Assembly: GCA_017417465.1 (NCBI GenBank)
Contig: JAFPZD010000019.1
Location: 1 to 64,000, forward strand
Length of the DNA stretch: 64,000 nucleotides
Direction: 5' to 3'
Source of the DNA: Prevotella sp.
GTDB taxonomy: Bacteria; Bacteroidota; Bacteroidia; Bacteroidales; Bacteroidaceae
This document shows positions 1-64,000 of this stretch, piece after piece; position 1 is the first letter of the stretch; each line of letters begins with the position of its first letter. Made by a program: the position numbers and the translations under genes. The notes under the pieces were generated by a model. That model was given only the letters and a program-made list of their open reading frames with translations. It was not told the DNA's origin and searched no databases.

Positions 1-479
1 TGGCAGAACAAAATGCCCAGCTATCAGAGCAGAACGCTCGGCTATCAGAGCAGAAGGCTCAACTATCAGAGCAGAAGGCTCAACTGACAGAGCAGAACGC
101 TCGGCTATCAGAGCAGAACGCCCAGCTATCAGAGCAGAAGGCTCAACTGACAGAGCAGAAGGCTCAACTGACAGAGCAGAAGGCTCAACTGACAGAGCAG
201 AAGGCTCAACTGACCGAGCAGAAGGCTCAACTGACAGAGCAGAAGGCTCAACTGACAGAACAGAAGGCTCAACTGACAGAGCAGAAGGCTCAACTGACCG
301 AGCAGAAGGCTCAACTGACCGAGCAGAAGGCCCAACTGACCGAGCAGAAGGCTCAACTATCAGAGCAGGAAGATATGTTGCGTATGTCGGTTAAGACCTT
401 CATAGACATGGGCATGGATCTTGAGACGATTGCCGGTCACCTGAAGCGAAGTGTTCAGGAGATTGCAAAACTCATATAG
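1..479 (+). CDS. C-terminal part of a probable Rpn-family nuclease/transposase-like protein
   Basis: The reading frame is open from the window edge (codons begin at base 3) to TAG at 477-479; the start lies outside. About 120 residues are a perfect-looking heptad array of the type AQLTEQK, predicted to be a long coiled coil. It is followed by a short tail with the sequence MGMDLETIAGHLKRSVQEI. That tail resembles the C-terminal helix-turn-helix-like end (DGMDIETI...GLSxEEI) of Bacteroidales Rpn/PDDEXK_2 'recombination-promoting nuclease/putative transposase' proteins; this is family knowledge, and the nuclease domain is not in the window. The repeat-rich tail could belong to another coiled-coil protein, so the family call is moderate while the ORF itself is secure. 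Confidence 0.6.
   Translation, partial: AEQNAQLSEQNARLSEQKAQLSEQKAQLTEQNARLSEQNAQLSEQKAQLTEQKAQLTEQKAQLTEQKAQLTEQKAQLTEQKAQLTEQKAQLTEQKAQLTEQKAQLTEQKAQLTEQKAQLSEQEDMLRMSVKTFIDMGMDLETIAGHLKRSVQEIAKLI
3..368 (+). repeat. In-frame 21-bp tandem repeat (about 17 copies)
   Basis: A coding minisatellite. The 21-bp unit encodes seven residues, A-Q-L-(S/T)-E-Q-(K/N). Early units vary (AAC/CGG codons), while later ones differ mostly by aca/acc in the Thr codon, suggesting recent expansion of the 3' half. Copy number changes would keep the frame and lengthen or shorten the coiled coil. Confidence 0.95.
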
Positions 480-551
480 GGTGACCCTGGGATGAACCAT
501 TGTCATAAACCAATTGAGAAATAGGGAATGAAACATCAACAAAAAGACGTC

Positions 552-2555
552 ATGAAGAAACAAATCATTCTTTCGCTCCTCATGGTGGTTGGGGGCTCGC
601 TGCAGCTCAGTGCACGGCCTGTCATGCCGCCGTTGTTTACTGATAACATGGTCTTCCAGCAGCAAGTCGACGCCCCCATCTGGGGTCAGGCGAAGGCTGG
701 CAAGAAAGTCACTGTCACCGCTTCGTGGGCTGCCGCGCCCGTCGAAACCATCGCCGACGCACAGGGCAACTGGCGCACCGCGCTGCGCACCCCCCAGGCA
801 GGTGGCCCCTACACCGTCACCATCAGCGATGGCCAGAAGCTCGTGCTCCATAACGTCATGGTCGGTGAGGTGTGGTTGTGCTCTGGCCAGTCGAACATGG
901 AGATGCCCATTGAGGGCTGGGGCCATGTGATGAACTACGAACAGGAAAAGCAGGAAGCTAATCAGTACGCCAACATCCGCCTGCTGCAGGTGCGTAAGAA
1001 CACGTCACCACAGCCCATTGCCGACTTCGAGACCAACTTGGGCGGTGGCTGGCAAGTGTGCTCAGCCGAGAGCGTCAAGGAATTCTCGGCAACGGGTTAC
1101 TTCTTCGGGCGTAGCCTCCACAAGTCGCTGAACGTGCCCGTGGGACTCATCGACAGCTCGTGGGGCGGAACCTTTATCGAGCCCTGGACCAGTGCCGGCG
1201 CACTGCGACAGCACCCCGACATGAAGGAGGCACTCGACGAGATAGCGCTGGTGCCTGCCGACAAGGCCGCGCGGAAAGCCTTCTACGACCAGCGCGCTGC
1301 CGATTGGAAGGCACACGAGAAGGGCGTCGTGGGTGGTTACGACGCCGATGGGCTGCCGACGTTTGCACGGCAGGACTTCAGCACGTGGCCCACGATGACG
1401 GTTCCCGTGCGCTGGGAGAATGCTGGCCTGCCGGGCTTCGACGGCGTCGTATGGATGATGCGCGAGGTCAATGTGCCCTCATCATGGGCTGGCAAACCGC
1501 TGACGCTCTCGTTAGGATGGATTGACGACCTTGACTTCACCTGCTGGAACGGCGAGGAAGTGGGGCAGACGCTCACCTTCGGGGCCAACCGCACTTACAG
1601 CATCCCCGGGCGCCTGGTCAAGAGCGGTCGCAACGTGCTGGCCGTCAGCGTCATCGATACGGGTGGCGACGGTGGTATATACAGCGATGCCGAGAACCTC
1701 TACGTCGCCAATGCCAAGGGTCAGCGCATCGCCCTCGACGGGGCGTGGCACTACAAGCCGTCGACACAGCTTAACGAGCTGGCCGTCCTGCCCAAGGCCG
1801 ACGACAATTCGCCCAATCAGGTGACGGTGCTTTACAATGCCATGATCCATCCCCTCGTGGGCTTCCCCATCCGCGGTGCCATCTGGTACCAGGGCTGTAA
1901 CAACGAGCACAAAGGTTACCAGTATCGCGAGCTGTTGCCGCTGCTGATTCGCGACTGGCGTCATCAGTGGGGCTATGACTTCCCCTTCTACATTGTTCAG
2001 CTGGCCAACTATAAGCAGCAGCAGACCCTTCCCGGCGACGATGAGTGGGCCGAGGTGCGTGAGGCGCAGGCACTTGCAGCGCGTCATGTGGAAAAGTCTG
2101 GCTTGGCATGCACCATCGACATTGGTGACGCAGGCGACATCCACCCCAAGAACAAGCAAGAGGTAGGCCGCCGACTGGCACTCATTGCCCTCGCCAACAC
2201 TTATGGTGAGCAGTCGGTGGCGTTTTCGGGTCCCCTCTACCGTGATTATCGCATTGAAGGCAGGGCCATGCGCATACTCTTCGACCATGCCCAAGGTCTT
2301 CGCACGGCCGATGGTGGTGTCCTGAAGGGCTTTGCCATTGCTGGCAGCGACCGCCAGTGGCACTGGGCACAAGCTCGCATCGAAGGGCAGACGGTGGTCG
2401 TCAGCTGTCCTGAAGTCGTGGCTCCCGTCGCTGTGCGCTATGCCTGGCACGTCAACCCCATCTGTAACCTGCAGAATGCCGAAGGGCTGCCTGCCGTGCC
2501 CTTCCGCACTGACGACTGGCCAGGCCTGTCAATCAACAACCATCGGGCCAACTGA
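552..2555 (+). CDS. Sialate O-acetylesterase-like SGNH esterase
   Basis: Secreted carbohydrate O-acetylesterase of the SASA/DUF303 type, which removes acetyl groups from sialic acid or other glycans in the periplasm or at the surface. The nucleophile block LCSGQSNMEMP lies about 120 residues in, IWYQGCNNE is in the middle, and the Asp-His dyad block GDIHPKNK is about 540 residues in, as expected for SGNH hydrolases. A jelly-roll-like insert (about residues 290-400, WIDDLDFTCWNGEEVG) is usual for the two-part long members of this family. An in-frame ATG exists at 528, but 552 gives a standard signal peptide (MKKQIILSLLMVVGG...SARP), so I prefer it. It is convergent with the outer-membrane barrel gene at 2788-4503 and no other sialic acid gene is adjacent, so the substrate is unknown. 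Confidence 0.85.
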   Translation: MKKQIILSLLMVVGGSLQLSARPVMPPLFTDNMVFQQQVDAPIWGQAKAGKKVTVTASWAAAPVETIADAQGNWRTALRTPQAGGPYTVTISDGQKLVLHNVMVGEVWLCSGQSNMEMPIEGWGHVMNYEQEKQEANQYANIRLLQVRKNTSPQPIADFETNLGGGWQVCSAESVKEFSATGYFFGRSLHKSLNVPVGLIDSSWGGTFIEPWTSAGALRQHPDMKEALDEIALVPADKAARKAFYDQRAADWKAHEKGVVGGYDADGLPTFARQDFSTWPTMTVPVRWENAGLPGFDGVVWMMREVNVPSSWAGKPLTLSLGWIDDLDFTCWNGEEVGQTLTFGANRTYSIPGRLVKSGRNVLAVSVIDTGGDGGIYSDAENLYVANAKGQRIALDGAWHYKPSTQLNELAVLPKADDNSPNQVTVLYNAMIHPLVGFPIRGAIWYQGCNNEHKGYQYRELLPLLIRDWRHQWGYDFPFYIVQLANYKQQQTLPGDDEWAEVREAQALAARHVEKSGLACTIDIGDAGDIHPKNKQEVGRRLALIALANTYGEQSVAFSGPLYRDYRIEGRAMRILFDHAQGLRTADGGVLKGFAIAGSDRQWHWAQARIEGQTVVVSCPEVVAPVAVRYAWHVNPICNLQNAEGLPAVPFRTDDWPGLSINNHRAN

Positions 2556-2624
2556 GTGGCCTCATGAAGCATTCGGGTTAGCTTGAAATGGCCGTCTAAG
2601 GTCACTACTTACCTCTCATTTCAG

Positions 2625-2711
2625 ACTCCGACTCTGCTCCTAGAAGTCTCCGACTTTGCTCCTAGAAGTCTCCGACTCTTCTCCGAGCAAAGTCGGAGAC
2701 TTCTAGGAGCA
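2625..2711. repeat. 22-bp tandem repeat ending in a perfect 27-bp inverted repeat
   Basis: Three 22-bp units (2625-2646, 2647-2668, 2669-2690; core CTCCTAGAAGTCTCCGACT) run into an inverted copy. Arms 2635-2661 and 2685-2711 are perfectly complementary over 27 bases with a 23-nt loop. It lies between convergent genes (ends at 2555 and 2788), so it could act as a bidirectional terminator, although there is no clear U-tract. The nested direct and inverted copies are the main oddity. Confidence 0.85.
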
Positions 2712-2787
2712 GCATACTGTCAGCCGCCGCATTTCAGCAATTGTTCGTGACTAAGAAATACGGAGACGATTTGGTTACACCTTACTA

Positions 2788-4503
2788 TTAGAAAGAGTAA
2801 GAGCAGCCTACGATGAGGCAGCGGGTGTTGGGCCGGGTCAGCGTCATCGTTGTCTGGTCGGTGTTGGTGAGCATCTGCTTCTGGTCGGGCTGAAGGATGT
2901 CCTGAACGAAGGCGTAAAGAGCCCAGCTGCCCAGTTGCTTCACGGCACGGAAGGACCAGTAGAGGTTCGACTGATTGTAGTAGTAGCGATGCGTCTCGCG
3001 ACCCGTATAGAGCAGAACGGTGGCCAAGGTCCAGTCGTGGGGCAGCTTGAGCTGGGGACGTGCCTTGAAGCTGTATGACCAGGCATTGTCTGACGATACG
3101 TTCTGGCCGTCATAGTCAAGACACTGGGCATGAAATCCCATCGTCATCGTGAACATCCCGTAGCGCATCTCACCCTCTGCAGCATAGCGCAGGTAGCGGT
3201 AACGGGCATCGTTGAGCCAAGTCTTCACCGAACGTTGTGAAGTCTCGTCGTAGGACGATACCTGTGAGATGTCATCACTGATGTGCTTATAGGCTAGGCT
3301 GTGGGTGTGGGTCCAATGAGTGCCCGAGTAAGTGTAGCTGCCCTTCAGCTGAGTGCTTTTCGACGGGGCAAGTGCCGTGTTGCCGACCACCATGACGCCG
3401 ATGCTGCTGCCAATGTGGACAAAGGGGTAGAGCTGCGTGTAAGTGGGCCGCTGGATGTCGCGGTCGAGACTCAACGTGAACTTGTTCTTTGCGCCCCATT
3501 TCACGGTGGCCCTGGCCGCCAGCATCCAGTCGTTGTAATGCTTTGTGCTGACTGTTGGGCGGTGGTCATCGATATCATTGACGAAGTGCTCGTAGCGGAA
3601 TGTCGCGTCGAGGGCCAGCCAACGGTAGGAATAGGCTGCCGACAGCGACGACAGCGCGGAGCGGGTGTCGAAGTTGAACGTCGTCTCCGTATCGTTGATG
3701 CGCATGTTCTCGAGGGTGTACTTCTCCTCCAAACTGAACCTAAAGCCGTTCCACACTTTCGACTGCAGGCGTACCATGGCATAAGGGTCGAAGTTGTAGA
3801 GCGTCTGCTGCTGGTGGCGCAGCGAGGCATCGGAATGGGCAGCCCACGTGTCGGAAGCCACGGTGGTGGGTTTATAGTTGTATTTCAGGTTCAGGCGGGT
3901 CGTGAGTCGCCCCAGCTTCTCGAAGTCACAGATATATTGCATGAGACCACCCAGCTTCAAGTCGCGATTGGAGCGGCGTTGCTCCTCATAGAAAGACTCC
4001 TGAAGCGTGCCGTCGGCCTCGTGCCCGTTCTTGATGGTGTTCTCATCTACACGATTGTGATTGAAGCTCTCCAAGACGCCGATACTGAAGATGTGGCCTT
4101 TGCTGGGCTGATAGTCAAGACGTGTGGAGAAGTCCTGCTTTTCGTATCGCGTCAGGACGTTCGTGCTGGTCAGTCGGTCCGCACCGCTCGTAAAGCTGGT
4201 GCTGACGTCCTTCTCTGTGTTTAGCTCGCTAAAGTCAACGGAGAGCTGACTCGTGAGCAGCAGCTTGTCTTTCAAATAGGTGACATAGGCTGAAGGCATG
4301 GCGCGCCCATTACTGCTGGCACCCAGATAGGCACCACCATAAAGATGGGCCGTGTCAGGGGCGTGCTGCAGCTCGTTATCCGAGTCGTAGGCGTCCATGA
4401 TACGCTTGGCAATGCGCTGGAACTCATTGGTGTCCTGTGCGCTTGCGTCCGCTGTCCATACGAACCACATGGCCAGTAAGAAGAGGTAGCGTAATAATCT
4501 CAT
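2788..4503 (-). CDS. Outer-membrane beta-barrel protein (TonB-receptor-type barrel without plug)
   Basis: About 571 residues with signal peptide MRLLRYLFLLAMWFVWTADASAQ; this start (4503) is preferred over an upstream in-frame one at 4551 that would add a non-signal-like leader. The rest is alternating beta strands rich in aromatic residues, with the receptor-like block RPTYTQLYPFVHIGSSIG and a C-terminal aromatic end (GCSYSF). This is like the OMP_b-brl_3 barrel half of TonB-dependent receptors. No carboxypeptidase-like or plug domain precedes it, so it is not a full receptor. It is the last gene of the minus-strand fasciclin/SusCD run, 119 bp after SusD. Function unknown; export or uptake through the outer membrane is inferred. 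Confidence 0.75.
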   Translation of the reverse strand: MRLLRYLFLLAMWFVWTADASAQDTNEFQRIAKRIMDAYDSDNELQHAPDTAHLYGGAYLGASSNGRAMPSAYVTYLKDKLLLTSQLSVDFSELNTEKDVSTSFTSGADRLTSTNVLTRYEKQDFSTRLDYQPSKGHIFSIGVLESFNHNRVDENTIKNGHEADGTLQESFYEEQRRSNRDLKLGGLMQYICDFEKLGRLTTRLNLKYNYKPTTVASDTWAAHSDASLRHQQQTLYNFDPYAMVRLQSKVWNGFRFSLEEKYTLENMRINDTETTFNFDTRSALSSLSAAYSYRWLALDATFRYEHFVNDIDDHRPTVSTKHYNDWMLAARATVKWGAKNKFTLSLDRDIQRPTYTQLYPFVHIGSSIGVMVVGNTALAPSKSTQLKGSYTYSGTHWTHTHSLAYKHISDDISQVSSYDETSQRSVKTWLNDARYRYLRYAAEGEMRYGMFTMTMGFHAQCLDYDGQNVSSDNAWSYSFKARPQLKLPHDWTLATVLLYTGRETHRYYYNQSNLYWSFRAVKQLGSWALYAFVQDILQPDQKQMLTNTDQTTMTLTRPNTRCLIVGCSYSF

Positions 4504-4558
4504 CACTGTATCTATACGACAATCGTTCCTATTCAATGACCCCCAACCCATTGATGAT

Positions 4559-4620
4559 GAGTTGGGGGCAAGGGGGATAGGGATGACCCCCCACGGTTCC
4601 CCCGAAGGGGGGGATGAGGG
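4559..4620. repeat. G/C-run REP-like sequence between susD and the barrel gene
   Basis: Runs of C and G in opposed orientation (ccccccacggttccccc followed by gaaggggggg and gatgagggg) can fold into a hairpin. The style matches the REP-like blocks at 6454-6498 and 28566-28667, but the sequence is not identical. Confidence 0.45.
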
Positions 4621-4622
4621 GA

Positions 4623-6551
4623 TCAGAGTCCAATCTTGTTGTTCCAGTTCAGGTACCAGTTGCGCTGGTCGCGCAGGTTGACGGTGATGCCACTCTGGCC
4701 AGCAGCGGCGTTGCGCCCGCGGCGGGCATAGACGCGATCGGCGAGGACAGAGGGGTCGCCCTTACGGATGGCAAAGCGCATCAGGTCGTAGAAGCGGGTG
4801 CCTTCGAAGGCGAACTCCAGGGCATTCTCATCGAGCAGGAGGCTGTCGACAAACTGCTGCTGCTCAGCGATGAGCTGGCTGCGCTTGGCGGCATCGGGCT
4901 CGATGGTGTCGTTGGGCAGCCGGTAGAAGTCGTTCATGGGTGTCCAACCGGAACCACGGGTGTGCATGCCGATGGTGTTGTGGTTGGCAGCCATGGTCGA
5001 CGTGCCTATCCAGTCCTCAGTAGTGTAGAGGCCGTAGCGAATGGCGGGGAAGTCGAAGCTACGGAAGAAGGCGGTGTCCTGCTCAGCGTAGTAAGCCTCC
5101 GTCTCACGCAACACCTCGTTGTTGAGGCCCGTCTCCAGAATCTTGAAGGCCAGACGCGGGTAGCCGGCCTGGTTGAAGGCCTCGGCCATGCGCCAGTAAA
5201 GCATCTGCTTGCGGTAGATACGGACGTTGTAGACGCTCTTCGTCGTCATGCCCCTTTGGACAATGCCATACTTGGCGATGCTCGACGTCTCGATATACTC
5301 GCCCGTGGCCTGGTCGGTGGCGCCATGCTCGTCCTCGGTCCATACTGCCGCAAGACGGAGGTCACCGGACTGATGGTCGGTGAGACCCGTGGGGGCATAA
5401 GAGACATTGAAGCCCGTGTTGTCAGGCGCACAGAAGGCCTGTGACTCGCTGATCTCCTGCATGGCCAGCGAGGGCATGATGGAGGGCTGGTAGTCGTTGT
5501 CGAGGGTTGAGCAGAAGAGGTCGCGCAGTTCGCTGTAGCTACCGTCGGAGCGGCTGGTTCCGCCGGGAATGAGCGTGATGATCTCCGACGTGGTGGTGAA
5601 GGCTGGGTAGTTGACGAAGGTGGTTGACCAAGAATCGAGCATCGACATCCACGTGGTGGTTCCCTGCTGCCAGCGTACATAGTTGTCGCCGACGGGATAG
5701 GCCGAGTTCTCACCGTTGCGCTCGTTGATGTAGCGGTAGTAGCATTGGGCTGCCGTCTTGAACTCCTCGCGGTTGCCATTGAGGCTGGCGCGCCAGAGGT
5801 GCAGGTCGCCGAGGACAATGTCGAGCGGGAAGAAGAAGAAGCGCACGTTGTAGCCACCGATGCTGCCGTACTCCGGGTAGGCGTTGGCAATGTCAATCTC
5901 GGCATTGGTGTACTGGCCGCGCAGACTCTCCAGGTCGGAGATGAAGTAGTCGCAGACCTGCTGCAGGTTGTAGCGGGTACCGCTTTCAGCGACGTCGGCC
6001 GACTCCTTGCTGAGGATGGGGTCGGTGACAAAGGGCACGCTGCCGTAGTTGAGTACCAGCTGGAGGTAGGTCCATGCGCGGATGGTACGGGCTGCAGCAT
6101 ATTCGCGCATGAAGACATACTCGTTGCGGCTGTTGCGCAGGGCGGTGTCGGCATGAGCGATGAAATAGTTGCAGTTGTTGATGACGGCATAGTAGTCGCT
6201 GGGCTGGTTGTAGGGGTTGTCGTTGCCGATGTTAAAGTCAGCGATGTCGCGCAGGTCGGAGGCGGCATACGAGGTCAGGTCGACAAGGTCGCCTCGGAGC
6301 TCACCGAGAAGGATGGTACGGTCGGCGATGGTCTGCAGCTTACTGAGGATGCCCGTCATGGAATAGACGCTGTCGACGGCATTGTTGAGATGCTCGTTCT
6401 CGGCGTAGATGACGTGGTCGGACTCCTGGTCGAAGAAATCAGAGCAGGAGGTAAGTAACCCACCCCCAACCCCTCCCCAAGTGAGGGGGGCTAAGATAGA
6501 TAAACACCATCTACAGGCTTTTGCTGAAATATCTTTGTGTGATAAAAACAT
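4623..6551 (-). CDS. SusD/RagB-family outer-membrane lipoprotein (pair 1)
   Basis: Surface ligand-binding lid of a SusC/SusD transporter. The mature start is at the Cys of LLTSCSDF. The body has typical RagB/SusD features: an early NNCNYFIAHAD helix region, the repeated TPR-like helices, and a C-terminal block FEGTRFYDLMRFAIRKGDPS followed by LNWNNKIGL. An in-frame GTG at 6599 would be longer, but the ATG at 6551 gives a more compact leader. The signal peptide is odd: 18 residues (ILAPLTWGGVGGGLLTSC) are identical to those in the second SusD (13915-15777) although the mature proteins differ, because both carry the same REP-like DNA. It follows SusC 1 by about 80 bp and sits in the fasciclin/SusCD run; the substrate is unknown. 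Confidence 0.9.
   Translation of the reverse strand: MFLSHKDISAKACRWCLSILAPLTWGGVGGGLLTSCSDFFDQESDHVIYAENEHLNNAVDSVYSMTGILSKLQTIADRTILLGELRGDLVDLTSYAASDLRDIADFNIGNDNPYNQPSDYYAVINNCNYFIAHADTALRNSRNEYVFMREYAAARTIRAWTYLQLVLNYGSVPFVTDPILSKESADVAESGTRYNLQQVCDYFISDLESLRGQYTNAEIDIANAYPEYGSIGGYNVRFFFFPLDIVLGDLHLWRASLNGNREEFKTAAQCYYRYINERNGENSAYPVGDNYVRWQQGTTTWMSMLDSWSTTFVNYPAFTTTSEIITLIPGGTSRSDGSYSELRDLFCSTLDNDYQPSIMPSLAMQEISESQAFCAPDNTGFNVSYAPTGLTDHQSGDLRLAAVWTEDEHGATDQATGEYIETSSIAKYGIVQRGMTTKSVYNVRIYRKQMLYWRMAEAFNQAGYPRLAFKILETGLNNEVLRETEAYYAEQDTAFFRSFDFPAIRYGLYTTEDWIGTSTMAANHNTIGMHTRGSGWTPMNDFYRLPNDTIEPDAAKRSQLIAEQQQFVDSLLLDENALEFAFEGTRFYDLMRFAIRKGDPSVLADRVYARRGRNAAAGQSGITVNLRDQRNWYLNWNNKIGL
6454..6498 (-). 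repeat. REP-like block translated within the SusD-1 signal peptide
   Basis: A 45-nt block identical to 15677-15721. It holds opposed C/G runs (aacccctcc...gaggggggc) like the REPIN arms at 28566 and 60597 and encodes the PLTWGGVGGG part of the leader just before the lipobox. Confidence 0.9.
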
Positions 6552-6680
6552 GACTTTTATGTTTAAATGAATGAAAATGCTTTTGCAAAGTTGGTCCACA
6601 TTGGTTCCCCTTGGGAGGAGTTGTGTGGGCGGCGTCCATTTCGCTGTTGGCAGCGGTGATGCCGCTGCATACGGAAGCGC

Positions 6681-9600
6681 TTAGAGGTTGATCTTCACGC
6701 CAGCTACGATGGAGCGGCTCTGGCCTACGAGACCCATGTCGATGCCCTGGCCGATGACGGCTGAGGTCATGGAGAACTCGGGATCGGAGCCAAGGTACTT
6801 GGTGAACGTCAGCAGGTTGTTACCCTGAACCCAGAACTGCAGACCCTGGATAAACTCAGAGCGCAGAGGAAGGTCGTAGGAGAGGGTGACCGTCTTCAGG
6901 CGGAGGTAGCTGCCGTCTTCAATCCATCGGTCGCTGAAGCGGGCGTTACCCATGGGATCCTGGAAGGTGATGCGCGGCATGTCGGTTTGCTGCCCCTCTG
7001 CCTGCCAACGGCGGTTCATGGCCGTGGTCTGGTTGAGGAAGCGGCATCCGCTCTCGAGCTGCTGACGGAGGTAGTTATAGACGTCGTTGCCCAAGGAGTA
7101 GGTGAAGTTGACGTCGAGCTTGAGGCGCTTGTAAGCAACAGTGGTGAAGATGTTGCCGTAGAAGTCAGGGTTAGGATCGCCGATGATGGTGCGGTCGTCG
7201 TCGTTGATGGTGCCGGGGTTGGCCGGGTCGTTGTAGAGGTCGACGAAGCGCATGTCGCCAGCGCCGAAGTAAGCCTTCGAGCCGTTAGCCGACTTGATGC
7301 TGAGGCCTGCAGCGGCAGCCTCCTCGGAGGTTGCGAAGACGCCGTTGGTCTTGAAGCCATAGAACACGTTCAGTGGCTGACCCACCTGTGAGCGTATGGT
7401 AGCGCCGAGCACCTCGTTGTCGACATAGTTGCCGTCGGGCAGCTCGGTGAGCTCGTTCTTATAATGGCCCACACTGGCGCCCAGCTGCCACTGCCAGTCC
7501 TTCAGGGCGAGCACCTTGGCGGTGGCTGTGACGTCGAAGCCCTGGTTCTTCAGCTTACCGCCGTTCGACCAGTTCTCACTGAGGCCCGAGAGGAATCCGA
7601 GCGTCTGCTTGGTGAGCAGGTTGCTGGTGGTGGCGCGGAAGTAGTTGAAGCGGATGCCCAGACGGTTGTTCAGGAGGCTGGTCTCGAGGCCGGCATTGAG
7701 GCGACGCGTGGTCTCCCATTGAATCTTCGTGTTACCGATGCCTTCGAACGAGAGTGCTGCAGGGTCGTTCATGAACTGCTTCGAACGGAAGTAGGAGCGT
7801 GCAGCATAGTAGTCGATGTTGTCGTTACCACTGACGTCGAAGCCTACGTTGAGCTTCAGGAAATTGATCAATGAGCAGCGAGCGTTGAACCATGGCTCGT
7901 TGCTGATGACCCATGCGCCCTGGATGCCGGGGAACAGTCCCCAGGCGGCATCGAGGAAGTTCAGGTCGCCGCCATCCTGCCCGAAGAGTGACGAGCCCTC
8001 CATGGTGAGGTTGGCCTGCAAGTAGTAGCGGCTGAGGTAGTTGTACTCGGCCTGTGCATACCATGCCAGTGAGTTCCAGTTCTCGTTGATACCCTCGGTG
8101 AACTTTGGGTTGGTGTTCTCGAGCTTCGGCGTCTTGTCGTTACCAGTGTTGTAGCCCAGCAGGCGGTTCATGGTGTAGCTCTCCCAGTTGATGCGGGCAC
8201 CGCCAAAGACGTGGATGTCGTGCGCATCGTAGCGGTTGTGCCAGTCGAGGCGCGTATCGCTCATCACGGAGTTCTGCTTCGATGCCAACGCACTAATCTC
8301 GTTGTTCTGGTAGGAGCCGATGGTGCTGACGTAGTACTGCGGCGTACCGTTGACGGGGATATAATACTTCTCGTTGGTGTTGACCAGGTTGTAGCTGAAG
8401 TGCTCGCTGGCGGTGAGGTTGGCATTGATTCGATACTTCGGGGTGATGCTCAGGTTGAGCATGGAGTTCTCGAAGCGGTTCTTGTTAGGTGCGTCAGCAT
8501 ACTCGTTGATGGCTGCGGGGTTGCCCAGCTGCCAGTTGTAGTTGCTGTAGTTGATAAGGGCTTCCTTGAGGTAGTCCTCTTTCTCGATGTCGTAGTGACT
8601 GGTTGAGAGCTCGCCCATACCATAGCTGTAAGCGCTGAGGAAGGGGCTCTTGGCGTAGGCCAGGAAGGTGGGCGCCGTGGGTGTGCCCTCATCGTAGTCC
8701 TCTGGCGCGCCGTCGTCGCGGATGTTGCGCGTGGTGTTACCGAAGGAGGCATCGAAGCGTACACCGAGGTGTCGTGACAGCTCAATGTCGGTGTTGAATC
8801 GGATGTTCAGTCGGTTCATGTTGTTGAACTTCAGGGCCGACTGGTTGGTGATGAAGCCTACGGAGAGGTTGTAGTTGGCCACGTTGTCACCGCCCTCGAC
8901 GTTGATGCCGTAGTTCTGGGTGAAGGCCGTGCGGTAGACGAACTTCTTCCAGTCGGTGTTCTGGTGGTACTGCGTGTAGTAGTAGTTCTCGGGGTAGGGC
9001 GTGTCGTTGAGGAACTTGAACTTGTTGAGCCGCGTGTTGGTGCTGCTGAGAAGCTCGGAGGCGTAGCCGCGATAGTCCTCGGCACCCATCATCGAGACAT
9101 ACTTGGGCTCCATGACGACACCGGCAGAGACGGTGGCCGTGATGCGGGTGGCCATCGACTTGTTGCGGCGCGTCTGGATGAGGATAACGCCGTTGGCACC
9201 CTTGGCGCCGTAGAGCGCCGTGCCGTTGCGCATCACCGTCACCTTCTCGATGTCGGCGGCATTGAGGTTCGACAGGATGTCGTTATAGAAGCCACTGTGG
9301 AGCATCTTACGCCCATACTGCTGGTCGACGATGACTCCGTCGATAACGATGAGCGGCTGGGCGTTGGCGTTCAGCGAGTTAAGACCTTGGACGAACATGA
9401 CGCTGCCGACGCCCGGAAGACCCGAGCGGCTGACAGTATGCACCTGTGCGCCGAGTTGCTTCTGAATCTCCTCCTTGACGTTGACCATGCTGCTGTACTT
9501 GAAGTCGTTGGCCTCATAGTCGCTGCGCACATTGGTCTGCAAGCCGTACTCGGCGTTGAAAGTTGTAGGATAAAGACGGGCGGTACGCTGGTCGGTATCG

Positions 9601-9944
9601 TTGAGCAGGCCCATGCGGACGGGGTTGTAGTCGGGGGTGGTGACAATCAGGGCCGTCGTGAAGACGGGCACCTTCAGCTCGTAGCAGCCATCGTCCTCGG
9701 TGAGTACGCTGTAACCCTCGATTTCGGCGGCCCTTACGATGGCACCGCTGACCGGCTGCTGCGTGGCAGCATCGATGACCATACCCTTGACGGTACGTGT
9801 CTCGTACTGTTTCTTCTTAGGCGTGAGTGTACGGACATCGGCCTCCTGAACTTCGTCGTCACCGTCGTCCTGTGCCGAGACCGTCAGGGGGCAAGCCATC
9901 AACAGTGACAGTCCAAATAAGATATATCGTTTCATGTACTTCAT
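6681..9944 (-). CDS. SusC/RagA-family TonB-dependent outer-membrane transporter (pair 1)
   Basis: 1087 residues. After the signal peptide (MKRYILFGLSLLMACPLTVSAQ) and an acidic stretch comes a carboxypeptidase-regulatory-like domain (about 50-125; VKGMVIDAATQQPVSGAIVR). A TonB plug follows (about 155-260; PLIVIDGVIVDQQYG, VTVMRNGTALYGAKGANGVI), then a long barrel ending ...SRSIVAGVKINL. It forms a pair with the SusD at 4623-6551, downstream on the same strand. The 23-bp gap to the upstream fasciclin gene suggests one transcript. The plug and barrel are complete; the ligand cannot be deduced and no enzyme gene accompanies the pair. Confidence 0.93.
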   Translation of the reverse strand: MKYMKRYILFGLSLLMACPLTVSAQDDGDDEVQEADVRTLTPKKKQYETRTVKGMVIDAATQQPVSGAIVRAAEIEGYSVLTEDDGCYELKVPVFTTALIVTTPDYNPVRMGLLNDTDQRTARLYPTTFNAEYGLQTNVRSDYEANDFKYSSMVNVKEEIQKQLGAQVHTVSRSGLPGVGSVMFVQGLNSLNANAQPLIVIDGVIVDQQYGRKMLHSGFYNDILSNLNAADIEKVTVMRNGTALYGAKGANGVILIQTRRNKSMATRITATVSAGVVMEPKYVSMMGAEDYRGYASELLSSTNTRLNKFKFLNDTPYPENYYYTQYHQNTDWKKFVYRTAFTQNYGINVEGGDNVANYNLSVGFITNQSALKFNNMNRLNIRFNTDIELSRHLGVRFDASFGNTTRNIRDDGAPEDYDEGTPTAPTFLAYAKSPFLSAYSYGMGELSTSHYDIEKEDYLKEALINYSNYNWQLGNPAAINEYADAPNKNRFENSMLNLSITPKYRINANLTASEHFSYNLVNTNEKYYIPVNGTPQYYVSTIGSYQNNEISALASKQNSVMSDTRLDWHNRYDAHDIHVFGGARINWESYTMNRLLGYNTGNDKTPKLENTNPKFTEGINENWNSLAWYAQAEYNYLSRYYLQANLTMEGSSLFGQDGGDLNFLDAAWGLFPGIQGAWVISNEPWFNARCSLINFLKLNVGFDVSGNDNIDYYAARSYFRSKQFMNDPAALSFEGIGNTKIQWETTRRLNAGLETSLLNNRLGIRFNYFRATTSNLLTKQTLGFLSGLSENWSNGGKLKNQGFDVTATAKVLALKDWQWQLGASVGHYKNELTELPDGNYVDNEVLGATIRSQVGQPLNVFYGFKTNGVFATSEEAAAAGLSIKSANGSKAYFGAGDMRFVDLYNDPANPGTINDDDRTIIGDPNPDFYGNIFTTVAYKRLKLDVNFTYSLGNDVYNYLRQQLESGCRFLNQTTAMNRRWQAEGQQTDMPRITFQDPMGNARFSDRWIEDGSYLRLKTVTLSYDLPLRSEFIQGLQFWVQGNNLLTFTKYLGSDPEFSMTSAVIGQGIDMGLVGQSRSIVAGVKINL

Positions 9945-9967
9945 ATTTCTGCGGGTTCGTTAGGGGA

Positions 9968-11749
9968 TTAGTCTACGTGGGGTTTGAGGATGATGCAGTC
10001 GATGCGCATGGTACGTGTGAACAGTCCACGGCGCTTCTCACTGGCCGACACGTCGGTCTGAACCTTCAGACGCACCTGAGACTCAGTCTGCTCGGTGGCC
10101 AGTCCATAGGAGCACACATCGAAGACGATGCCCTCCTCAGGTGACAGACGGAAGATGTCGACGCTGTCCTTTGTCGTTTCGAATGAGCCCAGTTCAAGTC
10201 CGGCGGCTTGGCGTCCGTTCTTCTGGGTGTACATCTTCTCGGCGCCAGACTGCGTCTTCTGGTAGAGTGTGCAGACGACGCGCGTCGGGATGCGCTCGGA
10301 CTCGATGGCGGTGGTGTCGCCAGCCGCTGCGGGTGCCATGACGAGATAGACGTCGTAAGGAATGTTCGACAGTACCTCGGGAATGTTGAACGTCACGGCA
10401 ATCTGCTCAGACTCGGCAATGGGCGTACACTCTAAGTACTGATGGTTTGACACCAGCGGATAGTAGAAGTAGTTGTCCTGACTTACGCGCTGCGAGGTGA
10501 CATTGACCGAGTAGACAGAGTCGCGCTTGGTAAGGTCGAACCACTTGCTCTTCTCGCGCACGGCTGTGCGGCCCTCGGCCTCGATGATGCGTGTACGGAA
10601 GAAGGTCTGCGTCTTGTCGATGTTCCACTGCGAGGCCTTCATCACCTGTCCGTTGCTGCATGCCACGTTGGTAGTGCCGTTGAAGATACCGCCGGCCTCG
10701 AAGGGCTTGAAGTACTGGTAGTAGCAGAGACTGTCGGCTCCCCAGCGCGAGCGCCGGTAGGCGTACTCCAGCTGTGCGTTGGTCGACATGGCAGAGTCGC
10801 GCAGCTGAGCGTCGGGGTTGACGGTACGGCTGAAGATGGTGCCCTCGACAATAGCCAAGCGGGCATTGGTGTAGCGGATGGAGTCGCACTCCTTCTGGGT
10901 GGTGAGCACGTTGTCGCGGTAGTTGAAGTAGTTGTCGTACTCCTCGATGAGCTGCTTCCACACGGCATTGGTCGGAGCGACCATCCAGTAGGTGCTGTCC
11001 TCGTTGTTGATGCGCCCCAGGTCGTAGAACAGCTCGTTGTGCTGCTCGAAGACGGAGTCGAGATAGACGGTGCGTCCATTCTCGTAGCCACCGGGGACAC
11101 TCTGTTCGGGCTGGAACTCGCGGTAGTAGAACCGGGGGTTGTAAAGGAAGCTGGCCAGCGAGTCGAGGTCGCTGTCCTTACGGACGTACTCGAAGACGTT
11201 GGGGAAGTAGTCCACCTTCTGGTCGATGGTGAAGAGCACGCCATTCTCGTAGAGGCTGTTCTTCGTGGAACCGTTGAGCGTCTTTCCTCCGAAAGAGGTA
11301 TGTGTGAGCGGCATGTACTTGCCATTCATCATCACCACGGAGTCGTTGCTAAGGCTCGACACGGAGTGGTTGTAGAGGGCGATGTGGTTCTGGAGGAACT
11401 CCTTGATGGTGGTGTTGTCCTCGTCGGCAACGCTGCCCTTCTCGGCCTGATACTGGGCGATGAGCGCCTGGGCCTCAGCCTGTGAGAAATTAGCATTGGT
11501 GGGTGCGAAGACGGTAAACACCTGACTGCTGCCCAGGGGCACGTCGTAGCCACAGGCCTTGATGACGGAGGCGAAGTTGCTCAGGTCGGGGTTCTGGCTG
11601 ATGGCCTGCCACAGCGAGCCCTGCTGGACACCTTCAGTGGGGGCGTCGTAGTGGTCGTCCCAGGTGTCGGTGCAGGCGGTGAGCGCTATGGCAACGCCGC
11701 AGCAGAGCAAACCTGCGGCGAGGTGAAGTCTTATGTTTTTTGTAATCAT
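9968..11749 (-). CDS. Fasciclin-domain lipoprotein (593 aa)
   Basis: Lipoprotein signal with lipobox LTAC, Cys26. Residues about 44-160 form a fasciclin (FAS1) domain: SLWQAISQNPDLSNF, VFTVFAPTNANFS, and a closing helix/strand with KTLNGSTKNSLYENGVLFTIDQ. A second, diverged FAS1-like unit begins near 185 (SLASFLYNPRF... YWMVAPTNAVW). The C-terminal 200 residues are beta-rich and unassigned. FAS1 domains usually mediate adhesion or ligand binding outside the cell. It lies 35 bp downstream of another fasciclin lipoprotein and 23 bp upstream of SusC 1, so it is probably a surface-exposed accessory of that transporter (inference). Confidence 0.85.
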   Translation of the reverse strand: MITKNIRLHLAAGLLCCGVAIALTACTDTWDDHYDAPTEGVQQGSLWQAISQNPDLSNFASVIKACGYDVPLGSSQVFTVFAPTNANFSQAEAQALIAQYQAEKGSVADEDNTTIKEFLQNHIALYNHSVSSLSNDSVVMMNGKYMPLTHTSFGGKTLNGSTKNSLYENGVLFTIDQKVDYFPNVFEYVRKDSDLDSLASFLYNPRFYYREFQPEQSVPGGYENGRTVYLDSVFEQHNELFYDLGRINNEDSTYWMVAPTNAVWKQLIEEYDNYFNYRDNVLTTQKECDSIRYTNARLAIVEGTIFSRTVNPDAQLRDSAMSTNAQLEYAYRRSRWGADSLCYYQYFKPFEAGGIFNGTTNVACSNGQVMKASQWNIDKTQTFFRTRIIEAEGRTAVREKSKWFDLTKRDSVYSVNVTSQRVSQDNYFYYPLVSNHQYLECTPIAESEQIAVTFNIPEVLSNIPYDVYLVMAPAAAGDTTAIESERIPTRVVCTLYQKTQSGAEKMYTQKNGRQAAGLELGSFETTKDSVDIFRLSPEEGIVFDVCSYGLATEQTESQVRLKVQTDVSASEKRRGLFTRTMRIDCIILKPHVD

Positions 11750-11784
11750 AACTATTCACTATTAACTGTTAACTATACACTGAT

Positions 11785-13905
11785 TTACAGGTCGTCCTCA
11801 AGCTTTCCGTCCTGGTCGACACCGTAGACGGTCTTGGGCACCAGCTCCAGATAGTCGAGCATGAACTCGTTGTCGTTACCCTGCTTGCTGTCGGAGGCGA
11901 CGCGGAAGCGGAGGTAATGATCCTTGTTGGCGTCGATGTGGACCTGACAGAGCACGCGGCGGAAGGTACGGAAGTTACCAATGAAGTAGTACTTAGTGGA
12001 GCCGTTGGTGTGGTAGGTGCTGCGGCCTGCACGGTAGGCGCCGAGGTTCTTGAGCACCTTCTGCTCCTTGGCCTTCTCCTCGTCGGTCATGTCGTCGTAG
12101 TTCTTGGCGGTCTCGTCGTTCACGAAACGGCTACCGATGAAGGCCTCCTCGTTAAGATACTGCGTCATGTCGAGGGGGATGCCCTGTGGTATACCATCGA
12201 AGTAGATCTGTGCCACGCCACGCGTCTTCAGGCCGCAGAAGCCCAGTCGGATCTGCCAGTCGCCGCTATAGGGGACGGGCGGCAGACGGAAGGTGAAGTC
12301 GTACTCGCCGAAGATGTTCCACTCGTCGCCCTGCCATGACCAGAAGTTCTGGTGAGGCCGGCGCAGCACGAGGTGGCAGTTGCTGAACGAGACACCGTCG
12401 AGATAGCCTTCGGGGAAGTAGAAGTTACGGCCGTTCTTGGGTACGGTGGCGTCGTCGGGGGTGCCGGAGTCATCGTCCTGGTCGTAGTTGCCCTTGAGGC
12501 GCATGTCGTTGGTCATCACCTCGGGGAAGATGGTCGAGAAGTCCATGCGGATACGCATGTTCTGCACCTTATTCTTTACGTCGTTGCTGAAGGCCACGAT
12601 GTCGTCGACATAGAAGAAGTGGCCGTTGATGCCATCGTGGACATACTCGCTCTCCACCTTCTTGTCGATGAGGGCGCCCTCGAACTGGAACTGGTCGTCG
12701 TAGCGGCGGTTGACATAGCGCTCGTAGCGAACGCCCTTTCCGAGGTACTGGACGACGGTGAGCTGCTCAATCTTGATCATGGTGTGGGGGAGCAGCGTGT
12801 GGTACCAGTCGACGGGGTTGGCGAGTGTCGTCTCAACGCCGAAGGCCTCGTTCATCTTCTTATGGATAAGGGGCGTCAGGTCGGCAGTACCGCTGACCTT
12901 GCGGTTCAGGATGTGGTACTGGACAAAGCGCTTCAGCGGGTTCACCGAGTCGGAGAGGTTCTCGAAGGCGTGGCCCGGCTTGCTGACATCGTCGCCAAAG
13001 ACATTGGGATGGTCGTAATAGTGGCAGGCCAGCTGGTAGAGTGCACGGAGGTTGCCCTCCTGGGAACCGTCAGTGGTGATGCCCAGCTCGCGGAACTTAC
13101 GCTGGTAAACGGTGTCGGGCTCGACGAAGACGGTATAGCCGTACTTCTTGGTGTCGGGAACCCAAGCCACCTCTTTCCAGAAGTCGCTGGTGTAATAGTA
13201 TTTAGGATAAGCCTGCGGATCGTAGCTATCATCCTTCACCATAGCGGTGAGCTCCTCCTCAATGCCGGTGGCGCGGAGGGCCTGGAAGAAGAGGCTTACG
13301 CGGTCGTCGTTGCGCAGAAGGTCGGCAATGGAGCTGTTCGACTTCTCAATGACGCGGTCGATGGGCTGCATGATGCCGTTCTCGACAGTGTCGTCCTTTA
13401 GGTCAAAGTCGATGCGTGCCAAGCCCTCAAGGATGATGACTGAGCGTCCGTTGGCATCGATGGTGTCGGCAGTGCCGAGGTAGCGTCCGTTGAGGTTGGC
13501 CGTCGGCAGCATGTCGGTGTTCATATCGATGGTCGAGTACATGTTGTTCACCAGATGGGTGCGGGCAAGCGTGTCGCAGTCATCGTCGGAGAGCTGACTG
13601 ATTGACGTCAGTCCGCGTTCACGGAGATAGGTCTGCACGGCCTCGTTGGTAGGCACGAAGCAGGTGTAGTGGCCGTAGCTGGAGAGCATGTCCATGATGC
13701 TGCCCTGCTGGTTGGCACGGTTGACAATCTCGGTGAAGTCGCTAAACTCCGAGCGGTTGCGCAGGTAGTCGCTTGCCATCTCGCCAGTGAAGGTGAAGAA
13801 GTTGTCGCCATCGGGCTCGTCGGAGCAGCCTGTCAGGGTGGGTGCCACCAGGGCTGCTGCGGCCATCAGTGTCAGTATGTTCTGTTTGAGGTTCTTCATA
13901 TTCAT
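11785..13905 (-). CDS. Fasciclin-domain lipoprotein (706 aa)
   Basis: Lipobox LTGC, Cys27. The first FAS1 domain is about residues 45-190 (YLRNRSEFSDFTEIVNRA, HYTCFVPTNEAVQTYLRERG, and IMQPIDRVIEKSN at its end). The second is about 195-430 (LLRNDDRVSLFFQALRATG, YTVFVEPDTVYQ, FVQYHILNRKV). The last ~250 residues look like a beta-sandwich (LRMDFSTIFPEV-like strands, YSGDWQIRLGFCGLK), possibly a ligand-binding module. It starts 9 bp after the SusD-2 stop, so it is almost certainly co-transcribed with pair 2. Confidence 0.85.
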   Translation of the reverse strand: MNMKNLKQNILTLMAAAALVAPTLTGCSDEPDGDNFFTFTGEMASDYLRNRSEFSDFTEIVNRANQQGSIMDMLSSYGHYTCFVPTNEAVQTYLRERGLTSISQLSDDDCDTLARTHLVNNMYSTIDMNTDMLPTANLNGRYLGTADTIDANGRSVIILEGLARIDFDLKDDTVENGIMQPIDRVIEKSNSSIADLLRNDDRVSLFFQALRATGIEEELTAMVKDDSYDPQAYPKYYYTSDFWKEVAWVPDTKKYGYTVFVEPDTVYQRKFRELGITTDGSQEGNLRALYQLACHYYDHPNVFGDDVSKPGHAFENLSDSVNPLKRFVQYHILNRKVSGTADLTPLIHKKMNEAFGVETTLANPVDWYHTLLPHTMIKIEQLTVVQYLGKGVRYERYVNRRYDDQFQFEGALIDKKVESEYVHDGINGHFFYVDDIVAFSNDVKNKVQNMRIRMDFSTIFPEVMTNDMRLKGNYDQDDDSGTPDDATVPKNGRNFYFPEGYLDGVSFSNCHLVLRRPHQNFWSWQGDEWNIFGEYDFTFRLPPVPYSGDWQIRLGFCGLKTRGVAQIYFDGIPQGIPLDMTQYLNEEAFIGSRFVNDETAKNYDDMTDEEKAKEQKVLKNLGAYRAGRSTYHTNGSTKYYFIGNFRTFRRVLCQVHIDANKDHYLRFRVASDSKQGNDNEFMLDYLELVPKTVYGVDQDGKLEDDL

Positions 13906-13914
13906 CGGTCGTCT

Positions 13915-15777
13915 TTAGTTGTTAGTATCGATATTGCTGTTCTTTCCACTGCCGAAGGCGGGGTTATGCGTCTTCTGCAGGTTCAGGTTCACGTTGTACT
14001 CCTCGTCGTAGCCGTAAGGCCAGAAGAGCTGGTAGGGGAACGTCTGCTTATTGCTGAGGAAGTTCTGGATGAAGCCCTGATTGGTGCTCACCTTCTTCAG
14101 CACGGCGCTTGTCAGGTCGCTGGAGTCGCCCTTACGCAGCGAGTGGCGCACGAGGTCGTACCAGCGCTTGCCCTCGAACATCAGTTCGCGGTGGCGCTCC
14201 TTGAGAACGAGTGTCTCCATCTGTGACTTCGAGCGGTAGTCGGTGCGCACAAGGGTGTCGGTGAGCTCGCTGGTAGCCTGAGCCAAGGCGCGCTTGTTGA
14301 CGGCGTTGACCAGGAGGAACGCCTGGTCGGCCAGCGAGCTGTTGGCCTCAAGGATTTCGGGGTCGTTACCGTCGACCATCTTCTGTGCGAGGGCCTCGGC
14401 CTTCAGCAGCATGATGTCGGAAAGGCGATAGATGACCCAGTTGCTGGTGTTCGTGCCGCGCATGTTCCAGGTGCCGTCCTTGTTCCAACTGCCCGAGATG
14501 ATGTAGTATGACTTGGGATTGGATGGCGTGGAGGCGTTCATGTAGGCCGATTCCATTGCCATCTTGCAGACGAGGGGGCTACTGCCACTGATGCAGTTGA
14601 TGTAAGCGCGGGTGTCGAGCTTCTTGTTCTTCGCGTCGTACACCTGATACTGCTCACCCGACACATCGTCGGAGACGTAGTTCGAAGGTGCGAGCAGACC
14701 ATTGACCTGGGCATTACCGTAGAGCAGTGCGACGGCATCGTTACGTATCATACCCTTGGCGGTGGCATTGTTGTCGTAGATAAGCTCGAAGATGGTCTCG
14801 TCGTCATTACCACCGACAAAGATGCTGTTGTATCCGGCATCGTAGTAGTTGCTGCCGTAGGTGGCCGACAGGGAGCCGTCAGTCAGGGGGAAGCCGTTGT
14901 AGCGCGTCTGCGTGGTATTCACGCTGTAGCTGCTGGAGCTGGTGCGCTGACGCTTTTCCTCGGCACGCTTCTGCTTCGAGGCAATGACCTTGTCGGCATA
15001 GGCGATGCAGTTGTCGTAGTCCTGCTTCCAGAGATACATCTCGCAGAGCATGGCGTTGACGGCATCGTTGGTGATGCGGCCCGTCTGGTAGTTGGGCTTC
15101 GTCTCGGGATAGTACTCCACGGCGAGTCGGCGGTCGCTGATGTCGCGCAGGTCAGCGATGAGGCTGTCGAGCACCTGATTGAAAGGCAGTGCTTCGAGGT
15201 CCATCTTCTGGTTGTCGTGGATGTAGGCCTGCGTAGAGTAGGGCACGTTGTAGAACGTGCGGATGAGGTAGAAGTAGCAGAGGCTGCGCAGGGCGCGTAC
15301 CTCGGCGATGTGGCCTTGCAGCTCGCTCTGTGTGTAGGACGGGTCGGCGGCTGCCACGGCCGGTGCATACTCGATGAGGGTGTTGCAGCGGTTGATGACG
15401 TCGTAGAAGTCGACCCACGACGTATAGGCGTTCAGGGCGTTGATGTTCTCCTTGAGGACGTTCTCCAGGCTTCCATCCTCGTTGCCGAGGTTACCGGCTA
15501 CGAAGTTCTCGCTTCGCACCTCGCCCCAAATCATCATGCGCTTGACGGTGTTCTCGTCCTGCAGGCGGGAGTAGCATCCGGCGAGGATGCCCTCAACGTC
15601 GGCCTTCTCGTTCCAGAAGTTCTCGAGCAGTATCTCGTCGCGCGACTCCACTTCGAGGAAGTCGGAGCAAGAGGTGAGTAACCCACCCCCAACCCCTCCC
15701 CAAGTGAGGGGGGCTAAGATACCACAGAGTCCTATAAACGCTGCCTTTATCTTTTTATTCAATAATTCTGTATTCAT
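13915..15777 (-). CDS. SusD/RagB-family outer-membrane lipoprotein (pair 2)
   Basis: 620 residues, mature start at Cys37 of LLTSCSDF. RagB/SusD features include NFWNEKADVEGILAGCYSRL near the N-terminus, VIYRLSDIMLLKAEALAQ in the middle, and the closing FEGKRWYDLVRHSLRKGDS followed by LFWPYGYDEEYNVN. The hydrophobic leader contains the same 18-residue REP-encoded stretch as SusD 1, while the region before it (MNTELLNKKIKAAFIGLCG) is an ordinary leader. It lies 64 bp downstream of SusC 2; this gap contains a short-word tandem repeat. Confidence 0.93.
   Translation of the reverse strand: MNTELLNKKIKAAFIGLCGILAPLTWGGVGGGLLTSCSDFLEVESRDEILLENFWNEKADVEGILAGCYSRLQDENTVKRMMIWGEVRSENFVAGNLGNEDGSLENVLKENINALNAYTSWVDFYDVINRCNTLIEYAPAVAAADPSYTQSELQGHIAEVRALRSLCYFYLIRTFYNVPYSTQAYIHDNQKMDLEALPFNQVLDSLIADLRDISDRRLAVEYYPETKPNYQTGRITNDAVNAMLCEMYLWKQDYDNCIAYADKVIASKQKRAEEKRQRTSSSSYSVNTTQTRYNGFPLTDGSLSATYGSNYYDAGYNSIFVGGNDDETIFELIYDNNATAKGMIRNDAVALLYGNAQVNGLLAPSNYVSDDVSGEQYQVYDAKNKKLDTRAYINCISGSSPLVCKMAMESAYMNASTPSNPKSYYIISGSWNKDGTWNMRGTNTSNWVIYRLSDIMLLKAEALAQKMVDGNDPEILEANSSLADQAFLLVNAVNKRALAQATSELTDTLVRTDYRSKSQMETLVLKERHRELMFEGKRWYDLVRHSLRKGDSSDLTSAVLKKVSTNQGFIQNFLSNKQTFPYQLFWPYGYDEEYNVNLNLQKTHNPAFGSGKNSNIDTNN
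15677..15721 (-). repeat. REP-like block translated within the SusD-2 signal peptide
   Basis: 45 nt identical to 6454-6498, in the same orientation and the same reading frame relative to the lipobox of a paralogous gene. Confidence 0.9.
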
Positions 15778-15780
15778 AAC

Positions 15781-15826
15781 GATTTCACGATTGGACTATT
15801 TCACGATTGTACTATTTCACAATTGG
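15781..15826. repeat. Short-word tandem repeat between susC 2 and susD 2
   Basis: Three 15-16 bp units of the type atttcacgattg(g/t)act with small changes. The style resembles the word arrays at 45903-46007 and 62607-62710. No promoter or gene is seen in this 64-bp gap. Confidence 0.7.
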
Positions 15827-15841
15827 GCTGGTGGTGAACTT

Positions 15842-18800
15842 TTAGAAGTCTACGGTGACACCCATGGTGTAGGATCTTGGGCGTGGCGTCTGCGAGTTGT
15901 CGATGGCGGGGCTGTAGCCTGCCTGCGAGATGTCGGGGTCGACGCCTGAGTACTTCGTAATGACAAACGGGTTGTTCACACTGGCGTAGAGGTTGATACG
16001 GTTCAGTCCTATCCACTTCAGGTGCTTCTTCTTGATGGTATAGGTCAGCTGGGCATAGCCCATACGCAGGTAAGAACCATCCTCTACGAAGCGGTCGCTG
16101 ACAAGGGAGTTGAAGCTGGCCTCATCACCAAACATGGCACGTGGGATGGTGGTGTTGTCGCCCTCCTTACGCCATCGGTAGTTGACGGCCTGACTCTGGT
16201 TGTCGTTGCCGTTCATGGCCTCGAGCTGCAGGCGCTTCAAGTTGATGATCTTGTTGCCATAACGGTAGGTGAACTGGGTGTTCAGGCGCCAGTCGCCGTA
16301 GGTGAAGGTGAATCCGAAACCACCCGTCAGCTTAGGCAGCGATGAGCCAAGGTAGACAATGTCGAGGGCGTTGATCTGGCCGTCGTTATTGATGTCCTCG
16401 TAGATGGCGTCACCACCCTGGAAGCGGTAGTTCTTACCCGTAGCGTCGTTGGTGTAGTTGTACATCATGCGCATGGGAGCACCGGTGCCGTCGTAGACAA
16501 TCTCGCCCTTCTCATTGAGGGCCACGGGGGCGGTCATGGGTCGCTTCTCCCAGTCGTGCTTGTCGTAGAATGCCTGCGGCAGTGTGCCGTCGAGCAGTCC
16601 GCGCTGCTCCTCGCGTGAGAGGTTGGCGAAGGTGCTGTAGTTCACGTCGTAGACACCCTTGTAGTGGAATCCATAGATGGCGCCGAGGGGGTTGTGAACC
16701 TGCACGCGGCGAAGGATTGAAGCATTCTTATAGTCGAATGTCGATGTGCCAAGCTGGTCGAGAAGGTACTGCTCCATCTCCAGAAGCTCGTTCTTGTTGT
16801 TACCGAAGTTGACGTTCATGTCCATGATGAACTTGCCGGCCTTGACGAGCTGGTTGGTGTTGATATGGAACTCCCAACCGATGTTGCGCATCTTACCCGT
16901 GTTACGCACGGCGATGGTCGAGAAGCCGGAGTTCGAGGGGATGCGGTAATCCTTCATCAGCATGTTGGTCACCGTCGAATGGTAGCCCTCGATGACCATC
17001 GTCAGACGGTCGTTGAAGAAGCCGAGGTCGATACCGAGGTTGTAGCTGGAGTTGATCTGCCATTTCAGGTTATTCAGGCGGATGTTGATGGGGAACATGC
17101 CATTCATGTCGAGATAGGTGGGGGCAGTGCCGTACTTCGAAGCATAGAGGTAGTTGCCGCCGGGCTGGTTACCCACGCGACCCCAGCTGGGACGCAGTGA
17201 GAACATTGACATCCAGCCTCCGTCTTCACCGGCCTGGGGAAGTCCTGCCAAACGGCGGAACCACGGCTCGTCGATGATGTTCCAACGGAGTGACACCGAG
17301 GGGAAGAAGCCCCAGCGGTTGTCGGGTCCGAACTTCGTGGTGCCGTCGGCGCGCAGCGTGGCGTCGAGCATGTAGCGGCCCTTGTAGGCGTAGTGTCCCG
17401 AGAGGGTGTAGTACATGGAGCGCCACTCGCCGAATCCCGAGCCGAAGCTCTTGATCTTTCCGCCGGCCTCGGGGCTGACGATACCGCCAGAGGCGAGGTT
17501 ATAGCCCGTGTCGCCCTGGTTGGTCGATGAGCCGCTGGTCAGTTCGAAGCGTCCCATGAGCATGGCTGAGTGGTCCTTGTTACGGAAGGCGGGAATCAGC
17601 GTCAGCGTCTGCTTGGTGTTGAACGATACGCTCTTCGAGGCGCCGCTGTAGCTGCGGTTGACATTCTCGTTGGTGTAGTGCGTGGTGGTGAGTTCCTGCG
17701 GCAGGAACTGGTCCTCGTACTTGTTGAAGATGTTCATGTAGACGGAACCACGCCAGTTCAGCTGCCAGTGGTCCTCGTCAGTGCCCCACAGCTGGTAGTT
17801 AATCACCAACTCCGGCGACACATCGTAGGTGCGCTGCTGGTTCTTGGCCAGGTTGGCCGATGCCACGGGGTTGACGTAGTCCATGGTCTTCTGGTCCTTG
17901 TCGAAGACCGTTGACGCCGTCTGCAACATATTATAATAGGTGTCGGTGTCCTCGCCCGTGAGGGGATCCTGTTGGTAGATGCTCATGTTAGGCATCTTTT
18001 TCTGGGCGATGCCCAAAAGGCCGTGGTAGTTACGGTCGTTCTTGGTGTAGGTCAGTGCGAAGTTAGTGCTGACGCGGATGCGCTGTGAGACGTTGTAGTC
18101 CAGAGCCACACGCGTTGAGAAGCGGTTCAGCTTCTGCTTGATGATAGTACCAGTCTCATGGTCGAAACCACCACCGATACGGAAGGAGGCCTTCTCACCA
18201 CCACCCGAGATGTTGACGTAGTGGTTCTGGCGCAGACCCCACTGGGTGACGGCGTCGATCCAGTCGGTGTTGTTGTTGTACTGCTCGAGCTCCGAGAAGT
18301 CGGGCGAGTAGTTGATTTCCTCAATGTTAGCCGATGCACCGTCGTTCTGCGAGGGGTTGAAGTAAGCCTCCTTGAGCATCATGGTGTAGTCGTCACCCGA
18401 GAGGAGCTTGTAGCCCTTCGGCTGGTAGGTGCCGGTAAGCTTCAGTGAGTAGGTCACCTTTGGCTTACCGCGTACACCACGCTTGGTGGTGAGCTCGATG
18501 ACACCATTACCACCCTGTGAACCGTAGATGGCCGTGGCGGCAGCATCCTTCAGCACGGTGATGCTGGCGATGTCCTCAGGGTTCAGGTTGAGCAGCTCGG
18601 AGAACTTCTCATCATTGAGTGAGTTGAGGTCGGTGTTCGACAGGTCCACCTCGCGGATGTTGCCGTCGACCACGATGAGCGGGTTGGAGTCGATGCCTGC
18701 CGAGAGCGTAGAGGCACCACGCAGACGCATGGTCGAGCCGGAACCCAGGTCACCGCTGTTACCGATGATGTCGAGACCGGCGATGCGGCCCTGCAGGGCC

Positions 18801-19252
18801 TCGTCGACAGAGGTAATGCCCAGACCCTCGAACTCCTTCATGTTGATGGTCTGTGTAGAGTAGGATATCTCGCGCTCAGGAATGGGGAGCGAGTTGCCCT
18901 GCAGGCGCTTCTTCGACTTCACCACCACCTCCTTGATCTGGGTGGCCGATGACATTGTGACGTTGAAGGTGGTCTTGTTGATGGGCAGGGTCACCGTCTT
19001 CTGTCCGACGTAGCTGAAGCGGATTTTATCCTTCGGGTTGCGCACCTTCATGGTAAAGTTACCATTGAGGTCGGTAATGGCCGATTCGATGATACGCCCG
19101 GTGCCGTCGATTTCGCACACCGTGGCGCCCATCAGCGGGCCCATATCGTCGCTCACTGTTCCGTGAACCGACGTGATGTTCTGTGCTGTGGCCGTTGTCG
19201 CCGAGGCAAACAGCAGTGCCAGCAGCATGATAATGGATTTCAATATTCTCAT
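15842..19252 (-). CDS. SusC/RagA-family TonB-dependent outer-membrane transporter (pair 2)
   Basis: 1136 residues with signal peptide (MRILKSIIMLLALLFASATTATAQ). A carboxypeptidase-like domain spans about 27-105 (VHGTVSDDMGPLMGATV, ITDLNGNFTMKV). A linker EVVVKSKKRL leads to a canonical plug at about 135-260 (VDEALQGRIAGLDI, SNPLIVVDGNIREVD, ITVLKDAAATAIYGSQGGNG). The barrel ends with RPRSYTMGVTVDF. This is the textbook SusC layout. It starts 25 bp after the stop of the 912-residue fasciclin gene and precedes its SusD. Confidence 0.95.
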   Translation of the reverse strand: MRILKSIIMLLALLFASATTATAQNITSVHGTVSDDMGPLMGATVCEIDGTGRIIESAITDLNGNFTMKVRNPKDKIRFSYVGQKTVTLPINKTTFNVTMSSATQIKEVVVKSKKRLQGNSLPIPEREISYSTQTINMKEFEGLGITSVDEALQGRIAGLDIIGNSGDLGSGSTMRLRGASTLSAGIDSNPLIVVDGNIREVDLSNTDLNSLNDEKFSELLNLNPEDIASITVLKDAAATAIYGSQGGNGVIELTTKRGVRGKPKVTYSLKLTGTYQPKGYKLLSGDDYTMMLKEAYFNPSQNDGASANIEEINYSPDFSELEQYNNNTDWIDAVTQWGLRQNHYVNISGGGEKASFRIGGGFDHETGTIIKQKLNRFSTRVALDYNVSQRIRVSTNFALTYTKNDRNYHGLLGIAQKKMPNMSIYQQDPLTGEDTDTYYNMLQTASTVFDKDQKTMDYVNPVASANLAKNQQRTYDVSPELVINYQLWGTDEDHWQLNWRGSVYMNIFNKYEDQFLPQELTTTHYTNENVNRSYSGASKSVSFNTKQTLTLIPAFRNKDHSAMLMGRFELTSGSSTNQGDTGYNLASGGIVSPEAGGKIKSFGSGFGEWRSMYYTLSGHYAYKGRYMLDATLRADGTTKFGPDNRWGFFPSVSLRWNIIDEPWFRRLAGLPQAGEDGGWMSMFSLRPSWGRVGNQPGGNYLYASKYGTAPTYLDMNGMFPINIRLNNLKWQINSSYNLGIDLGFFNDRLTMVIEGYHSTVTNMLMKDYRIPSNSGFSTIAVRNTGKMRNIGWEFHINTNQLVKAGKFIMDMNVNFGNNKNELLEMEQYLLDQLGTSTFDYKNASILRRVQVHNPLGAIYGFHYKGVYDVNYSTFANLSREEQRGLLDGTLPQAFYDKHDWEKRPMTAPVALNEKGEIVYDGTGAPMRMMYNYTNDATGKNYRFQGGDAIYEDINNDGQINALDIVYLGSSLPKLTGGFGFTFTYGDWRLNTQFTYRYGNKIINLKRLQLEAMNGNDNQSQAVNYRWRKEGDNTTIPRAMFGDEASFNSLVSDRFVEDGSYLRMGYAQLTYTIKKKHLKWIGLNRINLYASVNNPFVITKYSGVDPDISQAGYSPAIDNSQTPRPRSYTMGVTVDF

Positions 19253-19277
19253 AACGCTGTTTTGTTCCGTTTGGGGG

Positions 19278-22016
19278 TTATTGTCCGGTTTTCCAGTTCG
19301 TCAGTTTCTCATAAAGCAGTGGGCCATCGATTTGGTGGACTACCGCATTACTGGCCATGAAGATGACCGATGAGGCGGCAATGGCATTGTTATTGACGCG
19401 TCCCGTGAACCAGTACTCACGACAAATGTTGTTGTATAGACCGTCGCTCTTCACCACGTGGCGTGCGGGGCCATACTGGCCTTGCACGGTGAGCTGCTTG
19501 GAGCTGTAGTCAACTGAGAAGGGGAAGAAGCGTCCCGTCTCGGGGTTACGCATCATCGACTCGTACTCTCCTTGGTAGCTTCCGCTCTCGGGAGCCATGT
19601 CGACGGCTACGCTGTGGTCTTGCACATGATAGCGAATGAAGTTGATGATACGCTGCTTGATAACGTTGCGAACGCTGTCGACGGCAGCCTCAGTACCCCA
19701 TTCAGCTTCGCTGACATTGTCGTAGTCTTCCCACGTCGGGAGCAGTCCCTGGTCAATCAGCTCCTGGATGCTCTCGTTGGTAGGCACGTAGACCGTGTAG
19801 TTATAGTTGTCGAGGAGGGTGAAGTTCCGCATGCCGGTGGGCGCATAGCACGACTCATCGGCAGAGATGGAGAGGGTCGACGACAACATTCCGCTGCCAT
19901 CGTGGTTCAGCAGGTCGGTGAAGAGCGAGTACTCCGGGTGGGCCTGCAGTGTAGCCAATACGGTCATCGACGAGCCGAGCGGCGGCTGTGTGTCGAGCTG
20001 ATAGGCCTTTCCGTTCTTCTTCGGGTAGGTAGCCTTGATCTTCAGCGGCTGGTTCTGGTGTTCCACCTGCCAGCCACCTGCCACTGCCAACGAGTCGTCG
20101 GCGGTGCGGAAGACGCGTATGAGGCAGCCGCCCTTGGTCTTGTAGTACTCGTGTCCGTCCTCAATGTCGCCAACAATAATCAGTTGGTTCATCAGGTCGT
20201 CGAGGCGGGTGTTCATGGAGTTGCGTGTCAGGTCGGTCTGTGTCGGACGTGAGGTCACCTTGGTGATGGTGCCGTCCTCTTCGACCTTGACGGTGTAGCG
20301 GTTGCCCTGCATGCTTTCCATCTCGTTCTTGTTGGGGTCAAGATAGAACTCAATGAGCGACTGGTTGGCAAGACCATACGTTGCCGGGTCGATGTAGTTC
20401 TTCATGGCCTCGTTGGTGGGCAGCAGCATGGAGTACTTCGTATCCATTGAGAGGAGGTAGGGCAGTGAGGTGTTCTTCTTATGGTCGTTGTCAGTGGTCG
20501 AGATAGCCCAGTAGATGACGTTCATCGTCGACTCGTGGGCCAGTGCGGGATAAGCCACTGAGCTGTACTCGGCGGGTCCGAAGAGCTTGTTCAGCTTGTA
20601 GACGACACCGTTCGAGCCCATCTTACACTCTACAATATTATCCTTGGTGACGCCCAGGGGCTCCTTGGCGTCGTTGAGCACCTTGTCGGCAAAGTTCGAC
20701 GGAAAAGCCGATGTGAAGGTCTCCATCATGTTGACATTGATGAGCTTCACCAGCGTTGCCAGGGGGATGCTGTCTATTTCCTGATACTCCTCCTGGAGCT
20801 CGCGGCCCTCGCCGTTCCACCACTCCAGCACGGCAGCATCGGTAGGCACGAGCATGGCACCTGCATCGTAGTGCAGGTCGTAGTCCATGGTGTTGCTATA
20901 GATATACTGGTTCCACCCTGGGTCGAACTTGAGTAGTGACTTAACGTTGTTGCCTTCGGGCCAAGTAGTATTCAGTTGTGAGTTGAGCGTCAGGGTGCTT
21001 CCTGCCGAACGGCGGCTAAAGTAGCGCTTGACAAAAACGGAGTCGGAATTGTCGTACAGGCGGTTGTACTCACGCTGTATGGCGGCCGAGGCGGGCACGG
21101 GCGTGGAGTAGCGGTCGAGCATGCGCGACCAGAGCTGTGTCTGTGAGTCCTGACGGATGATCTCAGCCATGTTGGCTGTCGGCTCGATGACGGCGTCCAC
21201 CTTGTGGATGTAGCCGTTCTTGCAGGTGATGTTACGGTTCTTGCTGGCATCGCCTCCCGCATTCGAGAGCACTTTCACGCCGGCCATCCATGCCTCGTCG
21301 ATGCTTTGTGCCTTGTGGTTGGTCAGGAGAGCGAGGTCCTCGGCGGTCATGTTGTAGTAGCTCATAAACGCTGGAAGGAAGTGGAGTACGGTGGGTGCCG
21401 TGGCATCCATCATCATGGGGATGCTCTTTCCACGTGAGCGCAGCGCTGCCCAATAGTCGGTGGTGGGCATTTCGGCTACGGGCATCACGTAGACAGAATC
21501 GTAGATGGATGCAGCCGTCTCGCGACGCATGGCACGTCCTTCCATAGGCGGCGTGCCACTAACATTGCTCAACAGGTCTACCAGGTAGGCATTGTTGATC
21601 ATAGTGTTGTTCAGCAGCAGCTTCTTCTGCGATAGTGAGAGGTCGCTGTAGTTGCGCACTGGTGAGCCACTGCTCGTGGTCCACGTGTTGTTTTTAAACC
21701 ATGTTTCGAAGGCCTGGTCGTTGGCAGCGAAGAGGGTCTTCGAGCCAGTGTGGCTGAGCACCTCCGTCTGGTCAAGGTCGTCGATGAGGCGCAGCAGCGT
21801 GGAGTACTTGTCGACGGGGTCTTCCTTCAGGCGGTCGTAGATGGAGTTACCCAGCCACTCCGGCTGCCCTGTGAGCACCTCGTCCTCGCACGACTGCAGT
21901 CCCCACGCACCCAGTAGTAGGGCACATGCGGTCCACACCCACCGCTGCTTCTTGGCCTTTGGTCGCCGCGGTGTGGACTTTTGCCGTCCTTGCGTTCCGA
22001 TTGTTGTTTGTTTCAT
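19278..22016 (-). CDS. Multi-fasciclin-domain lipoprotein (912 aa)
   Basis: First gene of the fasciclin/SusCD run. The leader has an unusually long basic region (about 25 residues rich in K/R) before the hydrophobic core and the lipobox LQSC, Cys43. Several FAS1 units follow: about 70-290 (LLRLIDDLDQTEVLSHTG, TLFAANDQAFETWF), about 290-500 (diverged; GAMLVPTDAAVLEWW), about 510-690 (YSMLLPTNEAMKNYIDP, NRYTVKVEEDG), and about 710-905 (FTDLLNHDG, YTVYVPTNESIQELIDQG, YHVQDHSVAVD). It is likely surface-anchored and may bind ligand or matrix before handover to SusCD (inference). Its promoter should lie in 22017-22240; only a weak TAACTTTC-type -7 is visible next to the start. Confidence 0.85.
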   Translation of the reverse strand: MKQTTIGTQGRQKSTPRRPKAKKQRWVWTACALLLGAWGLQSCEDEVLTGQPEWLGNSIYDRLKEDPVDKYSTLLRLIDDLDQTEVLSHTGSKTLFAANDQAFETWFKNNTWTTSSGSPVRNYSDLSLSQKKLLLNNTMINNAYLVDLLSNVSGTPPMEGRAMRRETAASIYDSVYVMPVAEMPTTDYWAALRSRGKSIPMMMDATAPTVLHFLPAFMSYYNMTAEDLALLTNHKAQSIDEAWMAGVKVLSNAGGDASKNRNITCKNGYIHKVDAVIEPTANMAEIIRQDSQTQLWSRMLDRYSTPVPASAAIQREYNRLYDNSDSVFVKRYFSRRSAGSTLTLNSQLNTTWPEGNNVKSLLKFDPGWNQYIYSNTMDYDLHYDAGAMLVPTDAAVLEWWNGEGRELQEEYQEIDSIPLATLVKLINVNMMETFTSAFPSNFADKVLNDAKEPLGVTKDNIVECKMGSNGVVYKLNKLFGPAEYSSVAYPALAHESTMNVIYWAISTTDNDHKKNTSLPYLLSMDTKYSMLLPTNEAMKNYIDPATYGLANQSLIEFYLDPNKNEMESMQGNRYTVKVEEDGTITKVTSRPTQTDLTRNSMNTRLDDLMNQLIIVGDIEDGHEYYKTKGGCLIRVFRTADDSLAVAGGWQVEHQNQPLKIKATYPKKNGKAYQLDTQPPLGSSMTVLATLQAHPEYSLFTDLLNHDGSGMLSSTLSISADESCYAPTGMRNFTLLDNYNYTVYVPTNESIQELIDQGLLPTWEDYDNVSEAEWGTEAAVDSVRNVIKQRIINFIRYHVQDHSVAVDMAPESGSYQGEYESMMRNPETGRFFPFSVDYSSKQLTVQGQYGPARHVVKSDGLYNNICREYWFTGRVNNNAIAASSVIFMASNAVVHQIDGPLLYEKLTNWKTGQ

Positions 22017-22333
22017 AGTTTTGAAAGTTAGTATTGAATGTAATAGTATGCGGTTATGTTGTCGCTATTTCCAGTTACTGGTTTGTCGTTGTCGTTCGCT
22101 TGATGTTGAGATTCCGCCGTTGTGGCGTTCTCTCGCGTTAGGCGTTGCCTTGTGGTTTTGCCTTCAGCCGGTTTTGCTGTTGAGGGTTTCCGGCCCATTC
22201 CCTCGCGCGTGTATATATAATAAGGTGTATAAACAAAATGAGGGAAACGGAGACGGCATTTTGAGGATGCCGTCCCCGATTCCCTTGTCATTGTGTGATC
22301 AGTGTTTCTTTCCTGGTCATACTTAGTGTCAAC
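22017..22333. other. 317-bp intergenic region between two minus-strand genes
   Basis: No gene is seen. It holds a strong hairpin downstream of the 1228-residue gene (22242-22284), then an AT-rich motif reading TACACCTTATTATATATA on the minus strand (22211-22229) that recurs in two other 5' regions of this window. Last comes the presumed leader of the fasciclin operon. Confidence 0.6.
22242..22284 (-). terminator. Hairpin terminator after the 1228-aa gene
   Basis: Stem with core GACGGCAT / ATGCCGTC, extended by CGG/CCG and GGGAA/TTCCC through single mismatches, around a 7-8 nt loop. On the minus strand it is followed by a T-rich stretch (TCATTTTGTTT). It separates this gene from the fasciclin operon. 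Confidence 0.65.
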
Positions 22334-25300
22334 TTACTTGCGTACCTTGCGGACAACGATGGTGCCGTTGTCGAGTGTCTGGCGCATGATGACGATGCCA
22401 CCCTTCTGTCCCATCGTAGCCTTGCGGCCGTCGATGCTGAAGAACTCGACGTTCTTGACAGGTGAGTTGACAAGTTCCTCGATGCCCTGGTTCTGGTCGC
22501 CTGTGACTTCCTTGGTGCTCTCGGTGCCATAGTAGGTCAGTGTCCAGTTGTCGAAGATGGTCCAGTCCTTAGCGACGGCCACATCCTTAGCCAGACCGAA
22601 GCGGAGCTTCTCGTCGTCGCCCACCTTCACCACGATGGTGTTGGTGACAGCCGACTCATAGTCAGTGAAGTACTCGTAAGCGGTAGCCATGTTGTTAGGC
22701 ACAGCCTCGTTGGTGGTCTCGTCGCCGAATGCCCATCCTGAGGGCAGGTCCTCGGCCGAGTACCATACGGGTGTAGCGCTGAGGCGCACGATGGGCTTGG
22801 AGCTGCGTCCGTTAGCGGTGACGCCATAGATGTAAACATAGTCCTTTGAGCTGTCGTAGCGGTTCTCGAACTCCTGTGCAGGACCGTCGCCACCGTAGCG
22901 GTAGAAGGCCTGAACTGAGATCTCGTAAGTACCTGCGGGCAGACCAGCAATCTCCTGATAGTAGTCGTAGGTCACGCCGTTGTCACCACCGAAGATCTCG
23001 GCGTTCTGCACTTCGTTGTTCACGCCGACTGAAGCTGCACACGTCCAGCCCTTGTTGTCGCCGCCGTCGTAGGAAGGATTAACCACCACTGAGGTGAGGT
23101 CAACAGGGTTGAGGTCGGTTGCGGAGCCGAAGCCGGGATCGATGGTCAGCTTGGTGATCCACTTACGAATCTCAGCGATGAGCTCGGGCACTTCCTCGTC
23201 CTCGATAAGATGCTTTTCCAGACGCTCCTCGATGTCCTCCTTCAGAGTGGCAGCGTTACCCTTGGCGTCCTCGTTCTGTCCGTCCATCAGGGCGCCGTTC
23301 AGGTCGTTAAGAGCCTCGATGAGGGTGTCGAACAGAGCCATAGATGTCTTGGCAGCGGCCTCGGCATCCATCAGTGTCAGCAGAGCCTGGAACATGGCGT
23401 CACCGTCGGTTCCGGCGGCCAGCGTGCGGGCATTTGCGATGGCAGCGGCCAGGTTCTCGTAGGCCGTCTTACCCATGTCGCCCTTAATGTTCTCGGCTGT
23501 AGCCACTTCGGTGAGCAGCACCTCGGAGACAACGTTAGCGGCATTACCGCGATAGGTCAGCTTGAAGTTGTCGAAGATGACCCAGCTGTCGCCCAGCTGG
23601 TTGCTGGAGCCCTTGACACCGACGCGCATCGGGTCGCCCTGGTGCACGACGAGACCGTAGGCCTTCTGCGTGAACATGTTCTGGCCGGGGTTAACCTCCG
23701 ACGGCGAAGCGAAGCAGTTAGCGGCGGTAGCCATGTTGTTAGGAGCATAGTAGGTGTTGCCGTCGATGCTGCTGGTGAAGGTGTTGTAGTCGGAGTTTGT
23801 GAAGATGCTATTGTCGGTAATAGCCTCATCGAATACGTTCATGAAGGGCGTAGCAAGCTCGTTCATATAGACGAAGCAGGGGGCTCCACCGGGTTTGACG
23901 AAGCTGACGGACGCGTTCTGATAGTTGTTCCAGGCATTGTCGCCACGGCCGTAGCGATAGAAGCCCTGCACCGAGATCTCGTACACACCGGCAGGTGCGT
24001 CGGTCACTTCCTGGTAGATGTCGAAGCTTGCCGTATTCCAGGCCTCACCGCAGGAGTTCGAGACGGCCACGTTACCCGTGAGGTTGCCCTCGCGTGTCCA
24101 GCCTTCCCATGAGTTGGCCGAGAAGTCGGCGTTGGTCAGATACTGGTTGGTGACGTCGGCAGCCACGTCGTCGCTGGCAAAGTGCTTGCCGGCCTCGGTC
24201 ACGTTAGCCTTCAGAGCATCGATCTTCTCGCGGAGCTTGGCGTTGGTGAGTGCCATTTCGTTGACCTCCTTAGCGTAGTCGTCGAGGGCGTCCTCGCAGT
24301 TGATGAACCAGTCGGTCTCGGCATAGGTGGGCGAACCGTCAGCCTGCTTTGAGTTCACAATGACGCGGGCCTGGTCGATAACCAGTGCATACTCCTTCCA
24401 GAGAGCCACGTTCTCGAACAGCTCAGCGCGGGCCTGCTCGATTTCGGCCATGGCAGCGAGGACCTCAGCCTTATTGCTGACGGTTGCCTTCTTCTTGTCG
24501 TTGTAAGCCTGGAGGTAAGAATAGGTGTAGACAGTCTCCTCGCCGAGGTTGATCTCGGGTACACCCAGTTCGAGCCACTTCTGGAACGAGGCGGCTGTGT
24601 TGCCGTAGTACTGCAGTCCGAAGCTGTCGAAGACAGACCAGTCGGTGCCGCCCTGGAGCGCATCCTTCTTCACGCCGACGCGTGCCTCACCGCCATTAGC
24701 CTCGAAGAACACGAGGGTCTTGTAGTACTCATGACCCTCTTCCTCGCAATACAGACGGAAGGTTGAGGGGTTGTTGGGAGCGTAGTAGGTCGTGGTGCCA
24801 GACGTCGAGCTACCCTCGGCGTTGGGTGTTCCGAAGTAGGTGGTGTCGCCATACTTATCGACGAAGCTCACGGTGTTCATCGGTGCGTAAGCGTTGCAGA
24901 ACAGGGTCTTGCAGGAGTCACCGTCGGCCACTGCGTAGGCGTAGGGATAGTACTGTGTAGCTGTGCCAGCGAGATAGTCGGCCAGTGTTCCGCGGAAGAA
25001 CGAGCGGAGGCTGAGGCAATATACGCCTGCGGGCAGACCAGTAATGTCCTGATAGGTGTCGAAGGTGCTGTTGTAGACCTCGGCCACGTCGGCAGCGGCG
25101 TGGTTACCATCACCAGTCATGTTGGGCTTGGTGCCGCTCCAGCCAGCGTTGCTGGCGTTGTCGAAGTTAGGATTCTGCAGCAGAGCCGTAGCGTTGCTGG
25201 GGTTGTCGGCCGTACCGGTGCCGATGTTGTTGGCGCGAGCCTCGTTGAGGGCGTCAATCTGAGCCTGCAACTGCTCAACGGTGGAGTTGAGGTTGTTGTA

Positions 25301-26020
25301 GACAGCAACGGCAGCCGAGACGTCGATACCTTCGGCCTCAGCGGTCTCGATGACGGACTTCAGCTCCATAGCCTTCTCGTACTGGTCGAAGACGCTGGCG
25401 TCGATGAACTGCCAGTTGATGTGATGGCCTTCGCCCTCAGTCAGGAGTGCTGACAGGGGATAGCGCTCAGCATCGTCCTCGAATCCGGAATAGGCGTTGT
25501 CGAAGTCCTGTGGTACTGCTTCGTCGCGGCCCATGAACTGTGTGCCATCGCTCTTGATGGTAGTGTTCACCTCGTTGGGCATGAAACGGTAGACGAGGTT
25601 GCCTTGCGGCTGGATCTCGTAGAAGCGGTTAGCCCAAGTGGTTTGGTCGAGGAAGAGGTTGCCGGAATCGTCCATACAGGCCTTCATCCAGCTGTAGTTT
25701 GTACTGCGTACGCAGACATAGTCCTCGATTTCGTAAGTTTTACCGTCCCAGACATTGTCGACCTTGTACTGGGCAACCTTGATACGCACAGCAGAAGCCT
25801 TTGGGCCCACGCATCCGCGGGTACCCCAGTTGTTTCCCTGTGTAAAATAAGCGTCAGCCGTCACATTGTAAAGCAGATAGGTCTGCCCGACAGCGAACTC
25901 AACGGCTTTGACCTCAACGTCGTCGTTGGTAGGCATGGTACGCTCCACCAAGTCAGCCGCATTGACACCCAGGCTGCTGAGCCAGAGTGCGCTCAAAACG
26001 AGTAGTTTTGAATACTTCAT
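22334..26020 (-). CDS. Large secreted protein with three carbohydrate-binding-like domains
   Basis: 1228 residues with a cleavable signal (MKYSKLLVLSALWLSSLGVNAA) and no lipobox. Three homologous beta-sandwich-type domains begin near residues 285, 640 and 990 (NPNFDNASNAGW, LTNADFSANSWEGW, VVNPSYDGGDNKGW). Each contains a YQxxxxxPAGxYxxSxxxFxR strand block and ends in DxWxxFDxxxLxYxG. Helical linkers of FIVAR type (ALNEARAN, MAEIEQARAEL) separate them. This resembles Bacteroidetes glycan-binding surface proteins, but the families cannot be named with certainty. The tail VEFFSIDGRKA...GTIVVRKVRK is the C-terminal tag seen on secreted Prevotella proteins, probably for type IX-like export or anchoring. 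Confidence 0.75.
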   Translation of the reverse strand: MKYSKLLVLSALWLSSLGVNAADLVERTMPTNDDVEVKAVEFAVGQTYLLYNVTADAYFTQGNNWGTRGCVGPKASAVRIKVAQYKVDNVWDGKTYEIEDYVCVRSTNYSWMKACMDDSGNLFLDQTTWANRFYEIQPQGNLVYRFMPNEVNTTIKSDGTQFMGRDEAVPQDFDNAYSGFEDDAERYPLSALLTEGEGHHINWQFIDASVFDQYEKAMELKSVIETAEAEGIDVSAAVAVYNNLNSTVEQLQAQIDALNEARANNIGTGTADNPSNATALLQNPNFDNASNAGWSGTKPNMTGDGNHAAADVAEVYNSTFDTYQDITGLPAGVYCLSLRSFFRGTLADYLAGTATQYYPYAYAVADGDSCKTLFCNAYAPMNTVSFVDKYGDTTYFGTPNAEGSSTSGTTTYYAPNNPSTFRLYCEEEGHEYYKTLVFFEANGGEARVGVKKDALQGGTDWSVFDSFGLQYYGNTAASFQKWLELGVPEINLGEETVYTYSYLQAYNDKKKATVSNKAEVLAAMAEIEQARAELFENVALWKEYALVIDQARVIVNSKQADGSPTYAETDWFINCEDALDDYAKEVNEMALTNAKLREKIDALKANVTEAGKHFASDDVAADVTNQYLTNADFSANSWEGWTREGNLTGNVAVSNSCGEAWNTASFDIYQEVTDAPAGVYEISVQGFYRYGRGDNAWNNYQNASVSFVKPGGAPCFVYMNELATPFMNVFDEAITDNSIFTNSDYNTFTSSIDGNTYYAPNNMATAANCFASPSEVNPGQNMFTQKAYGLVVHQGDPMRVGVKGSSNQLGDSWVIFDNFKLTYRGNAANVVSEVLLTEVATAENIKGDMGKTAYENLAAAIANARTLAAGTDGDAMFQALLTLMDAEAAAKTSMALFDTLIEALNDLNGALMDGQNEDAKGNAATLKEDIEERLEKHLIEDEEVPELIAEIRKWITKLTIDPGFGSATDLNPVDLTSVVVNPSYDGGDNKGWTCAASVGVNNEVQNAEIFGGDNGVTYDYYQEIAGLPAGTYEISVQAFYRYGGDGPAQEFENRYDSSKDYVYIYGVTANGRSSKPIVRLSATPVWYSAEDLPSGWAFGDETTNEAVPNNMATAYEYFTDYESAVTNTIVVKVGDDEKLRFGLAKDVAVAKDWTIFDNWTLTYYGTESTKEVTGDQNQGIEELVNSPVKNVEFFSIDGRKATMGQKGGIVIMRQTLDNGTIVVRKVRK

Positions 26021-26150
26021 AAGCTTAAGAATTAGTAAAGTTAGTAAATATGGAAATTAGTCTCGTAATCAGTTGTTTTATGGCCTTGTTATCGGCGTTG
26101 GGGGTCGTCGTTGAGTGACGGGCGTAGTTGTTTTATTGCGTAATCGGTTG

Positions 26151-26158
26151 CAAAGTTA
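26151..26158 (-). promoter_or_regulatory. Candidate promoter (-7 TAACTTTG) of the 1228-aa gene
   Basis: TAACTTTG on the minus strand matches the Bacteroidetes TAnnTTTG element. It would give a leader of about 125 nt before the start at 26020. No good -33 TTTG is seen at the usual spacing. Confidence 0.5.
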
Positions 26159-26253
26159 GCAAAAATTATTGAAACACGCGCATGTTTTGGCGTTTTTTTT
26201 GTGTCAAACGGTGAAAAAAGGTGTTTTTTTTACACATTCTCCTAAAAAAACCG

Positions 26254-26261
26254 TACCTTTG
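26254..26261 (+). promoter_or_regulatory. Candidate promoter (-7 TACCTTTG) of the NUDIX gene
   Basis: Matches TAnnTTTG. It lies 16 bp before the ATG at 26277, which rules out the longer upstream reading frame start at 26169. Confidence 0.65.
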
Positions 26262-26276
26262 TGGTCAAAAAAGAAG

Positions 26277-26822
26277 ATGATACAGATGCGACACCCTTTG
26301 GAGAAGTTCTGCTGCTGCCCGGTATGCGGCAGTCGACAGTTTGTGGTAAACAATGTGAAGAGCAAGCGTTGTGAGGCTTGCGGGTTTGTGTATTATGCCA
26401 ACCCATCGTCGGCAACGGCGGCGTTCATCGTGCGTGGCGGACGGTTGCTGGTGGCGCGGCGGGGCAAGGAGCCGGCGAAAGGGACGCTCGACCTGCCGGG
26501 TGGGTTCGTCGACATGGACGAGACGGCCGAGGAGGGCATGGCGCGCGAGGTGATGGAGGAGACGGGGCTGTGCGTGGTGCGGTCGGCGTACCTGTTCTCG
26601 CTGCCGAACATTTACGTGTATTCGGGCATGGAGATTCACACGCTCGACATGTTCTACCGGGTGGAGGTGGCGGCGGAGGCCGAGCCGCAGGCCGGCGATG
26701 ATGCGGGCGAGGTGATGTGGGTGCCGTTGGACGAGGTTTGTCCGGATTTATTCGGGTTAGCGAGTGTTCGGAAGGCGGTGGGACGGTTTTTGGAGGAGCT
26801 GCGTGACGGGGAGCGTAAGTGA
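26277..26822 (+). CDS. NUDIX hydrolase with N-terminal zinc ribbon
   Basis: 181 residues. An N-terminal zinc ribbon (CPVC...CEAC, about residues 14-36) precedes a NUDIX domain whose box is complete: G-x5-E-x7-REVMEETGL (about residues 76-98). This architecture is common in proteins hydrolysing NAD-like or nucleotide-sugar diphosphates; the substrate is not deducible. The start at 26277 is chosen because the promoter element at 26254-26261 lies inside the longer ORF; a second ATG at 26286 is also possible. It is a single gene, followed by a repeat-filled gap. Confidence 0.88.
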   Translation: MIQMRHPLEKFCCCPVCGSRQFVVNNVKSKRCEACGFVYYANPSSATAAFIVRGGRLLVARRGKEPAKGTLDLPGGFVDMDETAEEGMAREVMEETGLCVVRSAYLFSLPNIYVYSGMEIHTLDMFYRVEVAAEAEPQAGDDAGEVMWVPLDEVCPDLFGLASVRKAVGRFLEELRDGERK

Positions 26823-26884
26823 CTGAGGGACAAGGAGATGGAGGGGCGGCGGTTTTCGCGGCGAGAAGACGGGGGAGTGAGGCG

Positions 26885-26950
26885 AAGAAGATACGGTTTT
26901 CTTGGGGAGAAGATACGGTTTTCTTGGGAAGAAGATACGGTATTGTTGGG
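26885..26950. repeat. Three 22-bp tandem units after the NUDIX gene
   Basis: Units 26885-26906, 26907-26928 and 26929-26950 share the core AGAAGATACGG(T/A)TTTCTTGG with one to three changes. The region 26823-27436 contains no convincing gene; it is GC-rich and almost wholly repeats. Confidence 0.9.
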
Positions 26951-27034
26951 AAGGGGTGCCGGGGGCGTGAGGAAGGGACGGCGGGGGTGTAAGGATTTTT
27001 TGGAGGTGAGGAGGGCGGAGAAATGCGGGGCGGG

Positions 27035-27056
27035 CCGCGTTAATAACGCGGCATAC
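27035..27056 (-). repeat. 17-nt palindromic hairpin repeat (copy a, stem CCGCGTT)
   Basis: CCGCGTT-AAT-AACGCGG followed by CATAC (GTATG on the other strand). One of five family members in the window (others at 31118, 35438, 37253, 41981). Confidence 0.85.
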
Positions 27057-27143
27057 GAGAGAAGGCCAGATAGATGGGGAGGCAAGGGGAGGGCAGGGGA
27101 GGAGAAGGGGATTGGCGGCGGGTGCCATTATTTGGTTGGCAGG

Positions 27144-27195
27144 CCGCCAATGTAGGGGCAGGCCCTGTGCCAGCCCGTTGGCCCGGCAGGGCCAG
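27144..27195 (+). repeat. 52-bp repeat, copy 1
   Basis: Contains TGTAGGGGCAGGCC and GCCAGCCCGTTGGCCC. It differs from copy 2 (27210-27261) at three positions. It is partly self-complementary and resembles the dispersed 'GTAGGGGC' palindromic repeats known in many bacterial genomes. Confidence 0.85.
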
Positions 27196-27209
27196 TTCTG
27201 CCTCAAATG

Positions 27210-27261
27210 CCGTCAATGTAGGGGCAGGCCTTGTGCCAGCCCGTTGGCCCGTCAGGGCCAG
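27210..27261 (+). repeat. 52-bp repeat, copy 2
   Basis: Direct copy of 27144-27195, with 14 bp between them. Confidence 0.85.
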
Positions 27262-27331
27262 TGTTCGCGAAAATGATTATTACGAAACGGCGATGCAAGG
27301 GCATGCGCGCGGTGTGCATTGCCGCGCACAG

Positions 27332-27382
27332 TGGCCCTGTCGGGCCATCGGGCTGGCACGGGGCCTGCCCCTACATTGGCGG
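27332..27382 (-). repeat. 52-bp repeat, copy 3 (inverted)
   Basis: Inverted relative to copies 1 and 2, so 27144-27382 can fold into a long stem. It is intergenic, just past the CPBP gene end. Confidence 0.85.
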
Positions 27383-27384
27383 CC

Positions 27385-27428
27385 GGCAGTGCGACCATTG
27401 GCGGGCGGCAGTGCGACCATTGGCGGGC
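27385..27428. repeat. Two exact 22-bp tandem units
   Basis: 27385-27406 and 27407-27428 are identical (core GCAGTGCGACCATTGGCGG). They run up to the stop codon of the CPBP protease gene. Confidence 0.9.
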
Positions 27429-27436
27429 GGTTGCCC

Positions 27437-28402
27437 CTACATTGCCGGCTTCATGCGGCGGTTGAGCTGGTAGATGGCCGGCAGAAGGAGGCAGAGCGAG
27501 AAGAGCACCGCCAGGAGCTGGTTGGTCATGGCGCCCCCGAGGATGTCCGAAAGGGTGGCGTCGGGGTCAGGATAGAGGTGGAAAAGGAGATAGGCGGCGG
27601 TGTTGTTGGCCCAATGATAGATGATTCCGGGGAGGATGCTGCCGGTGCGCATGTAGAGCCATCCGAGGAGGAGGCCAATCAGGAAGGCATGTGGCATCTG
27701 GGCGGGGTTAAGATGCGACAGGGCGAACAGCAGAGCTGAGATGACCAGCGCCCAGACGCGCCAGGAGGTGCTGCGGCGGGGGGAGAAGGAGGGTTGAGAG
27801 GGGGCGGCGGAAGAGGGGGCGGCGGTCGATGAGGGGGCGGGGCTGTCGCTGCCACTGGCCCTGTCGGGCCAACGGGCTGGCACGGGGCCTGCCCCTACAC
27901 TGGCGGGATTGGCCGCGGGTGAGGCGGCGGGCCTCCCGAGGAGCGTACGCAGGACGGTGCCGCGGAACACCATCTCCTCGACGACGGGCGCCATGAGGGC
28001 GATGATGAAATAGCCGCCGGGCGTGGTCATGATCAGGGCGAGCTCCTCGCTTGCCTGGTCGATGATCTGCTGAATCCACTGCGGCCATACGGGCTGGAGA
28101 TGCTCCTGAAGGAAGAGCGAGGGCGCGAGGGCGCCGAGGGCAGCAACGACACACCAGAAGACCACGTCCCAGGGCCGCGACCGCAGGTAGGCGGTGGTGG
28201 GCACGAACCACCTCAGGAGTATGAACAGCGCCAACGCCACCAGGTCGAAGAGGAGCATGGTGGCGATGGTGCCCTCTGCCGGCAGCTGCGTCTGGACACT
28301 GCCCTTCATGATGGTGAAGGTGACGGTGACGATGGCACCCGCAATGGCCTGTATGCCAAGGAAAATGAGTACGTAGGCGATGGCCTCAAAGATTCTTTTC
28401 AT
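27437..28402 (-). CDS. CPBP (CAAX-type) intramembrane metalloprotease with repeat-encoded insert
   Basis: 321 residues, polytopic membrane protein. The three CPBP/Abi motifs are present: EExxxR as VEEMVFRG (Glu142, Glu143, Arg147), FxxxH as FALSH (His230), and HWANN near 265, which together bind the catalytic metal. Between motif 1 and motif 2 lies an extra stretch of about 55 residues (about 158-213) rich in Ala, Pro and Ser. It includes VGAGPVPARWPDRASG, the translation of a copy of the 52-bp intergenic repeat. The last codons (..KPAM, stop) also fall in repeat-like DNA (CCCCTACATTGCC). Activity is plausible because all metal ligands are kept. The role is unknown; such proteases process prenylated proteins or act in immunity or membrane-protein turnover. 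Confidence 0.88.
   Translation of the reverse strand: MKRIFEAIAYVLIFLGIQAIAGAIVTVTFTIMKGSVQTQLPAEGTIATMLLFDLVALALFILLRWFVPTTAYLRSRPWDVVFWCVVAALGALAPSLFLQEHLQPVWPQWIQQIIDQASEELALIMTTPGGYFIIALMAPVVEEMVFRGTVLRTLLGRPAASPAANPASVGAGPVPARWPDRASGSDSPAPSSTAAPSSAAPSQPSFSPRRSTSWRVWALVISALLFALSHLNPAQMPHAFLIGLLLGWLYMRTGSILPGIIYHWANNTAAYLLFHLYPDPDATLSDILGGAMTNQLLAVLFSLCLLLPAIYQLNRRMKPAM
27855..27906 (-). repeat. 52-bp repeat, copy 4, translated in the CPBP protease
   Basis: Nearly identical to copies 1-3 but inside the coding region of the protease, in frame, between its first and second catalytic motifs. Confidence 0.9.
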
Positions 28403-28470
28403 AACTGTTTGCTTTGTTAATGGTGAGTGCTTGGTGATATGTGACGATGATGGTCGGAGGGTGAGTTGTG

Positions 28471-28567
28471 GCCGCTCGGGGCGGGGGAGTATGCCGCTCG
28501 TGGCGGGTTTGTAAGCCTCTCGTAGCGGTTTTGTTTGCCACTCGTAGCGGGTTTGTTTGCCACTCGG
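28471..28567. repeat. 22-bp tandem array (about 4.5 units)
   Basis: Units start at 28471, 28493, 28515, 28537 and 28559 (partial), core GCC(a/t/g)CTCGTAGCGGGTTTGTTT cut to shared bases. It lies upstream of the CPBP gene and abuts the REPIN-like element at 28566-28667. Confidence 0.88.
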
Positions 28568-28667
28568 AGACCTCCCCTAACCCCTCCTGTAGGAGGGGGA
28601 TAAGTTAGACCTTCTGCGGCAAAGGTAACCTATCCCCCTCCTACAGGAGGGGTTAGGGGAGGTCTCC
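28566..28667. repeat. REPIN-like element, perfect 37-bp inverted arms
   Basis: Arms 28566-28602 and 28631-28667 are exactly complementary, with a 28-nt spacer. Each arm is itself a small palindrome (CCCCTCCTGTAGGAGGGG). The right arm supplies the last codons and the stop of ribF. A second copy is at 60597-60700. Confidence 0.93.
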
Positions 28668-29696
28668 ACCATCCTTAGGTGACACATCTTCTTCCCCCAT
28701 CCTCCTCATCACCTCCTTCGTCTCCTCGGCATCGGTAACAAGCTGCCTCCTCATCACCTCCTTCGCCTCCTCGGCGTCTGCCTCAAGCTGCTGCCTCAGC
28801 GCCTCTACGCCATCGAAGTGCTGCTCATTGCGGAGGCGCTCATGGAACGCCACGGTGAGCTCCTGGCCATACAGGTCGGCGCTGAAGTCGAGGACGTAGA
28901 CCTCGAGGGTGAGGTTGTGGCTCCCGAATGTCGGCCGCGTGCCGATGTTCATGACGGCGGGGCGGTATTGGCGCTCACCGTCGCACACCATGCCGACCGA
29001 GACAGCGTAGACGCCGGGCCTGGGAATCAGCTTGCAGGGGTCGTCGGGCGCCAGGTTGGCAGTGGGAAAACCCAATGTCCGCCCGATGCCGTCGCCGTGG
29101 ACGACGCGGCCGGCCAGCGTGTAGGGCCGGCCGAGACAGCGTGCCGCCTGACGGACGCTGCCCTCGCCGAGCAGTCGCCTGACGCGCGAGCTGCTGACAG
29201 CCTCGCCATCGACGATGAGCGGCTCGGCGAGCAGCACGTCGAGGCCTATAGTTGCGCCGTAGCGCCGATAGTCGTCGTAGGGCCGCAGCCCGTCGTCGTG
29301 GGCCGTCCGGCATCCGAAGCGGTTGTCGTAGCCTGTGAGTAGCGTGCTGACGCTGAGGCGGTTGCGTAGTATGGAGCCCATGAACTCGTGGGCCGTCAGA
29401 CGGGCGAGCTCTACGGTGAAGGGCAGGATGACCAGCGTGTCGATGCCCGTCTCGTCGAGCAGCGCCTGGCGTTCGGCCAGCGTGGTGATGAGCTGTGGCT
29501 GCCATGCGGGCTGCAGGGTCTGTCGCGGATGACGGTCGAAGGTGACGACGAGCGTGCGCTGGCCGCGCACAGCGGCCGCGTCGGCGAGTTGCCGAAGCAG
29601 GTGTTGGTGGCCACGGTGCAGGCCGTCGAAGCAGCCGATGGTGGCGGCAAAGTGCCCGTCGAGATGCAGGTCGGGTGTGTAGACAATGGTATTCAT
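28653..29696 (-). CDS. ribF: Bifunctional riboflavin kinase / FAD synthetase
   Basis: Makes FMN from riboflavin and then FAD, in the cytoplasm. The N-terminal nucleotidyltransferase has the CFDGLHRGHQ motif (about residue 22) and SSSRVRRLL (about 170). The C-terminal flavokinase has GRTLGFPTANL (about 208) and PAVMNIGTRPTF. At 347 residues it is about 35 longer than usual. The excess is a C-terminal helix duplicated as two 15-residue units (28746-28790 and 28701-28745; QLEADAEEAKEVMRR and QLVTDAEETKEVMRR), followed by a tail ending GDLP whose last codons and TAA stop lie in the REPIN arm. The core enzyme is intact. Confidence 0.95.
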   Translation of the reverse strand: MNTIVYTPDLHLDGHFAATIGCFDGLHRGHQHLLRQLADAAAVRGQRTLVVTFDRHPRQTLQPAWQPQLITTLAERQALLDETGIDTLVILPFTVELARLTAHEFMGSILRNRLSVSTLLTGYDNRFGCRTAHDDGLRPYDDYRRYGATIGLDVLLAEPLIVDGEAVSSSRVRRLLGEGSVRQAARCLGRPYTLAGRVVHGDGIGRTLGFPTANLAPDDPCKLIPRPGVYAVSVGMVCDGERQYRPAVMNIGTRPTFGSHNLTLEVYVLDFSADLYGQELTVAFHERLRNEQHFDGVEALRQQLEADAEEAKEVMRRQLVTDAEETKEVMRRMGEEDVSPKDGGDLP

Positions 29697-29716
29697 GAGG
29701 TGTTGCGAGGTGGTTG

Positions 29717-32700
29717 TCAGTCGAGCTTCAGCTGCTTGTAGGCCACGCGCTGTCGGCGCCAGGTGTAGGTGGCATGCAGTGTGCCGTCGCTGCCCTGGAT
29801 GATGGCCGGGTAGGAATACTGACTGATGGGCGAGTCCTCCAGCGTGAGTGCGTGGTGCCAGGTGGCGCCGTCGTCGGTGCTGACGGCGATGCTGAGTGGC
29901 GTGCGCGGGCCTTTCGGCTCGCCGGGGAGGGTGGCTATGTCATTATAAATAAGTACATGCGTGCGCGCAGGATGGGCTGCCGACGGCGACCTGTTGATGG
30001 AGGTGACGGCGTCGGTACCCGAGTTGTTGTTGGGCAGGTCGGTGAGTTCCACGGTCGACCATGTGCGGCCGCGGTCGCTGCTATACGACTTTGCCAGCCG
30101 GCCGTTCTGGGTGCGCATGAGCACCATCAGGCGTCCGTCGCTCAACTCGAGGAACGAGGGTTGGATGCAGGCTATGGGAGCCAGCTTGTCAGGCTCCTTG
30201 GTGCGCGCGGCCTCCTGGGCATCGACGGGCCCTACGTACTGCCACTCGTGGGTGACCAGGTCGTAGCGCTCGACGTGGAACTTCCAGCCGCCCTTCTCGG
30301 TGGACGACCCACAGAGCAGCACGGGATGGCCGTCGGCATCGTTGGCGTCGGGGCTGAGCAGCAGGGGCTTGTTCTTGATGGGGCCGAGGAAACCCTCGGG
30401 CAGCGGCTCCTTCGGCGACCATGTGCGGCCGCCGTCGGTGGAACGGCATAGCCATCCCGTCCAGTCCTGCACGAAAGCCCCGATTTTGAAGAACAGCCAT
30501 AGCTCGCCGTCGGGCATCTGGAACAGCACGGGGTTGTAGCAGGCCTTGCGGCGCAGCAGCGACAGGTCGGCGACGAGCGACGAGGACCTGACGGGCCCCT
30601 TGTCGGCATGCGTGGTGGCCGTGTCGACGCCGGCGAGGAGTGCCTCGGGCGTGCCCGGCAGGAAGACGCCGTCGGCCGCCAGTACGGGCTCGCTCCAGGT
30701 GTCGCTGCCGCGTGCCTTCGTGCTGGTCCAGACGCAGACGTCGGGGCACCCCTCGTAGCTGCCTCCGAAGTAGGCACAGACGAGGTCGCCGTTCGTCGTC
30801 TCGGCAATGGTGGTGGCGTGGACTGAGGGGAAGTCGGTCTGGCTGTATACAAACTCGTCGCGGACGATGCGGGCATCGGCAGTGGGTATGTCGACGTCGA
30901 AGACGTGGTGGCCGGAGCCTACGGTGCGGACGTCGCCTGAAGGCAGGCAGACGTCGGCCGTTGTGTTACAGGGCACGTCGACCTCCCAGTGCAGGCGCTG
31001 CAGCGTCTTCTGCCAGCATGAGCCGAGGATGCCGTAGGGCGTGTCGAGCGAGGCGTCGACGTTGCTGCAATCCTGTATGTCGAAGGCGGGTGCCAGGCGG
31101 AAGTGGCTGGTGGTGGGGTGCGTTGGCAACGCACCATACACGCCAACGGGTGCCTGAGTGATGCCTGCGAGGTGCTGGAAGCACCACGTGAGCAGGTCGC
31201 CAAGCAGCATGACGTGGTTGCCGCTGTTCATACGCGGATTGGCAGTGTCGCCGTTCCAGAGCTCCCAGATGGTGGTTGCTCCCTGCTGGGCCATGTAGCC
31301 CCATGAGGGATAGGTGCGCTGGGTGGCGATGAGCCAAGCCACGTCGGCGTAGCCCATGTCGGTGAGTGTCTGCAACAGCCACGAGATGCCGATGACGCCA
31401 CATGGCACGTGGCCGCCATTCTTCTGGAGGATATTGGCCACGATGTTGTGGGCAATGGCCTGCCGAAGACTGTCGGGGGCGATGCCGAAGGCCAGGGGCA
31501 GCAGGTTGGCGGTGGCGGTGTTGTTGCCGTAGAACGTGCTGTCGGGATAGAGCGGATGGCCGGGGTGCGGCGAGGTGTTGGCGATGGTGAGGAAGCGGCG
31601 GTTGAAGGCTGTGGTCATGATCTCGCGGCGCTTCTGCCAGTACATGGCGTCATCGCTAAGCTGCTGTAGGCGAGCAAATTGCTCCATTAGCTGGAGTACA
31701 CGTATCATGTATGCGGAGGCGATGAGCGTACCATCGGTTTTGCGGGTGGGGTCCTGGCTGTGTATCAGTTCGGGACTCTCGGGGGGCACGCACCAGTCGC
31801 CGTATTTGTCGGCCGTGACAAGGTCGTCCGAGAGGTTCTCCTGCAGGTGATGCATCACCCAGCGCCGCAGTGCCGGGTAGCAGTCGATGATGGGCTGCTG
31901 GTTACCATACTGGCGGTAGAGCATGTCGCAGGCCAGGGGCAGTGCGGCAGGCCACGTCACATTGTCCGAGTAATAGTTCCAGAAGGCGGGTGCCACATCG
32001 GGGATGACACCGTCAGAGCGCTGGGCTTCGCAGATGTCACGCACCCATTTTGTGTACAGGCGTTCGTTGTCGAAGAGGTAGCTCTCGCCCAGCGAGCCGG
32101 CGGTGCGGTCGCCGAGCCAGGGCTGGCGCTCGTCGCGCTGCGGGCAGTCGACGGGCATGCCCTTGTAGTTGGAAGCGATGCCCCACCAGGCGTTCTGCAC
32201 CACACGGTTCAGGGTGGTGTCGCTGCAGGCGAAGTGACCCCGGTCGGCCATCTGGTCGCGAACCACCCAGGCCTGCACGTCGGTGGCGGGCCCGCTGACC
32301 TCGACATAACGGAAGCCGTGATAGACGAACGAGGGGTGCCACGCCTGGCTGTCGGTGCCGCTGCAGACGTAGACGTCGGTCGAGCGGGCGTGGCGCAGGT
32401 TGTCGGTGTAGAGCGTGCCGTCGGCGTTGAGGCGCTCGGCGTAGCGCACGCGGATGGTGTCGCCGGCGTGACCCGTTGGGCGGAAGGTGATCCAGCCGGA
32501 AAAGTTCTGGTGGAAGTCAATGATTTGGTGCTGCGCGGCGGCCGAGGGACTCAGGGTGGTGGGGGCCAAGCCCTGGTTGGTGGCGAGCCGCTCGGCGGTC
32601 ATCGTGGGCGTCATCTGGGGCCTGAGGGTGCCTTGCGGCAGGGCCGTGCGCTCGGCCTGCTGCCAGTGGCTGTCGTCGTAGGCTGGTGTGAGCCAGCCAG

Positions 32701-33604
32701 TTAGCTCTTTTCGTGCGTCGTACTCCTCACCGTCGTACTCATTGTTGGCGCGAATGGGGCCATCGGCCGTCACGCGCCATGAGTCGTCAGTGGCGATGGT
32801 CTGCGTGGTGCCGTCGATGTAGTCGATGACAAGGTTCAGGCGGCAGCAGGGCAGTCCGAAGTTCGTGTTCTTATAGGGCTTGTTCTGGCGCAGGGCAAAA
32901 TAGCGGCCGCCGCCCAGGACGATGCCGATGGTGGCCTGGGCGTCGGTGAGCAGGGCGGAGACGTCGTAGGTGTTGTAGAGGATGGTCTTGCGGTAGTCGG
33001 TGGGTGCAGGCTTCAGAACGTCGTTGGCACCAACCTCGCTGCCGTTCAGGAAGAGGCGGTAGTAGCCCAGGCCGGCGACGTAGACGGTGGCACGGCGCAC
33101 GGTCTTCGGCTGCAGGGGGGTGACCTTGCGCAGGTAGCGGGCGGCCAGGCGAGGCGTGGTGGTTCCGCCCTCCTCGCCGGGCTGCAGGCGGGTGAGGCCT
33201 ATCCACTGTCCGCGCCAGTGGCTCTCGCTGAGCAGTCCGATGCTGAACGTCTGGGGAGCGCTCCAGGCCGTGGTGCCGCGGTTGGTGGTGACGCGCAGGC
33301 GCCAGGTGCACTGCTGTCCGGCGCGTAGTGGCAAGCCAAGGTAGGGCACCCACAGCTGTTCGGCGCTGCTGACGACGCCTGAATCCCATACGGTCGCGCC
33401 GTCGCTCTCGACGTGTAGCTCGTAGGACGTCTGGACGACGTCGCGCTGGTCGGATTCGATGCGCCAGGAGAAGCGGGGCGCCGGGGTGTCGATGCCCAAG
33501 GGGGCATCAAGATTCTCGACGCGCAGATGGGTCACGGTGACGGTGGCCTGCGAAAGGGTGGCGGCCATGAACAGGAGGAGCAGGGGGAGGGTTCGCTTAA
33601 TCAT
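29717..33604 (-). CDS. GH78 alpha-L-rhamnosidase fused to a BNR/sialidase-like propeller
   Basis: About 1295 residues, secreted (MIKRTLPLLLLFMAATLSQA). The N-terminal half is a GH78 rhamnosidase: fibronectin-like start (LRVENLDAPLGIDTPAPRFSW), carbohydrate-binding region (LRRLFLNGSEVG-like), and the catalytic (alpha/alpha)6 barrel with DCPQRDERQPWLGDR and QQGATTIWELWNGD. From about residue 930 a BNR_2 propeller follows, with three Asp boxes (STDGGRTW, SSDRGRTW, STDDGATW), ending SYPAIIQGSDGTLHATYTWR. The second half could be a sialidase or a lyase/hydrolase on uronate-rhamnose linkages; the fusion suggests two linked cuts in a rhamnose-bearing glycan (inference). An upstream ATG at 33631 lies before the promoter element, so 33604 is chosen. 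A hairpin repeat (31118-31139) is translated inside it. Confidence 0.88.
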   Translation of the reverse strand: MIKRTLPLLLLFMAATLSQATVTVTHLRVENLDAPLGIDTPAPRFSWRIESDQRDVVQTSYELHVESDGATVWDSGVVSSAEQLWVPYLGLPLRAGQQCTWRLRVTTNRGTTAWSAPQTFSIGLLSESHWRGQWIGLTRLQPGEEGGTTTPRLAARYLRKVTPLQPKTVRRATVYVAGLGYYRLFLNGSEVGANDVLKPAPTDYRKTILYNTYDVSALLTDAQATIGIVLGGGRYFALRQNKPYKNTNFGLPCCRLNLVIDYIDGTTQTIATDDSWRVTADGPIRANNEYDGEEYDARKELTGWLTPAYDDSHWQQAERTALPQGTLRPQMTPTMTAERLATNQGLAPTTLSPSAAAQHQIIDFHQNFSGWITFRPTGHAGDTIRVRYAERLNADGTLYTDNLRHARSTDVYVCSGTDSQAWHPSFVYHGFRYVEVSGPATDVQAWVVRDQMADRGHFACSDTTLNRVVQNAWWGIASNYKGMPVDCPQRDERQPWLGDRTAGSLGESYLFDNERLYTKWVRDICEAQRSDGVIPDVAPAFWNYYSDNVTWPAALPLACDMLYRQYGNQQPIIDCYPALRRWVMHHLQENLSDDLVTADKYGDWCVPPESPELIHSQDPTRKTDGTLIASAYMIRVLQLMEQFARLQQLSDDAMYWQKRREIMTTAFNRRFLTIANTSPHPGHPLYPDSTFYGNNTATANLLPLAFGIAPDSLRQAIAHNIVANILQKNGGHVPCGVIGISWLLQTLTDMGYADVAWLIATQRTYPSWGYMAQQGATTIWELWNGDTANPRMNSGNHVMLLGDLLTWCFQHLAGITQAPVGVYGALPTHPTTSHFRLAPAFDIQDCSNVDASLDTPYGILGSCWQKTLQRLHWEVDVPCNTTADVCLPSGDVRTVGSGHHVFDVDIPTADARIVRDEFVYSQTDFPSVHATTIAETTNGDLVCAYFGGSYEGCPDVCVWTSTKARGSDTWSEPVLAADGVFLPGTPEALLAGVDTATTHADKGPVRSSSLVADLSLLRRKACYNPVLFQMPDGELWLFFKIGAFVQDWTGWLCRSTDGGRTWSPKEPLPEGFLGPIKNKPLLLSPDANDADGHPVLLCGSSTEKGGWKFHVERYDLVTHEWQYVGPVDAQEAARTKEPDKLAPIACIQPSFLELSDGRLMVLMRTQNGRLAKSYSSDRGRTWSTVELTDLPNNNSGTDAVTSINRSPSAAHPARTHVLIYNDIATLPGEPKGPRTPLSIAVSTDDGATWHHALTLEDSPISQYSYPAIIQGSDGTLHATYTWRRQRVAYKQLKLD
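31118..31139 (-). repeat. 17-nt hairpin repeat (copy b, stem GTGCGTT), translated
   Basis: GTGCGTT-GGC-AACGCAC followed by CATAC. On the coding strand it encodes VYGALPTH in the late part of the GH78 module. Confidence 0.88.
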
Positions 33605-33608
33605 GGTG

Positions 33609-33616
33609 CAAAGGTA
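33609..33616 (-). promoter_or_regulatory. Promoter (-7 TACCTTTG) 4 nt before the rhamnosidase start codon
   Basis: TACCTTTG on the minus strand with TTTG about 20 nt upstream matches the Bacteroidetes consensus. Only four bases (CACC) separate it from ATG 33604, so the mRNA may be leaderless or nearly so, unless translation starts further in. Confidence 0.7.
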
Positions 33617-33767
33617 CGAAGAAAAGCCCAAAACGCCAAATTTTTCAGCCGTTTTTCTAATGGCGGCAACGGCGGGGTGGGGCAGTGGCCGAGTGCTTCT
33701 GGCGGTGGTTCTCAGTACTTTTAACCCGTTTTAACGCCGATTCCCCCGTTATCTGCCGGAAATTTTG

Positions 33768-33775
33768 TAACTTTG
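33768..33775 (+). promoter_or_regulatory. Promoter (-7 TAACTTTG) of gpmI
   Basis: TTTTGTAACTTTGCAGCCC fits TAnnTTTG and lies 41 bp before ATG 33817. The -33 element is unclear. Confidence 0.7.
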
Positions 33776-33816
33776 CAGCCCGTAACGAATGACAAACAAA
33801 ACATAACAGAAAAACA

Positions 33817-35340
33817 ATGGCAAAGAAAGCGCTTCTGATGATCCTCGACGGATGGGGAATCGGTCAGCACGGCCGGGGCGACGTGATCTTCAACACCCCT
33901 ACTCCTTATTTAGACTATCTCACGGCCACATCGGCCCACTCACAGCTCCAGGCATCGGGCGAGGACGTCGGTCTGCCCGACGGACAGATGGGTAACTCGG
34001 AGGTTGGTCACCTGAACATTGGCGCAGGACGCATCGTCTACCAGGACCTGGTGAAGATCAACCGCGCCTGTAAGGATGGCTCGATTGTGGAGAACCCTCA
34101 GGTGAAGGCTGCCTACACCTACGCCAAGGAGCACGGCAAGAAGCTGCACCTGATGGGACTGACAAGCGACGGCGGCGTGCACTCGTCGCTGGATCACCTG
34201 TTTAAGCTCATCGAGGTGGGGCGGCACTATGGCCTGAAGAACCAGACGTTCGTGCACTGCTTCATGGATGGTCGCGACACCGACCCCAAGAGCGGTAAGG
34301 GCTTCATCGAGCAAGTCTCGAAGGTGTGCGCCGAGAACGATGCCGCCATTGCCAGCATCGTCGGACGCTTCTACGCCATGGACCGCGACAAGCGCTGGGA
34401 ACGCGTGAAGGAAGGCTACGACCTTGTGGTCAAGGGCGTGGGCAAGCAAGCCACTGACATGGTGCAAGCCATGCAGGAGAGCTACGATGAGGGCGTCACC
34501 GATGAGTTCATCAAACCCATCCACAACACCACCGTCAACGGCTGTATCGAGGAGGGCGACGTCGTCATCTTCATCAACTTCCGCAACGACCGTGCCAAAG
34601 AGCTGACGATAGTCCTCACCCAGCAGGACATGCCCGAGCAGGGCATGACGACAGTGCCCGGCCTGCAGTACTACTGCATGACGCCTTACGACGCGTCGTT
34701 CCAGGGTCTTCACGTGCTCTTCCCCAAGGAGAACGTCGAGAACACCCTCGGCGAGTACCTCAGCAGCAAGGGGCTGAAGCAGCTCCACACCGCCGAGACC
34801 GAGAAGTACGCCCACGTCACCTTCTTCTTTAACGGCGGGCGCGAGAAGCCCTTCGAGGGGGAGGACCGCATACTCGTCGCCTCGCCGAAGGTGCCCACAT
34901 ACGACCTGAAGCCTGAGATGTCGGCCTACGAGGTGAAGGACAAGCTGGTGGCTGCCATCAATACCCAGCAGTACGACTTCATCGTGGTGAACTTCGCCAA
35001 CGGCGACATGGTGGGACACACGGGCGTCTACAACGCTATTGCCAAGGCCGTATGGGCCGTCGACCGCTGTGTGCGCGACGTCATCGAGACCGCTCGCCGA
35101 AATGGTTACGAGGCCATCATCATAGCCGACCACGGCAATGCCGACAATGCCATCAACCCAGACGGCACGCCTAACACCGCCCACTCCCTGAACCCCGTTC
35201 CCTTCATCTACGTCACCGACAACAACTCGGCCACCGTCCGTGACGGCCGCCTCGCCGACGTGGCACCATCGCTCCTCCATATCCTTGGTCTGGAGCAGCC
35301 CGCCGACATGACCGGCGAGTGCCTCATCAGCGACAACTAA
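33817..35340 (+). CDS. gpmI: 2,3-bisphosphoglycerate-independent phosphoglycerate mutase
   Basis: Glycolysis/gluconeogenesis enzyme interconverting 3- and 2-phosphoglycerate in the cytoplasm, a manganese-type alkaline-phosphatase-fold enzyme. 507 residues, usual length. The metal-binding start MILDGWG, the phosphoserine block [17 protein letters not shown] (Ser61), [30 protein letters not shown] and IIADHGNAD are all present, so it should be active. It is a single gene with its own promoter and a strong GC hairpin just after the stop. Confidence 0.98.
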
Positions 35341-35343
35341 CGC

Positions 35344-35382
35344 GGGAGCGGGGGCCGCAGCGTTAGCGCGGCCCCCGCTCCC
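35344..35382 (+). terminator. 15-bp perfect GC stem after gpmI
   Basis: Arms 35344-35358 and 35368-35382 (GGGAGCGGGGGCCGC and its complement) surround a 9-nt loop, four bases after the stop codon. There is no U-tract, so it may stabilise the mRNA end or need Rho. Confidence 0.7.
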
Positions 35383-35437
35383 GTCCCCCTGGCGGCTCGG
35401 TCCCGTCCCTCTCGCGGCTCGGTCTTCCTTCCGTCCT

Positions 35438-35459
35438 GTATGCCGCGTTGTTAACGCGG
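35438..35459 (+). repeat. 17-nt hairpin repeat (copy c, stem CCGCGTT)
   Basis: GTATG followed by CCGCGTT-GTT-AACGCGG, intergenic, 46 bp upstream of the ATPase start. A TTG inside it opens the longest reading frame but is not a credible start. Confidence 0.88.
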
Positions 35460-35504
35460 CCCCGCCTCCCTCCCCCCGCGGCCCCGCCTCTTTCCTCCCT
35501 TCCC

Positions 35505-38273
35505 ATGTCGGCTATTCACCCTTCCCCCTCCCCCTCCGGTCTGTCCCCTCAGCAAGTTGCAGACAGCCGCCTCCTCCACGGCGAGAACATCCTGACGCCC
35601 CCCAGGCGCCGCTCTCTTTGGCATCTCTACGCCGAGAAGTATGCCGACCCCATCATCCGCATCCTCATCGTCGCCGCCCTCATCTCGCTGGGCCTGGCCT
35701 TCATCAGCGGTCAGTACGTCGAGACCATCGGCATCATCGCCGCCATCTTCTTCGCCACCACCGTCGGCTTCTACTTCGAGCGCGATGCCACTCGCAAGTT
35801 CGACGTACTGACAGCCCTCGGCGAGGAGCTGCCCGTAAAAGTCCGACGCGACGGTCGCGTGCAGCAGATTGCCCGCCGTGAGGTCGTCGTCGGCGACATC
35901 GTCCTCATCGAGACGGGCGACGAGATCCCCGCCGACGGCCGCCTGCTGAAGGCCACCGACCTTCAGGTCGACGAGTCATCGCTCACCGGCGAGCCCGTCG
36001 CCACCAAGTCCGCCACTCCCTCCGCCTCTGCCTCCTCTCCCTCCGCCGCCCCCGACGCTCAGTTAACCTCCGACTCCCATGCCTATCCCCCCGATGTCGT
36101 CCTCCGCTCCTCCATGGTGATGAGTGGCACGGCCACCTTCGTCGTCACCGCTGTCGGCGACCAGACCGAGATAGGCCAGGTGGCGCGCGAGGCCACTGAG
36201 CTATCCGCCATCAAGACGCCCCTCAACCAGCAGCTCGACCGCCTGGCGAAGCTCATCAGCAAGGTTGGGTCGGCGGTGTCGGTATTGGCCTTCGTCAGCT
36301 TCCTCGTCCACGATATCCTCACCGGCAGCATCTGGCACACCGACGACTATGTCGGCATGGCCACCATCGTGCTGCGCTACTTCATGATGGCCGTGACGCT
36401 GATTGTCATGGCCGTCCCCGAGGGGCTGCCCATGGCCATCACCCTGGCCATGGCACTGAACATGCGGCGCATGCTGAAGACAAACATCCTCGTCCGTAAA
36501 CTGGCATCCACGGAGACCATGGGCGCGGTCACGGTCATCTGCACCGACATGACGGGAACGCTCACCCAGAACCGCATGACCGTCGGCGAGCTCTACGTCA
36601 CCCCCGATGCCGACAACCGCCTCATCGACTACGCCATCGCCGTGAACAGCACCGCCGAAGTCACCGACGGCAACGGCATAGGCAACCCCACGGAGGTGGC
36701 ACTGCTGCGACATCTCCAGACCGACTACCGCGCGCTGCGCGCAGAGGCTACGGTGCTCTCGCAGACGCCTTTCTCGACCGAGCGCAAGTATATGCAGACC
36801 ACCGCCCGTCTGGCCGACGGCGCCACCCATACCTTCGTCAAGGGTGCCCCGGAGATTGTCCTCGACGGCTGCCAATGGAACCACCCCGAGGAGTATGCAC
36901 TTGTCACTAAGAAGCTCGCCACTTGGCAGCGCCAGGCCATGCGTACCCTGGCCTTCACCTGCGATGGCCGCTTCCTGGCCGTCACCGGCATCAGCGACCC
37001 TGTCCGCGAGGATGTCCCAAAGGCCGTGAACAAATGCCGCTCTGCAGGCATCGAGGTAAAGATTGTCACTGGCGACACCCAGGCAACGGCCATGGAAATC
37101 GCCCGCCAAATCGGCATCCTCACCCCCGAGGCGTCCGCTCCAGCCCCCTCCGCGGCCCCTTCTTCCGCCCCCGCCGCGTCCGCTCTCACCCCCGCCGCGT
37201 CCGCTCCCGCCCCTGCCTCTCCCTCCTCCGCCTCCTGTCTATCTTCTGTCCCGTATGGCGCGTTGTCAACGCGCTCCTCCCTCTCCTCCCTCTCTGGCGC
37301 CGCCTTCAGCGCCCTCTCCGACGAGGAGGCCCTCCAGCGCCTCCCCGCCCTGAAAGTCCTCTTCCGCGCCCGTCCCGCCGACAAGCAGCGCCTCGTCCAG
37401 CTGCTGCAACGCCAGGGCCAGGTGGTCGCCGTCACTGGCGACGGCACCAACGACGCCCCGGCCCTGAACCACGCCCACATCGGCATCTCGCTCGGCTCGG
37501 GTACGAGCGTCGCCAAGCACGCCAGCGACGTCACCATCCTCGACGACTCCTTCCGCTCAGTCGTAAAGGCTGTGGAGTGGGGGCGTGCCATCTACCGTAA
37601 CATCCAGCGCTTCCTCTTCTTCCAGCTGACGGTGAATGTCACCGCCCTTCTGCTGGTGCTCGGTGGCTCTCTCATCGGAACGGAACTGCCTCTGACGGTG
37701 ACGCAGATCCTCTGGATAAACCTTATTATGGACACTTTCGCCGCCATGGCACTGGCCTCACTGCCATCGTCGTCCGACGTCATGGGACAGCCGCCGCGGC
37801 AGCCCGGCAGCCCCATCATCACCCGTCCGCTTTGGCGTGCCATCATCGTCACCGGCCTCGCCTTCTTCGCTGTCTCCTTCGTCTATCTCTACTGGCTGGA
37901 GCACAACGCCGTAGGCACAGGCGTCAGCACTTACGAGCTGACGAAGTTCTTCACCGTCTTCGTGATGATGCAATGGTGGAACCTGTTCAATGCCCGCGCC
38001 CTCCTGACTAACGCCCGACGACCTGCCGCCACTGGCAGCGCCCAGCGGCCGAACCGCCGCTACAGCCCCCTCAGATGGTTGCTGAAAGCATTGCCGAAGG
38101 GTTTTGTCTTTGTCACCACCATCATCCTCGTTGGTCAGTGGGCCATCGTGCAGTGGGGCGGCACCATGTTCCGCACTGTGCCACTCTCGCTCAACGACTG
38201 GCTGCAGATCATCGCCGCCACCTCGGTGGTCTTCATCGTCCCCATGCTGGGCCGACGGCTCTTCGCCCGCTAA
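35505..38273 (+). CDS. Calcium-type P-type ATPase with DMTGT in place of DKTGT
   Basis: 922 residues, inner-membrane cation pump of the PMCA/SERCA-like bacterial group (PEGLPMAITLAMA in TM4, typical of Ca2+ pumps). Present motifs: LTGEP (about 160), KGAPEI, TGDTQATA (about 522), GDGTNDAPAL (about 645) and a six-helix C-terminal membrane block. The phosphorylation loop reads ICTDMTGTLTQN: Asp348 is kept but the nearly invariant Lys is Met (ATG 36549-36551, one base from AAG). Two Ala/Ser/Pro-rich inserts occur: about residues 165-195 and about 538-613. The second contains a translated hairpin repeat (VPYGALSTR). Start 35505 gives MSAIHPSPSPSGLSPQQV; the longer frame begins in a repeat. Confidence 0.92.
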   Translation: MSAIHPSPSPSGLSPQQVADSRLLHGENILTPPRRRSLWHLYAEKYADPIIRILIVAALISLGLAFISGQYVETIGIIAAIFFATTVGFYFERDATRKFDVLTALGEELPVKVRRDGRVQQIARREVVVGDIVLIETGDEIPADGRLLKATDLQVDESSLTGEPVATKSATPSASASSPSAAPDAQLTSDSHAYPPDVVLRSSMVMSGTATFVVTAVGDQTEIGQVAREATELSAIKTPLNQQLDRLAKLISKVGSAVSVLAFVSFLVHDILTGSIWHTDDYVGMATIVLRYFMMAVTLIVMAVPEGLPMAITLAMALNMRRMLKTNILVRKLASTETMGAVTVICTDMTGTLTQNRMTVGELYVTPDADNRLIDYAIAVNSTAEVTDGNGIGNPTEVALLRHLQTDYRALRAEATVLSQTPFSTERKYMQTTARLADGATHTFVKGAPEIVLDGCQWNHPEEYALVTKKLATWQRQAMRTLAFTCDGRFLAVTGISDPVREDVPKAVNKCRSAGIEVKIVTGDTQATAMEIARQIGILTPEASAPAPSAAPSSAPAASALTPAASAPAPASPSSASCLSSVPYGALSTRSSLSSLSGAAFSALSDEEALQRLPALKVLFRARPADKQRLVQLLQRQGQVVAVTGDGTNDAPALNHAHIGISLGSGTSVAKHASDVTILDDSFRSVVKAVEWGRAIYRNIQRFLFFQLTVNVTALLLVLGGSLIGTELPLTVTQILWINLIMDTFAAMALASLPSSSDVMGQPPRQPGSPIITRPLWRAIIVTGLAFFAVSFVYLYWLEHNAVGTGVSTYELTKFFTVFVMMQWWNLFNARALLTNARRPAATGSAQRPNRRYSPLRWLLKALPKGFVFVTTIILVGQWAIVQWGGTMFRTVPLSLNDWLQIIAATSVVFIVPMLGRRLFAR
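37253..37274 (+). repeat. 17-nt hairpin repeat (copy d, stem GCGCGTT), translated
   Basis: GTATG then GCGCGTT-GTC-AACGCGC, inside the Ala/Ser/Pro-rich insert of the ATPase cytoplasmic domain; encodes part of VPYGALSTR. Confidence 0.88.
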
Positions 38274-38349
38274 GTTTTGGGCGTAGGGCTGCATCTTTTC
38301 GCGCAGGCACTCACCATCAGCCTATTTCCCTTCCACCATATAAAACACG

Positions 38350-38388
38350 AAAAAGGCCTTCCTCGTCGGGTAGACGGAAGACCTTTTT
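38350..38388. terminator. Bidirectional terminator between the ATPase and anti-sigma genes
   Basis: AAAAAGGCCTTCC (38350-38362) pairs with GGAAGACCTTTTT (38376-38388) with one mismatch. A-runs and T-runs on the outer ends make it a classical two-way intrinsic terminator for the convergent genes. Confidence 0.88.
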
Positions 38389-38496
38389 ACTGGCTTTGGT
38401 ACTTAATCAAGACTTCACAGTCTCTTTCGTGTGTTTTAATTCTTTAATGATTTTAATATAGAGAAAGCATAGAAATATAGTCGATTCGGCTGTCAC

Positions 38497-38991
38497 CTAA
38501 GGCCGCAGCCCCAGGGTGTCCATGAGAAGGGTGTCGGCACGCTGGCCCACCTCGTAGGCCATGGCCGGGTCGCTGCTGATCTCCACATACTCGGCATAGC
38601 TGTCGGCGGGTCCCTCCATGGGGGGCTCTGCCTGCTGGAATGCCTGGTTGATGGCGCCAGCAAACGTGACGATGATGGCCACCACGGCGGCGGCACGGAA
38701 CAACGGACGCAGGCGCTCGCGCAGCTTCACCGTCTTCGCCTTCACAACGGGCGCACCCTCGATGGCTCGGAGCATGCGCGCGTCGAAGTCGTCAGGCAGC
38801 GTGGAGCCGTCGTCAGTGGCCTTCTCACCCAGAAGGGTGAACAGCGTCGCATAACGGCTCAGCGACTGGGGCATCGTCTCCACGCTCTGCGCGAAGAAGG
38901 CCTTCAGTATCTGCTCCTCCTGCAACGTCGTTTCGGCGGCGAAGTAGCGCTCCAAGAGCTGCTCAATGTACCTATAGTCCATATTGTTCAT
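38497..38991 (-). CDS. Small single-pass membrane protein, probable anti-sigma partner
   Basis: 164 residues: a cytoplasmic helical N-terminal part (YIEQLLERYFAAETTLQEEQ), one membrane helix at about 98-118 (LFRAAAVVAIIVTFAG), and a periplasmic tail. The start overlaps the sigma factor gene by 20 bp, the usual arrangement for an ECF sigma factor and its membrane-bound antagonist in Bacteroidales. No FecR domain or zinc motif is visible, so the anti-sigma role rests on position and topology. Confidence 0.7.
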   Translation of the reverse strand: MNNMDYRYIEQLLERYFAAETTLQEEQILKAFFAQSVETMPQSLSRYATLFTLLGEKATDDGSTLPDDFDARMLRAIEGAPVVKAKTVKLRERLRPLFRAAAVVAIIVTFAGAINQAFQQAEPPMEGPADSYAEYVEISSDPAMAYEVGQRADTLLMDTLGLRP

Positions 38992-39493
38992 CTTGTATAA
39001 ATCTTTGTTTAATGGCCTGTCTGGCCCGGAAGATGTTGACCTTCACCTGCGCTTCGGGGATGTCCATGATGGCGGCAATCTCACGGTAGGAGTGGCCCTC
39101 AATGTCACGCAGCTGCACACAGGTGCGCTGTTTTTCGGGAAGCTCATTGATCAGTGCTTTCACCAACCTCAGCTGGTCGTGGCGGACGGCCTGCATCTCA
39201 GGGGTGTCAGCAACTGTCGGGTGAACGTCCAAGGCGGCATGCTCATCGTCGAGCGAGGCGTGCTGGAAGTCCTTGCGACGCTGGTGGTCGAGCGCCAGGT
39301 TGCGGCAGATGGTCAGGCAGAATGCCTCGATGGACTCAATCTCATCCCACTGCTCACGGCGGTTCCACACCCGGATCATGGTTTCTTGTACGATGTCTTC
39401 GGCCTCCGCATGGCTAAGAGTGATGCGGAGCGCCAGTCTGAAGAGCTCATTCTTCAGCGGTAAGACTTCTGTACGGAAACGCTGTTCTTTCAT
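38972..39493 (-). CDS. ECF-type RNA polymerase sigma factor
   Basis: 173 residues. Sigma region 2 (about 10-75) contains ELFRLALRITLSHAEAEDIVQET and IRVWNRREQW. Region 4 (about 115-165) contains LINELPEKQRTCVQLRDIEG and EIAAIMDIPEAQVKVNIFRAR, an intact helix-turn-helix. Starts at ATG 39493. It is transcribed with the membrane partner and presumably held inactive until an envelope signal arrives. Targets are unknown; the nearby B12 operon has its own riboswitch and a housekeeping-type promoter. Confidence 0.95.
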   Translation of the reverse strand: MKEQRFRTEVLPLKNELFRLALRITLSHAEAEDIVQETMIRVWNRREQWDEIESIEAFCLTICRNLALDHQRRKDFQHASLDDEHAALDVHPTVADTPEMQAVRHDQLRLVKALINELPEKQRTCVQLRDIEGHSYREIAAIMDIPEAQVKVNIFRARQAIKQRFIQDEQYGL

Positions 39494-39556
39494 CCTCTCT
39501 GTATTGGTTGACGGTTAGTAAGCCGAAAAGTTACAAGGAAAACGGGGTTTTCTGCA

Positions 39557-39564
39557 CAAAAGTA
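39557..39564 (-). promoter_or_regulatory. Candidate promoter (-7 TACTTTTG) of the sigma/anti-sigma operon
   Basis: Fits TAnnTTTG on the minus strand and would leave a leader of about 60 nt before ATG 39493. Confidence 0.55.
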
Positions 39565-39635
39565 CAGTTTTTGGCTTATTTCTCCCTGTATTTAACAGCT
39601 TTTAACGACGCCGGTCATCTTTTACGGGATCGCCG

Positions 39636-39666
39636 TTTCGTAATTCCAAAAACTTTCGTACCTTTG
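39636..39666 (+). promoter_or_regulatory. Promoter of the cobalamin riboswitch operon
   Basis: TTTC (39636-39639), 19-nt spacer, TACCTTTG (39659-39666). The stretch from 39640 to 39668 is 27/29 identical to 46151-46179 before the TPR/AraC regulator gene. Confidence 0.75.
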
Positions 39667-39669
39667 CAC

Positions 39670-39855
39670 GCGAATCGTGGTTCGACGACCGATTAAAATG
39701 AGAATGGGGTGCGAAGCCCCAGCTGTCCCGCAGCTGTAGGTCGCTTTCACGGAGCAAGCATCCGGCGTGCTGTCTGCCGCCGGCGGTCACTGAGATTCTT
39801 GGGAAGACCGCTTGCCTTTCCGGGCGACGAGCCAGAAGACCTGCCACGACGAACG
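39670..39855 (+). ncRNA. Cobalamin (B12) riboswitch
   Basis: All main landmarks of the class are visible: GAATGGGGTGCGAAGCCCC and the AGCTGTCCCGCAGCTGTAGG hairpin (about 39700-39750), GTCACTG (39786-39792) followed by GGGAAG (39801-39806), and the B12 box AGCCAGAAGACCTGCC (39830-39845). A closing P1 stem pairs about 39671-39680 with 39844-39853. It begins a few bases after the promoter and ends about 75 nt before btuG. A good Shine-Dalgarno (AGGAGG, 39912-39917), rare in this group, suggests control of translation start: with B12 bound, uptake gene expression should fall. Confidence 0.93.
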
Positions 39856-39927
39856 TTCCGACCGCGCCTCTGGGGTTAGGCGGGTGGAACTACACCTTAT
39901 TATTATATAATAGGAGGTAAAGAAGAG

Positions 39928-41070
39928 ATGAGAAAGCTTGGACGATGGTTCCTGCTGACACTGCTCCTGGCGGCTGCCTGCCGCACGGACGATGACATCG
40001 TACAGCCGACAACCGACGACCTGGGACACCAGACGGCGACGGCCGTGGCCGGCATGTACGTGCTCTGCGAGGGCAATATGGGCTCGAACAAAGCCACGCT
40101 CGACTATCTGGACCTCAACGGCGACACGGCTCGCTACTGGAAGAACATCTTCCCGTCGCGCAATCCGCAGCAGGTGATGATGCTGGGCGACGTCGGCAAC
40201 GACTGCAAAATCTACGGCTCGCGCCTGTGGCTTGTCATCAACTGTTCGAACAAGGTTGAGGTCTGCACCGCCGACTCGGCATTCTCGCTGGGACATGTCG
40301 ACGTGCCCAACTGCCGCTTTCTGGCGTTCGACGGCGGCAATGCCTACGTCAGCAGCTACGTGGGGCCTGTCAATGGCAACTCGGTGATGGGCAGTGTCTA
40401 CCGCATCGACACGCTGACGCTGCGCGTCACGGGCCAGGTCTCCGTGGGTTACCAGCCGGAGGAGATGGCCATCGTTGACGGCAAGCTCTACGTGGCGAAC
40501 AGCGGCGGCTACGAGGTCATTCAGGGGCGCGACTACGACCGCACGGTGTCGGTCGTCGACCTTCAGACGTTCCGTGAGGAGCGCCGCATCGACGTGGCGC
40601 CCAACCTCTTCCGACTGCGTGCCGACCGTCATGGCCAGCTGTGGGTATCTTCTCGCGGCGACTACGGCGGCAGCACCTCGCGCCTCTACCGGCTCAGGAA
40701 GAATGCACAGGGCATCATGGAGAAAGCCGACTCGGTCGACGTGGCCGTCAGCGACATGGCCTTCCGCGGCGACTCCCTGTGCTTTATGGGCACTACCTAC
40801 GACGAGCGCTGGCGACAGACGCACTGCTTCGGCGTCATCAGCACCTCCACCGGGCGCCTGCTCTCGACACAGCTGGTGAAGGACCCGTCGCCCATTGAGA
40901 CGGCCTACGGATTGATGATTCACCCCCTGACGGGCGACATCTACGTCATGGACGCTACGAACTACGTCTCCAGCGGGCGCCTCTTCTGCTTCGATGCCGA
41001 AGGGAACCTGAAGTGGAAGACGTTGACGGGCGACATTCCCGGACATGCCTGTTGGAGGTTTGAACATTAA
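39928..41070 (+). CDS. btuG: BtuG-like surface B12-binding beta-propeller lipoprotein
   Basis: 380 residues, lipoprotein (LLAAACRTDDD, Cys18). A seven-bladed YncE/DUF5074-type propeller is indicated by the opening block MYVLCEGNMGSNKATLDYLD, then QQVMMLGDVGN, LWLVINCSNKVEV and VGYQPEEMAIVDGKLYVANSG. This is the pattern of BtuG, the Bacteroides surface protein that binds vitamin B12 with very high affinity and passes it to BtuB. Placement directly after a cobalamin riboswitch and upstream of BtuH- and BtuB-like genes supports the role strongly. Start ATG 39928 has an AGGAGG ribosome site 10 nt upstream. Confidence 0.85.
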   Translation: MRKLGRWFLLTLLLAAACRTDDDIVQPTTDDLGHQTATAVAGMYVLCEGNMGSNKATLDYLDLNGDTARYWKNIFPSRNPQQVMMLGDVGNDCKIYGSRLWLVINCSNKVEVCTADSAFSLGHVDVPNCRFLAFDGGNAYVSSYVGPVNGNSVMGSVYRIDTLTLRVTGQVSVGYQPEEMAIVDGKLYVANSGGYEVIQGRDYDRTVSVVDLQTFREERRIDVAPNLFRLRADRHGQLWVSSRGDYGGSTSRLYRLRKNAQGIMEKADSVDVAVSDMAFRGDSLCFMGTTYDERWRQTHCFGVISTSTGRLLSTQLVKDPSPIETAYGLMIHPLTGDIYVMDATNYVSSGRLFCFDAEGNLKWKTLTGDIPGHACWRFEH

Positions 41071-41081
41071 ACATTGAAAAT

Positions 41082-42143
41082 ATGAAGTTAAGGCTGCTGA
41101 ACAGTTTACTATTGCTGGTTTCTACATCGCTCTTTAGCCCCGTGGGCGCGCAGACGAAGTACATCGCTGCCGTCGACGAGTACGTGCCGGCACCCGGACA
41201 GTTTGTCAATACCATGCCCGAGACAACGGCCGACGATACGCCGGAGACCGTGGCACAGAAGTGTACCGAGTGTCTGGCCAACGGCGCCGGCGTGCTGGTG
41301 ACCCTCGGGGCCTGGGGCGGCTACCTGACGTTCCACTTCGACCACCCCGTGGCCAACGTGCCGGGCCAGATGGACTTTTACATCGCCGGCAACGCCAACA
41401 TCAACGGCAGCGAGGCGGGCATCGTCATGGTCAGTCAGGACGTCAATGGCAACCACCTGCCCGACGACCCTTGGTACGAGCTGGCTGGTTCGGCCGACCA
41501 GGACAGCATCGACAAGGTGGACTACGGTTATGTGCTGACCTACACCCGCCAGGGCGACCTGACCGACGTGCCCTGGACCGACACGCTGGGCGGCAGTGGC
41601 AAGGTGCCCCGCAACGGCTTCCACAACCAGGAGTACTTCCCCCTGTGGCTCGGCGACGAGCTGACCTTCAGCGGCACGCGGTTGCCTACCAATGCCCGTA
41701 ACACCAGTGCCAGCGGACAAAACTGGCTGCTGTCGGCCCTGCGCTACGGCTATGTGGACAACCGGCCCAACGCCGACAGCCTCAGCAGTAGTTTCAATCT
41801 CGACTGGGCCGTCGACCCGCTCACGCGCCAGCCCGTCGTCCTCACACACGCCGACTTCTTTCGTGTCTACACGGCCCTGAACCAAGTGTGCGGATGGATA
41901 GGTGAGACATCGACGGAAGTCAGCGGCGCCGAAGACCTGCACCTCGAAGCCTCTCTGGCGTATGCAGCCGGCATTGTCCCGTATGTTGCGTTGCCAACGC
42001 AACACACCGAACATCTCTACGACTTTCAGGGCCGCCGTGTGTCCAACATTCCCGGCACCCAGTCCCCCCACTCCCTGTCGCCCAAGACGCCACGCTCCCC
42101 AGGTCTTTACATCCTAAACGGCAAGAAATACATCTATAAATAG
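41082..42143 (+). CDS. Secreted surface protein of the B12 uptake operon
   Basis: 353 residues, signal peptide (MKLRLLNSLLLLVSTSLFSPVGAQ), no lipobox. A beta-sandwich-like body with VTLGAWGGYLTFHFDHPV and FYIAGNANINGSEAGIVMVSQD resembles the 'cell surface protein' that often accompanies BtuG/BtuH in Bacteroidales B12 loci; its exact role is unknown. It lies 11 bp after btuG and 21 bp before btuH. It ends with the C-terminal tag HLYDFQGRRVS...GLYILNGKKYIYK, split by a Ser/Pro-rich piece. A hairpin repeat (41981-42002) is translated just before the tag as ...PYVALPTQH. Confidence 0.75.
   Translation: MKLRLLNSLLLLVSTSLFSPVGAQTKYIAAVDEYVPAPGQFVNTMPETTADDTPETVAQKCTECLANGAGVLVTLGAWGGYLTFHFDHPVANVPGQMDFYIAGNANINGSEAGIVMVSQDVNGNHLPDDPWYELAGSADQDSIDKVDYGYVLTYTRQGDLTDVPWTDTLGGSGKVPRNGFHNQEYFPLWLGDELTFSGTRLPTNARNTSASGQNWLLSALRYGYVDNRPNADSLSSSFNLDWAVDPLTRQPVVLTHADFFRVYTALNQVCGWIGETSTEVSGAEDLHLEASLAYAAGIVPYVALPTQHTEHLYDFQGRRVSNIPGTQSPHSLSPKTPRSPGLYILNGKKYIYK
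41981..42002 (+). repeat. 17-nt hairpin repeat (copy e, stem TTGCGTT), translated
   Basis: GTATG then TTGCGTT-GCC-AACGCAA, in the linker between the body and the C-terminal tag of the surface protein. Confidence 0.88.
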
Positions 42144-42164
42144 TTTAACTTAAAATTATCACGC

Positions 42165-43709
42165 ATGAAAAAGATTCTTTACTTTGCAATGCTCTTCGCC
42201 ATGCCCGCCATGGCGCAGCAGACAACCGTCAGCACGCTGGAAGACACCAGCGTGGAGTTTAGCGAACAAGGCTACTGGAACGGTGGAAAGATAGGCAACC
42301 CCGTCGAAGGCGACTGGGGCGAGCAAACTTACTACTGCACGTGGAAGAGCGGACTGCTCACCGGCCATGTGGACTATAGCTTCATGGAGGACTACGGCTA
42401 CAGCTACGACTGGTGGGGAGGCATCGCACTGTCGCAGCGCACCAGCACCGAGCTGACCTCCCTCGACGACCAGTACAACAACATCGTTGGAACGGGGGCT
42501 AACGGCTCCAAGACCTTCGCCGTCGTCTACGGCACGGGCACCATCGACATCAACGTCGAGGGTGGTGCCTTGGTCAATAGTCTAAAGGTTGTCAATAGCT
42601 CCTACGCCATGCAGAACATCCTTGTCGGTGATGGCTATTCGCCTAAGTTCCAGAACGATGGCGATCACCTCCACCTGCTCATCACAGCCCATAAGGCCGA
42701 CGGCACCGACGTGACGAAGACGGTGGTGCTGGCTGAGTTTACCACCGAGCTGAGCTACATCAACGACTGGACGAAGGTCAGCCTCAGCGACTGCGGCACC
42801 GACGTCACCCAGCTGGAGTTTGCCCTTACCGCTCATAACACCGGCGTGCCCCTCTATGCCTGCATTGACGACATCGAGGTAGTGACGGGTGCTGAGGGTC
42901 CTGCCTCCTTCGAGAACCTGGAGCTGGCCGACGAGAGCTTCTGGAACGGCACCGACGACAGTGGCTCGTTCATCAGCGGCGGCTTTAAGTTCGAGAACGG
43001 ACACCAGGTCTACGACTATGGTGAGTATGGCGTCTTCAACTACTGCTACGGCTTCTTCTACACCAACCGCACGGCAACGACCTACTACGGTGATGCCGAG
43101 AACGAGCAGTACAACTCGGCCGTGGGACATGGTGCCGATGACAGCAGCAACTACGCCACCTACAACCTGAACCTCTATGACGACCCGAAGGGCATCGACG
43201 TGCTCGGCGACGAGCAGGTCATCAGCGGTTGCTACCTGACCAACAATGCCTACGCCTATCTGTCGATGAAGAATGGTGAGAACAACACGAAGCAGTTCCA
43301 GAAGGGCGACTGGTTCAAACTGACCATCACTGGCCTGAACGCCGAGGGTGAGCAGACGGGCACCGTCGACTTCTACCTCGCCGACCTCCGCTCGGAGAAC
43401 GAGGACGAGCACTTCATCCTCGATGAGTGGCGCTGGTGCGACCTCACCCCGTTAGGTGCCGTGAAGCGTCTGGAGTTCAACATGAGCAGCACCGACAACG
43501 GTGAGTGGGGCATGAACACGCCCGCCTACTTCTGCCTTGACAACCTCGGCGACGAGGCTCCTGATGATGACGTCACGGCAATCAGCCAAGTCGTAAATCG
43601 TAAATCTGAAAATCGTAAATGCTTCGACCTGCAGGGCCGTCAATTGTCCAATCGCCCAATCCAAAAGGGTCTCTACATCGTCAACGGCAAGAAGTTGTTG
43701 ATGAAGTAA
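42165..43709 (+). CDS. btuH: BtuH-like protein with two DUF4465 domains
   Basis: 514 residues, signal peptide MKKILYFAMLFAMPAMAQ. Two homologous DUF4465 units occupy about 22-235 (EFSEQGYWNGGKIG, WWGGIALSQRTS, YNNIVGTGANGSKTFAVVYG) and about 245-470 (LADESFWNGTDDSGS, YGFFYTNRTAT, YNSAVGHGADDSSNYA). DUF4465 proteins next to B12 riboswitches are BtuH, a surface B12-binding protein of gut Bacteroidetes; a tandem pair could offer two sites. The C-terminus carries the tag CFDLQGRQLS...GLYIVNGKKLLMK. The linker and tag contain translated short-word repeats (43587-43620 and 43640-43663). Confidence 0.83.
   Translation: MKKILYFAMLFAMPAMAQQTTVSTLEDTSVEFSEQGYWNGGKIGNPVEGDWGEQTYYCTWKSGLLTGHVDYSFMEDYGYSYDWWGGIALSQRTSTELTSLDDQYNNIVGTGANGSKTFAVVYGTGTIDINVEGGALVNSLKVVNSSYAMQNILVGDGYSPKFQNDGDHLHLLITAHKADGTDVTKTVVLAEFTTELSYINDWTKVSLSDCGTDVTQLEFALTAHNTGVPLYACIDDIEVVTGAEGPASFENLELADESFWNGTDDSGSFISGGFKFENGHQVYDYGEYGVFNYCYGFFYTNRTATTYYGDAENEQYNSAVGHGADDSSNYATYNLNLYDDPKGIDVLGDEQVISGCYLTNNAYAYLSMKNGENNTKQFQKGDWFKLTITGLNAEGEQTGTVDFYLADLRSENEDEHFILDEWRWCDLTPLGAVKRLEFNMSSTDNGEWGMNTPAYFCLDNLGDEAPDDDVTAISQVVNRKSENRKCFDLQGRQLSNRPIQKGLYIVNGKKLLMK
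43587..43663 (+). repeat. Short-word repeats translated at the BtuH C-terminal tag
   Basis: Words of the type (t)cgtaaat at 43587-43620 and (c)caatcg/caattgtcc at 43640-43663 interrupt and precede the conserved tag in frame. Confidence 0.75.
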
Positions 43710-43890
43710 ATAGTTAAGGAGTAAGGAGTAAGGAGTAAGGAGTAAAGGAGTAAGGAGTAGAGGAGGTAAAGTAGAATACCTCTAAAGCTCTGAGATCCAA
43801 CACAAGGAGCGCATTGGTGGCGGGAACAGTTCTATTCTATTTTACCTCCACATCTCCTCTACTCCTTTACTCCTCAAGAATGGAATATAC
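43710..43890. repeat. Short-word array with imperfect inverted repeat between btuH and btuB
   Basis: The 181-bp gap starts with repeats of aaggagt (43713-43760) and ends with their complement (tctcctctactcctttactcct, about 43852-43880). TAGAATA/TATTCTA and GGAGGTAAA/TTTACCTCC segments also pair, so the region can fold into a long imperfect hairpin. No promoter or gene is seen. Confidence 0.75.
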
Positions 43891-46125
43891 ATGAAGCGTT
43901 TGTCCATACTCACATTCTGCTTCCTGGCCGTACTCACGGCCGGGGCGCAGAGCCGTGTGGACACGACAACCACCTCCTCATCTCCCCACCTCCTCACCTC
44001 CTCATCTCCTCATCTCCCCACCTCCCCATCTCCTCAACTCCCCAACTCCTCAACTCCTCAACTCCTCAAAGAAGTCATCATCACCTCGAAGCTGACCTTC
44101 CGCGAGGTCATCCCCGCCCAGAAGCTCAGTGGCGAACAGCTGCAGCGCCTCAGTAGCCAGAGTGTCGCCGACGCCATGCGCTACTTCTCAGGCGTACAGC
44201 TAAAGGACTACGGTGGCGTGGGCGGCGTGAAGACCGTTGACGTGCGCGCCATGGGCACCAACCACCTGGCCGTCAGCTACGACGGCATCACCCTTGGCAA
44301 TGCCCAGAACGGTCAGACAGACCTCGGGCAGTTCTCGCTCGACAATGTCGAGGAGATTACCCTCTACAATGGCCAGAAGAGTGCCATCTTCCAGCCCGCC
44401 AGCGACTTCGCCTCCGCCTCGTCGGTCTATATCCGCACCCGCGCGCCTCGCTTCTCACCCGGCACCAACCATCACCTGAAGCTCCGTGCCAAATATGGTG
44501 CCAGTGACCTGCTGCGCACCTCGCTGCTTTACGAACAGCGGCTCTCACCCACGCTCTCCTTGTCACTCAATGGGGAGTTTATGACGGCCAGCGGCAAGTA
44601 CCACTTCCGTTACCGCCGTAAGAACCTCGACGGCACCGTCGCCTGGGACACCACCGCCGTGCGCCAGAACGGCGACATCCACGCCGAACGTCTGGAGGCC
44701 AACCTCCACGGTGTGCTCCATCAGGGCACGTGGCAGCTTAAAGGCTACGCCTACCACTCTCAGCGCGGCATCCCCGGTGCCATCGTCAACAACGTGTGGC
44801 GGCGTGGTGAGCGTCAGGGCGACCTGAACACCTTCGTACAGGGACAGTGGCAACGCACCGTGGGCAACCAGTTCAGCACCAAGCTGCTCGGCAAGTACGC
44901 CTACTACGACACCCACTACGTCAATCGCGACACTACGATCCTGCCCGTCGACAACACCTACCGGCAACAGGAGGCCTACCTCTCGTCGGTCAACGTCCTC
45001 GAACTGTTGCCCAACTGGAGTGCCTCGGCAAGCTACGACCTCCGCTGGAACCGTCTCAATGCCGACACCTACCGCACGGGAGGGACCGCACAGACACCGC
45101 GGCGCTTCACCCACGCCCTCTCCATGGCCACCGCCATCGACTACCGCATCGTCAAGGCGCAGGCTTCACTCGTCGGCACGCTGGTCAACGACCGTGCTGC
45201 CCACCACGCCTCTCTCTCCCGCCTCACCCCCGCCCTCTTCGTCAGTTTCTTCCCTCTTCTCCTAACTCCTAACTCCTCCCTCCTAACTTCTAACTCCTCC
45301 CTTTGCCTCCGCGCCTTTGCGAAGCGCAGCTTTCGCATGCCGACATTCAACGATTTATATTACACCGAAATGGGGAACGCCTCGCTCCTGCCCGAGACCG
45401 CCACACAGTTTGACATAGGTATCGTGGCGGACAAGCACGTGGAGCGAGGCTTCTTTACCCACTTCAGCCTCCAGGCTGACGCCTATTATAATAAGGTGAA
45501 GGACAAAATCATTGCCTACCCCAAGGGCCAGCAGTTCCGCTGGACCATGCTCAACCTCGGACGTGTCGACATCCGCGGTGTCGACGTCGTTGCCTCCACC
45601 TCCTTCCGCCTTTCTCCCGTCCGTTCAGTTGATGGCGATATCATCGCCACCATCCGCGCCCAGTACACCTACCAGCGGGCCATCGACGTCACCAACACCG
45701 CCGACACCTACTATCGCGACCAGATTCCCTACATTCCCCACCACGCTGGTTCCCTCATCCTCGGCCTCGATTGGCATCCCTTCTCGCTCAACTACAGCTT
45801 CCTCTATACCGGCGAGCGCTACAATGCCCAGGAGAACACGGCCTACAACTACATGCAGCCTTGGTACACCAGCGACCTCACCGCCTCCTACACATGGAGA
45901 CCCAAATCGTCCAAATTGTCAAATAGTAAATCGTCCAAATCAATTGTAAATAGTAAATCGTCAAATAGTAAATCAATCGTAAATAGTAAATTGTCAAATC
46001 GTAAATTAGAATACCGTCTTTCCTTAGAAGTCAACAACCTGCTGAACCAGCAGTACGATGTCATTCTGAACTACCCCATGCCTGGGCGGAACATGGCCGT
46101 TAGTCTTATCGTTAACTTCCTTTAA
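43891..46125 (+). CDS. btuB: BtuB-like TonB-dependent B12 receptor with repeat inserts
   Basis: 744 residues. After the signal (MKRLSILTFCFLAVLTAGAQ) comes a Ser/Pro/Leu-rich stretch, then the TonB box/plug (KEVIITSKL, LQRLSSQSVADAMRYFSGVQLKDYGGVGGVKTVDVRAMG, about 60-190). A 22-strand-type barrel contains RMPTFNDLYYTEMGNASLLPE and ends NNLLNQQYDVILNYPMPGRNMAVSLIVNFL. Position in a riboswitch-led btuG-btuH operon makes cobalamin the likely ligand. Three translated word arrays are unusual: residues about 28-60, about 456-471 (LLLTPNSSLLTSNSS) and about 671-706 (KSSKLSNSKSSKSIVNSKS...). The latter two fall between barrel strands where a short turn is expected. Confidence 0.85.
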   Translation: MKRLSILTFCFLAVLTAGAQSRVDTTTTSSSPHLLTSSSPHLPTSPSPQLPNSSTPQLLKEVIITSKLTFREVIPAQKLSGEQLQRLSSQSVADAMRYFSGVQLKDYGGVGGVKTVDVRAMGTNHLAVSYDGITLGNAQNGQTDLGQFSLDNVEEITLYNGQKSAIFQPASDFASASSVYIRTRAPRFSPGTNHHLKLRAKYGASDLLRTSLLYEQRLSPTLSLSLNGEFMTASGKYHFRYRRKNLDGTVAWDTTAVRQNGDIHAERLEANLHGVLHQGTWQLKGYAYHSQRGIPGAIVNNVWRRGERQGDLNTFVQGQWQRTVGNQFSTKLLGKYAYYDTHYVNRDTTILPVDNTYRQQEAYLSSVNVLELLPNWSASASYDLRWNRLNADTYRTGGTAQTPRRFTHALSMATAIDYRIVKAQASLVGTLVNDRAAHHASLSRLTPALFVSFFPLLLTPNSSLLTSNSSLCLRAFAKRSFRMPTFNDLYYTEMGNASLLPETATQFDIGIVADKHVERGFFTHFSLQADAYYNKVKDKIIAYPKGQQFRWTMLNLGRVDIRGVDVVASTSFRLSPVRSVDGDIIATIRAQYTYQRAIDVTNTADTYYRDQIPYIPHHAGSLILGLDWHPFSLNYSFLYTGERYNAQENTAYNYMQPWYTSDLTASYTWRPKSSKLSNSKSSKSIVNSKSSNSKSIVNSKLSNRKLEYRLSLEVNNLLNQQYDVILNYPMPGRNMAVSLIVNFL
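43971..44069 (+). repeat. Word array translated at the mature N-terminus of BtuB
   Basis: Degenerate units of cctcatctccccac / caactcct, in frame, giving SSSPHLLTSSSPHLPTSPSP-type sequence before the TonB box region. Confidence 0.85.
45257..45301 (+). repeat. Word array translated in a BtuB barrel turn (1)
   Basis: Repeats of cctaactcct / ctaacttct encode LLLTPNSSLLTSNSS between two predicted strands. Confidence 0.85.
45903..46007 (+). repeat. Word array translated in a BtuB barrel turn (2)
   Basis: Repeats of aaatagtaaatcgtc and caattgtaaatag encode a Ser/Asn/Lys-rich run of about 35 residues before the last strands. It is much more AT-rich than its surroundings. Confidence 0.88.
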
Positions 46126-46148
46126 CGACTTTATCTCTCCCTCAACAC

Positions 46149-46177
46149 TTGTAATTCAAAAAACTTTCGTATCTTTG
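46149..46177 (+). promoter_or_regulatory. Promoter of the TPR/AraC regulator gene
   Basis: TTG (46149-46151), 18-nt spacer, TATCTTTG (46170-46177). Transcription should start near 46183. The region closely matches the B12 operon promoter. Confidence 0.78.
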
Positions 46178-46227
46178 CAGCCGAGTAAGGACCAATCGTC
46201 AAATAGCAAAATCGTCAAATCGTCAAA

Positions 46228-47883
46228 TTGCAAAGGTACACCTTATTATATATATTAGCGCTCGTGTGCTCCGTAGCATGGTCGTCGTTGACGCTTGCTG
46301 AGGTGAGTCCCTCGTTGCCCTCGGCCAACGAGGCCATGGCCGACTACGATGCGCTGTCCCAACTGCCGTCACAAAAGCTTATCGACGACGGGCGGCGGCA
46401 CTTCGAGCAGCGCAGGGCAGCGAAGGCTCTCGCCTGCTTCACTATTGTCAGCGACCGGTACCAGGAGGGTATGAACGACGAGGAGGCACGCCTCTGCATC
46501 CGCGCCCTCAACAATCTGGGCTGCGTCTACAAGTTCTCCTACTTCGACTACGCCCAGGCCTACGACTGCTTTATCCGTGCGCTCGACCTCTGTGAGGCAT
46601 TAGCCTACAGCGACTTCCTCCCCGTCGTCCTCGTCAACCTGGGCGACCTGCTCAACGACTACGGCATCAGCTACGTCTCGCAGCCCATGGTGCAGCAGGC
46701 ACGCCAGATCTTCGAGCAGTGCATCGACGAGGCCACCGCCAATGGCAACTGGGAGGCGGTCACCACGGCCTTCTTCAACCTGGCCAATCAGAACTACGAC
46801 CTCGACCTCTCGAAGTACACCATCCTCTTCAGCGACTCTATCCCTTCGCAGACGCCCGACCTGCAATACGTCCGACTGCAGTACCGCGGACTTGAGCACC
46901 TGCAGCATAAGCGCTACGACGAGGCACGCCAGTGTTTCATCGACCAGCTTGCTGCCGTGAACACCCGCTGGGAGCCTGAGCGCGACACGTTGGCAGCCCT
47001 GATGAGCATCGCCCACACCTACAACGAACAGCAAGATTTTGCCCATTCCATCGAATATTTGGACCGTGCTTTGCACATGGCCGAGGATTACGACATCGAC
47101 GATCTTGCGGCTGGCATCTGTGAGCTGATTGCCGAGAACTACCGCCTCATTGGCGACTCCACAGGCCACCGTTACTTCTACGTGCGCTACCTTGAGAAGA
47201 AGGAGGCCGCCAGCAACAGCCGCCTGGCCAGCATCGCCGAGCTGAACTACGTCCACCAGCTGAAGAAGGAGCAGCAGGCTGCCCGCGACATGAAGCAGCG
47301 ACAGCAGCAGGAGCGTCTGGCCTTCGCCGCCGTTGCCCTCGTTCTCCTTGTCGTCATCGCTTCCGCATATTTGCTGTGGCGTAAGAACCGCGAGCTGACG
47401 GCACGTAACAAGAGCCTCTTCGACCTCACGCAGCAGGTCATCAAAGCTGAGGACGAGCAGCAGAAACTGCGCTCTTCGCACCAGAGTAGTGAGGACCGCG
47501 AGAGCCTCATCCGCCGCATACAGGACGTGCTCGACAGCCCCGACCTCATCTGCCAGCAGGACTTCACCGTCGCCCGTCTGGCCGCTCTCGTCGAGAGCAA
47601 CACCACCTACGTCTCGCAGGCCATCAATCAGCACTACGGCATGGCTTTTAGTAATGTCCTTGGCAACTGCCGTGTTCGTGAGGCCTGCCGACGCATGAAC
47701 GATCACAACAACTATGGCAACTACACCGTCGAGGGATTTGCCACCAGCGTAGGCTTCAAGAGCCGCACCGCCTTCGTCAACGCTTTTAAGCGCGAGGTGG
47801 GCCTTACCCCCAGCGAGTATCTCCGCATGGCCTTGCAGGGAGGGGAGGAGTTAGGAGTTAGGAGTTTTGTTACGCGATGTTAA
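46228..47883 (+). CDS. TPR - membrane helix - AraC-type DNA-binding regulator
   Basis: About 551 residues. An extracytoplasmic TPR-like helical region (about 35-345; NNLGCVYKFSYFDYAQAYDCF, MSIAHTYNEQQDFAHSIEYLDRALHMAEDY) leads to one membrane helix (about 370-392) and a coiled coil. An AraC-type double HTH follows (about 430-540; DFTVARLAALVESNTTYVSQAIN, VEGFATSVGFKSRTAFVNAFKREVGLTPSEYL). Such Bacteroidetes proteins sense a periplasmic signal and bind DNA at the membrane. The start is uncertain: TTG 46228 gives a signal-like leader (RYTLLYILALVCSVAWSS) partly encoded by a recurring AT-rich motif; no ATG is suitable. The last ten residues (EELGVRSFVTRC) come from a ggagttaggagtt word repeat. 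It probably controls the surface genes downstream. Confidence 0.83.
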   Translation: MQRYTLLYILALVCSVAWSSLTLAEVSPSLPSANEAMADYDALSQLPSQKLIDDGRRHFEQRRAAKALACFTIVSDRYQEGMNDEEARLCIRALNNLGCVYKFSYFDYAQAYDCFIRALDLCEALAYSDFLPVVLVNLGDLLNDYGISYVSQPMVQQARQIFEQCIDEATANGNWEAVTTAFFNLANQNYDLDLSKYTILFSDSIPSQTPDLQYVRLQYRGLEHLQHKRYDEARQCFIDQLAAVNTRWEPERDTLAALMSIAHTYNEQQDFAHSIEYLDRALHMAEDYDIDDLAAGICELIAENYRLIGDSTGHRYFYVRYLEKKEAASNSRLASIAELNYVHQLKKEQQAARDMKQRQQQERLAFAAVALVLLVVIASAYLLWRKNRELTARNKSLFDLTQQVIKAEDEQQKLRSSHQSSEDRESLIRRIQDVLDSPDLICQQDFTVARLAALVESNTTYVSQAINQHYGMAFSNVLGNCRVREACRRMNDHNNYGNYTVEGFATSVGFKSRTAFVNAFKREVGLTPSEYLRMALQGGEELGVRSFVTRC

Positions 47884-47974
47884 AAAACATCGATGAAAAC
47901 GCTGTTTTTTGACCATATTTGTAAATATGAACGCCCCCAAGGCGCTTTTCCTTGCCGCTTTCATGTTTTATTCA

Positions 47975-47982
47975 TACTTTTG
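47975..47982 (+). promoter_or_regulatory. Promoter (-7 TACTTTTG) before the 572-aa surface protein
   Basis: TACTTTTG with CTTG 20 nt upstream. It lies inside the longer reading frame starting at 47893, so the ATG at 48007 is the real start. Confidence 0.72.
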
Positions 47983-48006
47983 CAGCCCATTCTAAATATT
48001 ACGTAC

Positions 48007-49725
48007 ATGAAACAATCTACATTAGCAACAATCGCAATTGCACTCACGTTGACGCTCGGCGTCAGCGCGCAGAACGTTACCATCAAGGGCGTCGGTCATA
48101 ATAATCGCTACGACGATGGTGAACAGATGAAAACTGAGTATCTCGGTTTCAACAAGGAACTAAGCAAATCAATCTTCATCGTTGATAACGGACTCTACAA
48201 AATGTCGTGGAACGGCACTACGCTGACCACGCCTGAGAAAGAGCCCCCAGTGGTAGCCGACGAGATTCGCGGGAACAACGACCGCGAGTTGTGGGCTAAT
48301 AACTTCAACATGATGTATGGCAACTCGGGTGCCGTCTATGTCAATGGCAAGCTGGTCACCATCATGTCACGCGACGAGTCATCGACTCCCGACGAGCAGC
48401 TCTTCGCCGTCCGTAAGTGGGATGCCAACACTGGCGACCTCATCTCGACGACCATCAAGCCTAAGAGCAGCGCTCTCGAGTCGGCAGGCATGAGCTACAA
48501 TCCCGTCGACGGGAAGGTCTACGGCCTGTTCTACGTCACGGAGGCCCAGCTGCCCCAAAACATCACTGAGGACGGGGAATACTTCGTCGACCAGGACGAC
48601 ACCGACGCTGGTCGCGAGGGTCTTGATGCCGGCTACGCCATCTGCACCATCGACCTTGCCACCCTCAAGGTGACGCCCATCACCCCGGGACTCTACTACG
48701 ACAACTTCGTCACCTTCGCCATCAACAGCGAGGGACGTGCCTTCGCCCTCACCAGCGGTGCCACGAGAGGCGTCGAGGACAACGATGGCCGCATGCGCAA
48801 CATCGAAGGCAAGCTGACGGGCGCTCAGCTCTGCGAGTTTGACCTCACCACAGGTCTGATGCTCACCAAGCCTGTCGAGCGCACCGATGCCATGACGGGC
48901 GAGACATACATCTCCGACGAGAACATCTACGGCGAGGGTACGGGCTACTGCTCGCAGGCTCGCCGCCAGAGCGCATGCTTCAGCAAGAGCGACCCCAACA
49001 AGATGTACTGGGTCGGCTACTACAACAGCGGCAAGGGCGTCAACGACTGGGGCTCATGGACAACCCTCAGCGACCGCGACTGGCGCACCAACGGCAAGTA
49101 CGACACCGCCCTCTACGAGGTCGACATCACCACCGGCATCGGCACGCGCCTGTCGAAGGTCGACAACCGCTGGACCTTCTCAGCACTGTGGGTCGACGGC
49201 GACGATCCCAGCGACGGCGCTCCCATCGATCCCTTCAACCCTGGCAACGAGGAGCCCGAGGGTGTCTTCATCGCCATCCAGCAGGCCGAGAGCGGCAGCG
49301 TGTGGCAGAAGGCCGAGATGGGCGTGCAGTACTCATACTTCATCGAGGCTAACGACGGCTGGCGCATCCACAGCGTCACCTTCAACGACAACGAGCTCGA
49401 CATCGACGAGAACGGTTTCGTCACCACGCCCGCCATCAGCGCTGAGCTCAACCGCCTCATCGTCACCTACGAGCAGACGACATACAGCAGTATTCAGCAC
49501 TCAACGCTCAACGCTCAAGACTCAACAGTCAAGGTCCTCGCCACAGCCGACGGACTCCGCATCACCGGCGCACAGCAGGGCGACAAGCTCGACGTCTACA
49601 CAGCCGACGGACGCGCATGCCTCAGCCAGGTGCTCTCGGGCGCCTCTACGGTCAGTGTCAACCTCAACCCCGGCCAGCTCTACATAGCAAAGGTCGGCAA
49701 CAAAGTCGTCAAAGTGAAACTGTAA
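48007..49725 (+). CDS. Secreted propeller-like surface protein with C-terminal tag
   Basis: 572 residues from ATG 48007 (MKQSTLATIAIALTLTLGVSAQ signal). The body has repeated strand-turn units such as SKSIFIVDNGLYKMSWNG, EQLFAVRKWDANTGDLIST, YAICTIDLATLKVTPITPGLYYD and TALYEVDITTGIGTRLSKVD, consistent with a beta-propeller. The end (DKLDVYTADGRACLSQVL...LYIAKVGNKVVKVKL) is a type A-like sorting tail. Just before it, a word array (about 49498-49530, ctcaacgctcaa) is translated as STLNAQDST. Function unknown; it is probably exposed on the cell surface. Confidence 0.7.
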   Translation: MKQSTLATIAIALTLTLGVSAQNVTIKGVGHNNRYDDGEQMKTEYLGFNKELSKSIFIVDNGLYKMSWNGTTLTTPEKEPPVVADEIRGNNDRELWANNFNMMYGNSGAVYVNGKLVTIMSRDESSTPDEQLFAVRKWDANTGDLISTTIKPKSSALESAGMSYNPVDGKVYGLFYVTEAQLPQNITEDGEYFVDQDDTDAGREGLDAGYAICTIDLATLKVTPITPGLYYDNFVTFAINSEGRAFALTSGATRGVEDNDGRMRNIEGKLTGAQLCEFDLTTGLMLTKPVERTDAMTGETYISDENIYGEGTGYCSQARRQSACFSKSDPNKMYWVGYYNSGKGVNDWGSWTTLSDRDWRTNGKYDTALYEVDITTGIGTRLSKVDNRWTFSALWVDGDDPSDGAPIDPFNPGNEEPEGVFIAIQQAESGSVWQKAEMGVQYSYFIEANDGWRIHSVTFNDNELDIDENGFVTTPAISAELNRLIVTYEQTTYSSIQHSTLNAQDSTVKVLATADGLRITGAQQGDKLDVYTADGRACLSQVLSGASTVSVNLNPGQLYIAKVGNKVVKVKL

Positions 49726-49753
49726 ACACACTTATTAACCTCAATCACTCCAG

Positions 49754-49799
49754 TCCGTGTACGGCCAGACTCACACACACGTGAGCACCCGTACACGGA
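49754..49799 (+). terminator. Hairpin between surface protein genes
   Basis: TCCGTGTACGG (49754-49764) pairs perfectly with CCGTACACGGA (49789-49799), with an inner CTCAC/GTGAG stem. No T-run follows directly, so it could terminate or act as an RNA processing/stability element. Confidence 0.55.
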
Positions 49800-49856
49800 T
49801 TAAACACTTTTAAGCAAAACTATAATCCAATATTCTAACTAATAAAAACAAAACAC

Positions 49857-52800
49857 ATGAAAACTTATTTCAACTTGAAAAAGAGCAAACTACTGCTCTT
49901 AGCCCTCGCCGCCATCACGGCGGGAGGAGTAAGCCCAGCGTGGGCAGATGATCTGACCGTCTATGACGGAACAAACACAAATGCGAACATCCCGTTCTCC
50001 GGATTGTATGTAGATGAACGGCTGTATCACACGGAATACATTATTCCTGCTGCAGACCTTTCTGCCATCGACACAGGTAGCAGCATCACCAAGTTGGTGC
50101 TTTACACCAACGCAGCAAGCTATAATTTCAATGGCAAATTCCAAGTGTTTTTAGAAGAAACTGAATTGACCACCCTTACAGCCTATTCCAAGACGAGCAG
50201 CACGCCTGTCTATGAGGGAGCGTTTTCGACAAATGCCAGTTCGCAGCTGGAAATTGAACTGTCAAATGATTACACGTATAATGGCGGGAACCTTCTTGTT
50301 AGTATATATCAGACAGAGAATGGTTCGTATAAGTCAACCAATTTCTACGGCAAGTCAGCCGACACCTATGTGACATGGACTGGTTACGGTACGGCTACAG
50401 GGTCGGGGTCATATTTTGCCCCTAAGACCACTCTGACATATGAGACAAAAGTAGAAGGACCTGCATTGCTGGTTCTTAATGAAAATACCAAGATTGCTAC
50501 TGGCTATAGCTACAGCTTCGGCCTTGCAACTGCTGGTACCACAAAGAGCTTTACGCTGAAGAACCCCGGTACGGAGAACTTGACGGTGAATGTTGCAGCA
50601 ACTGGCGGTTTTGAGGTGAGCCCGGCCTCGGCAATGATTGAGGCAGGTGGAGAGGCTACTCTTACCGTTACCATGCCTGCGGCTACTGCCTCTGGCGAAG
50701 TGACCATCACACCAACGGCAACGGGCATTGACGCTTATACAATCAATGTCAGTGGTACCGTCCGCGATGCTAACAAGCTTTATGAGTATGGCTTCACTTC
50801 TCTGCCGGAAGAGTGGTCAACAACAGGTACTTGGTATTATTCTGAGGCAAATGGTGCATACACAACGGTGTGGTATCTCTCGAGCAATGCCCGTCTGTTT
50901 ACTCCTATGGTAGATGTCGCTGAAGGCGAGACTTTCTTCGTTGAGGCAAAGGGCTACAGCACAAGCAATCAGAGCTACCAACACTTGCAGATGCAGTATT
51001 CTGCTGACGGAACTACCTGGACAAACTTTGACAGCGAGCCTGTGCTTGATCCGTCGAACTGGCAGACGTTCTCATTCACTGGTGTGCCTGCTGGTAAATA
51101 CTACATTGCCATCAATGCTTCGCAGTGTGACATCCGTATGTTCTACGGCGGTCAGCTCCCACAGGAGCCGAAGATGGTGGTCACCCAGCCTGCTTCGCTC
51201 GACTTTGGAGCTATTACGGAGACTACGACCAAGACCTTCACTATTGCAAATACCGGCAGAGCTACCCTGAACGGCATTACCGTGACATCGTCGAATGCTG
51301 ATGTCTTTGCTATCAGCGGAGCCCCCACCTCTCTTGAGGCTGGCGCCAGTGCCGAGGTGACCATCACAATGTTTGCTACCACGACGGGTGCATTGTCCTC
51401 TGATATTACCGTCAGCGCCACCGACATGGATAACGTTCAGTTCACCGTCACTGGTGCTGTTATTCCCGAAGGCCTGTTTGTGGTTGACTTCAACGACAAT
51501 GCTCTGCCCGAAAACTGGGGTAACAACGCTTCGAACAAGTGGAGCTTTGCTGACGGCAAGGCCTACTGTACTTATGCTGCCGAGCTGACAACTCCTAAAT
51601 TAAAAGTCTCTGACGGTGATGTCTTGGTTATCAGCGTTACCAGTTATGACGACTACGACAATAACTACCTTGAGATAACAGGTTCAATTGATGGTAACAG
51701 CTGGACGGCTTTCGATACTAAGAGTTATGTTTCCAGGAGCCAGATTCCTTATGGCTCTTACGCCACGCTGGTGGTGACCGGCATCCCAACGACGGTGAAA
51801 TACCTTAAGTTCAAGGGCTACTATGTCCGTATCGACGAGATCGCTGGCCTGACTTATGCACCTAATCTTGCTGTAACTAAGGAAGGTGATGCTGTCACCT
51901 CGCCCACAAGCTATGACTTCGGTGAAAGCACTGCCGATGCTACTGTCACTTACAACTTTGCAAACGTCGGTGTGGGAACGCTCAACATCACGAATGTTGC
52001 CATCACAGGCGCCGGCGCTGCTGCCTATAGCACTAACTGGACGGAGAGCGTGGCAGTTCCCTTCGACCTTATTATTACCCGCACGTACGATGGCAACCGC
52101 ACCGAGGCCCAGGATGCCGTTGTGACTGTAACAACAGACGATGGTGACATCGTAGTAAATGTTACCGGTACCGACCGTGGCTACAATGCACCTGAGCTGG
52201 CTGTTGACCTCACGTCCATCGACTTCGGTCGTCTGACTGCCAACGACACCAAGACCGTGACTGTGACCAATGCCGGTACTGGCTTGATGACTGTGAACAT
52301 TGCAAGTGACAACGCGCTGTTCGTCGTGTCGCCCGCCCAACTGACTGACATTGCTGAGGGCCAGAGTGAAACCTTCACCGTTACTTTCGACTATGCCAGT
52401 GTCGCTGGTAACTATGGCGCAAAGACAGCTAACATTACCGTCACCCCGACCTACGATGAGGCGGCCAACGTCGTTATCTCTGCATCTGCCTACGCCAAGG
52501 ATCCTGAACTGTGGAGCGAGGACTTTGCCGATGCCAATGTTGAGGACCGCGGCTGGACGATGGACAGCGGCTGGAGCATTGCCGACGGCAAAGCAGTGGC
52601 AGGCGGCAGCATGAGCAAGTATCTAACCACGCCTTACCTTATTGTTAGCAATACTAACGACGAGCTGACCTTCGACTATGAGTCAACGAGCAGTTGGGGT
52701 ACGTACATCTACTATTACACGAAGAAGGACGGCGGCGACTGGTCAACAAGCTATCAAACGATTAATGTAAGCAGCAATGGCACGTATACCCTTACTGGTC

Positions 52801-53858
52801 TTGAGGCTGGCACCTACCAGTTCCGCTTCTCAGGCAGCAACTTCAAGCTCGACAACTTTGAGGGCTTCAAGCGCTACATTCCTGAGCACGACGCTGTGAT
52901 TACCGCCCAAAACATTCCCACCAGTGGCTATCAGAACCAGGTCTATACTGCTACCGTTACCGTTAAGGAAGCAGCTGGCAAGGACGAGACGGGTGTTGTC
53001 GCTAAGCTGTACATCGGCAGTGACGAGATGGCTTCTGACACGCAAGACCTGACCGCCGGCGGTGAGACCACCTTCACGCTGACCTTCACCCCGACTGAAG
53101 CTGTCAGTGGTACGGCTAAGATTGTGGTGGCTTACGAGGACGTGACGCTTAACAGCACGACGGCAACTGTCAACATCAAGGCTGTCGTTGAGCTGGCTGA
53201 GACTGAGGACAACACTAACAAACTGACAGACGGCTTTGGCCAAAACATTATCCTCAAGAGGACGTTCATCCAGGGCTGGAATACCATCTGTCTGCCTTTC
53301 GCTGTTTCTTATCCGAACTCTATCACCTCAGTGTTTGGCACAGGTGTCAAGGCATACGCCTTTAGCAACTATTCCGCTGAGAGCGGTCTGAGCTTCACCG
53401 CTGTCACCGGCAATGAGCTGAGCAGCAAGACTCCCTATCTGCTCTACATCCCCGAGACGGTCGACGTGGATGCCCTCGCCGAGCTGTTCTTCGAGAGCGT
53501 CAGTGTGAGCACCGCCGATCCTGCTGTCACGAAGGGTGACGTTACCTTCCAGGGCACTTACAACCCAATGGCTGCTGGCAGCTTGACCGGCAACTACGTG
53601 GTGACGAAGGGTGAGAATGCCAAGATTGCCAAGGCTGGTGCCAACGCCACGCTGAAGGGCTTCCGTGCTTACTTCACCACCACTGGTGAGGCACGCATGA
53701 GCATCCGCTTCGACGACGGCACGACTACTGCTATCGGCGCCCTGACTGCCGACGGTGAGCTGGAGTTTGGCTCTATGTACAACCTGCAGGGCCAGAAGGT
53801 TCAGGGCACCAAGAAGGGTCTTTACATCATCAACGGCAAGAAGGTTGTGCGTAAGTAA
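49857..53858 (+). CDS. Secreted choice-of-anchor-D type multi-domain surface protein
   Basis: 1333 residues, signal peptide (..LLLLALAAITAGGVSPAWA). After an N-terminal ~190-residue domain come Ig-like 'choice-of-anchor D' (ASPM-SPD-2-Hydin type) units near 205-300, 440-540, 675-770 and 775-880 (SFGLATAGTTKSFTLKNPG, DFGAITETTTKTFTIANTG, DFGESTADATVTYNFANVG, DFGRLTANDTKTVTVTNAG). Between them are jelly-roll domains of the cleaved-adhesin kind (WYYSEANGAYTTVWYLSS, WTMDSGWSIADGKAVAGGS). A C-terminal domain (ITSVFGTGVKAYAFSNYSAE) precedes the tag MYNLQGQKVQG...GLYIINGKKVVRK. It is AT-richer in codon use than most neighbours, possibly a sign of separate history. Adhesion or matrix role inferred. 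Confidence 0.8.
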   Translation: MKTYFNLKKSKLLLLALAAITAGGVSPAWADDLTVYDGTNTNANIPFSGLYVDERLYHTEYIIPAADLSAIDTGSSITKLVLYTNAASYNFNGKFQVFLEETELTTLTAYSKTSSTPVYEGAFSTNASSQLEIELSNDYTYNGGNLLVSIYQTENGSYKSTNFYGKSADTYVTWTGYGTATGSGSYFAPKTTLTYETKVEGPALLVLNENTKIATGYSYSFGLATAGTTKSFTLKNPGTENLTVNVAATGGFEVSPASAMIEAGGEATLTVTMPAATASGEVTITPTATGIDAYTINVSGTVRDANKLYEYGFTSLPEEWSTTGTWYYSEANGAYTTVWYLSSNARLFTPMVDVAEGETFFVEAKGYSTSNQSYQHLQMQYSADGTTWTNFDSEPVLDPSNWQTFSFTGVPAGKYYIAINASQCDIRMFYGGQLPQEPKMVVTQPASLDFGAITETTTKTFTIANTGRATLNGITVTSSNADVFAISGAPTSLEAGASAEVTITMFATTTGALSSDITVSATDMDNVQFTVTGAVIPEGLFVVDFNDNALPENWGNNASNKWSFADGKAYCTYAAELTTPKLKVSDGDVLVISVTSYDDYDNNYLEITGSIDGNSWTAFDTKSYVSRSQIPYGSYATLVVTGIPTTVKYLKFKGYYVRIDEIAGLTYAPNLAVTKEGDAVTSPTSYDFGESTADATVTYNFANVGVGTLNITNVAITGAGAAAYSTNWTESVAVPFDLIITRTYDGNRTEAQDAVVTVTTDDGDIVVNVTGTDRGYNAPELAVDLTSIDFGRLTANDTKTVTVTNAGTGLMTVNIASDNALFVVSPAQLTDIAEGQSETFTVTFDYASVAGNYGAKTANITVTPTYDEAANVVISASAYAKDPELWSEDFADANVEDRGWTMDSGWSIADGKAVAGGSMSKYLTTPYLIVSNTNDELTFDYESTSSWGTYIYYYTKKDGGDWSTSYQTINVSSNGTYTLTGLEAGTYQFRFSGSNFKLDNFEGFKRYIPEHDAVITAQNIPTSGYQNQVYTATVTVKEAAGKDETGVVAKLYIGSDEMASDTQDLTAGGETTFTLTFTPTEAVSGTAKIVVAYEDVTLNSTTATVNIKAVVELAETEDNTNKLTDGFGQNIILKRTFIQGWNTICLPFAVSYPNSITSVFGTGVKAYAFSNYSAESGLSFTAVTGNELSSKTPYLLYIPETVDVDALAELFFESVSVSTADPAVTKGDVTFQGTYNPMAAGSLTGNYVVTKGENAKIAKAGANATLKGFRAYFTTTGEARMSIRFDDGTTTAIGALTADGELEFGSMYNLQGQKVQGTKKGLYIINGKKVVRK

Positions 53859-53870
53859 GCGACAACACCA

Positions 53871-53915
53871 AGCTTGCTCGGGCTTGTCCAAACGTGAACA
53901 AGTTCGAGCAAAGCT
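53871..53915 (+). terminator. Stem-loop between the 1333-aa gene and the small gene
   Basis: AGCTTGCTCGGGCTTGT (53871-53887) pairs with 53898-53915 through one bulge and two G-U type pairs around a 10-nt loop. No T-run follows, so it may be an attenuator or RNA stability element; the small downstream gene could be read through it. Confidence 0.5.
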
Positions 53916-53971
53916 CAAGGGTGTGAAGAAACGAAAGATAAAACTTTAAAGATTAATAACGCGAAACGATT

Positions 53972-54157
53972 ATGAAGAAGACATATTTTGCTCCCACGAG
54001 CACAGTCGTTCTGATGATGTCACAGACCGTCCTGCAAACAGCCTCAAAGTTGACTGGCCAGGAGGGCAATGAAACTGTCAATGTCGGACTCACTGAGACC
54101 GAGTATGATGGCGAAGGTGCCTCCCGCCGCCGTGGCGTCTGGGACGACGAGGACTGA
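53972..54157 (+). CDS. Small Bacteroidales protein (61 aa) of unknown function
   Basis: 61 residues, starts MKKTYFAPTSTVVLMMSQTV and ends with an acidic tail SRRRGVWDDED. This shape (MKKTYxxPxxxVVxL... start, Gly/Glu-rich middle, xVWDDE end) is common for short Prevotella/Bacteroides proteins found beside surface protein genes; their function is unknown to me. It lies between two large surface protein genes and is followed by a hairpin. No leader-peptidase or modification motif is clear. Confidence 0.7.
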   Translation: MKKTYFAPTSTVVLMMSQTVLQTASKLTGQEGNETVNVGLTETEYDGEGASRRRGVWDDED

Positions 54158-54171
54158 TCCTTGATATTTTG

Positions 54172-54213
54172 TAATGGGAGGCCGGCGCTTTATGTAGAGT
54201 GCCCGCCCCCCAT
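54172..54213 (+). terminator. Imperfect GC hairpin after the small gene
   Basis: AATGGGAGGCCGGCGCTT pairs imperfectly with AGAGTGCCCGCCCCCCATT around a short loop and is followed by TTCTATT. A probable terminator upstream of the giant gene. Confidence 0.55.
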
Positions 54214-54269
54214 TTCTATTAAATGACGAACCAATTCACCTTTTTATTAACTTTTTTAACCCAACAACT

Positions 54270-57200
54270 ATGCTTAAAACGATGCGCTTTATGCTTGTTG
54301 CACTCCTGACGATGGTGTGCGGCAGCATGTTTGGCGGCGAAGTGACATGGTCTGCGTCTTCTGGAGACAATTTACGACAGACCATTGCTGCTGATGCCAA
54401 CATTACTTTAACGTGGTCTGACGGTAGTCACGAACAGTATCCGAGCTATTCCAATGGAAGCGTTCGCTTTCGGAATGGTCAGAGACTGACAGTTGCCGGT
54501 ATTTCCACAGAGGTGACAATCACCCAGATCGAGTTTACTTTCACTGGTGATTACAATTCCCTCACCGTTCGTTCTGGTGGCGGTTCTTATAGCGCCGGTA
54601 CTTGGACGGGTGAGAGTAACAAGGTAGAGTTCCAGTCGCCTGGCGAGCGTTATATCAGCGCTGTCAAGGTGACTTACGAGGGTGAATCTACCGCAGAGAA
54701 AGCCCCCGTGCTGAGCATCAGCAACAACACGCTGGCCGACTCCTACGACATGGACCAGTCGACGGTTTTCGTCGTCTATGCCAAGAACGAGGGTAACGAG
54801 GCAGCTCAGAATGCCCGCCTTGCCGTGCTCGTCGACGGTGCTGAGAATGCCGCCTGGACGATTGGCACGCTCGCCATCGGTGAGGAGAAGTGGCAGAACA
54901 TGAAGTTCAACTACGACGGCTTAGAGGCTGGCCAGCACCAGGTGACGCTGTCGCTGACTGCCGACAATGCCGATGCTGTGACCGTCGAGAAGGCCGTGAC
55001 CTTCACGAAGAAAGCTCCTGAGGCTACGTTCGAGCTGAGTGCTCAGAACGTAGAGGTTCAGCTCCCCGTTACTAACATTGATATCCCCGTCACGGTGAAG
55101 AACACCAGCGACGTGGATGCTACCGATGTGACGCTTAACCTGTGGAACAATGGCGTTATCGCCACTACAACCATCGCCGAGCTTCCCGCTGGTGAGACAA
55201 CCGATGTTATCTTTACCATCGAACCTCTTGAGGCTGGTACCTACGAGATGCAGGCCCTGACTGCTGACAACAAGTACGGCTGCCGCATCAACGTGACTGT
55301 GAAGGCTGCTCCTGAAGAGGAAGTTGTCAACCTGGCTGTCACCGACGTCACTGGTACCATCGAGCTGGCCAACGAGACCAGCAACATCCGCATCATTGTT
55401 GAGAACAAGGGTAACGTTGATGTTACTGACGCTCCTGTCACGCTGATGGCTGGCGATAAGGTGCTGGGCACCGCTACCGTCACGGTTGCTAAGGGTCAGA
55501 CTGGCTTCTGCTATGTCACCGTCGCTTCCGAGGGTCTCGAGGCTGGTGAGCTGGAGGTCGTTGCTACTGTCGAGGCAGAGGGCGACGCCAATGCTGACGA
55601 CAACTCTTTCAGCGCTACACTGACTGTGAACCCCGTTCCCGTTCCCGAGGCTACGTTCGAGCTGAGCGCCCAGCCCGTCGAGGTTGAGCTTTCAGCCGAG
55701 ACCGTGAAGGTTGTGGTGAACGTTAAGAACACCAGCGAGGTGCGTGCCGACCAGGTGGAGGTGAAGCTTCTCCAGGGTATGGACCAGGTTGGTGAGTCGA
55801 AGTACATCTACGGTCTGGAAGGTGGTGCCGAACAGAACGTGACCTTCGAGTTCGCAAACTTCGACAAGCCCGGCACTTATGAGCTGCAGGCTCTGACCGC
55901 CGACAACAAGTACGGCTGCTACGTCAACGTGACTGTTAAGGAGCCCGTTGTCAATGTGACCATCACTGGCATCTCTGGTGCCATCGACCTGACACAGGAG
56001 TCGAACTATCTGACTGTTAATGTTGAGAATGTTGGCACTGCCGACATCGCTGACGCTAAGGTTATCCTGACCGTTGCTGGTGAGGAGGCTGAGCTTGGCG
56101 AGGCTACCCTCAATGTGAAGGCTGGCCAGAGCACTGTCTGCTCGGTGCTGGTTAACACCGAAGGCCTGGAGGCTGGCACACTGCCCGTCCACGCTGCCAT
56201 CGTTGCTGGCGAGGAGACAATTGCTGAGTTCGACAAGGACGTCACTGTTACCGACGCTGCTCCCGCAGAGCCCACATTCACAGTGGGTGTTGAGAACGTT
56301 GAGGTTCCCTTCGGAGCTGAGTCGTTCGACATCAATGCTATTGTCGTTAACTCAAGCGAGGTTGACGCTACCAATGTGGAGGTGAAGCTGATGAAGGGCA
56401 CCGAGGTCCTGGAGACCAAGACCATCGAGGCTCTCGCCGCTGGCGCTGAAGAGACCGTCACCTTCACGCTGACTGAGATTGGTGAGGCTGGCACGACCGT
56501 GCTGTACTATGTGCAGGTGGCTAACAAGGTTCAGGCTGAGGTTGAGGTGACCTTCGCCGAGGAGGCTGTCGGAGAGGTGGTTGACCTTGAGATTGTCAGC
56601 ATCCAGGGCTCTATCGACCTGTCGGTTGCTCAGAACAACGTCTCTGTGACCGTTAAGAACAACGGTAATGTCGACGTGAAGGATGCCAAGATTACGCTGA
56701 GCTTCGGCGACATCACTCTCGAGAAGACCGTCAGCGCCAAGGCTGGTGAGGAAGGCTATGCTTTCTTCCAGGTTGCTTCTGAGGGTATCGAGGGCGAGAC
56801 GCTTGCCGTCACCGCTACTGTCGAGCTTGAGGGCGACGCTACTCCCGATAACAATACGAAGACTGAGAACCTGATCGTGAAGGCCGCTCCCGCCGCTGAG
56901 CCTACCTTCAGCGTTGCTGCTGATAACATCGAGGTGAAGGCTGGCGAGCCCGCTAATTGCGTCATCAAGGTGACCAACACCAGCGATGTCGACGCTACGG
57001 GCGTTGAGCTGAAGGTGCTCTATGGCATGCAGACCGTCACTACGAAGACCATCGACGTTCCCGCTGGCGAGACTGTCGACGTGGAGTTCAGTGTCACTGC
57101 TCAGCAGCTGAACATGATTCTCGCTATGCTGGGTGGCCGCACCGAAGTCGAGCTGCACGCCATGGTCGGCACAGCCGAGTGCTTCTTCACCGTGAAGGTG

Positions 57201-60200
57201 GTTGAGGAGGTTGAGCCTGTCATCGATATGGCTATCGAGGCCATTCAGGGCGCTACCGAGATTAACCTCTCTGGTGAGAACAAGGTTACCGTATGGTACA
57301 AGAACAACAGTAATGTTGACCTGGAGAACGTGGCTATCATGCTCTCTGTCAACGACCACGCTCTGGAGCAGGCTGTCAACGTCGCTGCTGGCAAGAACGG
57401 CTATGTGGAGTTCACCATTCCTACCGACATCTTCGAGCCCGCTGAGGACACCGAGGCTGAGATCGTCGCTTGGGTGAACGTCGAGGGCGACACCGACGCT
57501 TCGAACGACCGTCTGACGAAGACTCTGCCCATCGTCTCTGGCGAGGAGGAACCTGCTGCCGAGATTGCCATTAACCCGATCAGTGGTTGGGAAGTTGAGG
57601 CTGGCGAGCAGACCGTCAACGTCACCGTGACACTGTTCAACAACGGTGAGGCCGAGGCTAAGGACGTCACCGTCGAGCTCTACAAGAGCTATGGCGACGG
57701 CCTCTGCGAGCCGCAGACCGTCGATGTGCCCGCTGGTGAGGAGAACAACTGGAAGGTGCTCACCTTCACGTTCAACTACACCTTCGAGGCTGGCAAGAGC
57801 TATGACTTCACTGTCTTCACGAACTTCAAGGATGCTAACGCCGACAACCAGATGCAGCAGTTCACGCTGACCTGCCCGGCTGCCGTCGCTGACGTTGCCG
57901 TCGCTAAGATTGCTCCCGTCGAGGCTACCACCGAGGAGGACGTCGTGATTGCTGCTACGCTGAAGAACAACAGCGACGTGGCTGCCCAGGAGGTCAAGGT
58001 TGGTATCTACACCCTTGAGAACATGCAGTATCAGCTCGTTGGCATCATGCAGACTGTCGAGGAGATTGCCGCTGGCGAAGAGGCTGCCGTTGAGTTCAAC
58101 CTTGGCAAGCTTGCTGCAGGCAACTACACTTACTACGTGCGTGTCACCACCGAGGACAACAACCTCGACAACAACATGCAGGACGTCACCGTCAAGGTGA
58201 CCGAGGCTGAGGAGGAGACCATCGACATGGCTATCCAGGCCATCCAGGGTCCCGCCGAGATTAACCTGAAGGGTGAGAACACCTATAAGGTATGGTACAA
58301 GAACGAGGGTAACGTCACCGTCGAGAACGCTGAGATCATCCTGCTCGTCAACGACAACGAGGCTGGTCGTCAGACCGTCACCGTTGAGCCTGGCCAGAAT
58401 GGCTTCGTAGAGTTCACACTCGATGTCGACAATCTGTTCGATCCCGCTGAGGATCTCGGTCTTGAGGCTACGCTGATTGGCTTCGTCAATGTTGACGGTG
58501 ACGGCAATGTTGAGAACAACAAGAGCGAGATGACTGCTACCGTCGTTAGCAAGGAGGATGTGGCCGAGCCCGTCATCACCATTGCTGCCGAGCCCGTAGA
58601 AGTTGAGTTCGCCGCTGAGTCGTTTAGCGTCGTGGCTACCCTGACCAGCGACATCGATGCCGCTGACGTCGAGGTGCAGCTGTTCTACAACCAGACCATC
58701 GCTACGCAGACCGTCAGCTTCACCGCTGGTGAGCCTGTTACTGTCACCTTCGAGGGTGTTGCTAACCCGTTCACGAAGGCTGGTGAGTACACCATGTACA
58801 TCATCGCTGGTAAGGCTACCGGTGAGGTGGCTGTCACCGTGAAGGACGCTCCCGTTGAGGAGGTTATCGATATGGCCATCACCGCCATCCAGGGTCTGAG
58901 CCAGATTGACCTGACCAAGGAGAACAAGGTGACCGTATGGTATGAGAACAAGGGTACTGTTGACATGGAGAACGTGACCATCATGTTCAGCGTCAACGAC
59001 AATGCCCAGGAGCAGGTTGTCAGCTGTGCTGCTGGTAAGAACGGCTATGTGGAGTTCACCATCGACGTGGCTGACTTCGAGCCCGCCGAGGACGTTGAGG
59101 CCGAGCTCATCGCTTGGGTGAACGTCGAAGGCGACGCCGATAACAGCAACGACAAGGTGACGAAGATCGTGCCCGTCATCAATGGCGAGCAGCCCGTCAC
59201 TGAGTACGCTGTTACTGCTGAGAACGTCACTGTTCCCTTCGGTGCTGAGAGCTTCGAGATCGTTGCCAACGTGACTAACACCGGCGAGACCGATGACGAA
59301 GTCACTGTGATGCTGCTGAAGGGCGCTGAGATCGTCGCTGCCGAGACCGTGATCCTCAATATTGGTGAGAGCACGACCGTTACCTTCACCATCGAGGCTC
59401 CTGAGGAAGGCTTCGAGGCTGGCAAGACCGTGATGTACTACGTACAGGCTGCCAACAATCAGGCCGAAGTTGAGGTGACCTTCGAGGGCGAGCCCGTCGA
59501 GGAGACCATCGACATGGCTATCACTGCCATCATGGGTCTGACCCAGATCGACCTGACCAAGGAGAACGTTGCCCAGGTTTGGTTTGAGAACATGGGTACT
59601 AAGGATCTTGAGAACGTCGTCGTGATGCTCTCTATCAACGATCATGCTTATGAGCAGACCGTTAGCGTTGCTGCTGGTCGGAACGGCTATGTGGAGTTCA
59701 CTATTCCTACCGACATCTTCGAGCCCGCTGAGGATACCGAGGCTGAGCTCATCGCTTGGGTAAACGTTGAGGGTGATGTTGACAACAGCAATGACAAGGT
59801 GACGAAGACCGTGCCCGTCGTCAATGGCGTGGCCGAGCTGAGCTTCACTGTTGAGGATGTTGTCGCTACTATCAACGCTGCTTCGTTCGACGTGAACGTC
59901 GTTGTCGCCAACAATGGCAACGGAGAGGCTAAGGACGTCGAAGTGAAGATTTACGACGAGAATGGCGCAGAGCTCGCTGCTACGACTATCGCAAGCATCG
60001 CAGCTGGTGCTGAGGAGACCGTTACCATCACCATCAACAAGACCTACACCGAGGTTGGTACCTTCAAGAACCAGCTCCAGGTTTGGGTCAAGGGTGTTGA
60101 AGGCGTGAAGTGGGTTGCCGTGACTGTTAAGGACACCGCTACCGCTATCCAGGCCATCCGTGCCCAGTATGGTGAGAATGTTCAGATCTTCACCCTCGGT

Positions 60201-60272
60201 GGTCAGAAGGTCAACAACGTTCAGAAGGGTCAGGTTTACATTATCAACGGCAAGAAAGTTACCGTGAAATAA
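54270..60272 (+). CDS. Giant secreted Ig-like/CARDB repeat protein (2000 aa)
   Basis: 2000 residues with signal peptide (MLKTMRFMLVALLTMVCGSMFG) and an N-terminal beta domain to about 145. Then about 18 Ig-like modules of ~90-110 residues follow in two alternating types. One type is like FxVxxxNVEVxxxAxxFDI...N(T/S)S(D/E)VDATxVE; the other is like VVDLxIxxIQGxIDLSxxxNxVxVxxKNxGNVDVxDA, as in CARDB domains. Near-identical blocks recur (e.g. AAGKNGYVEFTI, EGDxDxSNDKVTK), pointing to tandem duplication by unequal recombination. The end VQIFTLGGQKVNN...VYIINGKKVTVK is the secretion tag. Very regular codons (GCT, ACC, GAG, AAG) suggest high expression. Likely a long surface fibre or adhesin. Confidence 0.85.
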   Translation: MLKTMRFMLVALLTMVCGSMFGGEVTWSASSGDNLRQTIAADANITLTWSDGSHEQYPSYSNGSVRFRNGQRLTVAGISTEVTITQIEFTFTGDYNSLTVRSGGGSYSAGTWTGESNKVEFQSPGERYISAVKVTYEGESTAEKAPVLSISNNTLADSYDMDQSTVFVVYAKNEGNEAAQNARLAVLVDGAENAAWTIGTLAIGEEKWQNMKFNYDGLEAGQHQVTLSLTADNADAVTVEKAVTFTKKAPEATFELSAQNVEVQLPVTNIDIPVTVKNTSDVDATDVTLNLWNNGVIATTTIAELPAGETTDVIFTIEPLEAGTYEMQALTADNKYGCRINVTVKAAPEEEVVNLAVTDVTGTIELANETSNIRIIVENKGNVDVTDAPVTLMAGDKVLGTATVTVAKGQTGFCYVTVASEGLEAGELEVVATVEAEGDANADDNSFSATLTVNPVPVPEATFELSAQPVEVELSAETVKVVVNVKNTSEVRADQVEVKLLQGMDQVGESKYIYGLEGGAEQNVTFEFANFDKPGTYELQALTADNKYGCYVNVTVKEPVVNVTITGISGAIDLTQESNYLTVNVENVGTADIADAKVILTVAGEEAELGEATLNVKAGQSTVCSVLVNTEGLEAGTLPVHAAIVAGEETIAEFDKDVTVTDAAPAEPTFTVGVENVEVPFGAESFDINAIVVNSSEVDATNVEVKLMKGTEVLETKTIEALAAGAEETVTFTLTEIGEAGTTVLYYVQVANKVQAEVEVTFAEEAVGEVVDLEIVSIQGSIDLSVAQNNVSVTVKNNGNVDVKDAKITLSFGDITLEKTVSAKAGEEGYAFFQVASEGIEGETLAVTATVELEGDATPDNNTKTENLIVKAAPAAEPTFSVAADNIEVKAGEPANCVIKVTNTSDVDATGVELKVLYGMQTVTTKTIDVPAGETVDVEFSVTAQQLNMILAMLGGRTEVELHAMVGTAECFFTVKVVEEVEPVIDMAIEAIQGATEINLSGENKVTVWYKNNSNVDLENVAIMLSVNDHALEQAVNVAAGKNGYVEFTIPTDIFEPAEDTEAEIVAWVNVEGDTDASNDRLTKTLPIVSGEEEPAAEIAINPISGWEVEAGEQTVNVTVTLFNNGEAEAKDVTVELYKSYGDGLCEPQTVDVPAGEENNWKVLTFTFNYTFEAGKSYDFTVFTNFKDANADNQMQQFTLTCPAAVADVAVAKIAPVEATTEEDVVIAATLKNNSDVAAQEVKVGIYTLENMQYQLVGIMQTVEEIAAGEEAAVEFNLGKLAAGNYTYYVRVTTEDNNLDNNMQDVTVKVTEAEEETIDMAIQAIQGPAEINLKGENTYKVWYKNEGNVTVENAEIILLVNDNEAGRQTVTVEPGQNGFVEFTLDVDNLFDPAEDLGLEATLIGFVNVDGDGNVENNKSEMTATVVSKEDVAEPVITIAAEPVEVEFAAESFSVVATLTSDIDAADVEVQLFYNQTIATQTVSFTAGEPVTVTFEGVANPFTKAGEYTMYIIAGKATGEVAVTVKDAPVEEVIDMAITAIQGLSQIDLTKENKVTVWYENKGTVDMENVTIMFSVNDNAQEQVVSCAAGKNGYVEFTIDVADFEPAEDVEAELIAWVNVEGDADNSNDKVTKIVPVINGEQPVTEYAVTAENVTVPFGAESFEIVANVTNTGETDDEVTVMLLKGAEIVAAETVILNIGESTTVTFTIEAPEEGFEAGKTVMYYVQAANNQAEVEVTFEGEPVEETIDMAITAIMGLTQIDLTKENVAQVWFENMGTKDLENVVVMLSINDHAYEQTVSVAAGRNGYVEFTIPTDIFEPAEDTEAELIAWVNVEGDVDNSNDKVTKTVPVVNGVAELSFTVEDVVATINAASFDVNVVVANNGNGEAKDVEVKIYDENGAELAATTIASIAAGAEETVTITINKTYTEVGTFKNQLQVWVKGVEGVKWVAVTVKDTATAIQAIRAQYGENVQIFTLGGQKVNNVQKGQVYIINGKKVTVK

Positions 60273-60294
60273 TTAACTGATCTTCAATAGCATT

Positions 60295-60328
60295 GGGGGC
60301 GCTTCGCAAGTCGAAGCGCCCCCTTTTT
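60295..60328 (+). terminator. Intrinsic terminator after the giant gene
   Basis: Perfect 12-bp stem GGGGGCGCTTCG (60295-60306) / CGAAGCGCCCCC (60312-60323), 5-nt loop, TTTTT tail. Confidence 0.95.
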
Positions 60329-60596
60329 CATGTCCTTCCGCTCGAGTTCCGCAAGTTCTGCGCAGCCGATGCCGTAGGCATCAGACAGGGTCTTCGCGAA
60401 GCGAAGCGTCGCAAACGCCGAGCGGCCAGCCATTTCCGCTCGACCTTGTCGCTTGCTACCAAAGGGACGCAAGAATGGCTGGTAACAGGGGTGGTATTGC
60501 GGGCGTGCCGTAGGTACGCGACAAGGATTGGATGCTGTCGCGTACCTAAAGGCACGCTTTTCTACCGTCCCTTTATCCCGAATCGTTCGTTAGCAC
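60329..60596. other. Gene-free 268-bp segment with inverted repeats
   Basis: Two overlapping short reading frames cross it, but neither looks coding. It holds inverted repeats: CCAGCCATT...AATGGCTGG (about 60427-60483) and a longer one at 60503-60557 in which GCGTGCC and TAGGTACGCGACA pair with their complements through small offsets. It is probably a dispersed intergenic repeat. Confidence 0.55.
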
Positions 60597-60700
60597 AAGA
60601 GACCTCCCCTAACCCCTCCTGTAGGAGGGGGATAAGTTACCTTTTCCGTTGCAGGTCTATCTTATCCCCCTCCTACAGGAGGGGTTAGGGGAGGTCTCTT
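60597..60700. repeat. REPIN-like element, perfect 40-bp inverted arms
   Basis: Arms 60597-60636 and 60661-60700 are exactly complementary with a 24-nt spacer. The arms share the 37-bp arm of the element at 28566-28667, but the spacer differs. Each arm holds the inner palindrome CCCCTCCTGTAGGAGGGG. Confidence 0.95.
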
Positions 60701-60729
60701 ACGGATATTGTTTCTAACGACCGATTTGG

Positions 60730-60943
60730 GTTTATGTAGTGTCTTAGATTCGTTTGTATATTGCAAACGGAAGATTCTTGTTGATGATGGTGAGGACGTG
60801 GCAGCGCTTGGTGACGTATTCTCGGTTTTTGCGAGTTTATTCTCGAGTTTTGAGAATTTATTCTCGAGAATTGCGAGCTAATTCTCGAGAATTGCAAATT
60901 AAAAAAGGTGGTTATTGAAAAGGCAAAAATATTGGAATTAACA
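60730..60943 (+). repeat. Direct repeat copy 1: 88-bp leader plus four 21-bp units
   Basis: A conserved leader (60730-60817) is followed by four 21-bp units starting at 60818, 60839, 60860 and 60881 (core ATTCTCGAGAATTGCGAG) and a short tail to GAATTAACAA. It is highly similar to 61684-61920. The next ~58 bp (from 60944) are also similar to 61574-61630. Confidence 0.9.
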
Positions 60944-61029
60944 ACTTTTCTTTCATATCTCGTTCAAATTCCCCGTTAAAGAAAAAAAGAAGGGAAAGCC
61001 CCTCTTCGCCGCTCCTGCGGTATGGCCAT

Positions 61030-61305
61030 TCAGAATAAGTCTGAGTGTGTCCCGGTTTGCAGGAAAAGCAGTGTCAGTTCCATGTCGTTCTGCTCCCACG
61101 TCATCAGCCAGTTAGGTTCGATGTGGCACTCCCACTGCCCGTCTCTGTTGCCCGACAACTTGTGGGGACGATACTTAGCGGGCAGCGTGCCAGTAGAAGC
61201 CAATATCAACATTGCCTCTCGTATGTGGTGCATATTAAGTCCACGCTTTGCACAGCGTTTCAAATCTTTATCGAAACGCTTAGTGGTCTTTACAATGTAC
61301 TTCAT
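61030..61305 (-). CDS. yafQ: YafQ/RelE-family mRNA interferase toxin
   Basis: 91 residues, a ribosome-dependent mRNA endonuclease toxin. The fold signature is KYIVKTTKRFDKDLKRCAKRGL, then RPHKLSG...ECHIEPNW and the closing TGTHSDLF. Residues matching E. coli YafQ catalytic His50, His63 and His87 are His48, His61 and His87. The position of Asp67 appears to be Asn65. The start overlaps the antitoxin stop by four bases (ATGA type), so translation is coupled. The pair lies between two copies of a large direct repeat. Confidence 0.92.
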   Translation of the reverse strand: MKYIVKTTKRFDKDLKRCAKRGLNMHHIREAMLILASTGTLPAKYRPHKLSGNRDGQWECHIEPNWLMTWEQNDMELTLLFLQTGTHSDLF

Positions 61306-61538
61306 ACGTTGATGCCTAACTTCTTGAACATGTCATCGACAGAGTCGTATGTTGTCACTCTGCCGTTCTTTACGTCATCCATTGCCTCGCGATATCCGGC
61401 CGTTTTTGTGATGTCGTAATCTTTTTCCTTAGTGGACTTATGTACCTTGACAGAAGCCACGCCTACAAGCATCTTGCAGGCACTCTTTATTTTTGAAACT
61501 AAGCTCTCGTCTGGAACATGTAATATTATTGTTGCCAT
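61302..61538 (-). CDS. Antitoxin partner of the YafQ toxin
   Basis: 78 residues from ATG 61538 (MATIILHVPDESLVSKIKS); an in-frame ATG at 61568 lies beside or inside the promoter and is rejected. The N-terminus could form a ribbon-helix-helix-like dimer that represses the operon. The C-terminal GYREAMDDVKNGRVTTYDSVDDMFKKLGI is the usual toxin-wrapping tail of RelB/DinJ-like antitoxins in Bacteroidales. First gene of the two-gene operon. Confidence 0.88.
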   Translation of the reverse strand: MATIILHVPDESLVSKIKSACKMLVGVASVKVHKSTKEKDYDITKTAGYREAMDDVKNGRVTTYDSVDDMFKKLGINV

Positions 61539-61565
61539 AATAGAAAGACTTTTTATTTTCGTCTG

Positions 61566-61573
61566 CAAATTTA
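61566..61573 (-). promoter_or_regulatory. Promoter (-7 TAAATTTG) of the toxin-antitoxin operon
   Basis: TAAATTTG on the minus strand fits TAnnTTTG and lies 28 bp before ATG 61538. Confidence 0.65.
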
Positions 61574-61683
61574 CAACTTTTCTTTTATATCTCGTCCTGT
61601 TTCCCCGTTAAATAAGCAAAAAGCGGGGGGAAGAGCGTTGTGAGCATCACCCTTGTTCCGCCCTTTCAACCATTCATGAAAAT

Positions 61684-61920
61684 GTTTATGTAGTGTCTTA
61701 GATTCGTTTGTATATTGCAAGCGGAAGATTCTTGTTGATGATGGCGAGGACGTGGCAGCGCTTGGTGACGTATTCTCGGGTTTTGCGATTTTATTCTCGG
61801 GTTTTGCGATTTTATTCTCGGGAATTGCGAGCTAATTCTCGAGAGTTGCGTGCTGATTCTTGAGAATTGCAAATGAAAAAGGGTGGGTATAGAAAAGACA
61901 ACATGTATTTGAATTAACAA
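61684..61920 (+). repeat. Direct repeat copy 2: leader plus five 21-bp units
   Basis: Same leader as 60730-60817 (two or three changes), then five 21-bp units at 61772, 61793, 61814, 61835 and 61856, and the same tail to GAATTAACAA. It has one more unit than copy 1. Confidence 0.9.
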
Positions 61921-61926
61921 AAAAAC

Positions 61927-61990
61927 ATCCTACACTTCCTACACTTCCTACACCCAAATCTAGGTGTAGGAAGTGTAGGAAGTGTAGGAT
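61927..61990. repeat. Perfect 28-bp inverted repeat with internal 10-bp repeats
   Basis: Arms 61927-61954 and 61963-61990 are fully complementary around an 8-nt loop. Each arm is built from repeats of CTACACTTC. It lies just after the TerD-domain gene stop (minus strand), where it could terminate transcription, and abuts direct repeat copy 2. Confidence 0.9.
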
Positions 61991-62023
61991 AATTTTCAGT
62001 TTACTCTTTCTACACCTCGATGT

Positions 62024-64000
62024 TCAGCTAATGAGGAGGCGGCTGACGGCGGCAGGGTTCTGTGCCCAAAGGAGGGTGAAGGCCTCGTCAGCGGCCTCGG
62101 GCGTGTCGACCAGCGTGAGGCCCTGAACCTCAGCCTTGATGCGGAGGAGCTGGCCGATGGTGGGCTTTGCGCGGAGGCGTCGCAAGTAGGCGTCGACAGT
62201 TCTTGTGTTAACGCTGATGACCGTCTGCCCGTCGAAAGGCATCTCGAGCCATGTGATTTCCCGTGCCTTGACATCGAGAACGCCAAAGATGAGCCCCTTG
62301 GAGAGATTGCTTTCGGCGATACGCACGATGTGCTGAACGGTGGAGGGGTCGTAGGCCACACCCGTCTTGTTGCTTACTTGCATAGGATGTTCACAGCTCA
62401 TCCAGCCCACCATGAGGTTCGGTTGCAAGCTGCCGGCCGTGTAGGCGTTGCAGGTGAAGACGACGCGCTCAATGCCACGTTCCTCGAGTACTGGCAGCTG
62501 TAGCTCGATATACTCTGCGGTACCCACTTGGTTGGGGATGTGCTGAATGTCGCCGGAATGGCGGGCTCCCTTCGGTGACAGGTTGAAGTATGCACAGACC
62601 TCGGGCTCTTCACTATTTGACGATTCGCCTATTTCACTATTTGACGATTTACTTATTTCACTATTTGCCGATTCTTCACTATTTGCCGATTTACTGATTT
62701 CACTATTTTGTCTAAGCAGATAGCAACTCAAGTCCATGTCGAGGTGCTGTGCAGGCAGCCCTACGCCCCACTGCAGGAAGAGGCGCACGGCGTCGCCCTC
62801 CACTTTGAAGCGTGTGCCCTGCAGGGCGCAGGCGGTGTCCTGGATGGTTGCCGGGCGGTCGCCGACGCTTACGGGGATTTGGTCGAGGGCGGGGTCGATG
62901 TAGATTGAGCCAGCACCAGTCGGCAGAGGCTGGCTGGCGAAGTGCTGCCGCATGGCTTCGAGGTAGAGGCCGTTGACGTCGCGGCGCATGGCAGCGAGCT
63001 CCTCGTCAGTGTAGTGTGCGAGGAGCGGGTGGGGCTGGATGTCCTTCTGCACGCCACTCAAGGGTCGGGCGATGCGCTGTGCGTTGCGGTCGAAGTAGTT
63101 CTCCGCCTGTCCGCCCAATGAGAGGAGCAGGCGCACGGGCACTTGTGGGAGCACCTCGCGGAAGGCGGCGATGACAGGCTCGCGCCCGAAGGTGAGCATG
63201 GTGGCGAAGAGGCTGCGGGCGAAGAGTCCGGGCCGTTGGCGCAGCAGGCGCAGCGTCTCTGTGGCATCGTTCTTCAGGCGGTAGTGGTCTACGCGTCCTT
63301 GCCACACCTGATAGTCCTTGCGGTAGAAGCGGTCCATCAACTCGCGCAGGTGCTCATAGCCCGGACGGCGGGCATACTCAGCGAGTCGCAGCGCACGTAT
63401 CATGCGCACCCACATCTCACGCTTGGGATGCATGGCTTCGAGCTGCTGGTCGGTGCTGAGGGTCTGGGCGTTCAGCCAGCGGGCCACACGGTGGCACCAT
63501 GGGCGGTCGTATTTCAGTTTCAGCTGTTCGCGCTTGGCATCGACATGGCGGTCGATGTCCTCTGGTGTGTTCCACTCGTAGCGCTGGTTCTTGCGGTCGG
63601 TGTGGAGCAGCGTGCGTGGCTCGATGAGCTGTATGTGGCCCGTGTGGCGGTACCACAGGTAGCGCAGCACGTCGGTGGGTGTCGCCAGCAGTGAACCTGC
63701 CGAGGCGTCGTCGCCCATGTCCACAAGGTTGTTGACGACGAGCATGCGTGTCTCTTTCATTTTGATGTCGGCACCTGCTGGCAGATCGTAGTAGCGAAGC
63801 AGCACCTTCAGCGAGTCACGTTGCGACGCGTCGAGGGGTACGGGCGACAGCAGCAGGTCGGTGAGCAGCTGGCGCATCTGTGCCTCGTCCCACAGCTGCA
63901 GTGTGCGCAGCTTCGTCCCCTGTCCGCGGTAGGTCCAATCGGCAGTGTGGAACGGCGTGCCGCAGAACGGGCAGCCGTTGTAACGTTCCAGGTCGAACGT
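62024..64000 (-). CDS. TerD-domain protein with zinc ribbon, 5' end outside the window
   Basis: The frame stays open through the window edge: upstream of the first in-window ATG (63877) the codons 64000-63878 read ...YNGCPFCGTPFHT... with a CxxC zinc knuckle, so the gene is partial. The middle (about 300 residues) is helical and unassigned. The C-terminal third resembles TerD/vWA-TerD-like domains: HLDMDLSCYLL, then YFNLSPKGARHSGDIQH and ERGIERVVFTCNAYTAGSL, as in proteins of tellurite/stress-resistance modules. About 35 residues of Ser/Asn/Glu-rich sequence (62607-62710) are translated from a word repeat between the first two TerD-like strands. Function is probably stress- or metal-related (inference). 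Confidence 0.7.
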   Translation of the reverse strand, partial: TFDLERYNGCPFCGTPFHTADWTYRGQGTKLRTLQLWDEAQMRQLLTDLLLSPVPLDASQRDSLKVLLRYYDLPAGADIKMKETRMLVVNNLVDMGDDASAGSLLATPTDVLRYLWYRHTGHIQLIEPRTLLHTDRKNQRYEWNTPEDIDRHVDAKREQLKLKYDRPWCHRVARWLNAQTLSTDQQLEAMHPKREMWVRMIRALRLAEYARRPGYEHLRELMDRFYRKDYQVWQGRVDHYRLKNDATETLRLLRQRPGLFARSLFATMLTFGREPVIAAFREVLPQVPVRLLLSLGGQAENYFDRNAQRIARPLSGVQKDIQPHPLLAHYTDEELAAMRRDVNGLYLEAMRQHFASQPLPTGAGSIYIDPALDQIPVSVGDRPATIQDTACALQGTRFKVEGDAVRLFLQWGVGLPAQHLDMDLSCYLLRQNSEISKSANSEESANSEISKSSNSEIGESSNSEEPEVCAYFNLSPKGARHSGDIQHIPNQVGTAEYIELQLPVLEERGIERVVFTCNAYTAGSLQPNLMVGWMSCEHPMQVSNKTGVAYDPSTVQHIVRIAESNLSKGLIFGVLDVKAREITWLEMPFDGQTVISVNTRTVDAYLRRLRAKPTIGQLLRIKAEVQGLTLVDTPEAADEAFTLLWAQNPAAVSRLLIS
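62607..62710 (-). repeat. Word array translated inside the TerD domain
   Basis: Five degenerate units of tttcactatttg(a/c)cgattt(act), in frame, encoding NSEISKS/NSEESA-type sequence. It is AT-rich in an otherwise GC-rich gene. Confidence 0.9.

Follow-up and report, generated by a model that had tools for sequence, protein, structure and literature searches.

REP elements are short (20-40 nt) multi-copy palindromes that are associated with RAYT (TnpA-REP) transposases and for which over 100 copies are often quoted (PMC2817692, as far as available). According to Table 1 of Quentin et al. 2018 (PMC6006769), TnpA-REP subclass 2.4 corresponds to Bertels group 4, and Bacteroidetes are named among its hosts in the accessible text of that paper. 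The Group 3 REPtron of Stenotrophomonas maltophilia is described in the available part of its source (PMC8266576) as having a 23-nt REP with a four-base tag, a perfect 8-bp stem and a 3-nt loop, and the hairpins analysed here have the same layout. A resemblance also exists to the REP families with a GTAG or CGTC tag described by Di Nocera et al. in 2013 (PMC3733652), whose tagged palindromes measure 20-40 bp and partly lie within genes, and, in lifestyle only, to the Rickettsia palindromic elements covered in the same source, which are translated in frame in unrelated proteins. Neither GTAG nor CGTC equals the GTAT found here, and Prevotella is not mentioned in the accessible text of Di Nocera et al. 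(PMC3733652). Our search, which covered open-access literature, retrieved no paper on a GTAT hairpin family.

The hairpins of the 64-kb window

The window, i.e., the whole stretch of 64 kb that was analysed, contains five matches to the pattern GTATGNNGCGTTNNNAACGC, as compared to none in 100 dinucleotide shuffles. All five copies are present as the preliminary description had reported, and their outer pairs (CC/GG, GT/AC, CC/GG, GC/GC and TT/AA) are complementary throughout. Among the 16 strand readings of perfect hairpins with 7 bp and a 3-nt loop in the window, each hairpin being read once per strand, five are preceded by GTATG, and every other 5-mer occurs at most once in this position.

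Copy 1 (27035..27056, minus strand, pattern match 27037-27056; GTATG CCGCGTT ATT AACGCGG) is intergenic, and the five bases upstream of it are CTCTC, not GTYC. Copy 2 (31118..31139, minus strand, pattern match 31120-31139; GTATG GTGCGTT GCC AACGCAC) lies in frame in a gene in which an alpha-L-rhamnosidase (GH78) is joined to a BNR-repeat domain (29717..33631, minus strand); it is read as GVYGALPTHP and placed at residues ~831-838, a position defined by domain borders only, between Pfam domains ending at residue 820 and starting at residue 838. Copy 3 (35433..35460, plus strand, pattern match 35438-35457; GTCCT upstream, then GTATG CCGCGTT GTT AACGCGG) is located between two genes, directly ahead of the gene for a calcium-type P-type ATPase (TIGR01517; 35448..38273, plus strand). 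The TTG start listed for the latter at 35448 falls within this hairpin and is probably not the true start. The ATPase gene itself harbors copy 4 (37248..37275, plus strand, pattern match 37253-37272; GTCCC upstream, then GTATG GCGCGTT GTC AACGCGC), which is translated in frame as VPYGALSTR and sits in a segment that is absent from 19 homologues. Copy 5 (41976..42012, plus strand, pattern match 41981-42000), a long form reading GTCCC GTATG TTGCGTT GCC AACGCAA CACAC CGAAC, gives rise in frame to VPYVALPTQHT in a secreted or surface protein (41082..42143, plus strand) that matches no Pfam or NCBIfam model and has homologues in 17 of 60 genomes, its own included. A degenerate sixth copy with six of seven pairs (6651..6672, minus strand; GTATG CAGCGGC ATC ACCGCTG) is found directly 3' of a TAA. 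Two of the five window copies are on the minus strand, a detail absent from the preliminary description.

Neither of two host genes yielded a clean empty site. The ATPase segment is 39-52 residues longer than its counterparts in the homologues, with the hairpin accounting for only a small part, and copy 5 adds no net length to the surface protein.

A paired and tagged element in and between genes

The complete element consists of GTYC-N-GTAT followed by an 8-bp stem enclosing a 3-nt loop, with a 23-nt core (GTAT + 8 + 3 + 8) and, in some copies, an extension to a 37-nt mismatched palindrome; in these dimensions it falls within the range given for REPs. The stem truly comprises 8 bp, as a C stands opposite the G of GTATG in 211 of 215 copies, and GTYC-N precedes GTAT in 20 of the 24 exact copies in the genome from which the window stems. 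The foot of the stem carries none of the REP-type tags GTAG, GT[AG]G or CGTC; the tag here is GTAT. Constancy of the core and the GTATG flank, as originally proposed, is confined to the five window copies. In other parts of the genome, variation extends to the core pair GCGxT/AxCGC (GCGTT, GCGAT and GCGGT, with GCGCT in other MAGs) and to the third base of GTATG.

The covariation is pronounced. A stem pair left unconstrained is of the Watson-Crick type in 211 of 215 distinct copies, with all four pairs in use, and both outer pairs are so in 51 of 53 exact-core copies (loci L001-L107); of the two exceptions, one has a T.G wobble and the other a C-C mismatch. Non-complementary ends, a frequent occurrence of which would have spoken against the idea, are thus rare, and the proposal that the covariation stems from selection acting on the folded form, or from copying by way of it, is supported. 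Overall, 99.2% of cells are paired as compared to 88.4% in shuffles; on two of the five measures of covariation, the family does not score above the shuffles. The data fit selection on a working structure as well as mere copying of already paired variants.

Copy number, too, is clearly above chance, with 24 exact copies in the window's genome (G000) versus none for the reversed pattern and 53 model hits when readings of both strands are included. The exact form is present in four of 100 genomes and is most abundant in genome G036 (33 strand matches), while at least 111 stretches from MAGs of Bacteroidales matched the wider pattern. The numbers for both genomes stay below the figure often quoted for REPs.

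The occurrence of copies within genes, already pointed out for the window, is general: 13 of 35 examined copies in the window's genome and, judged by a coding score, 38 of 124 copies in MAG loci are read as coding. Hosts include many unrelated genes as well as viral contigs. Conservation as RNA elements, i.e., as terminators, attenuators or mRNA stabilizers kept for a role in the transcript, would agree with the preserved pairing and with the 22 of 35 copies in the window's genome that were not placed in genes. We nevertheless regard it as improbable in view of the coding copies, of the conserved tag on the GTATG side outside the stem and of hairpins in the linkers of RAYT genes (see below), the latter two being unexpected for such elements; in addition, an Rfam scan of the window returned a cobalamin riboswitch only and no family at the hairpin copies. 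Less probable still is that selection acts on the peptide product (SVCCxxIAT or VPYVALPTQQT) rather than on the DNA. It is true that 32 of the 38 coding copies in MAG loci are confined to two of six frames and that four copies in the window's genome, by inspection, lie in signal-peptide-like N-termini reading CSVCC(V/G)I(N/T)A. However, most copies are non-coding by score (86 of 124 and 22 of 35) and keep their pairing there, and three reading frames and both strands are in use. As the hairpins often reside inside coding genes, recurrent peptides of annotated proteins such as SVCCxxIAT or VPYVALPTQQT would represent inserted repeats and not conserved motifs.

A RAYT-like transposase with a hairpin between its catalytic motifs

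The preliminary description had advised a search for a RAYT-type transposase, and RAYT-like genes that contain or adjoin hairpins were indeed found, also in the window's genome. They encode homologues of HUH/tyrosine transposases of 336-381 aa, in which an HUH motif and a Y-x3-NP signature (PDHLH- and YLxDNP-type motifs) are present in 10 aligned proteins, with H101, H103, Y186, N190 and P191 invariant. Comparison by hhalign with four 2.4-like RAYTs gave 97.9% and E 3.8e-13. NF047646 matched with E 5.5e-9 and 2.6e-8 at 36 and 34 bits, which is below its cut-off of 80, Pfam Y1_Tnp was marginal (E 0.055-0.19), and a profile search against solved structures returned none up to E 1.

The linker between the HUH motif and the tyrosine contains a hairpin of at least 7 bp in 28 of 37 RAYT genes examined, compared to nine of 1438 control windows of equal size taken from these genes; nine of the 37 linkers lack one. 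When genes were chosen by protein similarity, the linker hairpin was present in 20 of 26. It is in frame, and a further hairpin is often found at the flank of the gene. The stems differ among RAYT genes (TTGCGTT, TTGCGAC, TTGCTGT, GCTGCGGC) and may represent different cognate pairs. G036, the genome richest in exact copies, has a RAYT gene with the exact-copy stem both in the linker and upstream. Three homologues were found in the window's genome: the one on contig C270 carries the stem TTGCTGT, that on C26 the stems GCTGCGAC and CCGCGAC, and that on C23 no 3-nt-loop hairpin of 7 bp. A RAYT with a matching GCGTT stem was not found in this incomplete genome.

Across 60 genomes, the presence of RAYT and hairpins is distributed as 22/11/5/22 (p 2.4e-4, genome kinship ignored), five genomes having hairpins in the absence of a RAYT match at E 1e-10; the association is partly built in, because hairpins within or next to RAYT genes are counted among the model hits. 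Hairpins occur in all 12 genomes with a RAYT identity of at least 63%, a cut chosen after inspection of the table. Where the RAYT gene carries a TTGCTGT hairpin, copies occur elsewhere in nine of nine genomes, as compared to 10 of 51 other genomes.

Several candidate partners and side families were discarded. Y1_Tnp (PF01797) matched in 35 of 60 genomes of the genus, yet not in G036; the model therefore misses the RAYT of this genome, which was then recovered with a protein query. No hairpin appeared in a scan of the 3.3-kb locus (L061) around a 171-aa IS200-like ORF on contig C91 of the window's genome, and a 182-aa RAYT on contig C15 goes with a second, GTAG-tagged family. The GCGAC pattern is present in 11 of 60 genomes; as a dispersed partner of the C26 RAYT it was rejected, since such stems occupy only two places in the window's genome, one of them inside the RAYT gene. 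GTAG-GCTGCGGC is weak as a dispersed family, with 10 places in four of 60 genomes, seven of which are within RAYT linkers of genomes G014 and G059.

Alternatively, the hairpins might stem from another mobile element (an IS or MITE with a different transposase), either as its ends or in the form of minimal derivatives, with RAYT genes being merely frequent targets. Copies in many unrelated genes and viral contigs and the missing matching RAYT in the window's genome would suit such an origin. We consider it unlikely all the same, because the hairpin recurs in one and the same linker of diverged RAYTs, where its stems differ, and is rare in other parts of these genes, and because the RAYT stem type tracks that of the genome for TTGCTGT. 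Taken together, the hairpins are, with a probability of about 0.8, REP elements, i.e., short repeats that are not autonomous and whose spread goes along with a divergent Prevotella RAYT/TnpA-REP transposase. The association with RAYT holds for genes containing or adjoining hairpins and for co-occurrence in genomes, not for the exact GCGTT stem within the window's genome. The transposase would recognize the folded single strand, cut beside the tag and place hairpin copies elsewhere, GTAT presumably filling the role of GTAG in known REPs; copies that come to lie in frame within loops, linkers or signal-peptide-like ends would be tolerated and kept.

A further-reaching idea is tentative: the recognition hairpin of this RAYT family could be permanently built into the gene and translated with it, lying between the catalytic halves and keeping transposase and REP linked and co-evolving, while the same hairpins could provide many Prevotella proteins with linkers and signal-peptide ends as in-frame inserts and also ride in phage genomes. 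As a whole, the analysis ties a repeat family that is widespread in Prevotella-type gut bacteria to a testable transposase, natural transposase-hairpin pairs with differing stems offer a data set for REP recognition by TnpA-REP, and selfish DNA is seen to reside often within protein-coding genes.

Comparison with known REP systems

Cutting at CT has been shown for the S. maltophilia REPtron, according to the accessible text (PMC8266576); this REPtron has a GTAG tag, in contrast to GTAT, and belongs to a different RAYT group. The same source describes a REPtron in which the dinucleotide that is cut can pair with a portion of the tag; if the Prevotella system worked likewise, GTAT would call for AT or AA where known systems have CT or CA. 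With subclass 2.4, as characterized in the available part of PMC6006769, the Prevotella RAYTs share REPs in frame between HUH and Y. They differ from it in the tag (GTAT versus GT[AG]G), the HUH motif (DHLH/DHFH versus NH[IFV]H), the Y motif (YLxDNP versus YIxNNP), the length (336-381 aa versus a median of 194) and the ~140 residues that follow the core, an extension that subclass 2.4 does not have. The features of subclass 2.4 do fit the 182-aa RAYT mentioned above. REPs inside tnpA-REP genes are thus already known from this subclass, while GTAT in place of GTAG, the DHLH motif, the C-terminal extension and the many in-frame copies in ordinary genes are new here.

A hairpin family with a conserved upstream flank and paired stems

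The preliminary description had reported five hairpins with complementary outer stem pairs, and this proved correct: all five copies in the window are exact (GTATG before a 7-bp stem with a GCGTT core and a 3-nt loop), and their outer pairs are complementary in 5/5. Read on both strands, the window yields 16 instances of a perfect 7-bp/3-nt hairpin; GTATG stands before five of these, and no other 5-mer stands before more than one. The assembly of the same genome (4.42 Mb, 278 contigs, 90.8% complete) contains 24 exact copies (14 on the forward strand, 10 on the reverse); the reversed control pattern has no match. Five of the 24 lie within 64 kb, a local cluster for which the window itself had been chosen.

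When one stem pair was left free on both sides by the pattern, it was A-T in 127, T-A in 70, G-C in 12, C-G in two and something else in four of 215 distinct contexts, i.e., Watson-Crick in 211 vs. a mean of 102 and a maximum of 126 in 2000 shuffles. Both free outer pairs were Watson-Crick in 51 of the 53 exact-core copies from loci L001-L107 (shuffles: mean 22, maximum 32). Among 80 sequences, 99.2% of the cells were paired, compared with 88.4% after shuffling and 21-59% after sliding. The covariation score of this set lay above every shuffle; neither the count of pairs with double changes nor that of pair types did so. As the copies are related by descent, the covarying changes are not independent events.

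The repeat unit is GTYC-N-GTAT followed by 8 bp, 3 nt and 8 bp. GTYC-N immediately precedes GTATG in 20/24 exact copies of the genome, the upstream bases having been left free in the search. It was seen again, with no conservation farther upstream, in a set of 276 copies, the percentages of which are biased because most loci were fetched with a GTYC-requiring pattern; in 52 of these and in 32 of the 215 contexts, a 3' CANAC continuation extends the unit to a 37-nt palindrome with mismatches. Tandem arrays occur at L135:4841-5084 (31-bp units, eight matches), at L185:3-788 (31- and 45-bp units within a RAYT-like open reading frame) and in L160 (63-bp units).

Association with RAYT-like transposases

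Ten loci, selected for the presence of hairpins, share one ORF family of 336-381 aa with PDHLH and Y-x3-NP, the latter being the signature of class 2 TnpA-REP proteins according to PMC6006769. Both proteins tested match NCBIfam REP_Tyr_transpos under the model cut-off (E 5.5e-9 and 2.6e-8), the Pfam Y1_Tnp match is marginal, and hhalign against four RAYTs resembling subclass 2.4 gave 97.9% (E 3.8e-13, columns 23-208). With the threshold (stem of 7 bp or more, 3-nt loop) fixed after a first look, the linker between the HUH and tyrosine halves carries a hairpin in 28/37 genes vs. 9/1438 equal windows elsewhere in those genes; duplicates and loci failing the motif filter were excluded from this set, and many protein-search matches were left out. 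In the less biased sample of genes chosen by protein similarity the figure is 20/26, the genes coming from 20 loci returned by the protein search or from regions picked from its table, partly for long linkers. The linker stems vary by gene (TTGCGTT, TTGCGAC, TTGCTGT, CTGCGAC, GCTGCGGC, GCTGAGGC), and a second copy is often found near the gene end, about 600 bp on, or just upstream.

Across 60 genomes, RAYT matches occurred in 33 and hairpin model matches in 27, with both in 22, RAYT only in 11, hairpins only in five and neither in 22 (p 2.4e-4, uncorrected for kinship); model matches inside or adjoining RAYT genes were counted, and hairpin counts are lower bounds because at most 125 candidates were scored per genome. 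The 32 better genomes gave 10, 5, 3 and 14, respectively (p 0.01, likewise uncorrected). All 12 genomes whose RAYT reaches 63% identity, a cut chosen afterwards, have hairpins. TTGCTGT copies occurred elsewhere in 9/9 genomes with a TTGCTGT-bearing RAYT, carrier status being taken from fetched RAYT loci only, vs. any copy in 10/51 others (p 6e-6, kinship-uncorrected).

A RAYT-type transposase had been suggested for the window's genome, and RAYT-like genes do occur there. Three homologues were found, on contigs C270 (63% identity; TTGCTGT in linker and C-terminus, with seven further TTGCTGT places elsewhere in the genome), C26 (linker stems GCTGCGAC and CCGCGAC) and C23. The GCGTT stem is absent from all three in this 90.8% complete assembly; a partner with the stem of the 24 exact copies is thus not among the RAYTs found. 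That the hairpins are a repeat family, and that hairpin and RAYT are in general a linked pair, is well supported; movement of the hairpins is inferred.

Distribution and copies inside genes

The exact form occurs in 4/100 genomes, the window's own included, with 33 strand matches in G036, 24 in the window's genome, three in G028 and one in G041, palindromic copies scoring on both strands. The wider pattern GTYCNGTATGYYGCGNTNNNANCGCRR matched at least 111 stretches of the genome collection; the matches listed belong to Prevotella, Prevotellaceae, Bacteroidaceae, Muribaculaceae, Bacteroidales and Bacteroidetes, and the animals named among them are ruminants (goat, sheep, several deer, yak, water buffalo). 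A further 75 stretches of viral contigs match. On two viral contigs (L278:6945-6971 and L249:9532-9558), GTAT hairpins directly adjoin genes for a head maturation protease and a terminase; the ten viral-contig ORFs scanned gave two protease/terminase-type matches, two PHROGs of unknown function and six without a match.

Among copies with enough flank in the metagenome-assembled loci L108-L218, 38/124 are coding by codon-usage score, four of them in RAYT genes and three doubtful owing to a stop within the printed stretch; one forward frame holds 21 of the coding copies, another 11 and the remaining one none, and six are on the other strand. In the window's genome, 8/35 distinct copies (from 42 loci) pass this score, and inspection added five in-gene copies, one in the P-type ATPase and four in N-termini that resemble signal peptides (L018, L082, L085, L087). 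Copies with a GCGGT core, judged by eye to lie at putative signal-peptide-like N-termini, read SVCCG(I/L)TA in L082, L085 and L087 and in L122 and L156 from other assemblies. A post hoc division by outer pairs places all 16 CC/GG copies (15, plus one CT/GG neighbour) outside genes and 13 of the remaining 19 inside (p 2e-5).

The in-gene copies of the window occupy protein-variable places: the ATPase copy lies within a segment missing from 19 homologues, that of the surface protein in a linker before the C-terminal tail, with net length unchanged, and that of the GH78-BNR protein where two GH78 domains adjoin. A cobalamin riboswitch (RF00174, 80.5 bits; 39661-39862, plus strand) lies 5' of the surface-protein operon.

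A second family and comparison with known REP systems

A second REP-like family, tagged GTAG and built as GTAGGGGCAGGC-NNN-GTGCCAGCC, forms inverted pairs; its copies in the window lie at 27152-27175 and 27218-27241 on the plus strand and at 27351-27374 and 27875-27898 on the minus strand. It has 61 places in the window's genome, two in G034 and none in the other 58 genomes, and eight of its places surround a 182-aa RAYT with NHVH, WQ and YINNNP on contig C15. Short arrays of 22-nt units (28449-28558 and 26850-26959) adjoin the repeat-rich stretch near 27 kb.

The GTATG hairpins and their RAYTs are judged to be a new variety of REP/RAYT system. PMC6006769 describes double-foot REPs and, for subclass 2.4, REPs that lie in frame within the tnpA-REP genes; the most striking feature here is thus already known in kind.
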